Positions 1 through 64,000 of a stretch of DNA of 64,000 nucleotides are shown one piece after another. The stretch comes from Spirogloea muscicola (Eukaryota; Streptophyta; Zygnematophyceae; Spirogloeales; Spirogloeaceae), in contig WELB01000106.1 in assembly GCA_009602725.1 (NCBI GenBank), positions 307,044-371,043 of the forward strand, given 5' to 3'. The number at the start of each line of letters is the position of its first letter. The first letter of the stretch is position 1. The notes beneath the pieces are model-generated. The model ran no database searches, was not told where the DNA came from, and worked only from the letters and a program-made list of their open reading frames with translations. The translations under genes were made by a program, and so were the position numbers.

Positions 1-85
1 GCCGCCGCCGCGGGCCCATCGCCGCGACCCATCGCCACAGCCGGGCGGCGGCGGGTCTGACTCGGGGGCCGGCGAGGTCCGCCAG

Positions 86-2078
86 GAAGCCCTGCGAGCT
101 GCTGGACGTGCGCGCGGTGCTGCGCGACGGCGTGCAGGCGGTGCGGCGCTTCTCGGGTGGCGGCACCGTGGTGGTGGACGGCGGCACGGCGCTGGTGACG
201 CTGGTGGCGCGCGCCGGCGACGTGCCGGGCCTGCCCGCGGCGCCGCGGCCCGTCATGGCCTGGACCGAGGTCCTGTACCGCCCCGTCTTCGCCGCCGCGC
301 CCGGCTTCGCGCTGCGGGAGCACGGTACCCCAAAACCCTAATCCCCTCAACCCTCAAACCCTAAACCTAAACCCGACCTAACCGTGACCTCAAACTCTGA
401 ATAAGACCTAAACCCCTAAATATCAAGCTCAAAACCTCAAACCCCAAACGCAAGTCCTGGTGGACGCCGACCCGACCTCATCAGTCCTCGTGTACCCCGA
501 TCAGTTCCGGCAACCCAAATCAGCCGTGACCACAAGCACCCTCAACTCACTCTGGCAACTGTGGTGGGACTGAATTCGCTTAGTCCTACCTAGAATTTCT
601 ATGAAATCCCTGAAAGAGTACAGAAGCCCCCTGATAGTGAGCCCAGCACTGGGGCCACCGGCGGCCGCAGTGGTGGAGCCCTTGCTCACTGCCCAAACCC
701 TAAAATATCAATGCTTCACCTAAACCCTCCACCACACACCCTAAATCCCAAAGCCATTGACTCGTTCCGCTTCATCCAGGCGCCATGAGCTTCACACTGC
801 CCACCCTTGAAAGTCAGTTACTCCGAGTTTTGGTATCCGACGAGCCCTCGCCGGGGCGCCAAGGCTGGCGACTGTGAGCTCTCATAGAGCGTCCACGGCC
901 TGAGTGACGGACCACCTCAGCGAGCCAGTCGCTTAGAGCAACAGAGCAGAGTCGTTGAAGCCGTGGATGCCAGAAGTCCATGCCCGAGCCCAATCAAAGG
1001 ATCTCAGCATTGAAAACATTACAGATTTAAGCCTGACCACAAATCATCCAATTTAAAAACGCCTTACTCCACAACCCAGTCTCCATGCCCTGATTCTGGG
1101 GCATCTCGCACCTAGGCAGCGGGCGCACCGGTGCCAGATGCGCTTGGGCCTTGCCATCGTCAAGCCATTCAGCCTCTGAGCTCCCCAACTCGATGGCAGT
1201 CTTCACTCAAACGACTCAAAATCGGAGACGTGGGCTTCTTGAGAGCTCTGGCACTCGGCACGTGCTTAAAATTGCAGCTCTGTGACGACAGCTTCCTCGT
1301 CGCCTCGATGACACTGCCCCGCAGACTACGTATTTAGCGGGCGCAAGTTTGGCGGCAACGCGCAGTCCATCACCAAGGACCGCTGGCTGCACCACACGTC
1401 CTTTCTGTGGGACTATGACCCCGTGCGCATGGCATACCTCACAGTCCCCAACAAGGCCCCCACCTACCGCCAGGTTTTCGTCCTGCCAACCAACCCCATG
1501 TTGCCAGGCCGCCGCAGCCATGAGCCTTGTGTATTTTCTGCATCTGAACCCCTGACCTCGACTTCTGTACGCTTCATAGTCCTCTTAGAATGGAGTCAAG
1601 AGTGGCCCTTCATGAAGATTACATTTAGCTCTTTTCTGCAGCTCAAGCCTATCAGTGTCGAGATTGTGTGCTTTAGTTGCTAGTAGCAGATCTTGAGCTT
1701 TACATCGCTTTGGGGGATGTCTTTCTGGGACCTTGAGGTTACTTGCTGCATGCAAATTATGGGAGGCTATCGCTGGTCGAGCCTTTCAAGTCCTCAGCTC
1801 TATGAGACAAGAGTGTGAGGGCATAGATAGGACAACTATGGAGCTTTGCTTGGTTGTGGCAGGGCCGGTCGCACCTCGAATTCATCACGTCCATGAAGGA
1901 GCACTTCTCATCGCCGGAGGATTTCTTCTCAAGGGTCATCGGGTCGCTGGAGGACCACTTTGAGTTGCAAGCAGCCTCCTTGGCAGAGGCCGAGGAGATC
2001 GTTCGGCGCAAGCATGCTCGGTCTACAAGGGTCCTCGACCTGAGAGACTCTCTGCATGGCACTCAGCAAACATCTTAA
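86..2078 (+). CDS. Lipoate-protein ligase A-like protein (BPL/LPL domain), 5' end missing
   Basis: Three exons join in phase: 86-324, 1325-1473 and 1863-2078 (TAA stop). The first exon starts after an AG at 84-85, so earlier exons lie outside the window. The joined protein reads RRFSGGGTVVVDGGT, then DYVFSGRKFGGNAQSITKDR, then HHTSFLWDYDP. These are the conserved blocks of the plant lipoate ligase-like family: the RRFSGGG lipoyl-binding loop and the GRKFGGNAQ / H-T-S-F-L-W segment. The family attaches lipoate to apoproteins such as the E2 subunits of 2-oxoacid dehydrogenases, usually in mitochondria. No targeting peptide is visible because the start is missing. Intron 1 (1,000 bases) is full of CCCTAAA-like words. 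The family call is strong; which paralogue, and whether it is an active ligase, is inference. Confidence 0.88.
325..760 (+). repeat. Degenerate CCCTAAA-like tract in intron 1 of the lipoate ligase gene
   Basis: Starting within about 10 bases of the donor, the intron holds many variants of ACCCTAAACCC, dense at about 330-460 and again at 700-750. The units are irregular in spacing and spelling, so this is not a clean telomere array. The C-rich strand is the sense strand of the gene. Confidence 0.8.
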
Positions 2079-2760
2079 ATAACTAACCAATTATCATGGT
2101 GTGGAGGCCTCTTCTTTGCTATGAATCGGTCAACCTTGTCGAAGCTCTCGGACTCGACTCGTGTAGGAGCCTGTGCACCACTGCGTCCTATGCTGGTCAT
2201 GATAGCGAGGATCAAGAGCTGCCTAAGTGTTGAGTGGCACAAGAGGTATAACGACACTACTGAAGAATGTGATGACAAGCAAGCAAGTTATGAGGCAAAC
2301 GTGACAAGACGGGAGAAGCACAGTGGTGCGCATCAAAGTAGAATGTCGAATTTGGTAGATTGATCATTTACTTCCGGACAACCTGGCCGCCCGTGGCTCC
2401 CAGGTCTCTCTCGGCTGCTTGGTCAACCGTTGCCACCTAATCTCATCCTGCGCTATGCCTCGTCTGATTCTCGCCAAGATCACCTCTGAAGTACCTGTCC
2501 ACTGCATTTCATGGTCGACTACGACCTTGCAATAGCATCGGTCCCCCTTTCTAAATCAAGCACAACCATTGCATTCCCTTCTAAAGTGAAAGGCACTGCT
2601 TGAAAGACTCTTCAAAAGTCTGACCTACATTATCTAGTAGTATCTAGTAGTAGCAGTCAGGATCTACTTTGTTGACAAGGTGGCAAAAGAAAAGGGGAGG
2701 AGCAAGTATCCCGAAGCCCGGCACCAATAGCCATCTCGACATGCAGATGGTTGCTGGCAG
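2079..2760. other. Convergent intergenic region
   Basis: This lies between the 3' ends of the lipoate ligase (+) and the FKBP (-). Only short, unrelated open frames are present. A small direct repeat, TATCTAGTAG twice, sits at about 2632-2651. I see no further gene. Confidence 0.6.
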
Positions 2761-4355
2761 CTAGGGCTCAGTCACCTTCACAAGCTCCACTTCAACGAGG
2801 ATGGGTTTACCCAAGACGTTGCGCAGTCTCCGCGCCGCTGCGCTTGAGCTCGGTGGCGGCTGGATACTGCTGTCCACCCAGCCCAATTCAGGCCGCACAA
2901 GGATCCGCCGCTTTCCGCCAACTCGCATCCCGGCCATGCCCACCTCCATAGCCCTTGGAGTCTGTCTCAACATCTTGCAAGGTCAGAATCATTGGGCAGT
3001 CACCACTTCAAGCGCAGAGCGACCAATTCTTCCTTAGGACTTTGCTTTGCAGCAGTCATACACATGATCCACTTACAATGCAGCCGCATGGCCATGTCAT
3101 CAAACTGTTGTATTTCACCACAATTGCGACGCTAATTGACGCATGGGCCACTGTCTTGCTTGGGTACACTTCTCATTCTCGGCCTAATTTTCCAGTAAGA
3201 AACCTCAACCCGTTGGCATTGTCATCCTGGGACTTGGGACTTGCCTGGCCAGCACCATATTGAAAGTTGAAGGTCTCACCAACATCCTCCTTCCCTTCAT
3301 TGCCGTATCCTACAGAGTCCAAGTAGAAGCTGGCGGCAAACAAGACAACACTCGTCCATATCATAGTCGTGTTCACCTCATACAGACTTTGACTTGCTCG
3401 GAAAGATGTTATGTTTGATAAGCATCGTCATTATGTCGCCGTTGAAAATGCCGACTTGTTGATGTCTGTCAGGCAAGAGGAGCTAGTGGAGGTGAGACAC
3501 TCGAAGGCTGACCCGTTGAGACGGTAGATGGTGTAGTACACCCGAACAAGATCCCCTGGTTGCACCAATTCGCCAGCGCCAACTGCCAACTCTCGGTACC
3601 TGCCAGCATTCATTTGGGCTAATTACGTCAAAATCCTTGACATTCACTTACCTTATCTTTCAACTTAACCCAAATGGATTGAATGACTGCTATATGACTG
3701 TTGATCCCAGCGCTAGTAGTGGAAGGTACTGGACACTAGCTGTGTAAGCACCGTCCAAAGCAGTAGGCAATGCTAGCGGAGGCTCACTTTACGCCTGATG
3801 GAAGCGAGACCAGTGGGCCTTGGGCTCGCTCCTTCTCGTCTCTCCGTCGCTCGCCCACTTCCCGAGCTTCGTCCAGGTTTGTCAACGCTCTGGACATTCG
3901 CCAGAACCAATACTTACGGGGCGGATGGACCAGCATTACGATCATGCCAGGGTCCTTTATAGGGTTAACGCCTTACAATTCAAGGGATAATGCTAGAGAT
4001 AATGCTAGGGAAGGTGAATGCTCAGCACATACAGTGCGTATGCTCGACATTACACTGCGAGAGTCTATGAAGTGCATGCTGAGCTGCTCAAGCCCAAAGG
4101 CTAGCGCCGCAGTCTATCTCAACGACGACGAGAACGACGAGAACGCCGTGCAGAGGGGGCCGTGCAAAGCTTGGAGGTCAAGGGCAGGTAGACTCCAGTT
4201 TACAGGCTCAGCTTGGGGCAGCCCAAGCTCGCAGCCTCCACGACAGCAACGAGAAGCGGCCAAGCAATGGCTTGTCTTCTGGAGACGCCCCCAACGCCCA
4301 ATGCCAGAGGCGAATGCAGGTGAGCAGATATGGGAGCACCCGTGAGCTGCATCAT
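2761..4355 (-). CDS. FKBP-type peptidyl-prolyl isomerase, probable thylakoid-lumen protein
   Basis: Four minus-strand exons join in phase: 4355-4204, 3599-3456, 3329-3245 and 2961-2761, giving about 193 residues. The N-terminal exon encodes SRRQAIAWPLLVAVVEAAS, a twin-arginine followed by a hydrophobic run, as in Tat-dependent lumen signals of plastid FKBPs. The FKBP fold follows: GELVQPGDLVRVYYTIY, then FYLDSVGYGNEGKEDVGETF, then GMRVGGKRRILVRPELGW and a C-terminal VLGKPILVEVELVKV strand. The enzymes speed proline cis-trans isomerisation, but many lumen FKBPs are weak enzymes with assembly roles. The last intron starts GCAAGT, a GC-AG intron (donor at 3244-3243). The start ATG at 4355 is the first of two adjacent ATGs in frame and is less certain than the domain call. 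An R1 repeat lies just upstream. Confidence 0.85.
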
Positions 4356-4379
4356 GTCTGACTGATAGGACGAGAGAGT

Positions 4380-4510
4380 AAGAGAGAATGACACTTCCAG
4401 TAGGAGGGCGATGGCTTGGCCAGCCCAGAAAGAATATTTTAAACAGATTTGCATGAGTCAGATAAGCTTTGAAGCACACAGCGACTCAAGTGGCCATTGG
4501 GTGCACTGAG
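4380..4510 (-). repeat. R1 interspersed repeat, copy 1
   Basis: On the minus strand this reads TTCTTTCTGGGCTGGCC and is followed by CCATCGCCCTCCTACTGG, matching the copies at 21325-21475, 17870-18045 and 53415-53490. It also shares the flank GGCCATTTGAGTCGCTGTG with the copy near 21430. It lies just upstream of the FKBP start. Confidence 0.75.
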
Positions 4511-6514
4511 TAAGAGAGTGGTACAAAGCACGGAGTGCAAAATTGGCATCTTGCAGGCCATCTCATCAGATCGTTTCTCAAACTAACTCAGTTTGCTTCT
4601 CGAGCTCCATCTCCAGCTCATCAATAAACGAGGAATGACATACCTACTTACAGGAGACTAACAGTGATTTCAGTGCTTGATCAATTACATAATCAAATGG
4701 TTGCACAACACAGGCAAATGGATAAAGGACACTGAGGAAACCTGGACGGAAGATGGACCTTCTGGGCGCTGGCTTATGCTGCTTATTAAGTCCGGCTGGC
4801 GGCTAAACTAGGGGTTACTGAGCGGCCATCCTTAGCAATCCTTGTTCACCTGCGTGCTATCCACTTTCCATCTTTTCTGGGATTTGTCATTCTTTTGTGG
4901 GCGGGCTGGCCCCTCGCAGCCCTCCCCTTCTATTATTGAAGAGCTACTTTGTAATTTCTGCAAACGCTTGACTTCAGGCTTGTTGGGTCTACTTTACTGG
5001 TCCCACACCATGAAGTTGCCCTCTCGGCTCGACATTCACTATACTGTGCACACCAGATATCTTCTGTGTAAATGCATGACTGTAATGCATGCATCTTCTA
5101 ATCCAAAGCTGTATTTGCCGAAGAATGCATGGCAAGGATCCTTACTGGCTCCTGTACACAACACTTGTGAGCAGGTTCCCCTTGATTTGTTGGAGCACAT
5201 TGCTGAAACTGATGTTGAGGTGTGCTGACTGATATAAGGCTGTCTACTGTGTACAAAATCTTATTTGTATCACTGACTTCATTGCACTCCCTATATCTAA
5301 GTAGGTATTCCCATGTTTTAACTAAATCGCTTACAACATGCACACACTGCAACAACCTCCGAGCATAGCAGAAACAAAATACCTGAAAAAAGGCCTGTAG
5401 TGACAAACTCTGCTTCTGTTCTGTTCCAGTGATGAAATGTGCGATGTTCTAAAGCTGGTGAGCAGATAGCAGAGGGTCTTTGAAAATCAGCCTACTGTTA
5501 GAAATGTGACTTAGTTGACGCATTATCAATGTGATGTCAAGAAGCTGAGGTTAACAGCAGAGGCTGTTATGACCTTCTGATGAGATGCTGGCTTGGTTGT
5601 TGCAATCAATGTCCTCTGCTAGTGCCACCTGGTTACAGTACGTCTGTGGCAGGTTATCAAGGCTAGCCAACCACATCTCTGCCCCTTGAAAGGCAGTTCC
5701 AGTATCTCTTGTGAAAGGGAGTCATGACATTGTTGAATCAGCAAGTGCCAGTACGAAGTAGAGGCACTGGGATGTGCTTGTGCCCAAATGCATCACTTTG
5801 CACATATACTCCACAATAAATTGATGATCGCATGCCCTGGGTACGACCGGAGCTTCTACATTCGTCATACAAGCTACGCCAGCAAAGACTCTCCCATGGC
5901 AATGACAGCAACCTTCGATGGTTTAACGATAAGAGGACTTACTAAAAGAATGAATTGAATACAACAAAACCCGCAAGACAAGATGCACCTAGGACTGGAA
6001 CCACCAATGATACCTAGAATTGTCCCACCAAGAATGTGCTTGGTGACCTCGTCAACAACACTACTTCAACAATCTGCAAAAGCAGCAAACAGGAGCTACT
6101 CTGCTTGATAGAGAGATGGCCTTATTCTACAACTGGTTCCTTCTCCTTGGGAGAGCCACATTCTTTCTCCTTGGGTTGGAGAACTGAGCACCAAGGTTGT
6201 CGTGCAAAATCACAATACAAGGATGTGTCCCTTCTCCAACTTGCATACGAGGGGTTGCCAGCTGCACACCTTCCAGACCAACACCATCCATATACTTGTC
6301 CACAGCAGTTTCGCGGCTTCTGGGCGATTCAGGTGAAGGTGAAGCTCACATGCCAATGATTGCCGTCACCAAAGCCGGGAGGATCAAAAGCCAAAGTGGC
6401 AATGAACGCCCCGTCATATGTCAACCAGGTTCTTGCCTCCCTGACAACCATCGCACCATCCAGCAAAATCGCAAAAGCCGTACGACGGCCGGCTATGGGG
6501 TTCCGTGAAAATGA
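4511..6514. other. Intergenic region between FKBP and PERK genes
   Basis: About 2 kb of lower-GC sequence lies between the FKBP 5' end and the PERK 3' end. Apart from R1 copy 2 at 4875-4965, I see no coding exon with family support. The open frames here, such as 4842-5228, overlap the repeat or have no recognisable content. The PERK 3' untranslated region probably occupies the last few hundred bases. Confidence 0.5.
4875..4965 (+). repeat. R1 interspersed repeat, copy 2 (diverged)
   Basis: It reads CATTCTTTTGTGGGCGGGCT, then CCTCGCAGCCCTCCCC, then ATTGAAGAGCTACTTT. This is the R1 order of words (CATTCTTC..GGGCTGGCC, CAGCCCTCGCCC, GGAAGAGC) with changes. Confidence 0.55.
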
Positions 6515-9500
6515 CTACCTGGCCCTTCCCCAGCCATCACTTGCACGACGCTGTGCAGACCCTGACCCTGGTGGAGGGGGTGGGGGCCTTGCCACAAATT
6601 CCTCGGTGTCCACAGCGCCTGATGCAGCGCCAAGAAAGCGCCTCTGGCTGTCGCCATAAGGCCGTGAACCGGGGCTCTCCGTGTGGCCTGAGCCGGGGCT
6701 GTATTGCTGCCCGCCTGAGCTCCGCTGGCCAAAGGAAGAGCTCCTTGCGTCTGCTTGGAGAGAAGGCTGGCCTAGCGAAACCGCACTGCTTGGCGGCAAC
6801 GAGCCATGGCTGTTTTGCTGGCCAGAGAGATCCATGTGAGTTGCAGTGTCAAGACTGCTGACAGGCACCTGCGGCTATCAAGGACACAAATCCTCGATCA
6901 GACAAAAGTCCCACGATACTTACAAAGGAGCACAGCTGCTTGCACGGGTGCTGATGATGGCAAGCGAGAGAAAGATCCCTGATTATGCAACTTAGGCAGC
7001 CTAGGCAGAGTGACATACTGATGTTTCACGTGCGTCGTACTGCTGCCGCATCTCGGCACTGTACTGAGCACTGTCGTATGCGTCATTGCCGCCAAAAGGG
7101 ACATTATCATATGCTGTGCTGTAGCCCGGCCGGTTGGGGCCCTTGCCCATCTCGTTGATGTCTTGCTCCCCTTGCAGCAATCTCACCACCTGACCAAGCA
7201 AAATAGCCATCAGCTTGGCCCACGGTTAACGCAAGAGCATGCACTACTATCCAGACTGGGGCAACTGAGCAGGACTTAACAAGAAATGCAATTGTTATCA
7301 GACTGTCGACCCAATCAATTGTCTTGTGAAAGTGACAGGCCAAATGGACACAAGCCTTGGCCAGCGCTCAAAGCCATAGCATCAGACACTTAGGGGACTT
7401 CTGAGCAGATACTGCTGTATCTGCTCAGAAAGTGCAACGCGTGAAAGCTGCTGGGCTGGCTACCTGGCTCATGCGGGGCCGAATAGCTGCGGAATAACGC
7501 ACGCACTGTGCTGCTGTGGAGATCATTCGGTCCATCTCCTCATCATTATACAGGCCTTGCAGTTGCGGATCAACCAAACGCTCTACATCATCTCTTGCCA
7601 GGAATGGCCTTGCCTGAAAGGACACAGAAGGCAAACTTCTATCAATCTGGATGTGGTCAAACAAGTCAGCAAGAGCTCATTGCACATGATCCGATCGTGC
7701 CAGATCATCTTGTCTGCAGAGTCAAGATGTCACTCATTTCCGCCAATTAAGTTGCAGGCTCAAGTAGGTCCACCACTGAAAGACATAATAGATATTGGCC
7801 ATCTACATTAGCTAGCAACTTTAGTCAGCAAACAACGGGTGATAACATACCCATTCAACCAGGCTTTCTTGCCCAGGAGCACCATTAGGGTCCACAGGCC
7901 GCTTGCCCGTGATGAGTTCAAGAAGAACCACTCCAAAGGAATACACGTCTGACTTATCTGTGAGCTTGCCACTCATGGCATACTCTGGGGCAAGATACCT
8001 GTCATATCGGCCATGGCAAAGTGTATTACAGTCCTTTGTTAGGTCAAAGTGTTGTGAGCTCTTTGGAATAAAGAACTATAACAATGTGGGGAGGAACATT
8101 TGCCAAGGACTCTTACCCAAAGGTGCCCATTACTCTGGTGCTGACATGGGAGAAAGTGTCCTCCGCCAGTTTGGCGAGGCCAAAGTCAGCTACCTGAAGG
8201 ACATGGTGTAAGGCTTTCAGTCCAGCAGGTGTAGCTCCTTCATACGATGTAAGAAGATGTCCTGGACTAGAAAGTGCAGAAGGGCTGCTCCACCAAGCAG
8301 ACCAGAATAACATGATCTTTAAAGGTCAGAAAAAGAAAATCTAACCTGAGCTTCATCCGTCTTGTCTAAAAGAATATTGGACGACTTGATATCTCTGTGT
8401 ATGATGCGCGGGTGGCCTGTCAGGACAATAACAAGTAAAGAAAGCTGATTAGCCAGACCTTTAGTTTTGCAAACTTCTCCCGGGTGAGATTTTGCAACAG
8501 CACAGACATGAAGACTATTATCAGAGCAGCCCCACCACATGAAATGGATGTCCAGGTTCAGATGCATACAAACAAAGGGCACAACGACAACGAAAGAGAC
8601 TGACAGTCTTCATGCAGATATGCCAAGCCTTTGGCAGCCCCAACAGCTGCCTTCATTCGCATGTCCCAGCTCATTGGTCCCTGTAAGCGACCTGCGTACA
8701 TTTACATGTCAAACCTCTGAGCTTAGGCCAAGCCAGCCTACGCTACGATGTAACAGGCTAACCTCTCTGAGACGAACCCTGCGTGGTAAATGACAAGGAG
8801 ATATAGAACATGACTTGCTAATAGCTCAGTAAGATATGATTTGACCGCCTGACATGAGGGTTTTAAGAGATGCACCATGCAGATTGTACTCAATCGTGCC
8901 ATTTGGTACGTAGTCATACACAAGGAGGCGCTGTTCATTGGCAATGCAGTATCCAAGTAATGTGACCAGATGTCTGTGGTGCACCCTGCTGATGATCTCA
9001 ACCTCTGCTCGAAATTCACGCTCACCCTGGCCTCCACCTAAGGTCAGCTGCTTCACAGCTATAAGCTTGCCATCCTGCCAAATGCCAGCGTATGTTTAGT
9101 AGCTAGACAGGCACAGCTGGAGCTCATGACAGGTCAGATTTGTCAACAACAAACAGTGACCTGTGTTGAATATATTGCGGGTACTGCAAAGAATCGACGA
9201 GGTGTCACAGAAACAGTCTTGTCTTATGAATCATGTCCGACTTGAGCGGACAGCTTGCATCAGTCGTGAAGCTTGTGTCAGGCAACAGACAAGCAAACAT
9301 CTGCTCAACTATGCGAGACGATGCATAGTCCTGGGAGTGCCCACGTAGATGAGAAAGTAGAAGCTCACTTTCAGCACGCCTTTGTAGACACGGCCAAAGC
9401 CACCTTGTCCGAGCAGATTCTCCTCTGCAAATCCATTGGTTGCCTCCTCAAGCTCCTCGTAACTGAAGTACGATCTGGAGTTGCCGAGGCTAGAGCCCCT

Positions 9501-10935
9501 CGACCCGGCAGATGGAGCAGGTGGCACCCTGGTGCGTGGAGAACCGGTGCCCGTCCCTGTCACGGGCGGGGACACCTTCTTGCTGGAAGGCATAGCAGCA
9601 TAATAGCTGGCAGGTGAGCGCGGGCTGTCTGCGGCGTTGCTTGCAGTGAATGCTGCAATTGCCAACCAGAAGCAGGTGATGATGGATAAGTGCCAAATCA
9701 TGGGCTGCAACTAAGCTAGCCAAATTGACCATGATAACAGCATTGGCTCATGCAAAAATCTCAATGTCTGCCTTGATAAGCATGGCATCTATCTTATACG
9801 GGCTACTTGTGACACCTCCAATCAAGATGAGAGGTTCACAAACTGACTGGTTGGCAAGCACGTGAAGTAAAGGCAATGGTTGTCTGCTGTATCAGTATTT
9901 ATCACCTCCTGCCCCCTTGAGTGGAGAAGTCAATTTCTGCTGGCCATCCTTGGGCCCCTTCTTCTTCCTCTTGAAGCAGCAGAGCAGGAGCACCACTAGC
10001 AGTACAAGCCCTGGCACAAGAGGACGTTTGAGAATTACTGCTAGAGCATGCAATTACTGCTGAGACTTGGAGCCAGGCTCCGTCTAGTGATGCATCAGCA
10101 GCTGATAGAGTATCACCACAGAGTATTAGGTAATCTATAGCAGCTGCTTCACCAGCCCATCGCAATCTGGCGGTATTCTGTTGCTTGTCAGCATACCTGC
10201 AAGCGCACCACCGGCAGCAATGCCAATGACAGCTCCAGTGCCAATACCACCTCCCCCAGACTTACTCACACCCCCACCGCTTGAGCTCCCAGGTGGTGGA
10301 GGGTACAGGACAGACGGGGGGGGAGGAGATGCCACGAAGGGGGGAGATGCAATAGCCCCAGGCGGAGGTGGACGGCTAGCAGCAGTTGGTGGGGGAGGAG
10401 AGGTTGTGACGCCAGGCGGCGGGGGAGGGCTTGACAGGAATCCGTCAGAGACTGGTGGGGGGCTGGGCGTCCTTGTCCCAGGAGGCGGTAGGGAGGGCGG
10501 CGCTTTTGTAGAAGGTGGAGGCGGCGTGGGGGCTTGTGCAAGAGGGGGAGATGGCAGGACTACGGGAGGGGTTCCAGCTGAGGGAGCCACGGCCGGCGGA
10601 GGAGCGCCAGCCGGGGCCTCCGGAGGAGGTGGCGGCGAAGCAGCCTGAGCAGGAGCAGGCGCCGCGGCCAGCGGCGGCGGCGGACTCGGGGCCAGTGCCA
10701 CGGGCGGCGGAGGACTGGGCAGAGCTGCCGGTGGTGGCGTGGAATCCGTTGGCGGTGAGGGGGCCGGCGCCTGGGCAAGTGGCGGGGAAGCCGGAGGGGG
10801 GAAAGTGTCGCTTGCCGGTGGCGATGGCGCCGGCTGAGCGCCCCCGCCACCGACGGAGGGTGCAACGGCCGACAAGGTCGGGGGCAGCGCCACAGTGGGC
10901 CCTTGTGCCAGCATCCTGGTGGTGCGGCGGCCCAT
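6515..10935 (-). CDS. PERK-like receptor kinase (proline-rich extensin-like), about 794 residues
   Basis: Eleven exons join in phase: 10935-10197, 10010-9906, 9652-9369, 9074-8876, 8691-8605, 8416-8346, 8193-8117, 7998-7851, 7613-7464, 7189-7019 and 6868-6515. Residues 1-230 are Pro/Ser/Ala-rich with repeated SPPPP-like blocks, a cell-wall-facing ectodomain. A membrane segment ([14 protein letters not shown] joined to [12 protein letters not shown]) precedes a basic KRKKK stop-transfer. The kinase domain has [11 protein letters not shown], the VKQ lysine, [11 protein letters not shown] (an RD kinase), VADFGLAKL and [11 protein letters not shown], so all catalytic residues are present. A Ser/Gly/Gln-rich tail follows. 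Land-plant PERKs act as plasma-membrane cell-wall sensors. The N-terminus MGRRTTRML shows no signal peptide, as in many PERKs. The exon 3 acceptor could be 9652 or about 9629, both in frame. Confidence 0.93.
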
Positions 10936-12279
10936 CCTGGCAACTGCCTGGTCGGCCTGACGGTGCTGTTGACGACCACAGCAGGCCCCCAGACCACCGC
11001 CGCCAAGCCTACCGGCGCCTCCAAGCCTGATGGAACTTCTTCAGAGGAAAAAGTAATATCAATCAATTACGTCTCTTGATACTTTTCATCTCCTGTGACT
11101 GTTCATCGACGCAGCGCTCCTGTGCTGTGACGGTTGTCTCTCGACTGCAGTGTCCGCAAGATCCTCAAAGGCAGGCTCGGTTTGCAGAGATGGAAGCGGC
11201 CGGCCACAGGCGGATGAGATCAAAGGTCCGGTCTTGCGGCAGACGCCAGCCGCCACCAGCGCTGAGACGTCCCTCCTGGCAAGTCGCTGCGGCGGCGGCT
11301 TGAAGCCGGCGAGGAGAGGGAGCAGCGAGATATGGCCGCCTTTGCGTCCGTCACCGCACCGCTTCACACCTTCCGCCTCCCCCTCCCGCCTCCGCCGCCG
11401 CCGCCGCGCCGCAGAGCCCGCGGCCGCCGCGTGCTTCAGCGGCAGCGACGGCGGCGGCGGCGGCGACGGCGGCGGCGGTGCGTGTAACGAAGCCCTTTTG
11501 ACAAGAGCGGGTTGGGGGAGGCGGGACCCGGGCCCTGGCCAGCTGGTGGCCCCACACTTGGCGACGCGCCACATTTGGCGGGTGCTTGGCTCGGCGGGCC
11601 GCCGGCCCGGCAAGCCGGAGTCGCCGCGGAATCTGGAGGCGCCGCCAGATCTGGCGGCGCCGCCGATGGACACTCCCGCTGCCGCCTGGCAGTTGCCGCC
11701 TTCCCCGGCAGCTCTGGGCCAGCTCGGTCAGCCTGCCGCGTTACCGATTGAGAGGTGGCATGCCTTGATGAAACCACCCGCAGCACGGCCCAAGAGCGGC
11801 CTCCGGGCGACTAAAATGGCCCCGCATTAAACGACCAATCGAGCATTCGAAGACGGATCCGATTTGTCCTCGCCCCCTCGAGCTCGGCCAGGCGGGGGTG
11901 ACCGTTGACGGGGCTGACCGGCGAGCGTGCCATGCGACGCATTGCGACCCGCGCGACGCGCTCGGCGACAAGATGAAACGCCACGTAAGCTCGGACAGCT
12001 TGGCTCGGCGGGTGCGGCCCCCCGCTGCGCGCCGGCCATGTGGGTCAGCAAGGGTCCTACTCCTACGGTCGTTGCGACGACCCTCCTCGGATTGGGGGTT
12101 GCCGTTCGCCCGTCGCAACCTCTCGTCGTCTTCGTTCAGATTGAAGCAAGCGCGGCCAGATCAACCGGGAGAGGCCAGCCCGAAGGAGTGGACAAGGTCT
12201 GAAGGAGCCGGAGTGCTAAGGACTGAGACAGCAGCAAGCGGACTCTCAGTAACCTCTGGTCAGTCAGATTACTTTCCAA
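10936..12279. other. GC-rich 5' flank of the PERK gene
   Basis: About 11130-11830 is strongly GC-rich with CGG/CCG runs, giving long but low-complexity open frames on both strands. I take it as a CpG-rich promoter and 5' untranslated region rather than a gene. It holds TTTGGCGGG at 11574-11582, which matches the E2F consensus core, and a perfect 24-base palindrome at 11638-11661. Confidence 0.5.
11638..11661. repeat. Perfect 24-base palindrome
   Basis: The half-site GGCGCCGCCAGA is followed directly by its exact reverse complement, with AGATCT at the centre. It sits in the GC-rich region about 700 bases upstream of the PERK start codon. Confidence 0.9.
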
Positions 12280-12395
12280 GGAAGAAGCTCGTCCAAGCTA
12301 AGGTATTGGCTGTGGAAGAAGGGGCTACGGCTGTGAATGAAAATGTGAATGGCCATCTCAGAATGAACAAGGTCCAAAGGGCCGAATGATGCCAA
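12280..12395 (-). repeat. R1 interspersed repeat, copy 3
   Basis: On the minus strand it reads GGCCCTTTGGACCTTGTTCA, then TTCTGAGATGGCCATTCACA and CAGCCGTAGCCCCTTCTTCC. Order and spacing match the other R1 copies; the GGGCTGGCC core is mutated here. Confidence 0.65.
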
Positions 12396-12439
12396 AAGTA
12401 CACAGCTATGCAAGGGACTACAGCGAATGGGAGCTTAGT

Positions 12440-12570
12440 AACCCCTAGTCAGCAGCCGTAACGACTCTTGGATACTGAGCGAGTCAGCTTAGCAAAGCAC
12501 TTATAGTGCATCTGTCAATGTGTTTGCCTTTGTACTGAGTGATGAAGGGCCTGAGTGGTCAAGTACACTC
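12440..12570 (+). repeat. R2 repeat: 3' tail of LINE-like element
   Basis: It carries ACTGAGCGAGTCAGCTTAGC and CATCTGTCAATGTGTTTGCC, followed by TTTGTACTGAGTGATGAAGG. These are the tail words that follow the retroelement stop codon at 15116-15118 and recur at 18066, 18255-18345 and 22035. Confidence 0.7.
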
Positions 12571-12634
12571 TCCATTACGTCGCGCCCCTCCTGCTTTTCC
12601 CGACTTGCAGCTACATATTGGAGGAAATACTGAC

Positions 12635-12815
12635 CAGTTTTGTTGGCTGGCTTGTCACTGCCCTCGTCCACTTTTGGACGAGCTGCTTACTTTCACTGAG
12701 CAGGCACATTTGTGGTCTCCACGCAATCCTGGCTCCTTAGGACCTTGCCTGTGGGCTGGCTTCTTACAGCCCTCGCCCCCTTTGGAAGAGCTGCTGCTTC
12801 TTCTTGGCCAAGGCT
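12635..12815 (+). repeat. Two tandem R1 units
   Basis: Unit one (about 12635-12705) reads TTGTTGGCTGGCTTGTCACT, then GCCCTCGTCC and TTGGACGAGCTGCTT. Unit two (about 12738-12815) reads CTGTGGGCTGGCTTCTTACA, then GCCCTCGCCCCCTTTGGAAG. The units are about 100 bases apart in the same orientation. Confidence 0.65.
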
Positions 12816-13221
12816 TCGGCTGGCAGAAGTTCCTCTCTCCATCGGCAATTCTAGGAACCAGAGGTTGCTGATTGTCTATGCGCAGAGCCGCAGACAATCA
12901 TTCTCCTTTTTGCTTCCGATCTGCTTTGCGTTGTCGGGTTGGACGAGAAACAGAATTGAACATCCATTCTTCTTTTGCAAATGCACAGTAACTCTTAGTG
13001 TACTCATGCTCACGAGCCTGCTGTCTTGGACTCTTGCTAAGCTGATAAGAGGGCTTCAATGTTACAGGATAGCTTGCAAATGAAGATCTCTTCATTGTTG
13101 TGCACAAGGTAGCTGCGTTTGCTCTGGTGGGCAGTAGAGCTCACTGCTTTCTTAAGAACAGGTTTCTCTTGGCAAGGGCCTGGGTATAGTCTGGGTGCTG
13201 TTTGTCCGCTGTTCCTGGAGA

Positions 13222-13828
13222 TTAAACAAATAGGGCCTGGTGCTTGCCATTGGCAAGGATACACAGCTGGTTGTAGGATGCCATATCTGCAACATACATG
13301 GAGGTCGATGGCTATCAGTACCAGGACATAGGACGTCCTTGTTTGCAAAGAATGCAGCCTTTTGGACAAGACGTCTGTGAAGCAGCTAGCAGGCTCACCG
13401 AAGGAATCACCAAAGCTGGTCACAGCCTCCTCGCGGAGCACGTTGTCGCCCTCCACAAGGCCAATGATCTCAGCATAGGAGCTCGGATAAGCGAGGCCCG
13501 ACGACGAGCGGATGGTGATCTGGGCGCCGTCCGGGGCCTGACCCTGCACCGTGCCGTCTCCTGGCTGCCTGAGCACCTGCAATAGCCAGCCATCTCGTAG
13601 GCGGTCAGCAGGCTGTTCGGTGCTCAAGTCAGCCGGCACCAGGTGCAGCGGCAGCAGATTGGGAGATGCTACGCAAAAGCAAGCGGCGCCACGACGATGG
13701 TGACAGCCAGAGAAGGCAGGCTGCAAGGTGGGGCCTGTTGTCACCTTGATAACAGTGCGCACGCGCCGCCCAGCATGGCGCTGCATCAGGTCAGCGTTCA
13801 CCATTGGCGCCGGCGCCGACATGTCCAT
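13222..13828 (-). CDS. RPA3: Replication protein A 14-kDa subunit (RPA3/RPA14), 108 residues
   Basis: Three exons join in phase: 13828-13745, 13576-13399 and 13286-13222 (TAA stop). The protein is 108 residues, the normal size for the family. It reads MVNADLMQRHAGRRVRTVIK, then GDGTVQGQAPDGAQITIR, then YAEIIGLVEGDNVLREEAVT, and FGDSFDMASYNQLCILANGK after the last splice. This is the single OB fold of Rfa3, ending with the conserved FG(D/N)xFDxxxYN segment. RPA14 is the smallest subunit of the trimer that coats single-stranded DNA in replication and repair. The start is set at 13828; an in-frame ATG at 13930 would add an Ala-rich extension that the family lacks. Confidence 0.93.
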
Positions 13829-13986
13829 GGCGTCCGCAGCGTACGACTGTTCAGCCGCTATGGGCGCAGCTGCGGGTGCTGCCAAGGCGGGCCGCCCCAG
13901 GCAGCCTGGACTCTGGCGGCAGCTTGGCACGAGCTGCGTGAGCCTGAAGGTCGGATGGGTCCCTCAAGAGCGCCTCTTCGGCAAGG

Positions 13987-14030
13987 GCCTAAGCCGGCCG
14001 CCTGCGCAGCCTAAGCCGGCCGCCTGCGCA
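13987..14030. repeat. Perfect tandem duplication of 22 bases
   Basis: The unit GCCTAAGCCGGCCGCCTGCG plus CA occurs twice without gap (13987-14008 and 14009-14030). It lies upstream of RPA14 in an Ala/Arg-coding GC-rich stretch (13830-14213) that I cannot assign to a gene. Confidence 0.9.
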
Positions 14031-14254
14031 CGGTTCCACGCCCTCAACGCCGCCAGCTCCGCCGCCGCCGCTGCCGCCACCAGCTCCGTTGCCGAGCCTG
14101 CCGACTGGAGCGTCGGCGAGGGAGCGGGGCCTCGACGTCGAAGCTTTTGAGCGGCTCCGGGTGGCGCGAAAGGGAGCCATTGCCTGCCTCTGGAAAAGGC
14201 GTTTCTTAGAGGACTTCTAGACGGAAAGAAGAAAGTGCTCGTCCACAGAGAAGA

Positions 14255-14310
14255 GGAGCTGGCAAAGCCAGCCCTAAAAAGCATGGACAATGTCCAAAAG
14301 CCAAAGGCCG
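14255..14310 (-). repeat. R1 interspersed repeat, short copy
   Basis: On the minus strand it reads GGCCTTTGGCTTTTGGACAT, then GTCCATGC, then TTAGGGCTGGCTTTGCCAGC. This matches the GGCCCTTT..GGAC..TGTCCAT..GGGCTGGCC order of R1, for example the copy at 52890-52965. Confidence 0.5.
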
Positions 14311-14554
14311 GATGGCGCAAAAAGCAGGATACCATTCATTCTGCAAGAAGGGAGAGCCAGAGCGGAATCGCTACAATAGAAGAAGTGGCTCTGCCAATGG
14401 GGGCAACACGCAAGCGCAAGGGCAAGGGCAAGAGCTGTAAGAAGCAAGCCCAAAAGTAGAGGCAAGCAGATCCACAGGTGTGAACCACCGGTAGGCTCAC
14501 GGTAACTATGGGGTAGCACGTCGGGAGGGGCTTCCCCCCTTTGCTCTGGCGGGT

Positions 14555-15195
14555 TTGATGCGCGACGCCGGGTACCGTGCGGTCGTGGAAGTGAACAACA
14601 TCATGCCTATCACCACGGATGCCCAGGGACGTCATCATCGCCGCACACTTGACATTGTGGGCGTGCAACCTGGTGGAGGACCAAGGGCTTTGGTCGATAT
14701 TGTGGTTACGGAGGCCTATAAAGGTCCAGCATCGACACACATCGCTGGCCACGCAGTGGGCAGTGCTGAACAAAGAAAGTTGCAGCACTACTCCGATTAC
14801 CCCCGATGTGATCAGCTCTTGCCAGCGGCAATCGACATCTTTGGCTGCTTAGGTCCTCGTTTCCTTACTCTCCTTCAAAACATAGCCAATCTAGGTTACA
14901 CACGACATGCAGATGTGTTCCCGGCTGAGATGGGCTTGCCAGCTGCTTATCTGTCATTGTTGCGACGACGAGTTTCGTTCTGTTTGCAGCGTGCTCAGGC
15001 TAATGCTTTGCACCAGAAAGCTGGGCGAGCTCTAGTTGGTGGCAGAAGGGCTTCGTATCTGCCATCTAGTATCCAGGCATTGGTTAGCGACCTTCACGTT
15101 TTGACCCGTATTTACTGAGCGGGTCAATCTACTGTAGCTTATGTAGGTCTTAAGATGTGCTTGCCTTTGTACTTGGCCATTTGGCCTTCGTTTGT
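14555..15195 (+). mobile_element. LINE-like retroelement fragment: C-terminal ORF end plus 3' tail
   Basis: A 187-residue open frame (14555-15118) has no introns. It contains LDIVGVQPGG, VDIVVTEAYKG, EQRKLQHYSD and LLPAAIDIFGCLGPRFLTLL. The spacing of acidic residues and K followed by an (F/L)xPxxxxxFGxxGP block resembles the PD-(D/E)XK-type nuclease region at the C-terminus of non-LTR retroelement polyproteins. No reverse transcriptase is present, so the copy is 5'-truncated. The stop is followed by the R2 tail (TGTGCTTGCCTTTGTACTTG). A second copy of the C-terminus lies at 18255-18545 on the other strand. The class call is from pattern memory. Confidence 0.55.
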
Positions 15196-15224
15196 TTCAA
15201 ATACACGATATTCCTTTCACTGAT

Positions 15225-15415
15225 ATTCCTTTCACAGGAAGCGCTGTTCTATTGGAAGAGCTTTGTTTGGGCCTTCCTCGTAGATACTTGTCCAGTCCTT
15301 CGAGTTGGCCCACCTCAGGCCGTGGAAGAGCACAGAACAGCTGATCCAGATTACGGCAAGGGCTGTGATAGGCCAGCCCAAGAAGAATGAACACGGTCCC
15401 AAGGGCACGTACTCT
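15225..15415 (-). repeat. R1 interspersed repeat, long copy
   Basis: On the minus strand it reads GTTCATTCTTCTTGGGCTGG, then CCTATCACAGCCCTTGCCGT, with a second R1-like end (GCTCTTCCAATAGAACAGCG) near 15250. It lies about 160 bases upstream of the CaM methyltransferase start. Just before it, TGATATTCCTTTCAC or nearly so is duplicated in tandem (15207-15236). Confidence 0.65.
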
Positions 15416-15576
15416 TCATATATCCACCGCTTGAGTGTGAACGGAATACCAGCTCCCATTGCATCTAAGTAGCAGACTGCCAGCGGCAACGAGAGTAGAG
15501 TGCGGTGTGGCCTCGAGTTGGAGGCAGTGGCTGTAGCTGTGGCGGTGGCGGTGGCTCTGATCACAGACGGCGTGGT

Positions 15577-17428
15577 ATGAAGGCAGCTCGGCCACCGTCG
15601 CCGGATGCGACGGCCCCCACTGCTGGGCGCCGGCGGTGGGCCCTGCTAGCGGAGGCGGTGCGACACCGGTCGTCGGAGAATGGCGCCACCGCAGTGGATG
15701 GACTCTCGCGGCTGCCGCCCAGAAAAGCTGGCGGCGGCTTCGGCCTCATTCCCTGGCGGCCACTGGCAGAAGCTGCCGGTGTCGAGGCGGAGGAGCTGGT
15801 GGACGTAGAGTACCTGCTGCCAGGGGTTGACCGTTTGCTGCGCCTACGGTGAAGACCCACAGTCGAGCTGCCGCTGCCGTGGCAACCCTGGCTTTGGTCT
15901 GAGCCTTGGCGCTGGCCTTGCTAGCTTGATGGTGGAGGCTGTCGTCTCTGCTGTCACTGCAAATTTCTGTTTCAAAGTCCTTATAAATGTAACTGGATAT
16001 GTACCGAGAGCACAGGATTATGAGATCAAGCAAGTCTTACACATTCTCTGGCAGGCAGCGGCGGCCGGGCAGCGGCAGTGCCACGCTCTTGGGCGACCTT
16101 GCAGCCGCCAATGCACACAGCATTGATGCCACTGGTCGCATTGGTGACTCCAGCTTGCGCATCCCGAGCCCTTCTATTGCCCTGCTGAGGCTACGGTCAG
16201 CTGCTGCTGTGTACTCGGCTGGCCGCCACTGTTGAACCTCAACTTGATCTACCAATGCAGGCCTGTGGCCGGCTGAAGAGGCGCTGGCATACGTCTGCGC
16301 CAAGCATCCCACTGTGTTCGCGTGAGTTTGTCATGCTTAATCATGCCACCACGGCGCTAAAGAGCTTAGGTCACCTACCTGCATGCTCTCACCAGGCAGC
16401 GGCTGTGGCTCACAGCCGCCGCCCTGCTGTCGCCACAGCGGCAAGAGGGTGCTTGAGCTTGGCGCAGGATATGGCCTAGCTGGCATGGCTATAGCAGCCT
16501 GCTCCTCTGCTGCAGAAGTTGTGCTTACCGATGGCAACCCTGCCGTTGTTGAAGGTAAGCTGCCACTTGTCGCAGCTGTCGCTGCTACCATATCCAGCCT
16601 AGACTTCTTACTGTAGGTTTTCAAGCGCTGCCTCTTCGCAGCACAGCTATGATTCAAGCCCAATGATCAACCCCAATGTGTTGGCATTGCTGCTACTCGC
16701 TGCCGTTTGTCTAAGCTGTGCCATGTTGGACAGCCGTCGACCAGCACTGGAGCACAATGTGCGGGCAAATAAGCATGTATTCAACAGCACGGCCATAGTT
16801 GCACGGCTGCTGGACTGGCGGCAGCAGCCTGAGGCAGGCCACGCGGCAGGTGGAGGAGCTTGCAGCCGTGACGCTGCAGGCTACGATGTCATCCTGGCCG
16901 CTGACTGGTATGGCCAGAGATGCGGCATGAGCGCCAACTTGATGGTTCTCACTCTTGCCTTGGCAGGCTTCTGAATTGTCTACATAGGTGGCGCTTGCAT
17001 CCACAACTGAGGAAGCCAGTTTCACGTGAATGCGCAGTACTTTCTTCCGCGAGTTCCATGCCGATCTCGCTAGGTGCATTGGCGGGCTCCTGCGGCGGCC
17101 CGAGGGTGGTGTGAGGAGCCGCGATGAGGAGGTGGCCGGCAAGGATCCGTGGCCACCGGGCAATGGCGGCACCAATAGAGGAGGCGGCTTGGCACTGCTG
17201 GCCGCGCCCTCTCGGGGCGGGTCGTTGGCGGCGTTTGCGGTGGTGGGCGAAGGCCAAGGCTTGTCAGCGGCTGTCATTGAGCAGTACGATGACGCTCTCT
17301 GGGCGGCTCACGAGGAGCTGACTGCAGCCGCTCGCACTGCCAGCGGCAGCGGCGGCGCCACTCGATGGCCGCACTATGACCGCGATCAGTGCTATCCACT
17401 CCTCCTCTGCCTACGCCACGCCGGTTGA
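15577..17428 (+). CDS. CAMKMT: Calmodulin-lysine N-methyltransferase (CaM KMT), about 363 residues
   Basis: Six exons join in phase: 15577-15848, 16055-16143, 16261-16321, 16439-16554, 16745-16907 and 17038-17428. Joined blocks are LPPRKAGGGFGLIPW near the N-terminus, SIDATGRIGLWPAEEALAYV, GKRVLELGAGYGLAGMAIA (SAM-binding motif I), EVVLTDGNPAVVEALEHNVR, YDVILAADCTFFREFHADLA, and the terminal VIEQYDDALWAAHEEL with WPHYDRDQCYPLLLCL. These match CaM KMT from N- to C-terminus, including the DxTGxxxLWPxEE block and the C-terminal YDxDxCYPLL. The enzyme trimethylates Lys115 of calmodulin. No targeting signal is seen. The start is the first ATG of an open GC-rich exon. Confidence 0.9.
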
Positions 17429-17869
17429 CAGTGCGGCCAGGCGAGCTCCTGATGCTCGTCCTTGCGTCTCCGTGGTCACTATGATGTTCGATCGATGCCA
17501 GCCGACTTCAAATATGACAAGCACACACCAGAGCTCCGTCAACAGCAGCAGCTATCGGCCAGTAAGCCACGCACTTTGGGCCGCAAGGGCAGCATCCACC
17601 TTGCCACTCCACCTGTCGACAAAAGGTCGGGACCAGCGAGCAGAACATGCTGCACTACCAGGAGGATGGGCGTCCACCACTCATGAGCCCGTGGACGCTT
17701 CAGGGGATCCCTTGTTGGTTGTTGGAAGTTGGAAGCTGATGGAGATGGGACGCTTCCGCCCTGAGTGAAGTGTATAGACGGCTCAACATTGGTCTTCAGG
17801 GTCGCCTTCAACATACTCACTGGAGGCAATCTATCACTTGAAGGACGACTGCCAGCAGAGTAAAGAGGG
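17429..17869. other. Short intergenic region
   Basis: This follows the CaM methyltransferase stop. Open frames on both strands (for example 17376-17768) show no family features. I see nothing further. Confidence 0.5.
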
Positions 17870-18045
17870 GAATACGAAAACTGTCCCAATAGAGAGAGAC
17901 TTTCTTCCGGCGATGGGGGCGATTATGGTGATTGGCCAGCCCAGGAAACGAATGAACAAAGCTCGAAGGGGCCAGAAAAGTGTCAAAGCACACGGCGACG
18001 CAATCTGGCCACTGGGTGTTCAATGCCCCCAGTTGAGCAGCTGCA
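17870..18045 (-). repeat. R1 interspersed repeat, long copy
   Basis: On the minus strand it reads AGCTTTGTTCATTCGTTTCC, then TGGGCTGGCCAATCACCATA and ATCGCCCCCATC. Its upstream part (ACACCCAGTGGCCAGATTGC, then GTCGCCGTGTGCTTTGACAC) also aligns with the copies at 4380-4510 and 21325-21475, so the family consensus is at least about 150 bases. Confidence 0.75.
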
Positions 18046-18065
18046 GGCCCGGTAACAGCCAAACG

Positions 18066-18180
18066 TAGTGTAGTCATCTAAGAGCAGCAGGTGATGTACA
18101 TCTGTCAATGTGCTTGCCTTTGTACTTGGCCACCCAGGCCCTCCATCACTTAACACACACTCCATTCCCATCCGGGGGTG
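18066..18180 (+). repeat. R2 repeat: LINE-like 3' tail, plus orientation
   Basis: It reads GATGTACATCTGTCAATGTG, CTTGCCTTTGTACTTGGCCA and CCCAGGCCCTCCATCACTTA, close to the consensus of the five R2 copies. Its partner at 18255-18545 is in the opposite orientation, tail to tail, about 75 bases away. Confidence 0.8.
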
Positions 18181-18254
18181 TTGGGAACTGGCACTGGATG
18201 CGCCTGCCCGACGGGAAGGGGGCCAGCCGCTGTTCTGAAGCTAGCAAGAAATTG

Positions 18255-18545
18255 AGAGTGTTAAGAGATGGAGGGCCTGTGCGGCCAAGTACAAAGGCAA
18301 GCACGTTGACAAATGTACGTCTGCTAAGCTGACCCGCTCAGTAACCACGAGTCAGCACATAGAGGTCGCTAACTGATGCCCGAATATCGGACGGCAATCG
18401 ACAAGCTCTTGAGTCCACCAGCTACGGCTCGACCAGCTTTCTGATGCAACGCATGGCTGAGCTCGCTGCAGACAAGCTAACACTCGGCGTTGCAAGAATG
18501 ACAAGTAGGCTGCCGGCATGCCCATCTGAGCTGGAAGCATATCCT
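18255..18545 (-). mobile_element. Second LINE-like retroelement fragment, 5'-truncated
   Basis: On the minus strand the coding end matches the element at 14555-15195: MGMPAAYLSFLQRRVLACLQ here against MGLPAAYLSLLRRRVSFCLQ there. An R2 tail follows (CTGAGCGGGTCAGCTTAGC and CGTGCTTGCCTTTGTACTTG). It keeps about 60 codons of the ORF end and is frame-disrupted. At its truncated 5' side, about 18541-18566, ATATCCTCACGTC occurs twice in tandem, possibly a trace of insertion. Confidence 0.65.
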
Positions 18546-18665
18546 CACGTCATATCCTCACGTCATATAGCACGAGGTTGCAGCGAATGCCAGAAGCTGC
18601 GGTAAGGGCGACGGGGTGAGCGGCGCAGTAGGAACCAAGGCACAGGCGGCGCCGGTGGGGTCCGA

Positions 18666-20624
18666 GCTACGACGGCGGCGGCGGCAGCAGCGGCATGCGG
18701 CGAGGAGGCCCTGCCGTCGTTCGCGGCGCTGGTCGAGCGCTTCGGCCTCTTCGGCTGCGGCGAATGCAGCGGGCCGGGGGTTAGCGCCGCTGCCGGCCGC
18801 CGCCCCCCCGCTGCCGCTCGGCTGACCGCCGCCGGCTTCTACGGTGAGGCGAGGCCTTGACTGCTGCCGCTCAGTTGGGTTCTTCCCGTGCAGGTTGGCA
18901 TCGAAGCCAGTGGCGAAGTGAGCTGCGCCTGCGGAGCCTGCCGCCGCTGGCAGGCCTTCCTGCGCGGCCACGGCGGTCGGCCTCAGTACGAGGTGCTCAC
19001 GGCCGAGCACGTCGCTGGCCTCGCCAATTACCTCCTGTGAGACTCAATCACTATCAGCGAGCCCACTGCTGCGCTCCAGCGGCCAGGCATGGCCACTGAG
19101 GCCCATGCGCTGATAGGTGTGGGCTGCGCCTGGCTGCGGGCCTTGACCTGCTGCCTCGTGCCGGTAATGGCGGCGGCTGCACCAGGGATCGGGCAATCGT
19201 GTACAGAATCCCATGTCTACATGTGCTGGAGGTACACTGCTTCCCCAGTCTGTCGTAGCCTTGCCGTGTCATCACCAGCACCGCATGACCTGCGTGGCTG
19301 CGGCTGGCTGTGACTGCACTCCGCACTTACCGAAGCTGAGCGACTGATGTTCGACGGTGCCACTGGCGACCAGGTTGGCGCTGGCGACGGCCGCCTGACC
19401 TACCACCTCCGCGCAGCCCTGGCTGCCCTGCCCGCGAGGGTGGGCTTCTCTTCCTAGCTGAAACCCCTAGTCCTGATTACTTCTAGACCCTAAGGCTAAG
19501 CCTCAGTCCCCTAAGCTTGTCAATGTCAGAGCGATCGCCTAGACTATGGCCGAGTATACCTCAGCTCACCCACGTGGCTCACTATTGCTCATGCGTAGAA
19601 ACTTTGATTAGTAGCCCGAGCTTATGTTGCTGACTTGAGGGTCAGAGATTGCGATATGAGCCTTGGACGTGACAGACATAGTCCCGTACGTGTGCAGGGT
19701 GGGCCAGGCGTAAAGGTAACGGCCACAGATAGTGGCACTCGGGGCCTGGCTTCTGGCAGCCAGATAATGTGGCCGGCGGCGGCGCTCGTGCGCACCATAG
19801 ACGCCGTGGCTGCAATTGCTGAGGAGCAGCCGCACCTTGTGCTTGCCTGCTGGATGGTACTCCTGACTTCATATCCTCAGGCCTACAGTCCCCAGCGTAA
19901 ATCTTGGCCCCGAGTACAAGGTTTTCTTGCATCTTGTAGGAGCAGCGTCCAGGTTGCGCTCGCTTCCGCTTGCCAAGTCTGATTGCTTCGCGTGGTGGTG
20001 GCCGCCGGTGCCTTGTAGCCAATGGACGTGGACTGGACTGCGGCGATGCGGGCGTGCAACTCGGTACAGGAATATGTGCTCGTTGGTGAAACGGTGAGCC
20101 AGGCTCTTGAACACACCCACATTGTTTGTGAGTCTACTTTTCTGGTATCGCCTATGTATGCGTGCAGGTTGAGCTCTGATCCGAGATGTTGCATCTCAAT
20201 CCTGAACAACACTATCAGCTATTTCTGACTTTGCCTGTACCAGGACAACGGCATCTGCGGTCACCCTTGGCGGACCTGGGGGTTCCGTGGCTGTGGTGAC
20301 AGCAGCGACAGTGAAGTGAGTGGCAGCACAAGCAGCAGCAACTATAGCAACGGCGACGACGACCAGGTGTGCATCGAGGGCGGCAATGACGGTAAGCCAG
20401 TTATAGCTTCTGCAGGAGAACAGGGGCAGAGAGGCCGGCCGGCGAAGAGGCTACGAGTAAACCAGGAGGCGAGCGCCGCTCCGCATGTACAGGATGGATG
20501 GGAGCGCGTCGACCTGCTTGAGCTGAGCCGGCACCAGGTCTGCCGCACGGATGACCGGTGGTCAATGTGCCAGCACTCGCGCACTGTGTCCTTCCGCCGC
20601 TATCCTGCAATTGCTGCTCCATAG
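18666..20624 (+). CDS. Unidentified multi-exon protein with Cys clusters and a possible Rossmann-like core
   Basis: I do not recognise this gene. Five 3' exons join cleanly in phase: about 19341-19439, 19764-19856, 20019-20093, 20244-20391 and 20416-20624 (TAG stop). They give LTYHLRAALAALPAR, IMWPAAALVRTIDAVAAIAE, EQPHLVLACWMPMDVDWTAA, VQEYVLVGETDNGICGHPWR and an acidic Ser-rich stretch, ending WERVDLLELSRHQ and RWSMCQHSRTVSFRRYP. Alternating hydrophobic strands and helices suggest a Rossmann-like domain (inference). Upstream, exon-like sequence at about 18666-18848 (FAALVERFGLFGCGECSG) and about 18910-19040 (GEVSCACGACRRWQAFLRGH) carries CxxC and CxCxxC clusters, recalling SAND or Tify-like zinc modules. 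The joins among these first exons, and the start codon, are unresolved. Confidence 0.55.
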
Positions 20625-21324
20625 ACCGTTGGCCAAATAGTAGGCATTTCAGGATGTTAAGTAGGATCACCTAAAAGCACGCAAGGGATGAAAGCTTGGC
20701 TTGCTTTGCTTGCACGTGGTTGCCTATGGATTAAGGGCGTGAGGAATGAGTCACAATTACAACGCAAGGCCCCATTTAGAATTCCAACGAGCACCAAAGG
20801 GTTAAGGCACTAAGTAATGTTGGCATTCCGAGAGGTTAGATCAACAAGTCTTGACCACGAGCAAGCAAGAAGGCATGCGCAGAAGCCTCAAATAGAATCA
20901 GCCTCTCATTAGCTTATATTCCACTCAAAGTATGGCTTGGTTGACCAATCTCGTCACTTCTCCAGAGAGCTCATATGCCAAGTGCATATGTAGACAACCT
21001 TAGTGCCTTGGGCTTTGTGCTTCTGGGGTTACTTTAGTCCACTTACCTCAATAGATCCCTACACTTGGTGGTAGGACCCTAACACCTAAAACCCCGAGGA
21101 CCCCAACACCTAAACCCCATGCTAATCTCGTGAAGTTAGTGATGCAAAGCTGCCTCTTAAGCTGCTGCCTTCCATTTTCTGTAGCGATCCCTCTCAGGCC
21201 ATCTGCCGTAACATCATAGAAGCAATGGCAGTCAACTTCAAGAGTCGTGCCTGACAAGATCGGGATGCACTCCCCTGACTGTGCGAGAACGACTAGGCAT
21301 TCACACAGACGGCACTGCCGGGAT
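20625..21324. other. Intergenic region upstream of NAP1
   Basis: No exon with family support is seen. At 21061-21125 it holds a C-rich CCCTAA-like tract (GGACCCTAACACCTAAAACC and similar), like those in introns elsewhere. This may be a 5' untranslated intron of NAP1, but I cannot show that. Confidence 0.5.
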
Positions 21325-21475
21325 GGAAGACTGTTCCAGTAGAGGGCGATGGCGGTGATCGGCCAGCCCAGAGAGAGGAACGAAGACCGCAGGGGCCAGG
21401 AAAAGCGTGAAGGCTCACAGCGACTCAAATGGCCATTGGGTGCTCATCATTTCCCGTTGAGCAGCTGCAGGACTG
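21325..21475 (-). repeat. R1 interspersed repeat, best-preserved copy
   Basis: On the minus strand it reads GGCCATTTGAGTCGCTGTGA, GCCTTCACGCTTTTCCTGGC, CTCTCTGGGCTGGCCGATCA and CCGCCATCGCCCTCTACTGG, ending AACAGTCTTCC. It lies about 260 bases upstream of the NAP1 start. This copy and those at 17870 and 53415 define the family. Confidence 0.8.
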
Positions 21476-21732
21476 CTGTGACTTGTGACGGCCGGACCTG
21501 GCAACTGGATGTGGCAGGCGCGGCCACGCGGAAGTGGCACTCAGAAGCTGCAGCTGGCAGTGCTTGCGGGGCAGCCATGACATGACCTGGCCCGAGAGCC
21601 GCCACTCCGGCGGCAGAGACACCGTAAGGCTGGCGCGCCGGTGACGAGCCGGCAGCGGCGACGGCGGCCGGCATGGGAGCGCCTCTTTCACGCCGTCGTG
21701 CTCCAGCGAAGACGGGCTGAAGGAGCTGAGGG

Positions 21733-24700
21733 ATGACGGCCAAGGTGGAGGCACTGGCGGTGCTGCGCGCCGTCGCGCAGGGCCTGGCGGCAAAGCTCTA
21801 CCGCCTGCGCCGCATCATGGACGCCGGCGGCGGCGGCGGCGAGCAGCAGCCGCGGGTGCCGCCGCTGGCCGTCCAGTGCGGCCTGCTGCCGGACGCGCCG
21901 CGCCTGCTGCACCACCTCGCGCGCGCCTTCCCCGACCACCCCCGCGACTGCCACCCCGAGAAGGTCAGCAGCCGCCATGGCCGCCGCTGTGGCTAGCTAG
22001 CCACTGCTGTCGCCACCATTGAAGGTCAAGGTGAATGGAATGTGTGTTGAGCGATGGAGGGCCTGAGTGGCCAAGTACAAAGGCAAGCACATTGACAGAT
22101 GTACGCCAATGACGATTGAGATTAGTGATCAAGAATGCAGAGAAGGTAAGATGGTGCTTGGTCAGATCTGAGATGTTTCCATCGTACATGGTCTTTGCTT
22201 AGAGTCTCTTAGGCTTATCTCATCTAAAGTCGTTCCTAGGAAAGAGAATCAAGCTGGTCCTTGCAAACGGCTTGATATACTATCTCTCTTGGACTCTCTG
22301 AGCACAATATCACAGATAGGGTTAGGGTCTGAGATGCAGGGGTTTGGGTATCTGTTATTCATACGGACCATTCGGGCCTATGCATTGCCACTGCCGCCGG
22401 CGCCCGTCTGCCCGGGGGCTCGTTAGAACTGCATAGTCTTTGCGCCACCAAGTTGTGTCGCAGCGTCGCCAAGTGAACGCTGCAGTAGGGCTGCATTATA
22501 GGTCAAAGCCGGTTGCCAGAAGGTGAGCAGCTGGGACTGGCAGCGCAAGCTTGGTTCATTGAAGCGATTGATGCTACGGTGGCAATGGCAGGTCGACCGA
22601 GATGCGCTGGACCACCTTCAGGAGGCGGCGCAGGAGTACTACGACCTGCTGGAGCCCTGGTATCTGGTATGCACTTGCAGCATTGTCGCGCCCAGCAGTG
22701 CCAGAGCCACCCAGAGCCCTGATCCACGCTCTGTCGCCGTCCAACATTGTAGAATATCGTGTATTGCCCACTTGTCAAGTGCGCTCATGTCATGTACCAT
22801 CTTCTTGGCCAAACCTAAATGTCAAGCTCCTGCAATATCACTGCCACTTCGTTTGAGCTGTGCTGGTGGGACGCACCTTGTGCGAGTTTTTCCCACCTTG
22901 AAGCAGCTCAGAGTGTGCGCCATCCAGGTCCTGTGGGAGGCAATGAGGCTGCGGGAGCAGGCCGTGCGGCTCCTGTCGGCGCTTAGCAGTGGCATCACGT
23001 CAGCCTCGGTGAGTTCCCCTGGAGGTTGTGGAAAGCCACCCCTCTATGCTCTTGTGGCCTGGACCAATGTCTGCGTCACAGGCACGACAGCTGCACCTGT
23101 TGCCCTGAATGTCTTGGAAGAGGACCAATCAGGTCTTAAATTTGGTTAAGTATTTGCGTAGACCCTAGAATTAAGGGTTCAGAGGCGCATGCAGGATGCT
23201 GGCTGGCCCAGAGTAGCAGCACCTCCTCGTCTCGCTGCGAGCTGCACAGCTGTCTGAGCGAGAGGCAACTCATCCTCAATCTTGGTCAGTGCAGGAGGCC
23301 TTATCGTCCCAGCCTTTCTGCACATGAGCAGCCTTTCCGAGTCGTAGTCTGCTAGGAGCCAGCTATGACAGGTCCACTCAGTAGATCCACCCTCAGTCAG
23401 TGGGGCACATTGTGCCATTGGAAGTGCAGTGATGTTGCCAAACACATGATGGAGACTTCCACAGACAACGTGGTTGGCGCTTTGATAGCACAAAGGACGT
23501 CCGTTCCTCGCAATTGCACATGCTCAGTGCTAGATGGAGTCGTCTTATTCTTGGTCGGCCACTGAGAGGACTGTAGACAGGCAGCGGGTACATAGCACAA
23601 TGTGACAAGGACAAGCTAACGCTCACACAAGCTTGCAGACAGCCGCTAAGCCTCACCTCCGTGCGGTGTCGCAGTTTGATGCCAACCCGCTCTTCATGCG
23701 TGCCTGCATGGGCCTCCTCTGTGACTTCGCACGCACCGTTGTCCTTGTTGCCAAGGTAGGCTCCACACCACCTGCTTGGCATGGATGCGCTCGTCCTTGC
23801 AGTCAGCGCGGAGCTACATAGTTGTGGGCCGGCTTAGGGGTTAGGCTGCGTCAGGGCTTATTACCAGGTTTCAAACACCAATCGATTACTCAAGGATGGA
23901 GCGAAGCTCCTTGGCAAGTCCAGGATCAATCAATTTGTCAAGTGAAGCGCTGTTCATGCTGAAGTCACTCATTGGACGTCCTGAACTGCTGCCCCAGGTT
24001 GGCGCGCCAATGCTGCTGCAGGTCTATGCACTGCTGAAAGTATACGTGACTGGCGGGAATGACCCCGCTGACTATGTCAAGTATTCAACGCACTGGACTA
24101 AAATTCTGATATGCTGCGTAATATATGCTGTGTCCAATACACCTACCCGCCGCAATAATGGCAACCTAGCCTCAGTTGTTTTACCACGCCCTCACCTGCA
24201 GGGTCGTGAGCTTCGCCCAAGTCTGCAGTGCGCCATTCCGGACATTGCAGCTGGACCTGGAGAGTAGCGGGGCTCTCATCAGCGAGGTTCGTAAGTGGAT
24301 GGGCAATATCTATGAAGTCAAAGCTGGCTCCAGTTTCTTGCAGAGTGGCCAGACTGTCTTCTGCAGATTGAACTCCAGCATGGGAGGGTTGTTAGTCCAA
24401 TGGCATGATGAATCTTGCCATTCTACATTCTGGGGCAGCCGCGTACCATCGTGGGCTGCCATTGTAGCAGGATGACCCTGATGCTGAACACTGGAGCCCC
24501 ACATTCCCAAACCCTCAGTATACGTGACCCCTAGACACGAATACAATTGTCATGCTCGCACTCGCTCGTATACCTGCAGGCACTGAGGTCGATTGTGCCA
24601 GTTATTAACGCCACCGCCGAGATGGCGGCTTTCAAGGACAGCAGCACGTTGTTGGCCCTAGTGACTGATGACCCAGCAACCACACTGGTCAGACAACACA

Positions 24701-27700
24701 GGCACAACTTGCAGCAGTGGAGAATGTGCAGAATTTGATAACTGACTTACCTGTACAAGCCCCATCGCAGGATGGCAAAGAGCAAAAGCAATTGGATGCA
24801 AGCCTCAATCTTGACGCTATTTCCTGACCCTGAGTGCAAATTGAAGTCTTTTTGTGCAACTTGCCGAGCCCAGCGGCTGCAGGACCTGGCTCACACACAC
24901 GACTATAAGCAGTGGATGCTCCTTGGGTGTCTCATCCGGCCCTACGAGCTGCTCAGGGGTTACAAAGCGAGCACAGCTGCGGTACAATGCTTGTTGTGGA
25001 CAATCATTGATAGAAGAACAATCGATAGGCTCTTCTATGCCTTGTGGTAGAAGCATCAGCCTTAAATGACAGAGCCACATCCTGAAACTGATAGTTCACG
25101 GGATCTTATCTTGCTCTCATTCTAGAAAGCATCGCCGTTGACAGCTCTGCGAGTGCTCTGCAACTGTCAGATGGGGTTGCTCTTTGTGCGCGTAGTATGG
25201 ACTGCACATAACTAGTGAGAATTGTAGCAGTATCAGAAAAATCACTGACTTTAAGACTTTGCTATGGCCTTGTGCCCTGTCCTTCGACTTCAGGCCCTCC
25301 TGCAGGACAACTTTATCCTTCCAGTTTTCCGAGACGAGGTGTGACCCAGTCTTCAACACTGCAGCTCCAAGTCTCACAACAAAAATACTGCAGTAAAAGT
25401 CTACCAACATTTCTGCGCAGGCTAATGTATACTGCTCCATGCAAGTCAAGGCCAGGGGACAGTGCTTGCATCAATCTTCCCATTGCCTTGCTTCAGGTCA
25501 TCCTCATACACGATGAGTACGCCCAGCACGTGCTACCCAAGGTGGCGGAGATGGGCAAGGCTGCCAAGGCCGCAAGGAGCCACAGCAAGGACATGGAGGC
25601 CCGCTATCGGCAGGCCAAGCGCAGCCACCGCCGGATCGGGTAGTGTACTCTGCTGAGCATGTATTGCCTCCAACAGTGTCAAGCTGCAAGGAGCACTCTG
25701 GCAAGATAATGGAATGCACTCAACCATGTCAAGCCTCAAAGCAACACATGTATCAGGTCACGCCATTGTTTATATACATACATATGTACATATGGTATGA
25801 GGACAACGGAGTCTTGCAGTCTCATTGTCTTGCTTCTTGTCAGTTGCATGGACAGAAGTCAAGCGCAACGGACGCCATTCTAGCTGGCAACTACCAAGAT
25901 GATGCTCATTGTGGACCTTGCTGGACGGATCTAACAGGGAAGTGTATGATCTGGGCCTGAAGACCATGGCCGCCGTGCACTACCGGCAGAGAAATCTGCT
26001 GCATCATGAGCTCAGCAATCTCCTTCTTTACTTCTCCGACAATCTGCCTTTGCTACCCACTTCTTTCCAGGTCAGGCATTCATGATCACCAAGACCAGGC
26101 ACTCTTTCAATGCTTCATAACAGGGCTCGTTTAAGCTTCCACCCTTTTGGCACGTCGAAGTGTCGACTGCGCCATGCAGGCGTTCACAATTGGCTGCTCC
26201 TTACATATTCGTCAGTTGTGCAGATAATACTGGCTGCGCTGAGCATGGCGCATGAAGAGATCCTTTGGTACTTTGAGCATGCAGGAGTGATCACAGCCCG
26301 CGATCATAAAACGTTGATCACCATCTCCGATCTTGTAAGAGCTCCCCCACCCCCCTTACCCCCTCCCCTCTCGAAGTTCCTCTTCCATGGATGGGCAAAG
26401 ACACATTTCTCAGCTCAGAAGAGGAACACAATGGAGTAAGTTGTAAGACAGTGACAGACAGTGAGTGCCTGCATTGCAGTGCTTGATGAAAGCCACTGGC
26501 ATTGCCCATTGTTGCTCAGCTCTGGGCTGCGCATGCTCAATCAGTCTTTTGGTGCTTACCCAGCTATCTGGCAATGCCATCTGCATGCATCACAGTCAAC
26601 ATGAATTCAGAGCTTGGGGCTGAAGGTGATTGCTGCACTTGCTGCACAGGAAATACCCGATCCTAGCGTGGGGTTCCTGCTTGATGTGGTGCATCAGTTG
26701 CACAGCTTGGCCCTTGAGCATGCTAGCAGTAAGGACCACCTCTTTGATATTGCTAACAAGGATATGTACCAGCAGTTCTCATCACTGCTTGCTACTATTC
26801 AACTCAAGCCTATGCTTGCTGTTTACGGCTGCATAAGTGAAACATGTAACAACATTCCAAGGTGCTGGCTTCTGGCTGACATGTGTGCAGTGATTGCCAG
26901 CCAGTCGCAGAAGCAGCTGGCAGAGATTGGGCCAAGGCTGAAGCACAAGCTCCAGTCCGAGCAACTCTTGGTCGCAAACGTAGATCCAAGCCTCATCCGC
27001 TCTCTGGAGAGGATGTGCCAAATCCTTGAAGACGTACCCACCAGCTGTCAAGTAAAGCACTGGCCTTCCAACTTCTTTTGTAAGATAGCAAAGTTGTAAT
27101 CAGCTATTGTTGTCTGTGGCCAGCCTACGGTGTGGTTTTAGCCTCAGCAAGCACTCTGCAAAATGGTAGACTGCAGGTTGGCACACCCTTTTGATTGTGC
27201 TCCTACTTAAGGTCATTGAGCACCCACTAAGCAGATCTGAGCATTTCTATTATTTGCTCTATTAATTGCATTCAGCTGTACTGCAGGCATATAGAAAGGA
27301 CTGGTTGCAGGTGAGCTTCTCACTTGCAGCCGCCAACTCGCCCATGAGCGCCCGCCAGCTGGAGGACGCGACCAAGGGCGCAGACCAGGAGGCGGGCATT
27401 ATTACGAACCTGCACATATGTTACACACTGTGCAGGTGACAGGCTTAAGGCACTGATTGGCTAGGCATTCAATGGGCCACACCATAAGATACCGGACATA
27501 GTCAGACTGATCACAAAGTAAAGAAATGCTCTGCAGTCACTCTCCCGGTAGAAATGCTTACACACAACCAATTGACTTGCACAGCATGATGACTTCTCTT
27601 GTATCTGCTGCCAGCTGCACAATTAGACTGCAAGGCTTGCAAATTTGTGAAGTGGACAAGTTGTACACATGCACTTCCGTCACTAGGCGGGCTTCATCTT

Positions 27701-30700
27701 TGAAGCATGCAGGAATGTTGACGAGGTGAACGAGCAGCTGACAGAGCTCGTCCCGCTGCGGATCCTTCAGTATTTCCGGCCGGAGATCACCATGGCAAGT
27801 GCATTGATAGGAGGCTTTAATCAAAGAGAAGGAGGATAGAAGGAAGAGGGTTACAGTGAAGAACAAGTGCATGAAGATCAACAATAATATGTTACAGTGA
27901 CTTTTGCTGGAGTTGCACTGAGCTGTTTCTGCTGCGACAACTCAATGTGTTGCAGGTCTTCCGGCAGACCATGCTTGGGCCGGAAGCACAGCCACAGCAC
28001 GGCTGCGCGTGGCTGAGTCTGGCCAAGTACTTCCCCTGGAACTGCTCTACCGAGTTCCCAGAAGAGGTAAGAGCTCGACGTTTTGGCAATCCCTGAGAAG
28101 GCCCTACCTCTGGAAAATTCTCTACAATCAGCTTAGATCCTGACCCTGACTGTTAATCTTGGAGGTCTTGAGACGCTTGCTCCGCCAGCTTTGTGAACAG
28201 CAAATAGAAGCGCTTAGCACCTTGGCTTGCGCTTGCATGCATTTGCAAGTGCTCGAGAGACGCCCTAAGTGAACACCTCGCTGAAGACGAGGCATCTTTG
28301 AGTCCTCAAGTTGGCAGCATTGTGGAGGACCTCAGCTTACCCTGTCCCTGAGTTGCACACAAGCTGGAAGCCTGCTGCCCACACAAGCATCACAAGGATT
28401 GCACTAACCACGACTTCACTAACACGATAAATGTATCACCTCGGTCGTGCTCAGACTTGTGTATAAATGGCTTTTGTTGTGAAAGGAGGAGGATGTTGTC
28501 AAGGTCGCAATTGACTACACCGAGGAGGTCCTCGAGTCGTTGATGGCAGAGGTGGAGCGCCTCATCGCCGTCCTGCAGGCTTCTCTGGGAAGCATGGACA
28601 AGAAAGTACAGCTCAGCTGCAGAGCTTGCACGTTGAGCTCCAGTACATTTCCGTTTGGAGCCCAAAAAAGTCACCCTGTCCAAGAGCGTGTCAGGGTGAT
28701 TGTCCATGCAGCATAGTTCCGTCTGTGCAGGCAGTCAGACTTGAGAGGGCTCATGTCTGTCGTAGTCATTTCGTGCTCACAAACCCCATATCTACATCCT
28801 GGGGTTGAGCTTGAATACTTGCACATAACATGTCTTGGTACAGGGTTTAGAATTACGATTCGCTTGTGAGGGCCTTCGAGCTTGTACTTCGAGCTTTCTC
28901 TAGTTGCCTTGCAATCTAAGGTGGCGGCTTTCGCTACGGTTACCTGACATTGCCCACAGCGTACCCAGGCTGAGCCACTGCGGCTGCCCTTGTCGCCGCT
29001 CGCAGGTGCTGCCAGTGCAGGGTGCCGTGCGCCTGAATCATGCTGCCACCGTCGGGCAGCTGGCACGGAGGGCCAACCCCGGGAAGCTCGTCAGCCTGCC
29101 TCTGTCGCTGCCGCTTCCTGGCTCAGAGAGCCAGTATGCCAACCGAGCAGAGATTCAACAGTGAGCCCCCCCATTTACCAAAGTTTGGTTCTTTGATTTC
29201 TTGACAGTAGTCTTAGTATTGTGGGCCTAGACTCAACCCGACATGCTAACTTATGTGCAGCATTGGGTTGTTCGCTGACTCTCCATTTCTAATTCCATCT
29301 GCCAAATGAACTTGCTACTTGGCCTCATCAGTCAGTCTACATGAGAGGATTACTCCTGAGTCATCTGTGCACTACTAGCAGGATGGAGAGAGCCACGGTG
29401 GGGCTCCTGGCTCTTGCCAGCAAGCTGGACACCATGGGACCTCAGGTTGTGGCAGGCGAGGTTTTTGTTCCCCGAGAGGTTAGCTTCTTCACTCGTTTGA
29501 TAGGCATTATGACACCGTTATACAGGAAGCGCAATGCAAAGAAAAAGATGTGCTTCGAAGCCTGGCTTGCTTTAGTTGCACAACTCATGAGCAGATCCTT
29601 GACCCCAGGTTGTTGCCGCCTTTGCAAGCAGTACTTGAGGCAGAGGCTCATGGGCAGCTTCCACAAGGCCCTCGAGGCAGCAGCAGTGATCGATGGAGCT
29701 GTGCAGAAGCCGTCCATGGTGGAGGCGGCCCTCAACCGGCACGCTGCCATACTGAGTATGATTGAGGAGGTAGGACTCATGATCCGACACATGCCTTTGC
29801 TGACTTGACCCCAATGAACACTTAATACCAGCACAGGAATATACAGTGACGTCCCTTATTGGGCAGGTGTACACTGTCAGTAGTGGCTTGTAAGAATGCC
29901 AATACCTGTCAATAACTAGAGAAGACATGCCTGCAGTTTGTTGGGGCCTTCGGAGGGGTTCTCCAAGACCTCAGCTACCAAAGGGCCGCTGCTTCAACAC
30001 TAGTTCGTGACTCTGGAAATTCTGTTAGAGCTGGAAACTGATTCCTTACTTCACAAAGCTTGATCACCTCGTTGACGCAGACCACTTCCTTGCAATTCCG
30101 CGATGCGTGGACCATGGACGACAGCGCGGCCGCTCTCAGGGACCGAATGGCCGAGTGGCTGACCGACCAGGCACTCCAGCTCGCACAGCCGCTGAGGAAG
30201 GATCTTGTTATCTCCTCTGAGGCGGCCCTTGCTACCGAGCTTGAGGCCTTTGTGCGTGTGTTCGGCCACGCCGGGCTCGAGGCCCTGGGCCTCAGAGCGG
30301 GTGCCCTGCTGGACGCACTGCTTGCACGCCTCAACTCGGTCCTGGGCCGCAACCATGCCGCGCTGGCGCTGCTGGGTGACAGTGCAGGCCCCTCGAGCGC
30401 AGAGAAGCGCCAATTGGCGATGAAGGCGAGCACCTTCTGCTGACTCAACCAATCATCATGTGTCAGAGTCAGTCCTAAGATTGGTAATTCTGGGCTGCTA
30501 GTTTTCTTGCTTTTGGCTGTGTTACCTCCTCTCTAGCTCAGAGGGCAGACTGCAGACTAGACCTCAATCTCAAGACTCCCTGTGAGGTTTGCATGATATG
30601 TCATGACACATGCTGAAGTTGGTATACCTGTAATTGCAGCCAGCAGCTGAACATAAGATGTGGGCCTAAAGCCAGGGTCGTACTGCAAATCCTACTTCAC

Positions 30701-32695
30701 AAGTTGTAGGCTAATGGAGACCTCTAAAGGTTTCTCACAGCGCACCTCTAGGCATGTCTTTCATTCTTACAGCATGTTGACGGCCTTGCTGTGATTTGGT
30801 GTGCCCCACCTTGCGCGCCCTCGCAGTCACTTGCAAGCCTGGAGCTCGGGCTGGCGCTGCTCATCGGGCTCGGTCGGTGGCTCGTCTGGCACGATCTTGT
30901 CGCCGTTTCGGCCAGCCGCACCCTCTCAGGCTGCGCGCCGGCGCTCCACCTCCTACTCCAGTGGGTCAACCAGCACCTGCCAGCTGGGTCGCGTCCTGCA
31001 AATCTCTACCAGGACGTGGGCCTCATTCCCCTAACTTTTGATTCCAATGTTGAACTCCAATACGCCTGCATCCGCTCCTTCATCTGCTCTGCTCTTTTTT
31101 CATTTCAAGCACAAGCATGGCACACTCTGACTTGGTGCTCCAGCAACTCTGGCATGCCTCTGGCATGCCTCATGCGTGCTCTCAGCCAGATGTGACGGCC
31201 TTTGGTGGTGCTGTCAGGAGCCAGTCAGAGCCTGTGATCTCCATTGTCACCATCTGCGATATGTTGTCAACACATATGCCGATTGCAAGAGTCACCTTAA
31301 CAATCATAAGACCGACACGCCATGAGTCTTGTGCAGGCGGTTGGTGAGCTCGGCGATGCAATCCAGAAGCTGGCCTGCGGTGGCGCCCATCGAAGCTGGC
31401 ACCTTCTGCCAAATCTCTGCGGTGCAGTCTTCGCGCTTGACCTCTGGGCTGATGCGTGCATGGATGGTCACGCTCCTGCATTGACAAGGTGGGTGCTCCA
31501 CAGTGCCAGCCGCAACCGGGCAAGTGTTTTTAGGACGTCGTTGGACCCTATACAAGACCATACAACCTGATACATGATAACTCACTAAATCAGGAATAAC
31601 ATTATGAACCTAGACACAATAGACGTCCAACCTTGACCTCTGAGTCAAGTCCACTCTGATTAATGGAGGGTATGGCTGTGGGTCTCACATGATTAGAAAG
31701 GATGCTGAGATTGTAGATTGATCAGGAACGAGATTATGAGTCAATGGTCCTGCCTGTGCATTATGGCTCTACCTTGGAGCCACACAGGACCATGACTGCA
31801 GTTCTGGAAGTGGCGGCCTCCGGAGCCCTGGCTACGCCGCCACTGACCTCCGCAACCGCGGCGGGTGTCGGCGACGCGCCAAGCAGGGACCAGATGTGTG
31901 TGCGCATTGCAGCGGTGCTAACCCTCGCCCACCGAGCCTCGAGCAGGTGGGAATGCGAGCTTGCTCGCTGGTCTGCTTCTGTGTCCATCCGCCCTCTGCC
32001 GCCGTCTTGCACGTGGTCATGGATGGCACACTGGCGCTCCTGTTGGTCCCAGCTGACGCACCCAGTTGGGCCGCAGGACTGCGCTGGAGCGTCGGCTGCT
32101 CTTCCTGGGCAGGCTGGCAGAGGCGTGCCCAGCCTTCCCGCGCGGCGTCCTGGAGCGGCACCTCCCGCTGGCGCTCCTCACATCCATACGGCAGCAGCAC
32201 CAGCAGCGGGTGGCGAGCACGACGGCGCAGGTGGCGGCAGCAGCGACAGCCACCTCACCACGCGCTGCGGACCTTGAGGCGATGATCGACGGCGTGTTCC
32301 AGGCCCCAGAGGTCGACAGGCTCGGCCGCAGAGGCACTCATGGCAGCGGGGCCGAGGGCGGCAATCTGTTGGCACACGTAGGCGTGCTGCGGCCGACCAA
32401 GTCCCTAGGCAGCCACGAGCATGCTCATAGCGAAGGAGAGGGTGTTGGCGATGCTGCCGGGCCGTCCGTGCTGGCCCGGAAGCTGCTGCGGTCACTCTCC
32501 ATCGGCGTGGCAGTGGGCGGCGGCGGCCGGACTCGACCATCTCCGACTGCCAGTGAGCCGGGGGACGACGATGCGGCGAGTCTCAGCCCCAACGACACGC
32601 CCACCAGCAGCAGCCCAGTGGGGAGTGGCGGCGACAAGGGCAAGCAGCGCGCACGGCGGCCGCTCGCAAGCCCCCTGAGCTTCGGGCGGCGATGA
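21733..32695 (+). CDS. NAP1: NAP1/NCKAP1 (GNARLED-type) subunit of the SCAR/WAVE complex
   Basis: About 26 exons, nearly all in phase: 21733-21963, 22592-22666, 22928-23008, 23675-23755, 23998-24080, 24202-24286, 24580-24660, 24883-24981, 25294-25338, 25497-25639, 25938-26070, 26224-26334, 26650-26728, 26891-27051, 27287-27435, 27713-27794, 27956-28066, 28489-28605, 29006-29160, 29382-29478, 29632-29769, 30081-30425, 30827-31015, 31337-31488, 31788-31946, 32077-32695. The product is at least 1,266 residues. Diagnostic blocks are DYKQWMLLGCLIRPYELLR, ALSMAHEEILWYFEHAGV, DPSVGFLLDVVHQLHSLA, PQHGCAWLSLAKYFPW and FVRVFGHAGLEAL, colinear with plant NAP1. This scaffold holds SCAR/WAVE together for Rac-dependent Arp2/3 actin branching. 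One short block before 24883 is unresolved. Two introns appear to be GC-AG (donors 27795, 30426). The C-terminal tail is Ser/Gly-rich. The N-terminus is shorter than in Arabidopsis. Confidence 0.93.
22035..22115 (-). repeat. R2 repeat inside NAP1 intron 1
   Basis: On the minus strand it reads GTACATCTGTCAATGTGCTT, GCCTTTGTACTTGGCCACTC and AGGCCCTCCATCGCTCAACA. It is the shortest R2 copy and the only one inside an identified intron, antisense to the gene. Confidence 0.8.
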
Positions 32696-34041
32696 CAGCC
32701 GCCCGAATGATGGTGGCAGCGGCTCCTGAGGAGGGTAAGATCGTGCAAGTGAAGCTCCTCAGAAGGCTGACTGGCGGACGCTGCTGCTCACACTACGTCG
32801 CCTTTCTGCCCCCATTGTCAAGAAGATGGTGGCGCCCGCAAGTCACAAGCAAGCGCTTCTGAGAGGCAGGCCAGCGCTGCATTGTGGTTGGCAATCTGCA
32901 TGCAGATCCGCCTGCATCTCGAGGCAAGCAGGCTGGGCAGTTCTTGCGAACCTTGCCAGGCCATCGCACCAAGGCTTGCCCCACTTAGTGTTGCCTGCAT
33001 CTACTTGCCTTGCCCGTGCACCGCGTGCAACGCCTGGATACACAGTTGTCATTGCGAAGGCTGCGGCCATTTCTCTCAGGGGCCTGGCATGCACGCTCTC
33101 TGTCCAGCGTTGCCACTCGGCAATGCACTGACACCCAGCACACGCTTCTCAGCAAGTCGATGTCCAAGGCCTGTTACTGCAGCAGAGGCAGCGTGGCCCA
33201 CCCACACTGCCTTTGGCTTGCCATGCGTGTGGCCCTGCTGCCTTCCTTTGTTCAGACACAGCAGGTGCAGTATATTAAGGCAGGCAATCTCAGGAGTGTC
33301 ATGCGTTCAAATGACTAGGAGCTCCCGGAAGCAGCTGCATAAATTCGTACTGATATTCAAATCAACCTGCACATGAGTGTCAGCACAGATTGAGAGCAGG
33401 GGGCGCTTGAGCAGCACCCCAATACGCCAGATGCAAGTAAGGCTTGCAAATTGTGTCCATCAGCCAGCTGTGTCATCACAAGGAGCAGATGGGCTGCAAA
33501 AGTGAGGGTAATAAGTAATGAGTAATAAGTCATGGTGGGAAGCTGCTCCGTGCTACAAGCACGGAGTAGTTTCAGCAGTCGGCCATCAAGTACCCTGACA
33601 AGGTAATGACTGCAACTTTTATTTAGTCTCACAAACCCTGGCCTTCCTCGACCATCATGCTTGCAGTCCACCACAGACGACGGCAATAAAGTGGCGGTCG
33701 TCTGCTTGAATTGCTGAAAAGAGGAGCTCATCACACATCATATATTCTTCAGCTCGACTTCTGATGGGGCCAATGTGATGAGAGCAACGGATATGGTTGT
33801 GAGCCATATAATGTTGTCTATTCAGGTACTTGCCTGCTCTGCCGTGTTGACTGAAATGGGCCTCTGATCAAATTATACACTCGCTCTATCTTTACCAAAA
33901 ATGCACAAGGGCTGCAGACAAGGAGACCTGGCAACAAACAGTGGCTAGATAAGAAGAAGAAAGAGGCAAGATCAACCAAGAAAATGAAATGACGTAAAAC
34001 AGAGAAAGGGGCATGTTGTCAGGCAAAAATGACCAGCCCTG
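32696..34041. other. Convergent intergenic region (NAP1 / formyltransferase)
   Basis: About 1.3 kb lies between two 3' ends. Open frames such as 32882-33376 (+) and 33357-33734 (-) show no recognisable features and no supported splice partners. The stretch near 33505-33535 repeats AGTAAT/GTAATAAGT words. I see no gene. Confidence 0.5.
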
Positions 34042-36213
34042 TCAAGACTGCAGCTGCTCCACCATGACAAGCTCCGAGGCGGGACGGACGACGCCCTCGA
34101 CTTTGACAGTGGAGATGCAGAGGCGGCCGCCGTCCTCGGCCTGGATGACGAGGCCCTGGCGCGTGACCACGCCCGGCGTGCGGCTGCCCTCCATCTCCAC
34201 CTGCACTCCGTCTGCGGCGGGCTCGCCTGCCAGCAACGCGTGCGAGCCATAGAGCGTAGTCATGACGCCGTTTATGACGGCCCACGCACCGAGCGCCCGA
34301 TCGTTACCACGGATGAAGTTGTGCAGCGCCGCCGCGGGCTGCGCAAAATCTACACGTGCAAGCTTGGGGTCCTTCCAGAGTGGGTCGTAGGACGCGCCCT
34401 CTTCGGGCTGAGCAATCCTAGGAGCTTCGCCCCGAGCGATGAGGTCCACCGCCTCGCCCATGGCCTTCACGCCCTCTGGGAACAGGAAGCGCTTGTCTGC
34501 AAGACCTATGGAGCTGGTATTAGCTCATGAATGAATGATGGTGGGTATAAGGTTTAGGCAATAACCAGGGGAACACCTATTGGTAAATATCTGCTTAATT
34601 CTCTGACAACAATATGCAACCTCGGCCGAAGTTTGAGTCTTGTGTTGCATCGAGCATCAGTAAGGGGTGCCGCATCAGTAGCTACATGCAGCTGCAGTAG
34701 CTGAGAATTGGGCACTTGAGGTGAACTCTATTGCTGTGAATAAATGATGCCATGCATTGTAAACAAGGCCACACCTTAATATTCAAATTGAGGTTTCAAT
34801 ATCTTTTCTCGAATGTGGTCAGCTAGCTTGCGAAGGCTGTGCCGAACAGAGACAGGTGTCCCTGATAGCACTGAGCCAGCCTATAGCTGTCGAAGGTGCA
34901 ACTGCCGGCCACTTACACAAAGAGCTGACGGTGTCGTTGGGCTCGACGTCGCACTCTTTCTGCAGCAGGATGGGACCAGTGTCGAGGCCGTCATCAGCCC
35001 AGAACACGGTGAGGCCGGTCCTGCGGTCGCCCTCCATGAGAGTCCAGTTGATGGCCGACGCACCGCGGTGGCGCGGCAGCAGCGACGGGTGATACACGAT
35101 CGACCCATGCTTGCATGCGTTCGAGATCTACAAGAGCCGTGGCAACAAGAGGCAGTCAAGAGTGAGGGCTTGGCAGTTAAGACAAGAAACAGTCAGGACT
35201 TACAGGGTGCCGACTGCTGATTGAAGGGTTCACAAGTTCAGGTTGTGTGCAACACCAAGTTAAGCTTGTAAATCACACAGGGGCCATTGGGCAGTGGCTC
35301 TGTGCCTCACTGCTCTCAGGAGGGCACTGGCCTGTGGCGGAACCCTGCATTTGTTTTGCAGTTTGAGAAGTGTCTGCCATTGGGACTTGAGGGCACACAA
35401 ATGACAGCGAGGGCATTAACAGGGGGACCCAAAGCAGCGGAGCTCGCACTGCGGTGCTGCTCCTTGAGAGTCCGAGCCTTGAGACGACGATTCATGGCTG
35501 ATCAAAGGTCAGGGTTTAAGGTTTGGGGTCGAAGCTTGGCGTGCGGTCACGGCCTCGACGAGGTGCGACTTGGGCAACGCCGTGGCCCTGGCTCACGAGG
35601 CTCGGGCGGCAACTTGAGCCGCGGATGGGCACAGAGAGCTGTGCCGAGAGGGCGGACTATACTGCACCTCCATGGGGATGAACTGGGTGGCGAAGGCGAG
35701 CACGTTGACCTCCGCGCCGGCGGAGAGGTAGAGCGCCAGCACGTCCGGCAGCACGGCGCCGCCGTCCTTCTTGGCGGCGCGCCACCGCCGGATCCGGTGG
35801 ACCTGCGAATTGGACTGTGGTTATTAGTAGTGATACAACTATTCAAGGCGACATTATTCGAATGTACAGGGTTCGCCGACGTGGGCGGCAGGCGCAGCGG
35901 CGCAGGAGTTGTGTCCTCTCCGTTGTTGGCACTAGGACCAGTAGGACCAGGCCAGGCGGCCATATGAGCTGGTTCACAGAGCTCGGGGTCCAGGGCCGGC
36001 GGCGGCGCAGCGGCATTCAGGGTTCAGGTTTCAGGGTTAAGATTACAGACTCGGGGTTTAGGGGCTTGGGGTTAGGGTTTAGTTTAGGGCTATTAGAGTT
36101 AAAGTCTGGGGTGCCTGGCACGGCTGCCGGCCTGCCGGGGAGTGGGGCGCACCGTGACGCCGTCGGCGACGGCGGCGGCGGCGAGCGGGTCCTCGCGGCC
36201 GCCAGCGCCGCCN
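34042..36213 (-). CDS. 10-formyltetrahydrofolate hydrolase/formyltransferase, like the N-terminal domain of ALDH1L; N-terminus in the gap
   Basis: Four minus-strand exons join in phase: from the gap edge 36212 to 36153, 35802-35668, 35127-34917 and 34496-34042 (TGA stop). They read [103 protein letters not shown] and [15 protein letters not shown]. These match the folate hydrolase domain of 10-formyl-THF dehydrogenase (ALDH1L), including its catalytic His ([11 protein letters not shown]) and Asp (WADDGLDTG). The protein ends soon after the formyl_trans_C domain. The carrier-protein and aldehyde dehydrogenase domains of animal ALDH1L do not follow, so this is a stand-alone version. The substrate is presumed to be 10-formyl-THF. 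The extreme N-terminus lies in the N gap. Confidence 0.88.
35505..36110 (-). repeat. CCCTAAA-like intron tracts in the formyltransferase gene
   Basis: Two clusters, about 35505-35535 and 36018-36110, read GGTTTAAGGTTTGGGGTC and GGGGTTAGGGTTTAGTTT on the plus strand. They are therefore C-rich on the gene's sense strand. The larger lies soon after the donor at 36152. Confidence 0.8.
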
Positions 36214-36962
36214 NNNNNNNNNNNNNNNNNNNNNNNNNNNNNNNNNNNNNNNNNNNNNNNNNNNNNNNNNNNNNNNNNNNNNNNNNNNNNNNNNNNNNNN
36301 NNNNNNNNNNNNNNNNNNNNNNNNNNNNNNNNNNNNNNNNNNNNNNNNNNNNNNNNNNNNNNNNNNNNNNNNNNNNNNNNNNNNNNNNNNNNNNNNNNNN
36401 NNNNNNNNNNNNNNNNNNNNNNNNNNNNNNNNNNNNNNNNNNNNNNNNNNNNNNNNNNNNNNNNNNNNNNNNNNNNNNNNNNNNNNNNNNNNNNNNNNNN
36501 NNNNNNNNNNNNNNNNNNNNNNNNNNNNNNNNNNNNNNNNNNNNNNNNNNNNNNNNNNNNNNNNNNNNNNNNNNNNNNNNNNNNNNNNNNNNNNNNNNNN
36601 NNNNNNNNNNNNNNNNNNNNNNNNNNNNNNNNNNNNNNNNNNNNNNNNNNNNNNNNNNNNNNNNNNNNNNNNNNNNNNNNNNNNNNNNNNNNNNNNNNNN
36701 NNNNNNNNNNNNNNNNNNNNNNNNNNNNNNNNNNNNNNNNNNNNNNNNNNNNNNNNNNNNNNNNNNNNNNNNNNNNNNNNNNNNNNNNNNNNNNNNNNNN
36801 NNNNNNNNNNNNNNNNNNNNNNNNNNNNNNNNNNNNNNNNNNNNNNNNNNNNNNNNNNNNNNNNNNNNNNNNNNNNNNNNNNNNNNNNNNNNNNNNNNNN
36901 NNNNNNNNNNNNNNNNNNNNNNNNNNNNNNNNNNNNNNNNNNNNNNNNNNNNNNNNNNNNNN
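36213..36962. other. Assembly gap (750 N)
   Basis: There are 750 consecutive N. The gap hides the N-terminal exon of the formyltransferase (-) and probably the 5' part of the plus-strand gene that ends at 37582. Confidence 0.99.
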
Positions 36963-37075
<113 letters not shown>

Positions 37076-37076
37076 A

Positions 37077-37582
37077 GAGCGGCAGCGGGCCGCCGCCGAG
37101 GCATCGGCGCGCGAGGCGCGGCTGCGCGCCATCCACCGCTCGCTGGAGCTCCAGGTGGGCGCCGCCTCTGCCGCCGCCGCCGTTGCGCCGTGGCCAGCCT
37201 TCCTCACTTGCTGCGCCGCGCTCCGCCAGGCGACTGCCTTGGCGGCCATGACCATATGGGCTGCCGGTTATACTGAGAAGGTCACAATAACGAATACAGA
37301 ACGTATATAATGTGCATCAACTGTTACTGGTGGGCGGCTGCGGTGGCGCAGGTGGACATGCGGGAGGCAGCACAGGAGAAGCTCGGCGAGCTCCTGGCAG
37401 CCGCCGAGGCCGCCTGCGAGGTGCTGCTGTCAGAGCTGGCCGCCGGCCTGCTGCACGCCCTGCCCGGCGCGCGCACGCCTCGGGCCCTCATCCGCGGGCT
37501 CGCCGCCTTTGACACGCCGCCGCCACCGACGGCCACTGCCGCCGCAATCAGCACTGCGGCAGCGATGCCGATTGTGGGCTGA
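37077..37582 (+). CDS. 3' end of an unidentified gene with a coiled-coil-like C-terminus
   Basis: Two exons join in phase: about 37077-37154 and 37352-37582 (TGA stop). They read ERQRAAAEASAREARLRAIH, then VDMREAAQEKLGELLAAAEA, then ACEVLLSELAAGLLHALPGA, and RTPRALIRGLAAFDTPPPP with a low-complexity Ala/Thr end. The first part has heptad-like spacing, consistent with a coiled coil (inference). The 5' end lies in or beyond the gap. I do not recognise the family. The stop is about 180 bases from the NOL6 stop on the other strand, so the two genes are convergent. Confidence 0.6.
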
Positions 37583-37765
37583 CTGGTGGCTCGCTTGCCG
37601 CGGCTTTGGCAAACAAGAGCGCCAGCACTGATGTATGCATGCCAGCCACCCTCCCTCCTTTCTCTCTTTCCCTGCCTCTTCTGGCAGCACCACATCAACT
37701 TGATGCCACTGGAAAACAAGTGTTGTGGACATTGCCCTTGTATAATACAGGCAGACCGCCCATTG

Positions 37766-40700
37766 TCATGCCTGCACGGCGTTGACAATGAGAACATCCC
37801 GTACGACCCCCTCGCCAAGTGCACGCACGTCGTCTGCCACGTCCTCGGCGCTTGGAGTCGCCGGCGCCGCCAAGTCTCCGCCGTGCACCTGCCTCTCCTG
37901 CTTGCGCTTCTTTCGAGCACCCGCATGGCTGCCGGCTGCCATGCTACGCCACATGACGCCAATAGCGTCGCCGCCCAGGGCGTCATGCCAGAAGGTCGCT
38001 GCGTGGCCGAGCTGCGCTTCGAGTTCGCGCACGAGCAACGCAACTGGGCTGAATCCCACGAGCAGAGCCGCCCTAGCCGCCACACTGCGACGCAGTGCCG
38101 GCGCTGGAATGCGTCGCACCCGCCGTGCTGCAGCTGATGCGGCTGCGTCCTCCTGGTCTAGCTTCTTGGTCGACGCAACTGCACAAGGATGGCCCTTAGT
38201 GTCAGCCTTCCACGAAGCAAAGGCTTCTAAGAGCGGCGCAGCTGTTGTTGCACTGAGGCGCTCACATTGTCCCAGAGTTTTGCGTGCGGGAAAGGGGGCA
38301 CGTGCTGGATGGGGGAGTACCCCCCGCCGCAGCAGCACCACCGCGTCGAAACTCCCGGGCAGCGGCGTCCGAAACAGCGACTGTGCAACAGCAGATTCAT
38401 CTTAGTCGCAATCAAAGCTTCCAAGCGAGTGCCGCGCGCCACTGCAAGGTTTTGCTGTGGGGCATGGACCTGCCACTGGCCGGCGATGGTGCCACGGTTG
38501 ACAAGGTTTGCCAAGAGTCGCGCCGAGCTTCGAGCATATGCAGCCACCAGTCGCAGCTCCTACCAATGGCGCCGCCAACAGTGAGGACAGCAACATAGCA
38601 GTGAAGTACAATTGCCAAATACTGCATCCAGCACCTTGAATGCAGTCAATTGGAGTTGCACCTCAGAGGTTGGCCGATCGCTAGTCCATGCACTGGCCTC
38701 GAGGTCGTACGAAGTGGCAATGGGCATCGCAGGCCGTCGCCTGGTCCCTACACTCCCAGTAGCGATACCGTCAAAGCGCCTCCGAACGTCCGCCCAGTCT
38801 CGTGCGAGGAGCTTTCCAGTGAAGTCCACGATGAGGGGCTCGGTCGCCCAACCATGGCCGCCTAGCAATCGCAAAAACCTGCGCCTCCGCCACGGCATAG
38901 TCGAGTCCAAGCTTAGTAGCGCCAGTGGCACTCAAAGCTGTCCCTGTGCTGGCTGCCTCAAGCGGCTTTCCAGCCTATACACAGGCCACCTGGTGCATCC
39001 TCGAGTGGATGCAGATCAGACCCATGACCCCTTGAGCACTTGCTCTTGGGTCCAACATGAAGCAGATAACGTAATTGATCTACCCCAAAGGCGACCATGA
39101 CCGCTCAGCTAACCGCATCAAAACAGATGTGGCCCCCATGTGCAAATCCGCACTCGGGCTAAAGACTGGTCCTCCTTGCGGTGGCCGTCGTCGTTGAACA
39201 TAGTGTAATCAGAGGCCCTATTGCCACTGGAAGCACTGCACGCTTGCTTCCATCTCGTGCGCAAGCTGCAGCCATTGGTTTTCCTAGGGCCCGTCCTAGG
39301 GCCCGTCCCAAAACTCTGGAGACTCACGTGATCCACATCACAGAACTTGGCAGCACCTCAGAAAGCCGGTGATGGGTGAGCGCGGCGGAGTGAAGGGAGC
39401 GGGGTCCGTGAAGAGCGCCGCAGCCACAAGCTCGACTGCCTCCTCACACAGCACTCCGGAGAAGAGGTGGCAGGCTGCCCACCGCTTGGCCAGCCTGCCG
39501 TTGGTTCAGGCAGCCAGTGGTGCACTCAGAAGGCAGCGCTTGAGGCCAAGTTGCCCACTGTCCTCCCAATTATGCGCAAGTGGTTTTCGGCAATGGATAG
39601 GACTATCTGCTGGCATTCCATTTGGTGCTTTTACGACAAACATGCGAGACTTTTCCTTACAAACATGCGAGATCCTTGGCCTCCTAGATCCATTGACCTG
39701 TCAAATGCCTGTCACTTGGCTCATGAGCTGGTGATGTGCTTCACCTGGCGGTGGGGCCGTAGGTGGGGTGTCGGCCACTGAGGCCTGAGAGGGTGCTTGC
39801 ATGCACGCTGCGCAGCAGGATGTCGTCACGCGCTGCTGGAGGCTGGCGCGGGAGACGACCTGGCAGGGCCGCTGGACACACCGCAGCTCCTGACAGCCTC
39901 AATAAAGGTCACCAGTTGTGCCTGCGACCATGCAACCTCAGGGTGTCTACGAGGCCATCGCAAAGCCCTGACGAGCTATCATCGAGGCGAAGGTGAGAGG
40001 AGTGAGGAGAGTGTGGACTGTGTGCCCACCTTGAAGGAGAGAGGGATCGCGTTCACACAGAATACGGAGGCGGAAAGCGAAGCCACCAAAGAGGATGTCC
40101 ACGGCGCCCTCTGCCGCTACGCAGTGGGCGCTGCAAATGGTCGCTAGGCTGTGGAGCACGCTCGCCCAGACACGACCACCATGCAACGACATCAGAAAGG
40201 TGCAAGCCTAACAAGTTATTTGTTGGTTGCTCAGCCGTTGCTGGAGCAGCATAGAAATCAGAGTGATACTCAGAATGCACTTTAGGCATCGGACAAAACC
40301 TAGGAGTACTGATTCTGCAGAGCCTTCTCGACATCAATGGATGTTGGTGAGTACGGAGAAAGCGTCTGTACATGACACCTGCTTGCAATCTGGAGGCAGA
40401 AAGCGGTCTTGGTCTTGGTGACGGCCTCCGGACTGTCAGGCCAGCTGCCCGAGCCCTCCAGCTGCACACCAGCCGCGCAGGCAGCGCAGGCAATAAAAAT
40501 GAAGCAGAGTCACATGGCAACATGACTCACGCTGGACTGCAAGTGTAGCAGGTCATAATTCAATGAGAGCCTGGCTGCCTGGAGTCTGTATTTAGTTATG
40601 CTTATTATTGGACAGATCAAGACCAAGCTGTTTATGATTTCTGTCACTATGTTCCCCAGAGGAGATAGAAGCAGAGTTTCATCTCCAAAGCAGCAAACGA

Positions 40701-43700
40701 CCAGAAAAGGGGCACTCTTGATGTGCCAGCTAACCTGCAGCGCAATGTCCAAGGCATCGAGGCAAGCCGGCAGCGTCCTGTCCAGCGGCGCCCGAGGGGC
40801 CCCACCCTCGACTGCCAGTGGGTGCGGCTGCGGAGGGAACACTGCGGTGTGGCGAAATGCTGGAATAACAACCTCCGACATGAGTCTTAGGATCACTCCA
40901 AGTCAATTACAGAAGAAGTCTCAAGCTTCAGCAGAGGTCAACCTTGTGATATGTGATCAGGAAAGGTAGACCTCATGTGCACCCGAGCACCTGCGCTGAT
41001 GGGCTGAACTCCCACGATGGTCAGCGGAAGGTCAGGGCAGGCGCGGAGATGCTTGGAGAGCCTATCCAGCGCGTCCAGGAGGGCTGGTACGCTCGCTGCC
41101 GAGTCTGCGGAGAAGACCATCCCCACATGAGCATATCATGTGATGACACCGTTTCTGCCATAACCAAACACATTATACAGCCACAACAAACCTTAGCTGA
41201 GATAAATGCGTAGTCTGGAACCCTCCTCATTAAGTAAGCCCTTGGCCCTGTTTGGCCCTGAACAAGAAGATATAGTGAATTGCTGACCCACACAGGGCCT
41301 GCTCATGTTTCTCTTCCCTGCTTCTCAAAGCTTAGATTTGGACCTGATTTATTCCTTACTCACCCTTGCCATCTTCCTGCAGCACCCAGTCAAGCTGCCC
41401 AGCTGCGACTTGCACTGCATCTGGTGGGACGTCCAGGTGCCGGCCCAGAACGTACTCAACGATGCGGGCAATGATCATGTGCCGCTCTGTCGGAGGGCAC
41501 TCCCACACTGCACAAGACATCCGCCAAGTAGCCTGTAAGGTCCACTGCAGTCACTATGATTGACTCCTCACTGACTCTGACAGGATGGCGCTGTTGGCTA
41601 CTGATCTGGCATTGCTGTGCATTGCATGGTGCTTAAATGCATTACAGTAGTATCCAGAAAGGAGGACTAGTAGCTACTTTAGCATGGGAGAAATAAATTC
41701 AGAATGTAGGGTCAGGCTTGGAGATCTACATGCCAAACGTCACAGTAATGGGTCACTAACACCATCAACTACTGCGTCACACCCAGCCCAAAGAGAATAG
41801 ATAACACAGGAGGCTTCTACTAGCACCCACCAGCCGTCTCAGCAATCACGCCGTCCTTGAAGCGTCGGAGCTCTGACTTCTTGCCCCAGAAGGCCCTGAA
41901 AGCATTTGCCTGCACAACCAGCAGGGCATGAGACTGCTGCATCAATGAGCTACTTTGACTACAACACAAATCACCTGCCAAATGAGCTTTATACACTGCA
42001 GACAGCATAGCTGTGATTGCAAATGTCATTCCTGGCTCGAGGCTTGACCATCAAAGCCAACCATTGGGCATGGCCCCAAGAAGCTAAGCAGAGATGCAAT
42101 GAACAGGCAGGCACGCCAACCGCGGGCTTGTCATCCGCGGCCGGACCCTTGTCAGCCATCCGCAGTGCGACGTCGAGGTCGTTAAGCAGCACTCCAGCAA
42201 GAACAGGCTGGCGTCCCAGCACCGGAAGGCCCTGACATCAAGGTCATTGTGTCACACAACTTAGACATTTCAGGATGATATGTAATTTGGGCTTTGACTT
42301 CCAGTGGACCAAGGTCAGGGTTAAGGCACCTGCAACTACAGTCAATCTTGCATCCTTAACTTTAATAGCCACCCCTAAGAGGCATCAAAGTAACTGTATA
42401 CCAACCATGCCAACCAATGCAGAACAGTGACCCTCACCTCCTCGATGCTCCAGCTGTCGCCCGTGGACCGCCGGCACACGCGCACGAGTGCGGCTCGCTC
42501 TCCCATGGCCTGCTGCAGGACGGCCTCCATGCGGGCCTCCCATCGCCTCCACGGCTCCTCATCCAGGCACGCAGCGGCGCCGCCGGCCGTGACGTCGTCG
42601 CCTGCATCTTGGTCCCTTGGAGGTTGTATCCTGTCAACAACTTTGTGTCCAAGCTCAGCTCTCTATAAAGGGTCACATTGCTTGATCAAAGTCGATTTAT
42701 GGCAACGACTGGGTTAGTACATGCGGTGCTCAACACAGTGATCGTGATCTTTCAGATGACATAGATGACCATCAAGTCCACCCTTTGACTCATCTCAGGA
42801 GCCAAATACATCAAAGCTGGATGCCTGTCCTGCAATGCAGCTTTCATGCATCGGGATCAGTAGGCACCTGATGACGTAGTCATATTTGGCAGCAAAATCC
42901 ACAGGAGTTGCAAACAGTGCCTCAAATGAAGACTCGCTCGGGTGCGCGAGCATTGCCAGCGCAGCTCTGGCCTCCTGCTGGACCTGCGCAACCAAGCAGC
43001 ACGAGAAGGAGAAATGCAACTTGTCAAACATGTCATTCAATCTCATGTGATTCTTAAGGTGGTGTCTGCTTAACAAATCTCGTCTATAAGACCGCAATAT
43101 CAGCCTCGACACTTACAGACATGCGGCAATTGCGCTGCCTCCAGAATGAGGCAGCACATTCCAAGTGGAAGGAAGGGTCCAGTGCTTGAGATACCTCCAG
43201 CAGCGCGGTCGTTGTCACACGAGAGGCAAGGTTGACGGCCTCAAGCGTGTCACAAATGACCACGGGGTATGCAATCATCATACCCTGCTTGGCCTGCGGC
43301 AGCAGATTGCAGAAGGTGAGGGAGTACAGATGTGGCAGCCTCATAATGCGCCATCTCGAAGAAGGCATATTGTCAAGTCTGCTAGTACTGTGTATCCCAA
43401 ATCTTTGACATACATACCACTACTTTGATACAAGTAAGCCTGCCAACTCACAAGGGAAGTAAGCAATAGGCATGTCAATGATAGCTATTCAATGAATCAC
43501 AGTGTCTATGGGGGTTGACAGTAATCTCAGCTCAGCCTTGCTTGCCCACCTGTGCCGAGATCTTGGCCTCCGTGCCTTCCTCAGCCTGGAGGTAGATGCC
43601 CCTGGCAAAGAATGCAGGAGAGGCTGCGAACAACAGACACTGTTAGTCGCTAACCCTGAATGATGCAGGTATACTTTTACACTCATCTGCTATTGTACTG

Positions 43701-46175
43701 TAAGCTCTGACTGCAGCCGCAGCTACTAGGGTCTGGAACTGGGGTTAGCACTACCATTCTGTCTTGCAGTCTGCTGGCAAACAAGCACAATTCGAGCACC
43801 AGTAGGGACTCAGCTGTACTGGCAATGGTAGCAGCAGCAGCATACCAAGAGCGTCTATGACCACGCGGAAAATCTGGGTGGCAGTCATGTGAGTGGTGAC
43901 ACGCGCTCCACCGGCCGTGGTCGCAAGGTGGCACGCCAACACAGAAAGGAGGAAGCCGTTCAGCCCGTCTGGGGCGTCATGGAATGAGCGCTGCCTTGCC
44001 CACACCTGCATCCCAACATCGATTGGTGTGCCCAAAGATATTGCTTAGACGACAATGATGACTGAGATGGGGTGGACATATCGAACCCCTGATATTCCTT
44101 ACAACAGATTCATAACCAGCATTTATCACATTACTGCTTGGATATGCTCAGCTCCATTAGAGATATGGCCCCTTGTTGTTTGTGGTCAGAGAACCAGAAC
44201 AAGAATCGGGAAAGGGCGATGTGAATAGCTTGAACCTTCAGAAGCATGATGGCCTGCGCAAGAGCGGGGACCGCGTTGAGGTGCCGCCGCAGAAAGCGCG
44301 CGGGTTTGAGTAGCGCTGCATCTTCAAGGATGGACGCGTTGTAGCGGGGCGTGGTTGCTGCGTCGACATCTGATGATTGAGCAGTGTTCACTGCAACGGA
44401 GAAGATGGTCAGATCCAGCTTACGGATGAAGCAGCGACATACTGTCAGATGCAGCGAGAGTCCTTGCAGACCTTTGAGATCATATCTCACTCCCGCAGCT
44501 CAAAGAATTGCATTATAAGCTTAAAAGATGCACTGGAGATCAATAGGCTTGAGTCCTGGTGGTATGCTAAGATGATAGGCCTTAGAGGCTCAGGCTGTTG
44601 AGTTTATTGGTGCATGAAGCTGCAGAAGACCTACTGCAAGCTGCGGCCTGGAATCAAAATATGCTGCAGTCAGCTGACCTTGGGCCCTGACGGCACGCAC
44701 GTTGCAGCGGCCTGGCATCAGCTTGGCGGCGTCAAACGTGGCCTGCTGGAGAGCCGGCAGCAGCTGGATCCGCACGCCCCCGCCCCCTGCTGTGAGGCAG
44801 GCGCCGCTGCAGCCACCGTCAGCAAGCAGCACCGTGTCAAACCTACTCACAAGATCTGTGACAGAAGTGCCTGCCCAAAGAAATGCCTGAACCTTGAAAC
44901 TTGAAAGCCAAGGATTAGCGTACCCCTTGACAAGGGTTTAGGATATGGGCTCAATATTGGAGCCAGTCTGACAGTCCAGCACAGGCTGGGTGTCGGCTAC
45001 TCACCATGTGGAGGTAGCAGCAGAGCTGGCTTGCGAGCATCGCCGCGGAATGTAACCCACACAGGCGCCACGCTGTCGCCTGCCTCGGTGAGCTGTACGG
45101 CGAGCGCCGCAAGGTACATTGCGCGCTTGACATGGTACTGGTGGTCCAGGAAGTCCTTCTCGCGGAAGCACGCCTGGGCAGGGGAGGATCCAGCACACAA
45201 AGGGTCTCGTATTCTCAATCAAGCATACGATCTTGATGGCTTAGCAAACAGGAGACATCTTTCCACCACAGGCCCCTGAATAAGCCTCAAAGCAAGTACT
45301 AACCTTTCCCTCAATGTTGGATGAGGAATACTAGGAGCTGAGAGTGTCTAGGGGTTTGGTCCAGATGAAAGCTTAAACCCTGGAAGATCCTAAACCCTTG
45401 ATAGGCCTCCAGCCCATCCTTCTTGACGACAAGAGCAGATAGTCACTATGTGAAGCCCACTAATATTCAAGTTAGCCCCTGGAGTTCTCACTAACTGTGC
45501 CTGCTTACTAACAACCTGTGTGCTGAGTAGGTACTGCTCGCCAGGCGGACCGTCAGTAGCAAGTCCACCACAGCGACGCACCTTGGGGATCTCGACAGCA
45601 ACGTCAAGGACGGCCGAGGGAGCCACCGCGATCCGCAGCGGGAGACTGCCGATGGCCTCCACGCGAGACGGGGCTCGGAACGTGAAGCCTGCCTTGGCGT
45701 CGGGCACGCCGAGCGCCTGCACGAAGCTGGCAGCAGCCGCCGCGGAGACCTGCCCCAGAGACGACTGCCTCAGCAACACGGCCACTGACATGCACCAAAG
45801 CGGACGCTAATACCACACATCCCTGCTTTGAGTAACTCGTTAGATGGCAGCGAAGCAGGACTACTGGAGGTGAGGAGGTCCAGAAGGGAAGCGAGGCCGC
45901 CGAGGAGGACAGTGTCCAGGACTCTGCTGGGACAAGCGACGTCGCACCTCAGCGTCCGGGAGGGCCAGCAGGCGGCGCCGCAGACGGGCCAGCGCCTCGT
46001 CCGCCGCCGCCGCCGCGGGCTGCTGCGCCTCCTTCAGCATCTCCGCCACCTGGAGCTCGAAGAGGCCCGGGAGCCGGCCCGCGGCGGACGGGGCGCCCAC
46101 GGCGGCTGCCTGGCCTCCGCCACCGCCGCCAGAACGCGCGCGCTTCGCGCCCGCGCGGGCCTCCGGGGCGCCCAT
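37766..46175 (-). CDS. NOL6: NOL6 / Nrap / Utp22, small-subunit processome protein, about 1,164 residues
   Basis: Twenty-two exons, all in phase: 46175-45948, 45749-45582, 45173-45005, 44855-44679, 44369-44236, 44005-43846, 43623-43550, 43293-43195, 42983-42868, 42660-42438, 42231-42121, 41909-41831, 41507-41364, 41104-40983, 40872-40735, 40461-40379, 40148-40030, 39835-39745, 39494-39357, 38878-38662, 38559-38470 and 38380-37766. Blocks include GLFELQVAEMLKEAQ, KDFLDHQYHVKRAMYLAAL, RYNASILEDAALLKPARFL, DGLNGFLLSVLACHLA, FRAFWGKKSELRRFKDGVIA, AVFPPQPHPLAVEGG, SLFRTPLPGSFDAVVLL and ALGGDAIGVMW, colinear with plant Nrap proteins. Utp22/NOL6 is a catalytically dead nucleotidyltransferase-fold protein of the UTP-C module, acting in the nucleolus on 18S pre-rRNA. 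The last exon is long and unspliced. Confidence 0.95.
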
Positions 46176-47229
46176 GGCGGCGGCGGCGGCGGCCGAGACC
46201 GCGGGCGTCTAGGAGCTGAATCCCAGCGGCCTAGGTTTAGATGGAAAGCGGAGCGACGCTGCGCCGTCTCCGCGCCGTCAATGCGGGACGTGCCCACCGT
46301 TGTCCGACGGCCCGACGGCCCGCCGCAGCGGCGCGGGTGCTCCCAATCTCACCCGGCCCACGTCTCCTACGTCTCTCCAGCTTGGCGTTCCGGCCACGCT
46401 CGCGCTGCCCCCCGACGGCCTCGTCGGGCTGCGCGCCGCCGCGATGTCTCAAGCCCGTCTCGGTGCCCCCGTTAACCGACGGCACCGCCCCGTTATCCGA
46501 CGCTCTCGTCCCCGCCCAGCGCGCGCGGAAGTGCGGATTCGAACATTTTGCGGTGGCGGGCGATGGCCAAAAGGGAGGCCTCNCTCCGCCGCCGCCGCCG
46601 CCGCCGACGCCGCCACCGCCGGGCCCTGCCAGCCCTGCGGCGCCGCGGCTGCGCGAGCAGCCCGTGTCCTACGCCGCCATTGCAGCCTCGGTTGCATCGC
46701 GTCTGCCTGCAACTGCCGCTCTCCTCCCTCGGCCACGCGCGCCAGGGGCCGTCAAGAGACGACAGCTGAGCTGCGGCATGTGATCAGTAGCTGGAAGATT
46801 CTCTGCGACCTAACAGGGAGCAGCTGTGTGGGGATATCGGATCAGGCCAGTGGGATAGATGAGACTACACCTGTCTGGCCGCTGCATTCCCAACCACAGG
46901 AATGTGAATAGGGTTCACCTCGTTACCCCAGCTCAGACACAGGAGTAGGACTTTGAGGCAGCTTGTTCAGAAAGGGAGCTTGCACATCACGGCTCCTAGG
47001 GCAACAAAGGACTTGGAAGCAGATGATGATGGAAGATCCCTTGCTTCCAGTAGAAGTAGATGAAGGGCTGGAAATGAAGAAGAGGCCACAACATGGTGAA
47101 GCGAGGAGGTAATGCAAACCCAGCTTTACATTAGTCAACCCATGCCCTGCTATGAAACAGCTGAAGTTCCTCTGCTGGCTAGGCTTGCTGGTATTGGAGT
47201 TCCATCACGTACTCCACGACCTGACCGCA
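46176..47229. other. Region between the NOL6 start and the first clear FAS1 exon
   Basis: GC-rich divergent region. It probably holds a shared promoter and the unresolved N-terminal exon or exons of FAS1. A Pro-codon run (CCG repeats at about 46585-46640) follows a single N at 46583. Open frames here include MAKREA at 46562 in one frame and a Pro-rich frame in another. I could not choose between them. Confidence 0.45.
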
Positions 47230-50200
47230 TGCTCGGTAAATTGCACGATGCAGCCAGGCGAAGAGATTACGAGGAGCTGAGAAGCAGGCCAAGGAGGAGG
47301 AGAGGCAGCTGCTGCGTCAAAAAAAGTTGGCCGAGAAGTTGGCCGAGAAGGAAAGGTTGCTGCAGGTGAGACCTTGTCTAGCATAGCCTTTGTATCTATC
47401 ATTGGTCGATACCTGATCTCAAGACGTCTTTCAAGGGAAACTTGTGCTGGTGAGCGGACTATCCTCAGCCCCTAAGTTGCGTCTCAGCCCCTAAGTTGCT
47501 GCTGCATTCCTTTGTCCTTCCAAACATCAGGAGAAGTTGAGGGCAAAGGCTGAGAAAGAGGCAGCAAAGGAGACTGCACGGAAGGACAAAGAGGAACAAC
47601 AGCTGGTAATCTTCCGTGCATTATGGACTGCAGTGATTAAGAAGCCCTGAGAGCCTGTTTCATTACATGTCGACAAGAACACCTGGAGACAGTATCCAGG
47701 CCTGATAATGTGGCATGGCAAAACAGTCTGAGCACTGAGTCTCAGACCGAGTGTGTGATAAGCAGGAGAGGCAAAAAGAGAAGGCAATCCACGAGGCGGA
47801 GAAAGAGCGATTTCGAGCTGAAAAAGAGGCTCAGCGGCTGGTGTGTCACCCTGATCGGAAGCTAGTTACCTTTCAACTAGCCTAGAAGCTGCAATGTGGG
47901 TTGCAAGATCTGGTTATGATGGCCTCTTCCATGCTTGCAACTGACGGAAGTCATACGTGAGCTGCTCCTCTGGACGGCCTGCCATCATCATATCCTAGAA
48001 TGAGCACCATTCCTTAGGATTCAGTACTGTAATGTGGTACCTGTCGGTGCAGGAGAAGGAAGAGCGAAGATTGAAGGAGGTGGCAGAGAAGGAACAGAAG
48101 AAGAGAGAAAAGGAGGAGAACGAGCAAAAGCAAGATGCCGTTGCAAAGCGACAGGCTCAACTCTTGGCACAGTTTTTGACAACCCCATCACCAGCCTCTA
48201 AATATGCATCACAATCGCCGTCAACATTTACTCAACAGTGCCAGGGTACACCACCAACAATGAAATGTTGGAAGCATGGTGGTGCTCTGGACAATCATGA
48301 GATGGCCTACATGGACTCCCAACTCGCCACTGAGACAATGTCTGCCACAACAGACCTGCTAAGGTTGATAGCCCCACAATTATTCTAAGCTATGGCGAAG
48401 TCATTCCTGCATTCGCAAGGAGCAGGGTGTTGCTGAAGATCTGCTGTGCTGCTATTTTCTGCTTCTTTTCTACTTCACAAGATAATCAAGCTCATCGACC
48501 CAAGGAATGGACGCACTGCTAGGTGCTGAGTATGAGCAGATGGTGACACTTTGGGCACAAGTGCGCTGATCAGGATAATGAAGGAGGCTCGGCTTCAAGT
48601 GTGGAAGCAGCAAAGGCAGCGGAGGTTGCCCAGGTGGGGAGCACGGCGGACACGAAAGGCACAGGCCGTCGAAGAGCTTCATCTAAGTGGGAGCAAGAAC
48701 CTCCTTCACCAGGCAAGCAGTCTTGTGATGTCCTGCTCATAAGGAAGTCCAAAAGGTCCGGAATTGCTAAGATGCTTGGTACTTGCCTCTTATTTTTTAC
48801 GAAGATATGGACTGCATGTCCATGACTTGATGCTGGGGGCTAGCAAGTTGTGCAGGGGCTTTGTTCTTCCACCCACGTTAATGGTGATGCAGCAGAGAGG
48901 GGATCACAAGGTGCTGTGACTCACATAGAAGAATCAACACCAAGCAAGAGAGAAGGCTTCGAGTCTCTGAAGTGAGTTGTGCCAAATATCTAGTTACCGT
49001 GCTACTCATAACAAGGTTGCAGTAAATAGCAGTTGGTCGCGTGGTGACCTATTCGTCCTTTCACAATGAGTTTGTGAAGAAGTGCTGAACTTGTTGTTGG
49101 CATATCGTTCAATTCATAACTTACCTGCCGTCTATGCTATGATCTCCATGCTAGGGAGACTCCAGAAAAATCAACACCAGATGGAGCTTCATCATTATCT
49201 TCATCCGAGCAGACTTTTGTCAATCAGGAAGAAGTCCTGCGACCCAGACCCAGGAAACTTATTCAGTTTCACGATAACACTCGACCTGCATTTTTTGGCA
49301 GCTTCTCAAAGCACAGGTAGTTCGATCCTCTACCTTTGAATTGCATTGCCACATTCGGGGCTGGTGAAAGTTGCTTACTGTGCTTGGTAATACCTCAAAG
49401 TCTAGAGCGGCAGATATTGTGGCGCTCACCTCTGACACGCGTAAGCCATCAATGCACATATGAACATCACACCGTCAGTCAAGCCCCTGTGAGAGAGCCT
49501 CTGTGATATCGGCGGCCAACAGGCGGCATTTAAGCATCTTTCGTAGTCATGTGCAGCTCCTTCATTGGACCTCGGCATCCGCTGGTCAAGGATGAAGCAT
49601 TGGACTACACGATTGACAGTGATGACGAGTGGGAGGAGGTAATGACTTATTACCTTCTCTTTGAAGTACAATGAATAGATAAACCTAATAATTCTTAGTC
49701 TAATGATCAAGCTTGATTTTACTAACCAAGCTATGACTCCAATACCAAGCTGTGTATCAAAAGAGGAACTGGACCTACCCTGATTTCTTGGCAGTTGTGT
49801 TATCTACGCTGTCCGAAGTTCTCCAGGATTTGTGCTACCAGATCTAGATGCCTGTCCTATCATTCACATTATTAGTACATTGCACTAGTCACGCAATAAC
49901 AGGCATGCTTCTTGTCTCATCCAATAGGAAGAGCCAGGAGAAAGCTTGTCAGAGTCTGAGAAAGATGATGACGAAGATGACAAGGGAGATGCTACCGAGG
50001 ACGAAGCAGACGGATTCATGGTACCAGATGGCTATCTGTCAGAGGATGAGGTGTGCTCTTCATCCTTCATCCTCAGCTCATAGCAACACGGGACGATGAC
50101 GAGAGATGACCCACTTGGCAAATGGCGCGCATTGAGGTGGAATTCAGCCAGATTTCGCCAGATTGTTGCAAGTGTATTAAATGTGAGCGTGGCATAATCC

Positions 50201-51658
50201 AGGGCAATCTGATCGCAGAAGACCTAGAGAGTGACCAAGACGAAGACGAAGACGAGGATGGCAGCTGCACGTTTTCTGAAGGAGGTCCGGCTCTTGCAAG
50301 GGCAGAAGATACAGCAAGGAGGAGGCATCACTTGGAGAAGCTACATAAAGTTCTTGAAGCCGCCACCGAGCAAGCATTGAGGAGCAGGCCGCTTCTCATC
50401 TGCAACTTCTTGCAAGTGCAGACCAAGCAGAAAGAAATTACCTCAACACATAGCCAATCTATACACCCACGTGATCCTCTGCAACTTCCCAGTAAGTCGG
50501 AGTCAGCAATACTAGAGGTAAGCATCTTGTAACAACAAGACCTCATTGCGGGGAAAGATGCTTATTGACTGAGATTCTTCATATCAGTGTGCTGTGCTTT
50601 GATATGCATGCAACATTTCCACTTGAGAACTCATATACATAACGCAAGAGCTGCAAGCAGCAGGACATGCAGCAAAGGCGGCTATCCTGCAAGTAGCGAA
50701 ATTTTCAAAGGTGCTATTGCAAGGTGCATAGCATGGCTCACTTTTGCACATTCTTGTGGCAGGCGCTCTCCATCAGAGTGCTTCAACCCCAAGTGTCCAT
50801 TGAAGTACCGAGCACATCTGATGTGGGCCCAGAGACAGGGCATGCTGAAGGCAGGCGAGGCAAGGCTGGTCGCTCGTTTCCCGGAGAATGCCTACCCACT
50901 CTGGTAAAGAATGCCCGGTTAAACAATGTCAAGCTCAGTGGATGAAGTCGAGTTAGGAGCACATGGTCAGCACTGACCATAATGCAAGCATGCTTTTGCT
51001 TCACAAGTATGCAGCTTTAGTCACAAATTGTGCCCATCACCTGCTGCCAATACTCGATAGAAATGATGCTGTGGCCTTGTTAGGTGAAAGCTGTGGTCAC
51101 ATCACCACCTGGGAGCAAGAAGTTGCTGCAGCTATTGGGCACCCTATTTCCAGGCGTGGCCAAACGGCACATCAGACAGCAGCTGCAAGATATAGCAGAC
51201 TTTACCAACAACCAATGGCAGGTTGCTGCAAAGCGCCAGCTTCTGCATGTGTTGCCTTGTCCTCCTGATGTGAACTTAGTTGCTTATTGTCCTCTAGTAA
51301 TTTACTTGTTCACAGCTGCACTTAAGATGCATCTCCTACCTTCAACAGGATGCCTTGCAGTCTCCAATGCTCACAAATACACAGGGCAAGCTCGTCTGGC
51401 AGGTCAAGCCGGATGTGCTCAAGCAGTTGCAAATTGACATCAGCGACCTTCCATTACCAGGTGTGGACCTGCATGCACATACTTGTTTGCAATGTGAGAC
51501 GATGTAATCATTTCTTGGCAGCGCAGTTGTGGCAAGCATCCTTCTCCTATGGAGCTTCGCAGGTTGAGGAATTGAGAATCCTGTGCATTGCAGATGTACC
51601 GCTGCCCTTGCCCCAAGTGAAGCCCATCACCAACTTCTTCCGCAAGTTATCGGCCTAG
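47230..51658 (+). CDS. FAS1: FAS1, large subunit of chromatin assembly factor CAF-1 (N-terminal exons unresolved)
   Basis: Recognised exons: one ending 47365, then 47531-47605, 47766-47840, 48053 to about 48360, 49166-49316, 49557-49638, 49928-50050, 50203-50517, 50763-50903, 51084-51221, 51349-51460 and 51594-51658 (TAG stop). The first four encode the KER region, Lys/Glu/Arg-rich helices such as EKLRAKAEKEAAKETARKDK. Then come RPRKLIQFHDNTRPAFFGSF, LDYTIDSDDEWEE, the acidic EEPGESLSESEKDDDEDD, ADGFMVPDGYLSEDE, SRPLLICNFLQ, a winged-helix-like end IRQQLQDIADFTNNQWQ, and VKPITNFFRKLSA. The order matches plant FAS1. CAF-1 deposits H3-H4 behind replication forks. Exons at about 48480-49165 are unresolved (SSKWEQEPPSPGK is one candidate). 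It is divergent from NOL6. Confidence 0.9.
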
Positions 51659-52889
51659 AATTGCAAGCAGAGAAAGAGAGCTAGGGAGACAAGAAGACTG
51701 TCAGGCGGACCACTCAGACAATACCTACAAAACTATTGCTTGCAAAGAGCGTTGTGTGCCTCTCGGCGTAGGTAGTCGCCTGCCTAAAAAGCTGCCCTGG
51801 CCAAGCTCAATTTAGCTGGTCATGGTGCAGGAACCTCTGACGAACATGCCACAGTGCCTGTTATAGATTACCCGCGTCTTGTGGGCGTGTTGGTGTTTTG
51901 CAACACCTCAGGCTTACTAGTTGTATTGGGACTTGAATATTCTGCCCAATAGCTCCGATTTGTACAGAAGGGGCTAAAGAGTATGCCAGTCCACCATGAC
52001 CGTGATCGTGGCTTCAACTTCACAAAGTACAGTCTCCATTTAGACACAATTGTTATGGTTGGTCAAGGCAGCGAAAGCCTCTGGAAATACCACAGTAATA
52101 TCAATTTCCAGAAATGCGAGAAGTTGCTGATTTTGTACACCATCTCGAGAAACTATAAGCGGTATTTGACAAGCTCTTGGTAAATGGGAGGACGTGTCCT
52201 GGGAGCTTGACAAAACAACTGCCTGCGACAGCTCAACTTCCTGGCGCCTGATGACCACAACGCCTCTGACTTTATTTTAGGCGATGCTCACATTCTCAGT
52301 TTCTCACTTTTTCACCGCTTTGCTTGCCACTTTTACGATGAGGTGGCTGGGGCCTAGCGGTAGAGGGGCTGACGGGGCCAGGGTGCAGGGGCTGCTGCTG
52401 AGATTGGATCTCTTCAAGGACTGGCGTTCTGACGAGCAGCAGCACCTGCCGCAGCTGCGCAGAGCAACGTCAGCAAAAGCCCACATCGCCTTTTGTCATC
52501 GCGTGGGAACCACCGCAGCAGCAGTCCTCGCTGTCAACGGCGTGTCTCTGCGCTTGCAGGTCTTGTGAATCGTGATTTGTGCGCATGCGGGTTAAGGCCG
52601 CAACTTCAGGCCCCTCTGCTTGCTGCTTGCACCACTGAGTAGTCGGACCTGATATGCCAACATGTTTATTGGTCACATTCTTTGTTCTGCAGCTGTGGAC
52701 CACTGTCTTTCCACTAAGTATCTCGACAGTAAGTGCGATGCTGAAGGACTGAAAATGCATTGTGCTCCTGTTGCTGGGTGCTGCAAGATGCGGCGCAAGG
52801 GTCGGCTCGTGACTCAGCCTCAGTCACATATGTACTACGGAAGGAGCGGTGGAGCTGTCAACTGAGGCTCCCACAGTAAGAATAGATAA

Positions 52890-52965
52890 AAGCTCGTTGA
52901 TATCAAGGCGATGGCTGTGAGGCCAGCCCATTAGAAATGGACAAGGTCCGAAAGGGCCGGAAGGT
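52890..52965 (-). repeat. R1 interspersed repeat, short copy
   Basis: On the minus strand it reads TTCCGGCCCTTTCGGACCTT, GTCCATTTCTAATGGGCTGG, then CCTCACAGCCATCGCCTTGA. Confidence 0.7.
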
Positions 52966-53241
52966 ACAAAACTTAGATTTACTCTCCAAGACTTCTGCTT
53001 ATGAACGCACGTAATCTGTAGTCAACAAGTGCAGATCCGATCAAAAGATGGAGTAGCTCTGACTGAACCAGGAGGCAGCAGCTTATGTGCGGCATGCACG
53101 CAAGTGCACGTAAGTGTACGCAAATGCCAAAGGAACTCTGCAGAGGGAATGGCAAGGCGCTTCCTGTACGCCTGAGCAAGCGACCCGACGGCGTAGAAAC
53201 TGGGCTGCTCGCTCTATTGCCCTTGACGGCGGGTAAGATCA

Positions 53242-53260
53242 GCATGCATGCATGCATGCA
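53242..53260. repeat. Alternating (GCAT)n run
   Basis: Nineteen bases of uninterrupted GCAT repeat, a purine-pyrimidine alternating self-complementary tract. Confidence 0.9.
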
Positions 53261-53414
53261 CCAAGAGGTTGTCGATCTTCACAGCTTGATCTCCAGGCTT
53301 CACCGGACCGGCTTGCCCTCTGAACGCAAGCCGCCATCCTGTGAAAGTGTGGGCTGAGTCGAGTCGACTTCGTCGACCTTCCCAAAACATTCGCTTTGAC
53401 GCCTAATTGACGTC

Positions 53415-53490
53415 GTGGTCAGTCTTTTTCCTGGGCTGGCCGGTCACAGCATTGCCCTCTACTGGAAGCGTCTTCCTTTTCTAAACCCCG
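53415..53490 (+). repeat. R1 interspersed repeat in the PDCD2 5' flank
   Basis: It reads CAGTCTTTTTCCTGGGCTGG, then CCGGTCACAGCATTGCCCTC, then TACTGGAAGCGTCTTCC. It ends about 45 bases before the PDCD2 start codon. Confidence 0.8.
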
Positions 53491-53534
53491 GACTCAATTT
53501 CATCGGCCTTTTCGTCAGCCTCGCCGCGTCCGTC

Positions 53535-56500
53535 ATGGCCGTCGCGGAGGACGAGGCCGGGCTCGCCGCCGGCGCCGGCGCCGCCGGAGCCGCCGTGACG
53601 CACGGGCTGGCGGCCATGGAGCTCGGCGAGGGCCCCGCCGCTCCGGGCTTCGCCGCCGCCGCTGCCGCCGCCGCCGCCATGGTCGACGACGACGACTACG
53701 ACGACGACAGCGACGGCGGCGACGACGAGCCGGTGCTCCTGGGGCTCACGCGGCCGCCGGCCCCGCCGGCGGCGCTGGCGCGCCAGTACTTCCCGTCCAA
53801 GGCCGGCGGGGCGCCGGCGTGGCTGGACCCTGACGCCGTGCCAAGCGGGCGCCGGGTGAGCGCCGGCGACATTCAGGGCCGAAGGTTCAGATTTTAGGGT
53901 TGGGGTTCAGGTCCTTGCTGCTACTTGTGCCGCCAACGTAGAAGCGGAGCCTGCGGCGCCTCATGCAGCGGCGGCGGCGGCGGCGGCGGCGCTGCGGCAA
54001 CGCCTTTGGTTTGGCCTTGCAGGTGGAGTGCGGATTTTGTGGGCGGCCGATGCGCTTCTTGGCGCAGGTGTACGCGCCCGGCGACGGCGGCGAGCAGGCC
54101 GCGGCGTTCCACCGTACGGTCTTCGTCTTCGTCTGCCCCAGGTGCAGCTCGCGATGGCTTCTGCCGTCCTCTCTCAAGCGCCGGCGGACATGGACCCTTA
54201 AACCTGAAACCTAATCTGACAATGACTTAACCCTAAACTCTCGACCTTTCGACTTTAAACTCCAAAACCTAACTCTAAACGCCCTTAGAGTTGAACTCTT
54301 AAATCTCAAACCCGTAAACCCTGATCCCTAATCCTCGACCCTCAACCCTCAACCCTCATCCACTGACCCTCAACCCTGACCGGTGAGGCTTAAGGTGACT
54401 CGCAAGCTGTGACTTTGTCCGCAGTCCGCAAATCTATCCTATTAAACCCTTGATAGTACTCCTTGGGGGCTGTCGTGCCTGTAGCAAGCCTGCATACCTG
54501 TGCGGCAGCTACCCATTGCCTGGCCCACCACCAAACCTAAAGCCTGAACACTAACTCAACCCTAAAGCATGAATCCCAAACTCATCCCCTCTGGACTTTC
54601 CTAGCCCGGCTCGCCTGCTCAATGGGTCATGGCCTCCGTCCGAGCTCGCCGGCAGGGATGCACGGACAGTGACTCCGCCCCCAAGACACTGAACCCTATA
54701 TCCTAAACCCTCAGACCCCGACTTGAAGTCTCCGCCGCAGGCAGGGTTTGCGGATGGGAAGCCCCAGCCGCACTCGCTCCTGGCCCTGACACAGAACCCT
54801 GTCCATGCCACAAGTCCAGCCTGCACTACTCTTCGCTTGAAAGTTGGCCCAGCTCTGCTACTGCTCTGTGCCCTCTAAAACGGGCCTGCCTGACACGAGT
54901 GTGGAGCGGCTGTGCGGCCTCTGTATGGCGCGCAGCATGGCGTGCCTGAGGCAGGACCAGCGCCAGCAGCACAAGGAGCCCTCCACAGTGCGTGGCGGCA
55001 ATGGCGGCCTGCCCTGCCGCAGCGTGAGGATCTTCCGCAGCCAGCTGCCGCGGGACAATGTGCACTACGCCTACGATCCCCCACAGTCCCATGGCTTGGA
55101 GCTGCCGCGGCAAGTTCAGACCCACAACCCCAAACTCTCAAAGCCCTCACTCAGCCTACAGTCTCTGGACCTGACTGAGTTCCTCCGCTCAAGGCCTATT
55201 GCTCTTGCCAGTCCTCTTGGGCATTGAACAACAGTTCCAATTGTGGGCTTTGACTACAGTGGTGTTCTACACATCCCCATAATCAGTCTTTGGATATGTG
55301 GAGTTGTTCAGACCCACGCTTAAAACAAGAGAGGACTGAGACTCCTTGGTGGGACATACACAACGGCGCGCGCAGGACGGCCGGTGCCGTGCTGTGCACG
55401 TGGTGCAGAACATGGCGTGGCAGCCAGCGGTGTGGAGGCTGCCACCAGGCGCACTACTGCTCACGCGCCCACCAGGTCTCCACTAGCTGCTGTGCTTTAC
55501 CTCTCTCCAGGCTGCTATCGACGGCGTAATGCTTATCTGGTTGAGATAATGGTGTTAGGCGCTTTGAGCTGAGCTCCTTCTGTCGTCGGGCAGTCGTACC
55601 TGAGCGCACAGAAATTTTGTCTGTCTTGCATCAGTGCCCGGCAGGAGTGTTTATCTTGCCTAAAGTAGCTGATCAAAACTCATTGCTGGCTATTTGGTTG
55701 CATTGGCGGCAGAGTGAGCACTGGAAGGCATCCCATGCGGCAGTCTGCCGGCAGGTCCAGAGTGAGCTGGGGTCCGTGCCAGGGAGCGGCTCTACGACGG
55801 CAGCGGAACGGCCATCGCCTGGTAGCAATGGCGCTGGCGCTGGCCCTGCTACTGCTATTGCAGCCTCGCTTGACAGCTCTGCCGTCGGCTCACGGGCTCC
55901 GCTGCCTCTGGCACTGTCGGAGGGTTCCAAAGGACAAACTCGCGCACCTGACAACGGTCCTGCTAGACTGGTCGTGCCAGGTGAACTGCCATAAATCACG
56001 ACTACTTCCCACTGATTTGCATGGGGACTGGCCAACTATTACAAGGTGTTACTTTGTGTCTGAGTTGGTCACACTACCAGTGACTTTGGACCTCACCATC
56101 GATAGTCTAGGTGATGGTAAGAAGCAGGCCTTGTCCTGCCAGAGTGCCCGCAGCTCTGGCCGGAGCTTGAGCTGGTTGTGGAGGACGAGACCGAGTGCGA
56201 GGTGGACCTCCAAGAGACTGGGGGTTCTGGGGTGGGAGACCGTGCCAAGCAGCTGCTGGAGGAGTACCACGGCGCTCTGAGGCGGCGCACCGAGGTCGCT
56301 TGCAGCGGCAGCGATGACCATGACGACGTGGAGGAGGCCGGCCATGCTGACAAGGAGCATTGGGCCTCATTCCAGGCGCGGCTGTCTAGAAAACCCACTC
56401 AGGTCCTGAGGTAAGCTTGGGGGTGTGTCATACACATTGGTGCGAACACGCCAGACATCGCAGCGCATGTGAACGGGGCTCAGCAACTGCGTGGGCTCTG

Positions 56501-56952
56501 AGTATCATTGAAGCCCTACATCGTCATCCTGAATAGTGAACCTTATGCACCTTATCTGACAACCATATGCTGCCTTGGTAACCATGCTCCAAGGTGCTTT
56601 CAGAGTACTAATCCAACGAGCTCATTACGATATAATATATTGCATTCATTGAGCCTCTCTTCCTACCTCGTCTGACAGGTATTGCAGGTCCGAGAGGGCT
56701 CGCGTTCTTTGGCCAAGACTAGACAGCAGGCCAACAAGCGACCAAATCCCTTGCTGCCAGCGCTGCGGTAGTGCCCGAACTTTTGAGTTCCAGATCCTTC
56801 CCCAGATTCTTTACTTCCTCAAGACTACTACAGAGTTGGACGATGCTCTCGATTTTGGGACGCTTGCTGTTTACACATGCCCAAAATCTTGCACCACAGT
56901 GCAGGACGGTAATTGCACGGAGGAATATGTGTGGGTGCAGCTTCCACCATGA
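53535..56952 (+). CDS. PDCD2: PDCD2 (Zfrp8/TSR4-type) with MYND zinc finger, about 525 residues
   Basis: Seven exons join in phase: 53535-53855, 54023-54141, 54936-55113, 55341-55475, 55713-55980, 56128-56410 and 56679-56952. An Ala-rich start and a (D)n acidic block lead to VLLGLTRPPAPPAALARQYF, PSKAGGAPAWLDPDAVPSGR, CGFCGRPMRFLAQVYAPG, HRTVFVFVCPSMACLRQDQR, the MYND finger (LCTWCRTWRGSQRCGGCHQA, then HYCSRAHQ), LPECPQLWPELELVVEDE and the PDCD2_C end (YCRSERARVLWPRLDSRPTS, CCQRCGSARTFEFQILPQIL, DFGTLAVYTCPKSC, EEYVWVQLPP). Yeast Tsr4 and animal PDCD2 escort ribosomal protein uS5 for 40S assembly; the same role is inferred here. The start is the first ATG in a GC-rich exon. Of the joins, exon 3 to exon 4 is the least certain. 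Confidence 0.93.
53883..54720 (+). repeat. Telomere-like tracts in PDCD2 introns 1 and 2
   Basis: Intron 2 is packed with ACCCTAAAC-like words from about 54185 to 54380 and again near 54535 and 54690, C-rich on the sense strand. The short tract in intron 1 (about 53883-53915, TTTTAGGGTTGGGGTTCAGG) has the opposite polarity. Confidence 0.8.
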
Positions 56953-58135
56953 AATTTGTGCCTCACATTTGTCGCAGTTTGCTGCCCCTCAAGAGTGCTT
57001 CTTGTGATGCTAGCAATGACCATCATGAGCAAGTTAGAGCGGAATACTGAGTGCAGATCCCCAGCATGTTTTGTTGTTTACCTTCACATTTTTTGCGGTC
57101 TGTACTATGGTAGTTATGCTAGTCCAAGAGAACTAGTATGGTGTCTAGGAGCACATATCTAGCTGTTCTGCTATTACATGGATGGCTAGGCTGCAGCTTT
57201 GGCTCGTCCGTCGCCCATGACTACGTCAATGATGGGGTTGCTAGCTGAGATCGTGAATTGCTGCATGAAGCGCCACACGGGACGATCGGGGAAGGCTGCA
57301 GTCAGGCCTTGGTCTTGACTTGATCACGGGCTTACTGTTGGCCCTTCCTCCATGCTTGCCTGAATGACAATTCCCTAATTGCCTGTGAGTCTCTGCCTTT
57401 AAAGTTCACGGCTTTGGTCATCTGAATGAGGTGCAAAGGTGACATCACATTTCTCACCAGAGCTCTTGTCATCTGCTTCAGTAGGCCAGGAGGGCGCCAC
57501 ATCGCCCTCTCACTGTGGCAGAATCAGGCTACACTCTCGTACAGACCGTTTCGGCTGGCAAGTCCGGTGCTGCACCTTGCATATCTCCATTGCTCTCAAC
57601 TTACAGAGCCTTGTATTTGCAAGATGCACAAACGGCTTGATCATCTATGCAGGCAACTAATGAACTACTAGGCTGCCTCTCATGTAGTGCTTGCACTACC
57701 TGCATTTGATTGCATAAGTAACACATAAGCATAAGTACACATAAGCATGGAACCCATCATACATTGTGGGACGCGTGATACATCAGATGGAAGTACTTAA
57801 TCTTCCTGGTTGGACACGAGGTTTTCTTGGTTGGTTGGCTCTCAAAGTTGTTAAATCGCTCAAGCTAGCATAAGCCCAGATTTCCCTGCTACATTTGGAG
57901 CCAACGAGCGACTCAGCCTCTTGAAAGGATCTATCACACCTTGGTTGAAGGCACCTCCCATTTTCCCATCTGAGGGCATTCTGAATCTGGATTTCTCCAC
58001 TATTGTCCTTTCAACTGGCATCATGAAGGACGGGTTTCATCTTTGTCAAGGTCAACTTTGCCACTAGTGTGACACCTTCCAAGTATTGCAAGACAACAAT
58101 TGGGCAAGCGCAATGCAAGATTCATTGAGCAATCA
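56953..58135. other. Convergent intergenic region (PDCD2 / AIPP2-like)
   Basis: It holds the 3' flanks of two converging genes. AAGCATAAGT/ACACATAAGCAT words repeat at about 57715-57750. Open frames such as 57426-57671 have no recognisable content. Confidence 0.5.
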
Positions 58136-61100
58136 TCAAAGCGTGAGTGTGAGATTGATTTCCTCGTTCCTGTCATGGAGCGCCTCAGTTGGCGGATTGG
58201 ACCGGCCATGAGGTGCAAGTGACAGGAAATCTGCAAGCCTCCTGCCAGTTGGACTTGCTTGTGGGGCTGCTTGACCTACATCTGCACCACTCAGCAGAGA
58301 CTTGCCACCCGGTGCTGGCTCCTTGAAGAATCCTGGAGGGCAGGACTGGTCATGGGCAGCTTGGTGACTACTGGTCGCATCAAAGTCTTCAGCGCTAGCT
58401 GAGGAGTTTGTCGCCACTTGAGTCGGAAGGGCAAGGGGTACGAACAGGGTGTTCAGTGACGGTTGCGGGCCAGCACTTGCGACGGGCCTCTTGAAGAGGG
58501 TTGTCAAGGAGGTCCGGCCTGGAGAGAATGTCCGATTGGAAACCTCCAGATCAGCTTCGCCCACGTACGTGGGAGCCAACGACGTAGCAGGGACGCTCTT
58601 CACGGACTCCTCGAGGCTTCCGCTGGTGTCCACGTCCATTGATGAGGACCCCATCGAGTTCGCGCCGTTCGATTGCCTGAGGGGCTTGTGGCCCAATTTG
58701 TTGGCCTGCTCCTGCTTCTTCGTGTCTTGCCCGTCGGGCCTAGCTTTGCTTCTATCAGAGGTTCCTACCACCTTCACAGTGTCGCGCACCTGAGCAGAGC
58801 CCCCGAGTGCGGTGGACACTGCCGGCAATCTGCGCTCCTCAGCCACCGAGTGCGGGCTCAGCTTCGGCCGCTTGGCCTCAAGCGGACGGTTGCTGAGCGC
58901 AAAGCTCGCTTGCTTGGAAACCACCTGCAGCGGGTCTTGCCTAGAGCTCAACCTCCGCTCTTCCTCTGCAGAAGATGGGCCCCGCTTCTCCCTGTTGTCT
59001 TGGGCACTGTGCTTCCGAGCCAACCGAGGGTCAATCAGGCGCCCTGCGATGTGCCTCGCGGTCTCTTGCCTTCTCCAAGTGCCCTCCTCAACGGGCTCCA
59101 AGGACCATGTCCTCACCCTGTCGCCGTTGTCACTGGGCCTCCCATCATCCCTTGCTTTGTGCTTATCTCGCTCGACTCTGACAGTAGCACTATCCCTCCT
59201 CCTCTTTCTCCAACTGTCCTCTGAGTCCATGTTCCAGTCCCGCTCCGGACTCCTCCGTCTTTTCTCACGGTTGTCCCTTTCCCGCGTCCTTATCGTCTCC
59301 TCCAGCCCTTTGTCCTGCTTCGAGCCCCTCACCTTCTCCTTGTTTCGCTCCAAATGCTCCAAATAACTCCTTTCTCTTGGATCCAGAGCAATGTGACTCT
59401 GGTTACTCCACCACTCGCCCTTGTAAGGTGTCCTCCTGCTGCTGCTCGTATGTTCTAAATCTCTCCTTGGGCCCTCATAGAACCCATTATCCTCATATCT
59501 TCCATGAACTTGGGCTCTCCTCTCGCCCTCCGAGAACACCCTGCCGTTGCTGCGGCTCCTGTCCTCACAACCTCTCCTCTCTCCTTGGAGCAAGTTCCTG
59601 CCGCTGCTATCACTACTCTGCAGTTCTTTGCCTCTCCTTTCATAGCATGGGTCGACATCAAAAGTGTCGCTAGAGGGTAGCGACAAGCCAGCAGGTGAGA
59701 GCGGAGAGCTTGAGGCACTCCTATGGCTTTGTCCTGGGACCTCTCTTCTCTCGGCATAAGCGGGGCTGCTTGGTTGGGCTCGGGGGCTACTGATCCTCTC
59801 TGCAAAGGTCGACACCGGAAGATGATTGGGCTGCACAGGCATCCTCGGCAACGAGTGTGACGAGAGACTAGGCGGAAGTTGCTCCACGCTCTGTCTCCCC
59901 GCCGAGTCGGCTCTGGTCCACCTTTGGTAGCCATGCTGCCTTCCTGCATCGAGCAGGGTCGCGAACCTGGTGCTTGGGGGTGGACTGTGTCTCGTGGGAG
60001 ACGAGCAAGGCCTGTCCGCTACATATGGGGGAGGGCACTGGTCTGGAGCCCTGGTACGGGGAGGTGCCGTGCCCCAAGTCCCTACGTTTCCATCATCGTC
60101 TCCTCCATACCACTCAGATTGCTTGACCTCTGCGCCCCTCTCTCCTTGCCTTCCATTGCTCTCGCGCCCTCGACTTGGAGCCAGACCCCCATCCTCAGGG
60201 ATCGCGTGGCTTGCTCCTCCATTGCACTCAGATTGCTCCGCCGTCTTCCTCCGTGGCTCGTCCGAGAAACCTCTTGCTTCCCTTCCACTCCAGCTCGGCC
60301 GCTCTTGTCCCGGACGTTGGGCGGTGTCCTTTGATGGCCGCACTCTGCTTCCATCGCTGCCCCTCACCTCTGCTTCCCGTCTTTGAGGGCTCCGGCTCCT
60401 GTGCTTTCCTTCATCCTCCCTTACAAGCAACCCATTCGCATGTGTCCGGCCACTCTGTTGCTTTGATGTATGAGGGAGCTCCCCAATTGCTGCATTAGGA
60501 GGGCGGAACAATAGCTCCTTGTGTTGATCTTTCAGACCCACACTGCTCAGACTCCCCCGCATATTGCTATCTTGCAGCAACTTAAGTACAGATCCACTCT
60601 GCAGCTCTGCTTTGTCTACCTCCTCGAGAATGGCAACCTCCCTCTGCACCAAGCTTCCGCCAGTGCCTTGAGCTCTGCCGCCTTCTCTGCTGGGCACAGT
60701 GGCCCCAGGAGACGTCTTTATGCTGTCTCTCCTCTCCACCATGCCCAAGGAGCTGACAGCCAGCGATGCCGTTGCTGCTCTTGCTGCTGTGCTTGTTATG
60801 ACCTTCTCAAAGCCCGGCGGTAAGCTTGGTAGCATCGTACTTGGAGGACCGATTGGAGTGACCACCATTACATTCTCCTTCGGTGACAGAACGGAGATGG
60901 GTGATGGAGGGGGCTTCTCCGGTGGCGGGGGCTTCTCCGCCGCCTGCGATTGGCTTGGTGCACAGCCGATCACGCCCATCTCCGCATCATCTGAATGCTT
61001 AACGTGGAGAGGCTCAGGGACTGGCTGGCCAGTGGGCGCTGGATCGACTGCCACTTGTGGGGCCTCTCTTTCCTTGAGAACCCCTGCATCCAAGTCCTTC

Positions 61101-63864
61101 ACACCATGCGGTTCCTCGGCTGGCTTGCCCCCAGTCGTCTGCAAGTCATGGCTTTCATCCTCTCGGGGGACGGAAGCTGCATCGGTGACCTCCTCCAGAA
61201 TTTGGGTATCGCGGGCTTGCACGCAACCTTCAAGTTCAACTTCAGCTTCTCGAAGGGGAAGGGGGCGAGGCACCTGCTTTGCACTCTTGGCCTTGTACAT
61301 ACCCCAAAGGTATAATGAACCTGCATGCACTACATAAGGATAAAAAGCAGCGAGGACAATGTCAGCCCTATTGTTGTTGACAGTCAAGTGTTTCCTCACA
61401 TTGAAAAAGTTGTGAGCAAAGCTTCGCAGGTTCTATGTTTCCTAATGCTTTGCTAGGTCCAATGCAATTGCTAATCCACAAATGAACATGGTGAGGCCTC
61501 CATGCATGCCACGGCTTTCAGCTTGGAGCTTGGTGTTGAGATGGAGACTCCAATTCACTCGGGCCTTTAGACACTATCACCAGAGTGCAAGCGGCACCGA
61601 CTCAAATTCCGAGGCAATACTTACCATGATGAGGTGGTGGCACAAGAGTGGATGGGAGAATGAGAAGGCATGCATCTGGGAACTCAACCCTCCACAACAG
61701 ATCGCCGTCGGCTAGAGACATCAGCCTAGCTTTGTAGTCTTCAATCGGACAACTGCAATTGGAGATGACAATGGAGCTTCTGCAATTAGAATAATCCATA
61801 TGGCTAATCTGGTGAGCACCTGACAACTGAGTCCCTGCAAAGCACAGCTGTAAAAGTACCGGTCTGCAGGCTCAGACCGGTACTTTTACACAAGCTAAAC
61901 AAGCTAAACTACAAAATCATGCGCAAGCTCAAAGACAAGGTACATACAGCAAGTGCACTACGTAAGGAAACTTGAAGCACATGGTGGCATGCCCATCAAA
62001 TGCCCAAGCATGCCACAGGTCAACTCCCTTTCTTCTACAACTCACGCTCACAAACCCCTCAGTCTTGGTTATGGAGGGCAGGTGGGAGATACGAAGGGCA
62101 GGTGGAGGAGCCGGACCTGGCAGGGAAGAGGTAGAAGGCCACCAGCGTGTCAAACGACAGTTTCTTAGACCTCAGCCACTTGTGATGCCAGGTGTCATCC
62201 TCGCCCCTCTTCAGCTGCTGCACTTGCAGAGGCGACGGCAGGCCCCGGGTGGCCTCCGAGGCCCTGGACACGCAGGTGCTTGACACCTGCGCCTTCACGC
62301 CCCGCAGCCAAGGACTTCCGGTCCCTTGGTTGACAACCTGTACGTCACCCCTGCCCGTATCCCAGCAAGGCCACCTTGCTCAGATTAGCGGATCCACAGA
62401 ACCATAGAAGCGTACCCCTTCGACCTTACAGTAGTCATAGCTACACCTTAAAAGCACAGATTGGACCCTAGATCCGGATGGCTTCCTGTCGAGAGCCCGT
62501 ACTTCAAGTGCCTTGTCCACCTGTCCGCATGGACCAGCAGCAAGGACAATACAGTGAGGGAGGAGAAACTACGTGACCACGGTGAAGCAGAAGGCAAAAC
62601 CTCTGCCTGTGAGAGAAGCAGTAGTTGAGAGACTCACGTCCACTCGTGGTCCTTCACAGGCTCAACCATCCCAGGCTCTTTGAGGGTCTCGGTTCCTCGA
62701 TTAATTGGATCGTGTTTATCTACACCTTGAAGGCCTGCTGACGATACAGGCCTTGTGCTGACACCATCGTGGAGAGTGCTGGCAGACGAAGCACTGGAAG
62801 GTATCCTTGCTGCAGAAGAGGGACCAATGACTGGAAGAGCCCTGGCCTCGGCAGCCGGCGTTAAGTGTGGGACCTGCATGTAACTGCATCAAATAAGTAC
62901 CATGCAACAGCCATTCCTGTCCCTCGTCCTGCAGCGGTGAGGCTTAGGTGTAAAGATCTGCACAATATTCTTGAAGGTTTAGAGTTTAAGATTAAGGTTT
63001 TAGGGTTAGGTGTAGCTGGAATCAATGTACATCATTCAGTTACCAGCTGAGCGTCAGGTAGACTCAGACCCATGCGTTGTCGGCCCAGGATTGACCGCTC
63101 CTGCCTAAAAACAAGCAAAGGAGAAGAAAGCTACTGCTTCTGGTATCTACAAGGAGGCTCTTCTGTCAGGCTTCCAAGTGACCAAGGAGGGGCTTGCAAA
63201 GTAGCAACAACTCTATAATGTAAAATGGTTCAGCGTCATGATACGTGCCTCCACAAGCATGGACAGCTGTTTGCCGCCAATGTCCCCGTCTGGATGCACA
63301 GTCTTCTGAGCCTGAGTCTCACTACATCCCGGAGCCAAACGGGGAGACCTGCAAGTTTCAGCCTCTGCCGCGTCTGGACTGCCAACACCCGCCAAGCCAT
63401 TGCTAGCCTGCCGCTGTACAGCTTCCACTCCTGCCACGACCTCCTCCATTTTCCCCTCAACCTCCTGCAATTTCTGTCTTCCAAGTGGAATTATCTCATT
63501 AGGATCTCTGGAAGCTGCCTGGACTGCGTTCTGCCACCTCCCTTCCAATGTAGGAGAAAGCGTTGCTCCCTGACTTTCGAGCGATGGATGCATGTCAATG
63601 TTTGACATTTCCAGCACAGTTTCTGCATACAGAATCCTGGCCATCCTTTCTGACATCCTGTCAGGCCGTCTCCTTTTCACCCCAAGCTCATCGCAGATCT
63701 GTGCCAGCCTCCTGGCATGCTCTTGGGGCGCTTGCAGAAGACTCATTTGCTGGGGATGCCGACCATATGCCTTCTCCAGGAACTCCACGGGAATAAGTGC
63801 ACGCAAGTCCGCAAGGCCGATACTCTTCTGACCAGCTTGGCGCTGCTGCAAGACCGACATTGTA
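58136..63864 (-). CDS. AIPP2-like nuclear protein with SPOC-like domain; 5' end probably outside the window
   Basis: Joined in phase from the 3' end: 61320-58136 (1,061 codons), 61752-61625, 62374-62117 and 62873-62638, plus an upstream exon at about 63860-63256 whose join is unresolved. The conserved core reads GVKAQVSSTCVSRASEATRG, LPSPLQVQQLKRGEDDTW, FDTLVAFYLFPASCPIEDYK, LMSLADGDLLWRVEFPDACL, LILPSTLVPPPHH and GSLYLWGMYKAK. This matches the C-terminal SPOC-like domain of Arabidopsis AIPP2 and relatives, where LYFFP and ELLIFPSNQLP..FLWGVF blocks are typical. AIPP2 works with BAH and phosphatase partners to repress Pol II. The last exon is disordered, rich in Ser, Arg and Glu, with RSRSPQRREAE. 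I see no PHD finger; it may lie upstream of the window or be absent. Confidence 0.75.
61849..61890. repeat. Perfect 18-base inverted repeat with 6-base loop
   Basis: The left arm TGTAAAAGTACCGGTCTG (61849-61866) and its exact complement (61873-61890) flank a CAGGCT loop. It lies in the AIPP2-like intron between exons 62117 and 61752. It would form a strong hairpin in RNA from either strand. A direct repeat AAGCTAAAC AAGCTAAAC follows at once (61892-61909). Confidence 0.9.
62940..63015 (-). repeat. CCCTAAA-like tract in an AIPP2-like intron
   Basis: The plus strand reads GTTTAGAGTTTAAGATTAAG, then GTTTTAGGGTTAGGTGTAG, so the tract is C-rich on the gene's sense strand. Confidence 0.75.
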
Positions 63865-64000
63865 AAGCCTGCACTCTGAGCACAAGCTACAATGCATGGA
63901 AGCAACGATAGTCTACGATTATTTGTGCAATGTATAACCTCAAATACTGCTGCCATCACCTTATGCTAGAAACTGTGTTGAGACCTACACAAAATTCCGC

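What the first reader, a model, noticed from the sequence alone, without database searches (positions are those of the whole stretch)
4380..53490. R1: an interspersed repeat seen about 11 times, often just upstream of genes
Copies at 4380, 4875, 12280, 12635, 12738, 14255, 15225, 17870, 21325, 52890 and 53415 share an ordered set of words: GGCCCTTT..GGACC, TTCATTCTTC, GGGCTGGCC, TCACAGCC, TCGCCC and TGGAAGAGC. Three long copies extend alignment to about 150 bases. None lies in an exon or intron I could define. Copies sit in the 5' flanks of FKBP, RPA14, CaM KMT, NAP1 and PDCD2, 45 to about 450 bases from the start codon, in either orientation. It resembles no SINE, MITE or promoter module I know. 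One strand keeps a partly open frame (LGWPITAIALYW), so it could also be a decayed coding remnant.
Basis: partly seen in the sequence, partly recalled or inferred. Interest (0 to 1): 0.75.

Follow-up and report, generated by a model that had tools for sequence, protein, structure and literature searches.

The report
Truncated 3' tails of a LINE retrotransposon
The repeat is the tail end of a copy-and-paste mobile element (an R2-like LINE), left behind many times in what is probably a green alga's genome; it is an ordinary genomic parasite and not a new promoter module.

Summary
The repeat is real. A profile built without the window or its homeologous loci finds 13 copies in the window and none in ten shuffled windows.

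It is neither a SINE, a MITE nor a promoter module. R1 is the 3' end, mostly 3' UTR, of a LINE. In held DNA 238 of 316 matches stop at one constant end while their other ends scatter over about 600 positions, the 5'-truncation signature. Longer copies run into an ORF.

Window copy 4387-4507 has a perfect 11-bp target-site duplication. Homeologous regions show filled and empty sites.

Gene-flank enrichment could not be tested. The genome is probably Spirogloea muscicola.

The parts
4387..4507 (-). R1 copy (5'-truncated LINE 3' end), flanked by an 11-bp target-site duplication GAGTAAGAGAG at 4376-4386 and 4508-4518
   Evidence: match 4386-4504; duplication read from the sequence and found
4799..4950 (+). 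R1 copy
12168..12263 (-).
12281..12459 (-). R1 copy with the end of the LINE ORF (reads ..RLLTRGY-stop on the minus strand); present in all three homeologs
12641..12689 (+). short R1 copy, present in all three homeologs
12711..12803 (+). R1 copy, present in all three homeologs; in C35 it is interrupted by a further copy
14227..14325 (-). R1 copy
14552..15118 (+). open frame of the endonuclease domain of a younger, related LINE family; its 3' end lies at about 15208
15336..15405 (-).
17913..18051 (-). R1 copy, present in all three homeologs
18083..18163 (+). 3' end of the younger LINE
18254..18552 (-). 3' part of the younger LINE
21325..21471 (-). R1 copy, present in all three homeologs
22040..22108 (-). 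3' end of the younger LINE
52888..53235 (-). longest R1 copy in the window, reaching into the ORF part of the profile
53418..53479 (+). short R1 copy

Best explanation
R1 is the 3' end (3' UTR and, in longer copies, the end of the ORF) of a family of autonomous LINE retrotransposons whose single ORF encodes a reverse transcriptase and a C-terminal R2-type restriction-like endonuclease. Shown here: a constant 3' end with scattered 5' ends, an ORF directly upstream, target-site duplications, filled versus empty homeologous sites, and an R2-like endonuclease fold. Inferred: the protein recognises the 3' UTR stem-loop, nicks DNA, primes reverse transcription at the nick and usually stops early, leaving dead tails of about 140 nt. 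Their place between genes is then where insertions survive, not a function.
Against: Exact flank repeats are found in few copies, and at 11 bp or more the count does not exceed the largest control. Covariation in the 3' stem is weak: 2 of 15 pairs, unfavourable covariation term, and no consensus fold on 214 old copies. Most rows of the empty-site search are ambiguous. Recognition of the stem-loop by the protein is analogy only.
Confidence: 0.95

Rival explanations
1. A tRNA-derived SINE with internal polymerase III boxes, moved by a LINE that shares its tail.
For: Short median length (140 nt), high copy number, box-like words on the strand opposite to the LINE sense strand (box motifs recalled).
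Against: The boxes lie on the wrong strand; no fixed 5' end in any subfamily; long copies continue into a LINE ORF; no tRNA by ARAGORN and no Rfam match in the window.
Confidence: 0.02
2. A MITE or other short DNA transposon.
For: Short, abundant, in both orientations.
Against: One constant and one smeared end, hence no pair of terminal inverted repeats; continuity with a reverse transcriptase and endonuclease ORF.
Confidence: 0.01
3. LINE tails by origin, but some copies now serve as promoter or enhancer parts near gene starts.
Against: The whole homeologous blocks are alike at 81-87%, so shared copies need no selection; copies decay and are interrupted by later insertions. No gene map was available.
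Confidence: 0.05

Closest known systems
R2 and other restriction-like-endonuclease (RLE) LINEs (clades CRE, R2, R4, NeSL, HERO as listed in passages of PMC4640811)
   Same: Single ORF with reverse transcriptase, a CCHC knuckle and a C-terminal endonuclease of R2 fold; finger-RT-finger-RLE order as described for such elements (PMC4640811, passages).
   Different: Clade not determined. Copies are dispersed, not confined to rDNA or another single target; a pyrimidine-rich 3' tail; very short typical copies.
Younger LINE family of the same genome (window 14552-15208)
   Same: Related endonuclease domain, 36% identity over 190 columns; abundant and 5'-truncated.
   Different: Different 3' UTR; copies 95-98% identical for the best 40 matches, against 77-83% for the matches to window copy 21325.
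Stringent-type LINEs with a 3' stem-loop tail (ZfL2 elements, PMC4176376, abstract)
   Same: A conserved hairpin near the 3' end of the UTR.
   Different: Those are not RLE elements (recalled); binding was shown there by experiment and is only inferred here.
Dualen/RandI LINEs of green algae (host recalled; class mentioned in passages of PMC4640811)
   Same: RLE-bearing LINEs of green plants.
   Different: Dualen also carries an APE endonuclease; none was reported by Pfam in the L062 ORF.

Membership tests
Non-LTR retrotransposon (LINE) | Reverse transcriptase ORF directly upstream of the repeat | tested here: met
   L062: 1558-aa ORF with RVT_1 E 1.8e-17, R1 3' end after its stop codon
Non-LTR retrotransposon (LINE) | 5'-truncated copies with a constant 3' end | tested here: met
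   238 of 316 matches at the 3' end, starts 5-622
Non-LTR retrotransposon (LINE) | Target-site duplications | tested here: met
   19 of 236 copies with 9 bp or more against mean 3.4, maximum 9; 13 with 10 bp or more against 2.0, maximum 6; no excess over the control maximum at 11 bp (5 against 5) or 12 bp; window 4387-4507; C35 5287-5428
RLE-type LINE | C-terminal restriction-like endonuclease of R2 fold | tested here: met
RLE-type LINE | Endonuclease activity and target-primed reverse transcription | not testable with these tools
   needs biochemistry
R2 clade proper | Insertion at one site in 28S rDNA and placement in the R2 clade by RT phylogeny | not tested
   Copies examined are dispersed on many contigs; no RT tree was made
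Stringent-type LINE | Structured 3' UTR recognised by the protein | tested here: inconclusive
   Folding z -3.3 (B), -2.8 (L062), -1.7 (A), -0.4 to -0.7 (C, D, A2); weak covariation; binding not testable
tRNA-derived SINE | Fixed 5' end with internal A and B boxes on the RNA strand | tested here: not met
   Starts scattered in each subfamily; no tRNA or Rfam match in the window
MITE | Two fixed ends with terminal inverted repeats | tested here: not met
   Only one fixed end

The most novel reading that the evidence does not exclude
A restriction-like-endonuclease LINE lineage of streptophyte algae whose own pyrimidine-tailed 3' UTR has become a preferred landing site, so that dead tails recruit new copies into head-to-tail arrays between genes. 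Same-strand neighbours within 40 bp in which the 5' copy reaches its own 3' end outnumber opposite-strand ones 55 to 31 (binomial p 0.006).
Probability: 0.2. Interest if true: 0.5.

Novelty: new member of a known kind. Interest (0 to 1): 0.25.

Why it matters
It removes a would-be promoter module from the list and explains a very common non-coding repeat as LINE debris, which helps gene and repeat annotation in what is probably a close algal relative of land plants. An intact R2-like ORF and near-identical 3' UTRs suggest recent activity. If self-tail targeting is real, it would be a simple case for asking how R2-like elements choose sites outside rDNA.

Tried and rejected
tRNA-derived SINE: my own first reading (first notebook entry), dropped when extension showed the fixed end to be a 3' end on the other strand, followed upstream by an ORF. 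'SINE joined to a LINE tail': the pairs are two LINE 5' ends meeting head to head. Within 10 bp, R1-R1 neighbours are 46 same-strand, 11 head-to-head and 11 tail-to-tail; R1 and younger-LINE neighbours are 5, 9 and 3, of which several are one event seen in three homeologs. No general excess of head-to-head pairs.

RNAalifold on 214 old copies found no structure and the script stopped with an error; nine representatives gave weak covariation. Gene-flank enrichment was not tested: 19 of 20 ORFs scanned gave no Pfam hit. Copy number is only rough: six unselected 10-kb stretches hold 19,999 N and about 40.0 kb of sequence with 5 R1 matches; the window has 13. An automatic search for empty sites gave 22 rows, most of them ambiguous. 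Rfam (gathering scores) and ARAGORN on the window found nothing.

Literature: searches. The two that asked for Spirogloea together with LINE and a transposon word list two papers each; by their titles, abstract openings and, for PMC11096116, passages, none is about LINEs of this alga. Papers of subscription journals are not held, so this is no proof of absence from print. The original genome paper was not seen.

Full report
What was checked first. Thirteen R1 matches and two matches to a younger LINE were found in the window; ten of the 11 sites were recovered, site 15225 was not, and 12168, 14378 and 15336 were added. Ten shuffled windows and the reversed window gave none. The repeat is real.

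Where it lives. The window is C106:307044-371043 of a 153-Mb assembly of 471 contigs. Protein records returned for the LINE domain bear names such as SM000063S19975 with scaffold positions that agree with this assembly (s63:66832-67464 against C63:66898-67559). I recall that prefix as Spirogloea muscicola, a zygnematophyte alga (taxonomy); this is an inference. Two other regions, on C304 and C35, are collinear with the window, at 81-87% identity in the aligned blocks longer than 700 bp. That fits the genome triplication I recall for this species.

What the ends say. In 53 held sequences (293,948 bases, many fetched because they matched R1) a longer profile gives 316 matches. Of these, 238 end within the last 25 of 667 positions, while their starts scatter from 5 to 622. 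The scatter is seen in each of five subfamilies of 7 to 57 copies; 98 copies were left unassigned. The median copy is 140 nt long, and 109 of 238 lie wholly after the stop codon. One fixed and one smeared end is the signature of 5'-truncated LINE insertions. The LINE sense strand is the minus strand for nine of the 13 window copies.

The autonomous element. Longer copies enter a coding region related to the domain of the younger LINE at window 14552-15118. A protein search of the genome scored 150 of 5,930 candidates; I fetched three larger loci and the 3' parts of 20 others, 23 of the 150. L062 is free of gaps and has one 1558-residue frame with reverse transcriptase (RVT_1, E 1.8e-17), a weak C2H2-finger match below Pfam's cut-off, a CCHC knuckle (my reading) and the endonuclease domain. 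Its best solved relative by sequence is an R2 protein (E 1.4e-5). In 18 of the 23 loci the frame ends, mostly in ..LLSRGY or ..LLSRNY, and is followed after 118-153 nt by the R1 terminus; the five others break off or are interrupted before it. The word GGGGTTACTGAG in R1 spans that stop codon. Seventeen of the 18 UTRs have a nearest neighbour 88-100% identical, whereas the best 40 matches to window copy 21325 are 77-83% identical. The lineage looks old, with recent activity in the subfamily of L062.

Insertion evidence. Window copy 4387-4507 is flanked by GAGTAAGAGAG on both sides (4376-4386 and 4508-4518). Over 236 copies, exact flank repeats of 9 bp or more occur 19 times against 3.4 in re-paired controls (maximum 9), of 10 bp or more 13 times against 2.0 (maximum 6); at 11 bp the 5 observed equal the control maximum and at 12 bp the 2 observed lie below it. 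The search for filled and empty sites gave 22 rows, most ambiguous. Two are clean on inspection: C35 5287-5428, empty in both homeologs with a 10-bp duplication, and C304 3367-3448, empty in both others with the near-repeat CCTCCTCGGA / CCGCCTCGGA. Window copies at 12281, 12641, 12711, 17913 and 21325 are present in all three homeologs, so they predate the split of those regions.

How it likely works. Folding is unusual for subfamily B (z -3.3) and the L062 UTR (-2.8), weaker for A (-1.7), and not for C, A2 or D (-0.4 to -0.7). Covariation is weak. By analogy with LINEs whose protein binds a 3' stem-loop (PMC4176376, abstract only) I infer that this hairpin is the template signal. That the tail also attracts later insertions is a weaker inference, from neighbours that lie head to tail more often than not (55 against 31).

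Verdict. R1 is LINE debris of an R2-like element, a new member of a known kind. Whether copies are enriched near gene starts remains untested.

Noticed in passing
window 7399-26372 against C304 (L045, L046) and C35 (L047, L048): Three collinear homeologous regions, 81-87% identical in long blocks; a ready tool for dating insertions.
   Followed up: partly
window 12457, 18051-18083; L030 1500; L045 5188 and 8932; L048 4050: R1 and the younger LINE meet with their 5' ends at the same point or a few bases apart (9 head-to-head, 3 tail-to-tail, 5 same-strand pairs within 10 bp, some of them the same event in homeologs); perhaps two-sided priming at one break.
   Followed up: partly
window 14552-15208: A younger LINE family: the best 40 genome matches are 95-98% identical over about 660 bases, with 3,396 first-look candidates.
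   Followed up: partly
window 344-457, 718-748 and 54188-54710: Degenerate telomere-like CCCTAAA/CCCTCAA runs inside the contig (repeat family D2).
   Followed up: no
window 18093-18156 and 18258-18321: A 64-nt inverted repeat, 91% complementary, made by two opposed 3' ends of the younger LINE.
   Followed up: partly
P0023 (1068 aa, public assembly, organism not named): A full-length relative of the L062 ORF, 42% identical over 97% of the searched region.
   Followed up: no
L062:768-3640 (minus strand): The N-terminal part of the 1558-aa frame consists of repeated proline-rich units; its start codon is uncertain.
   Followed up: no
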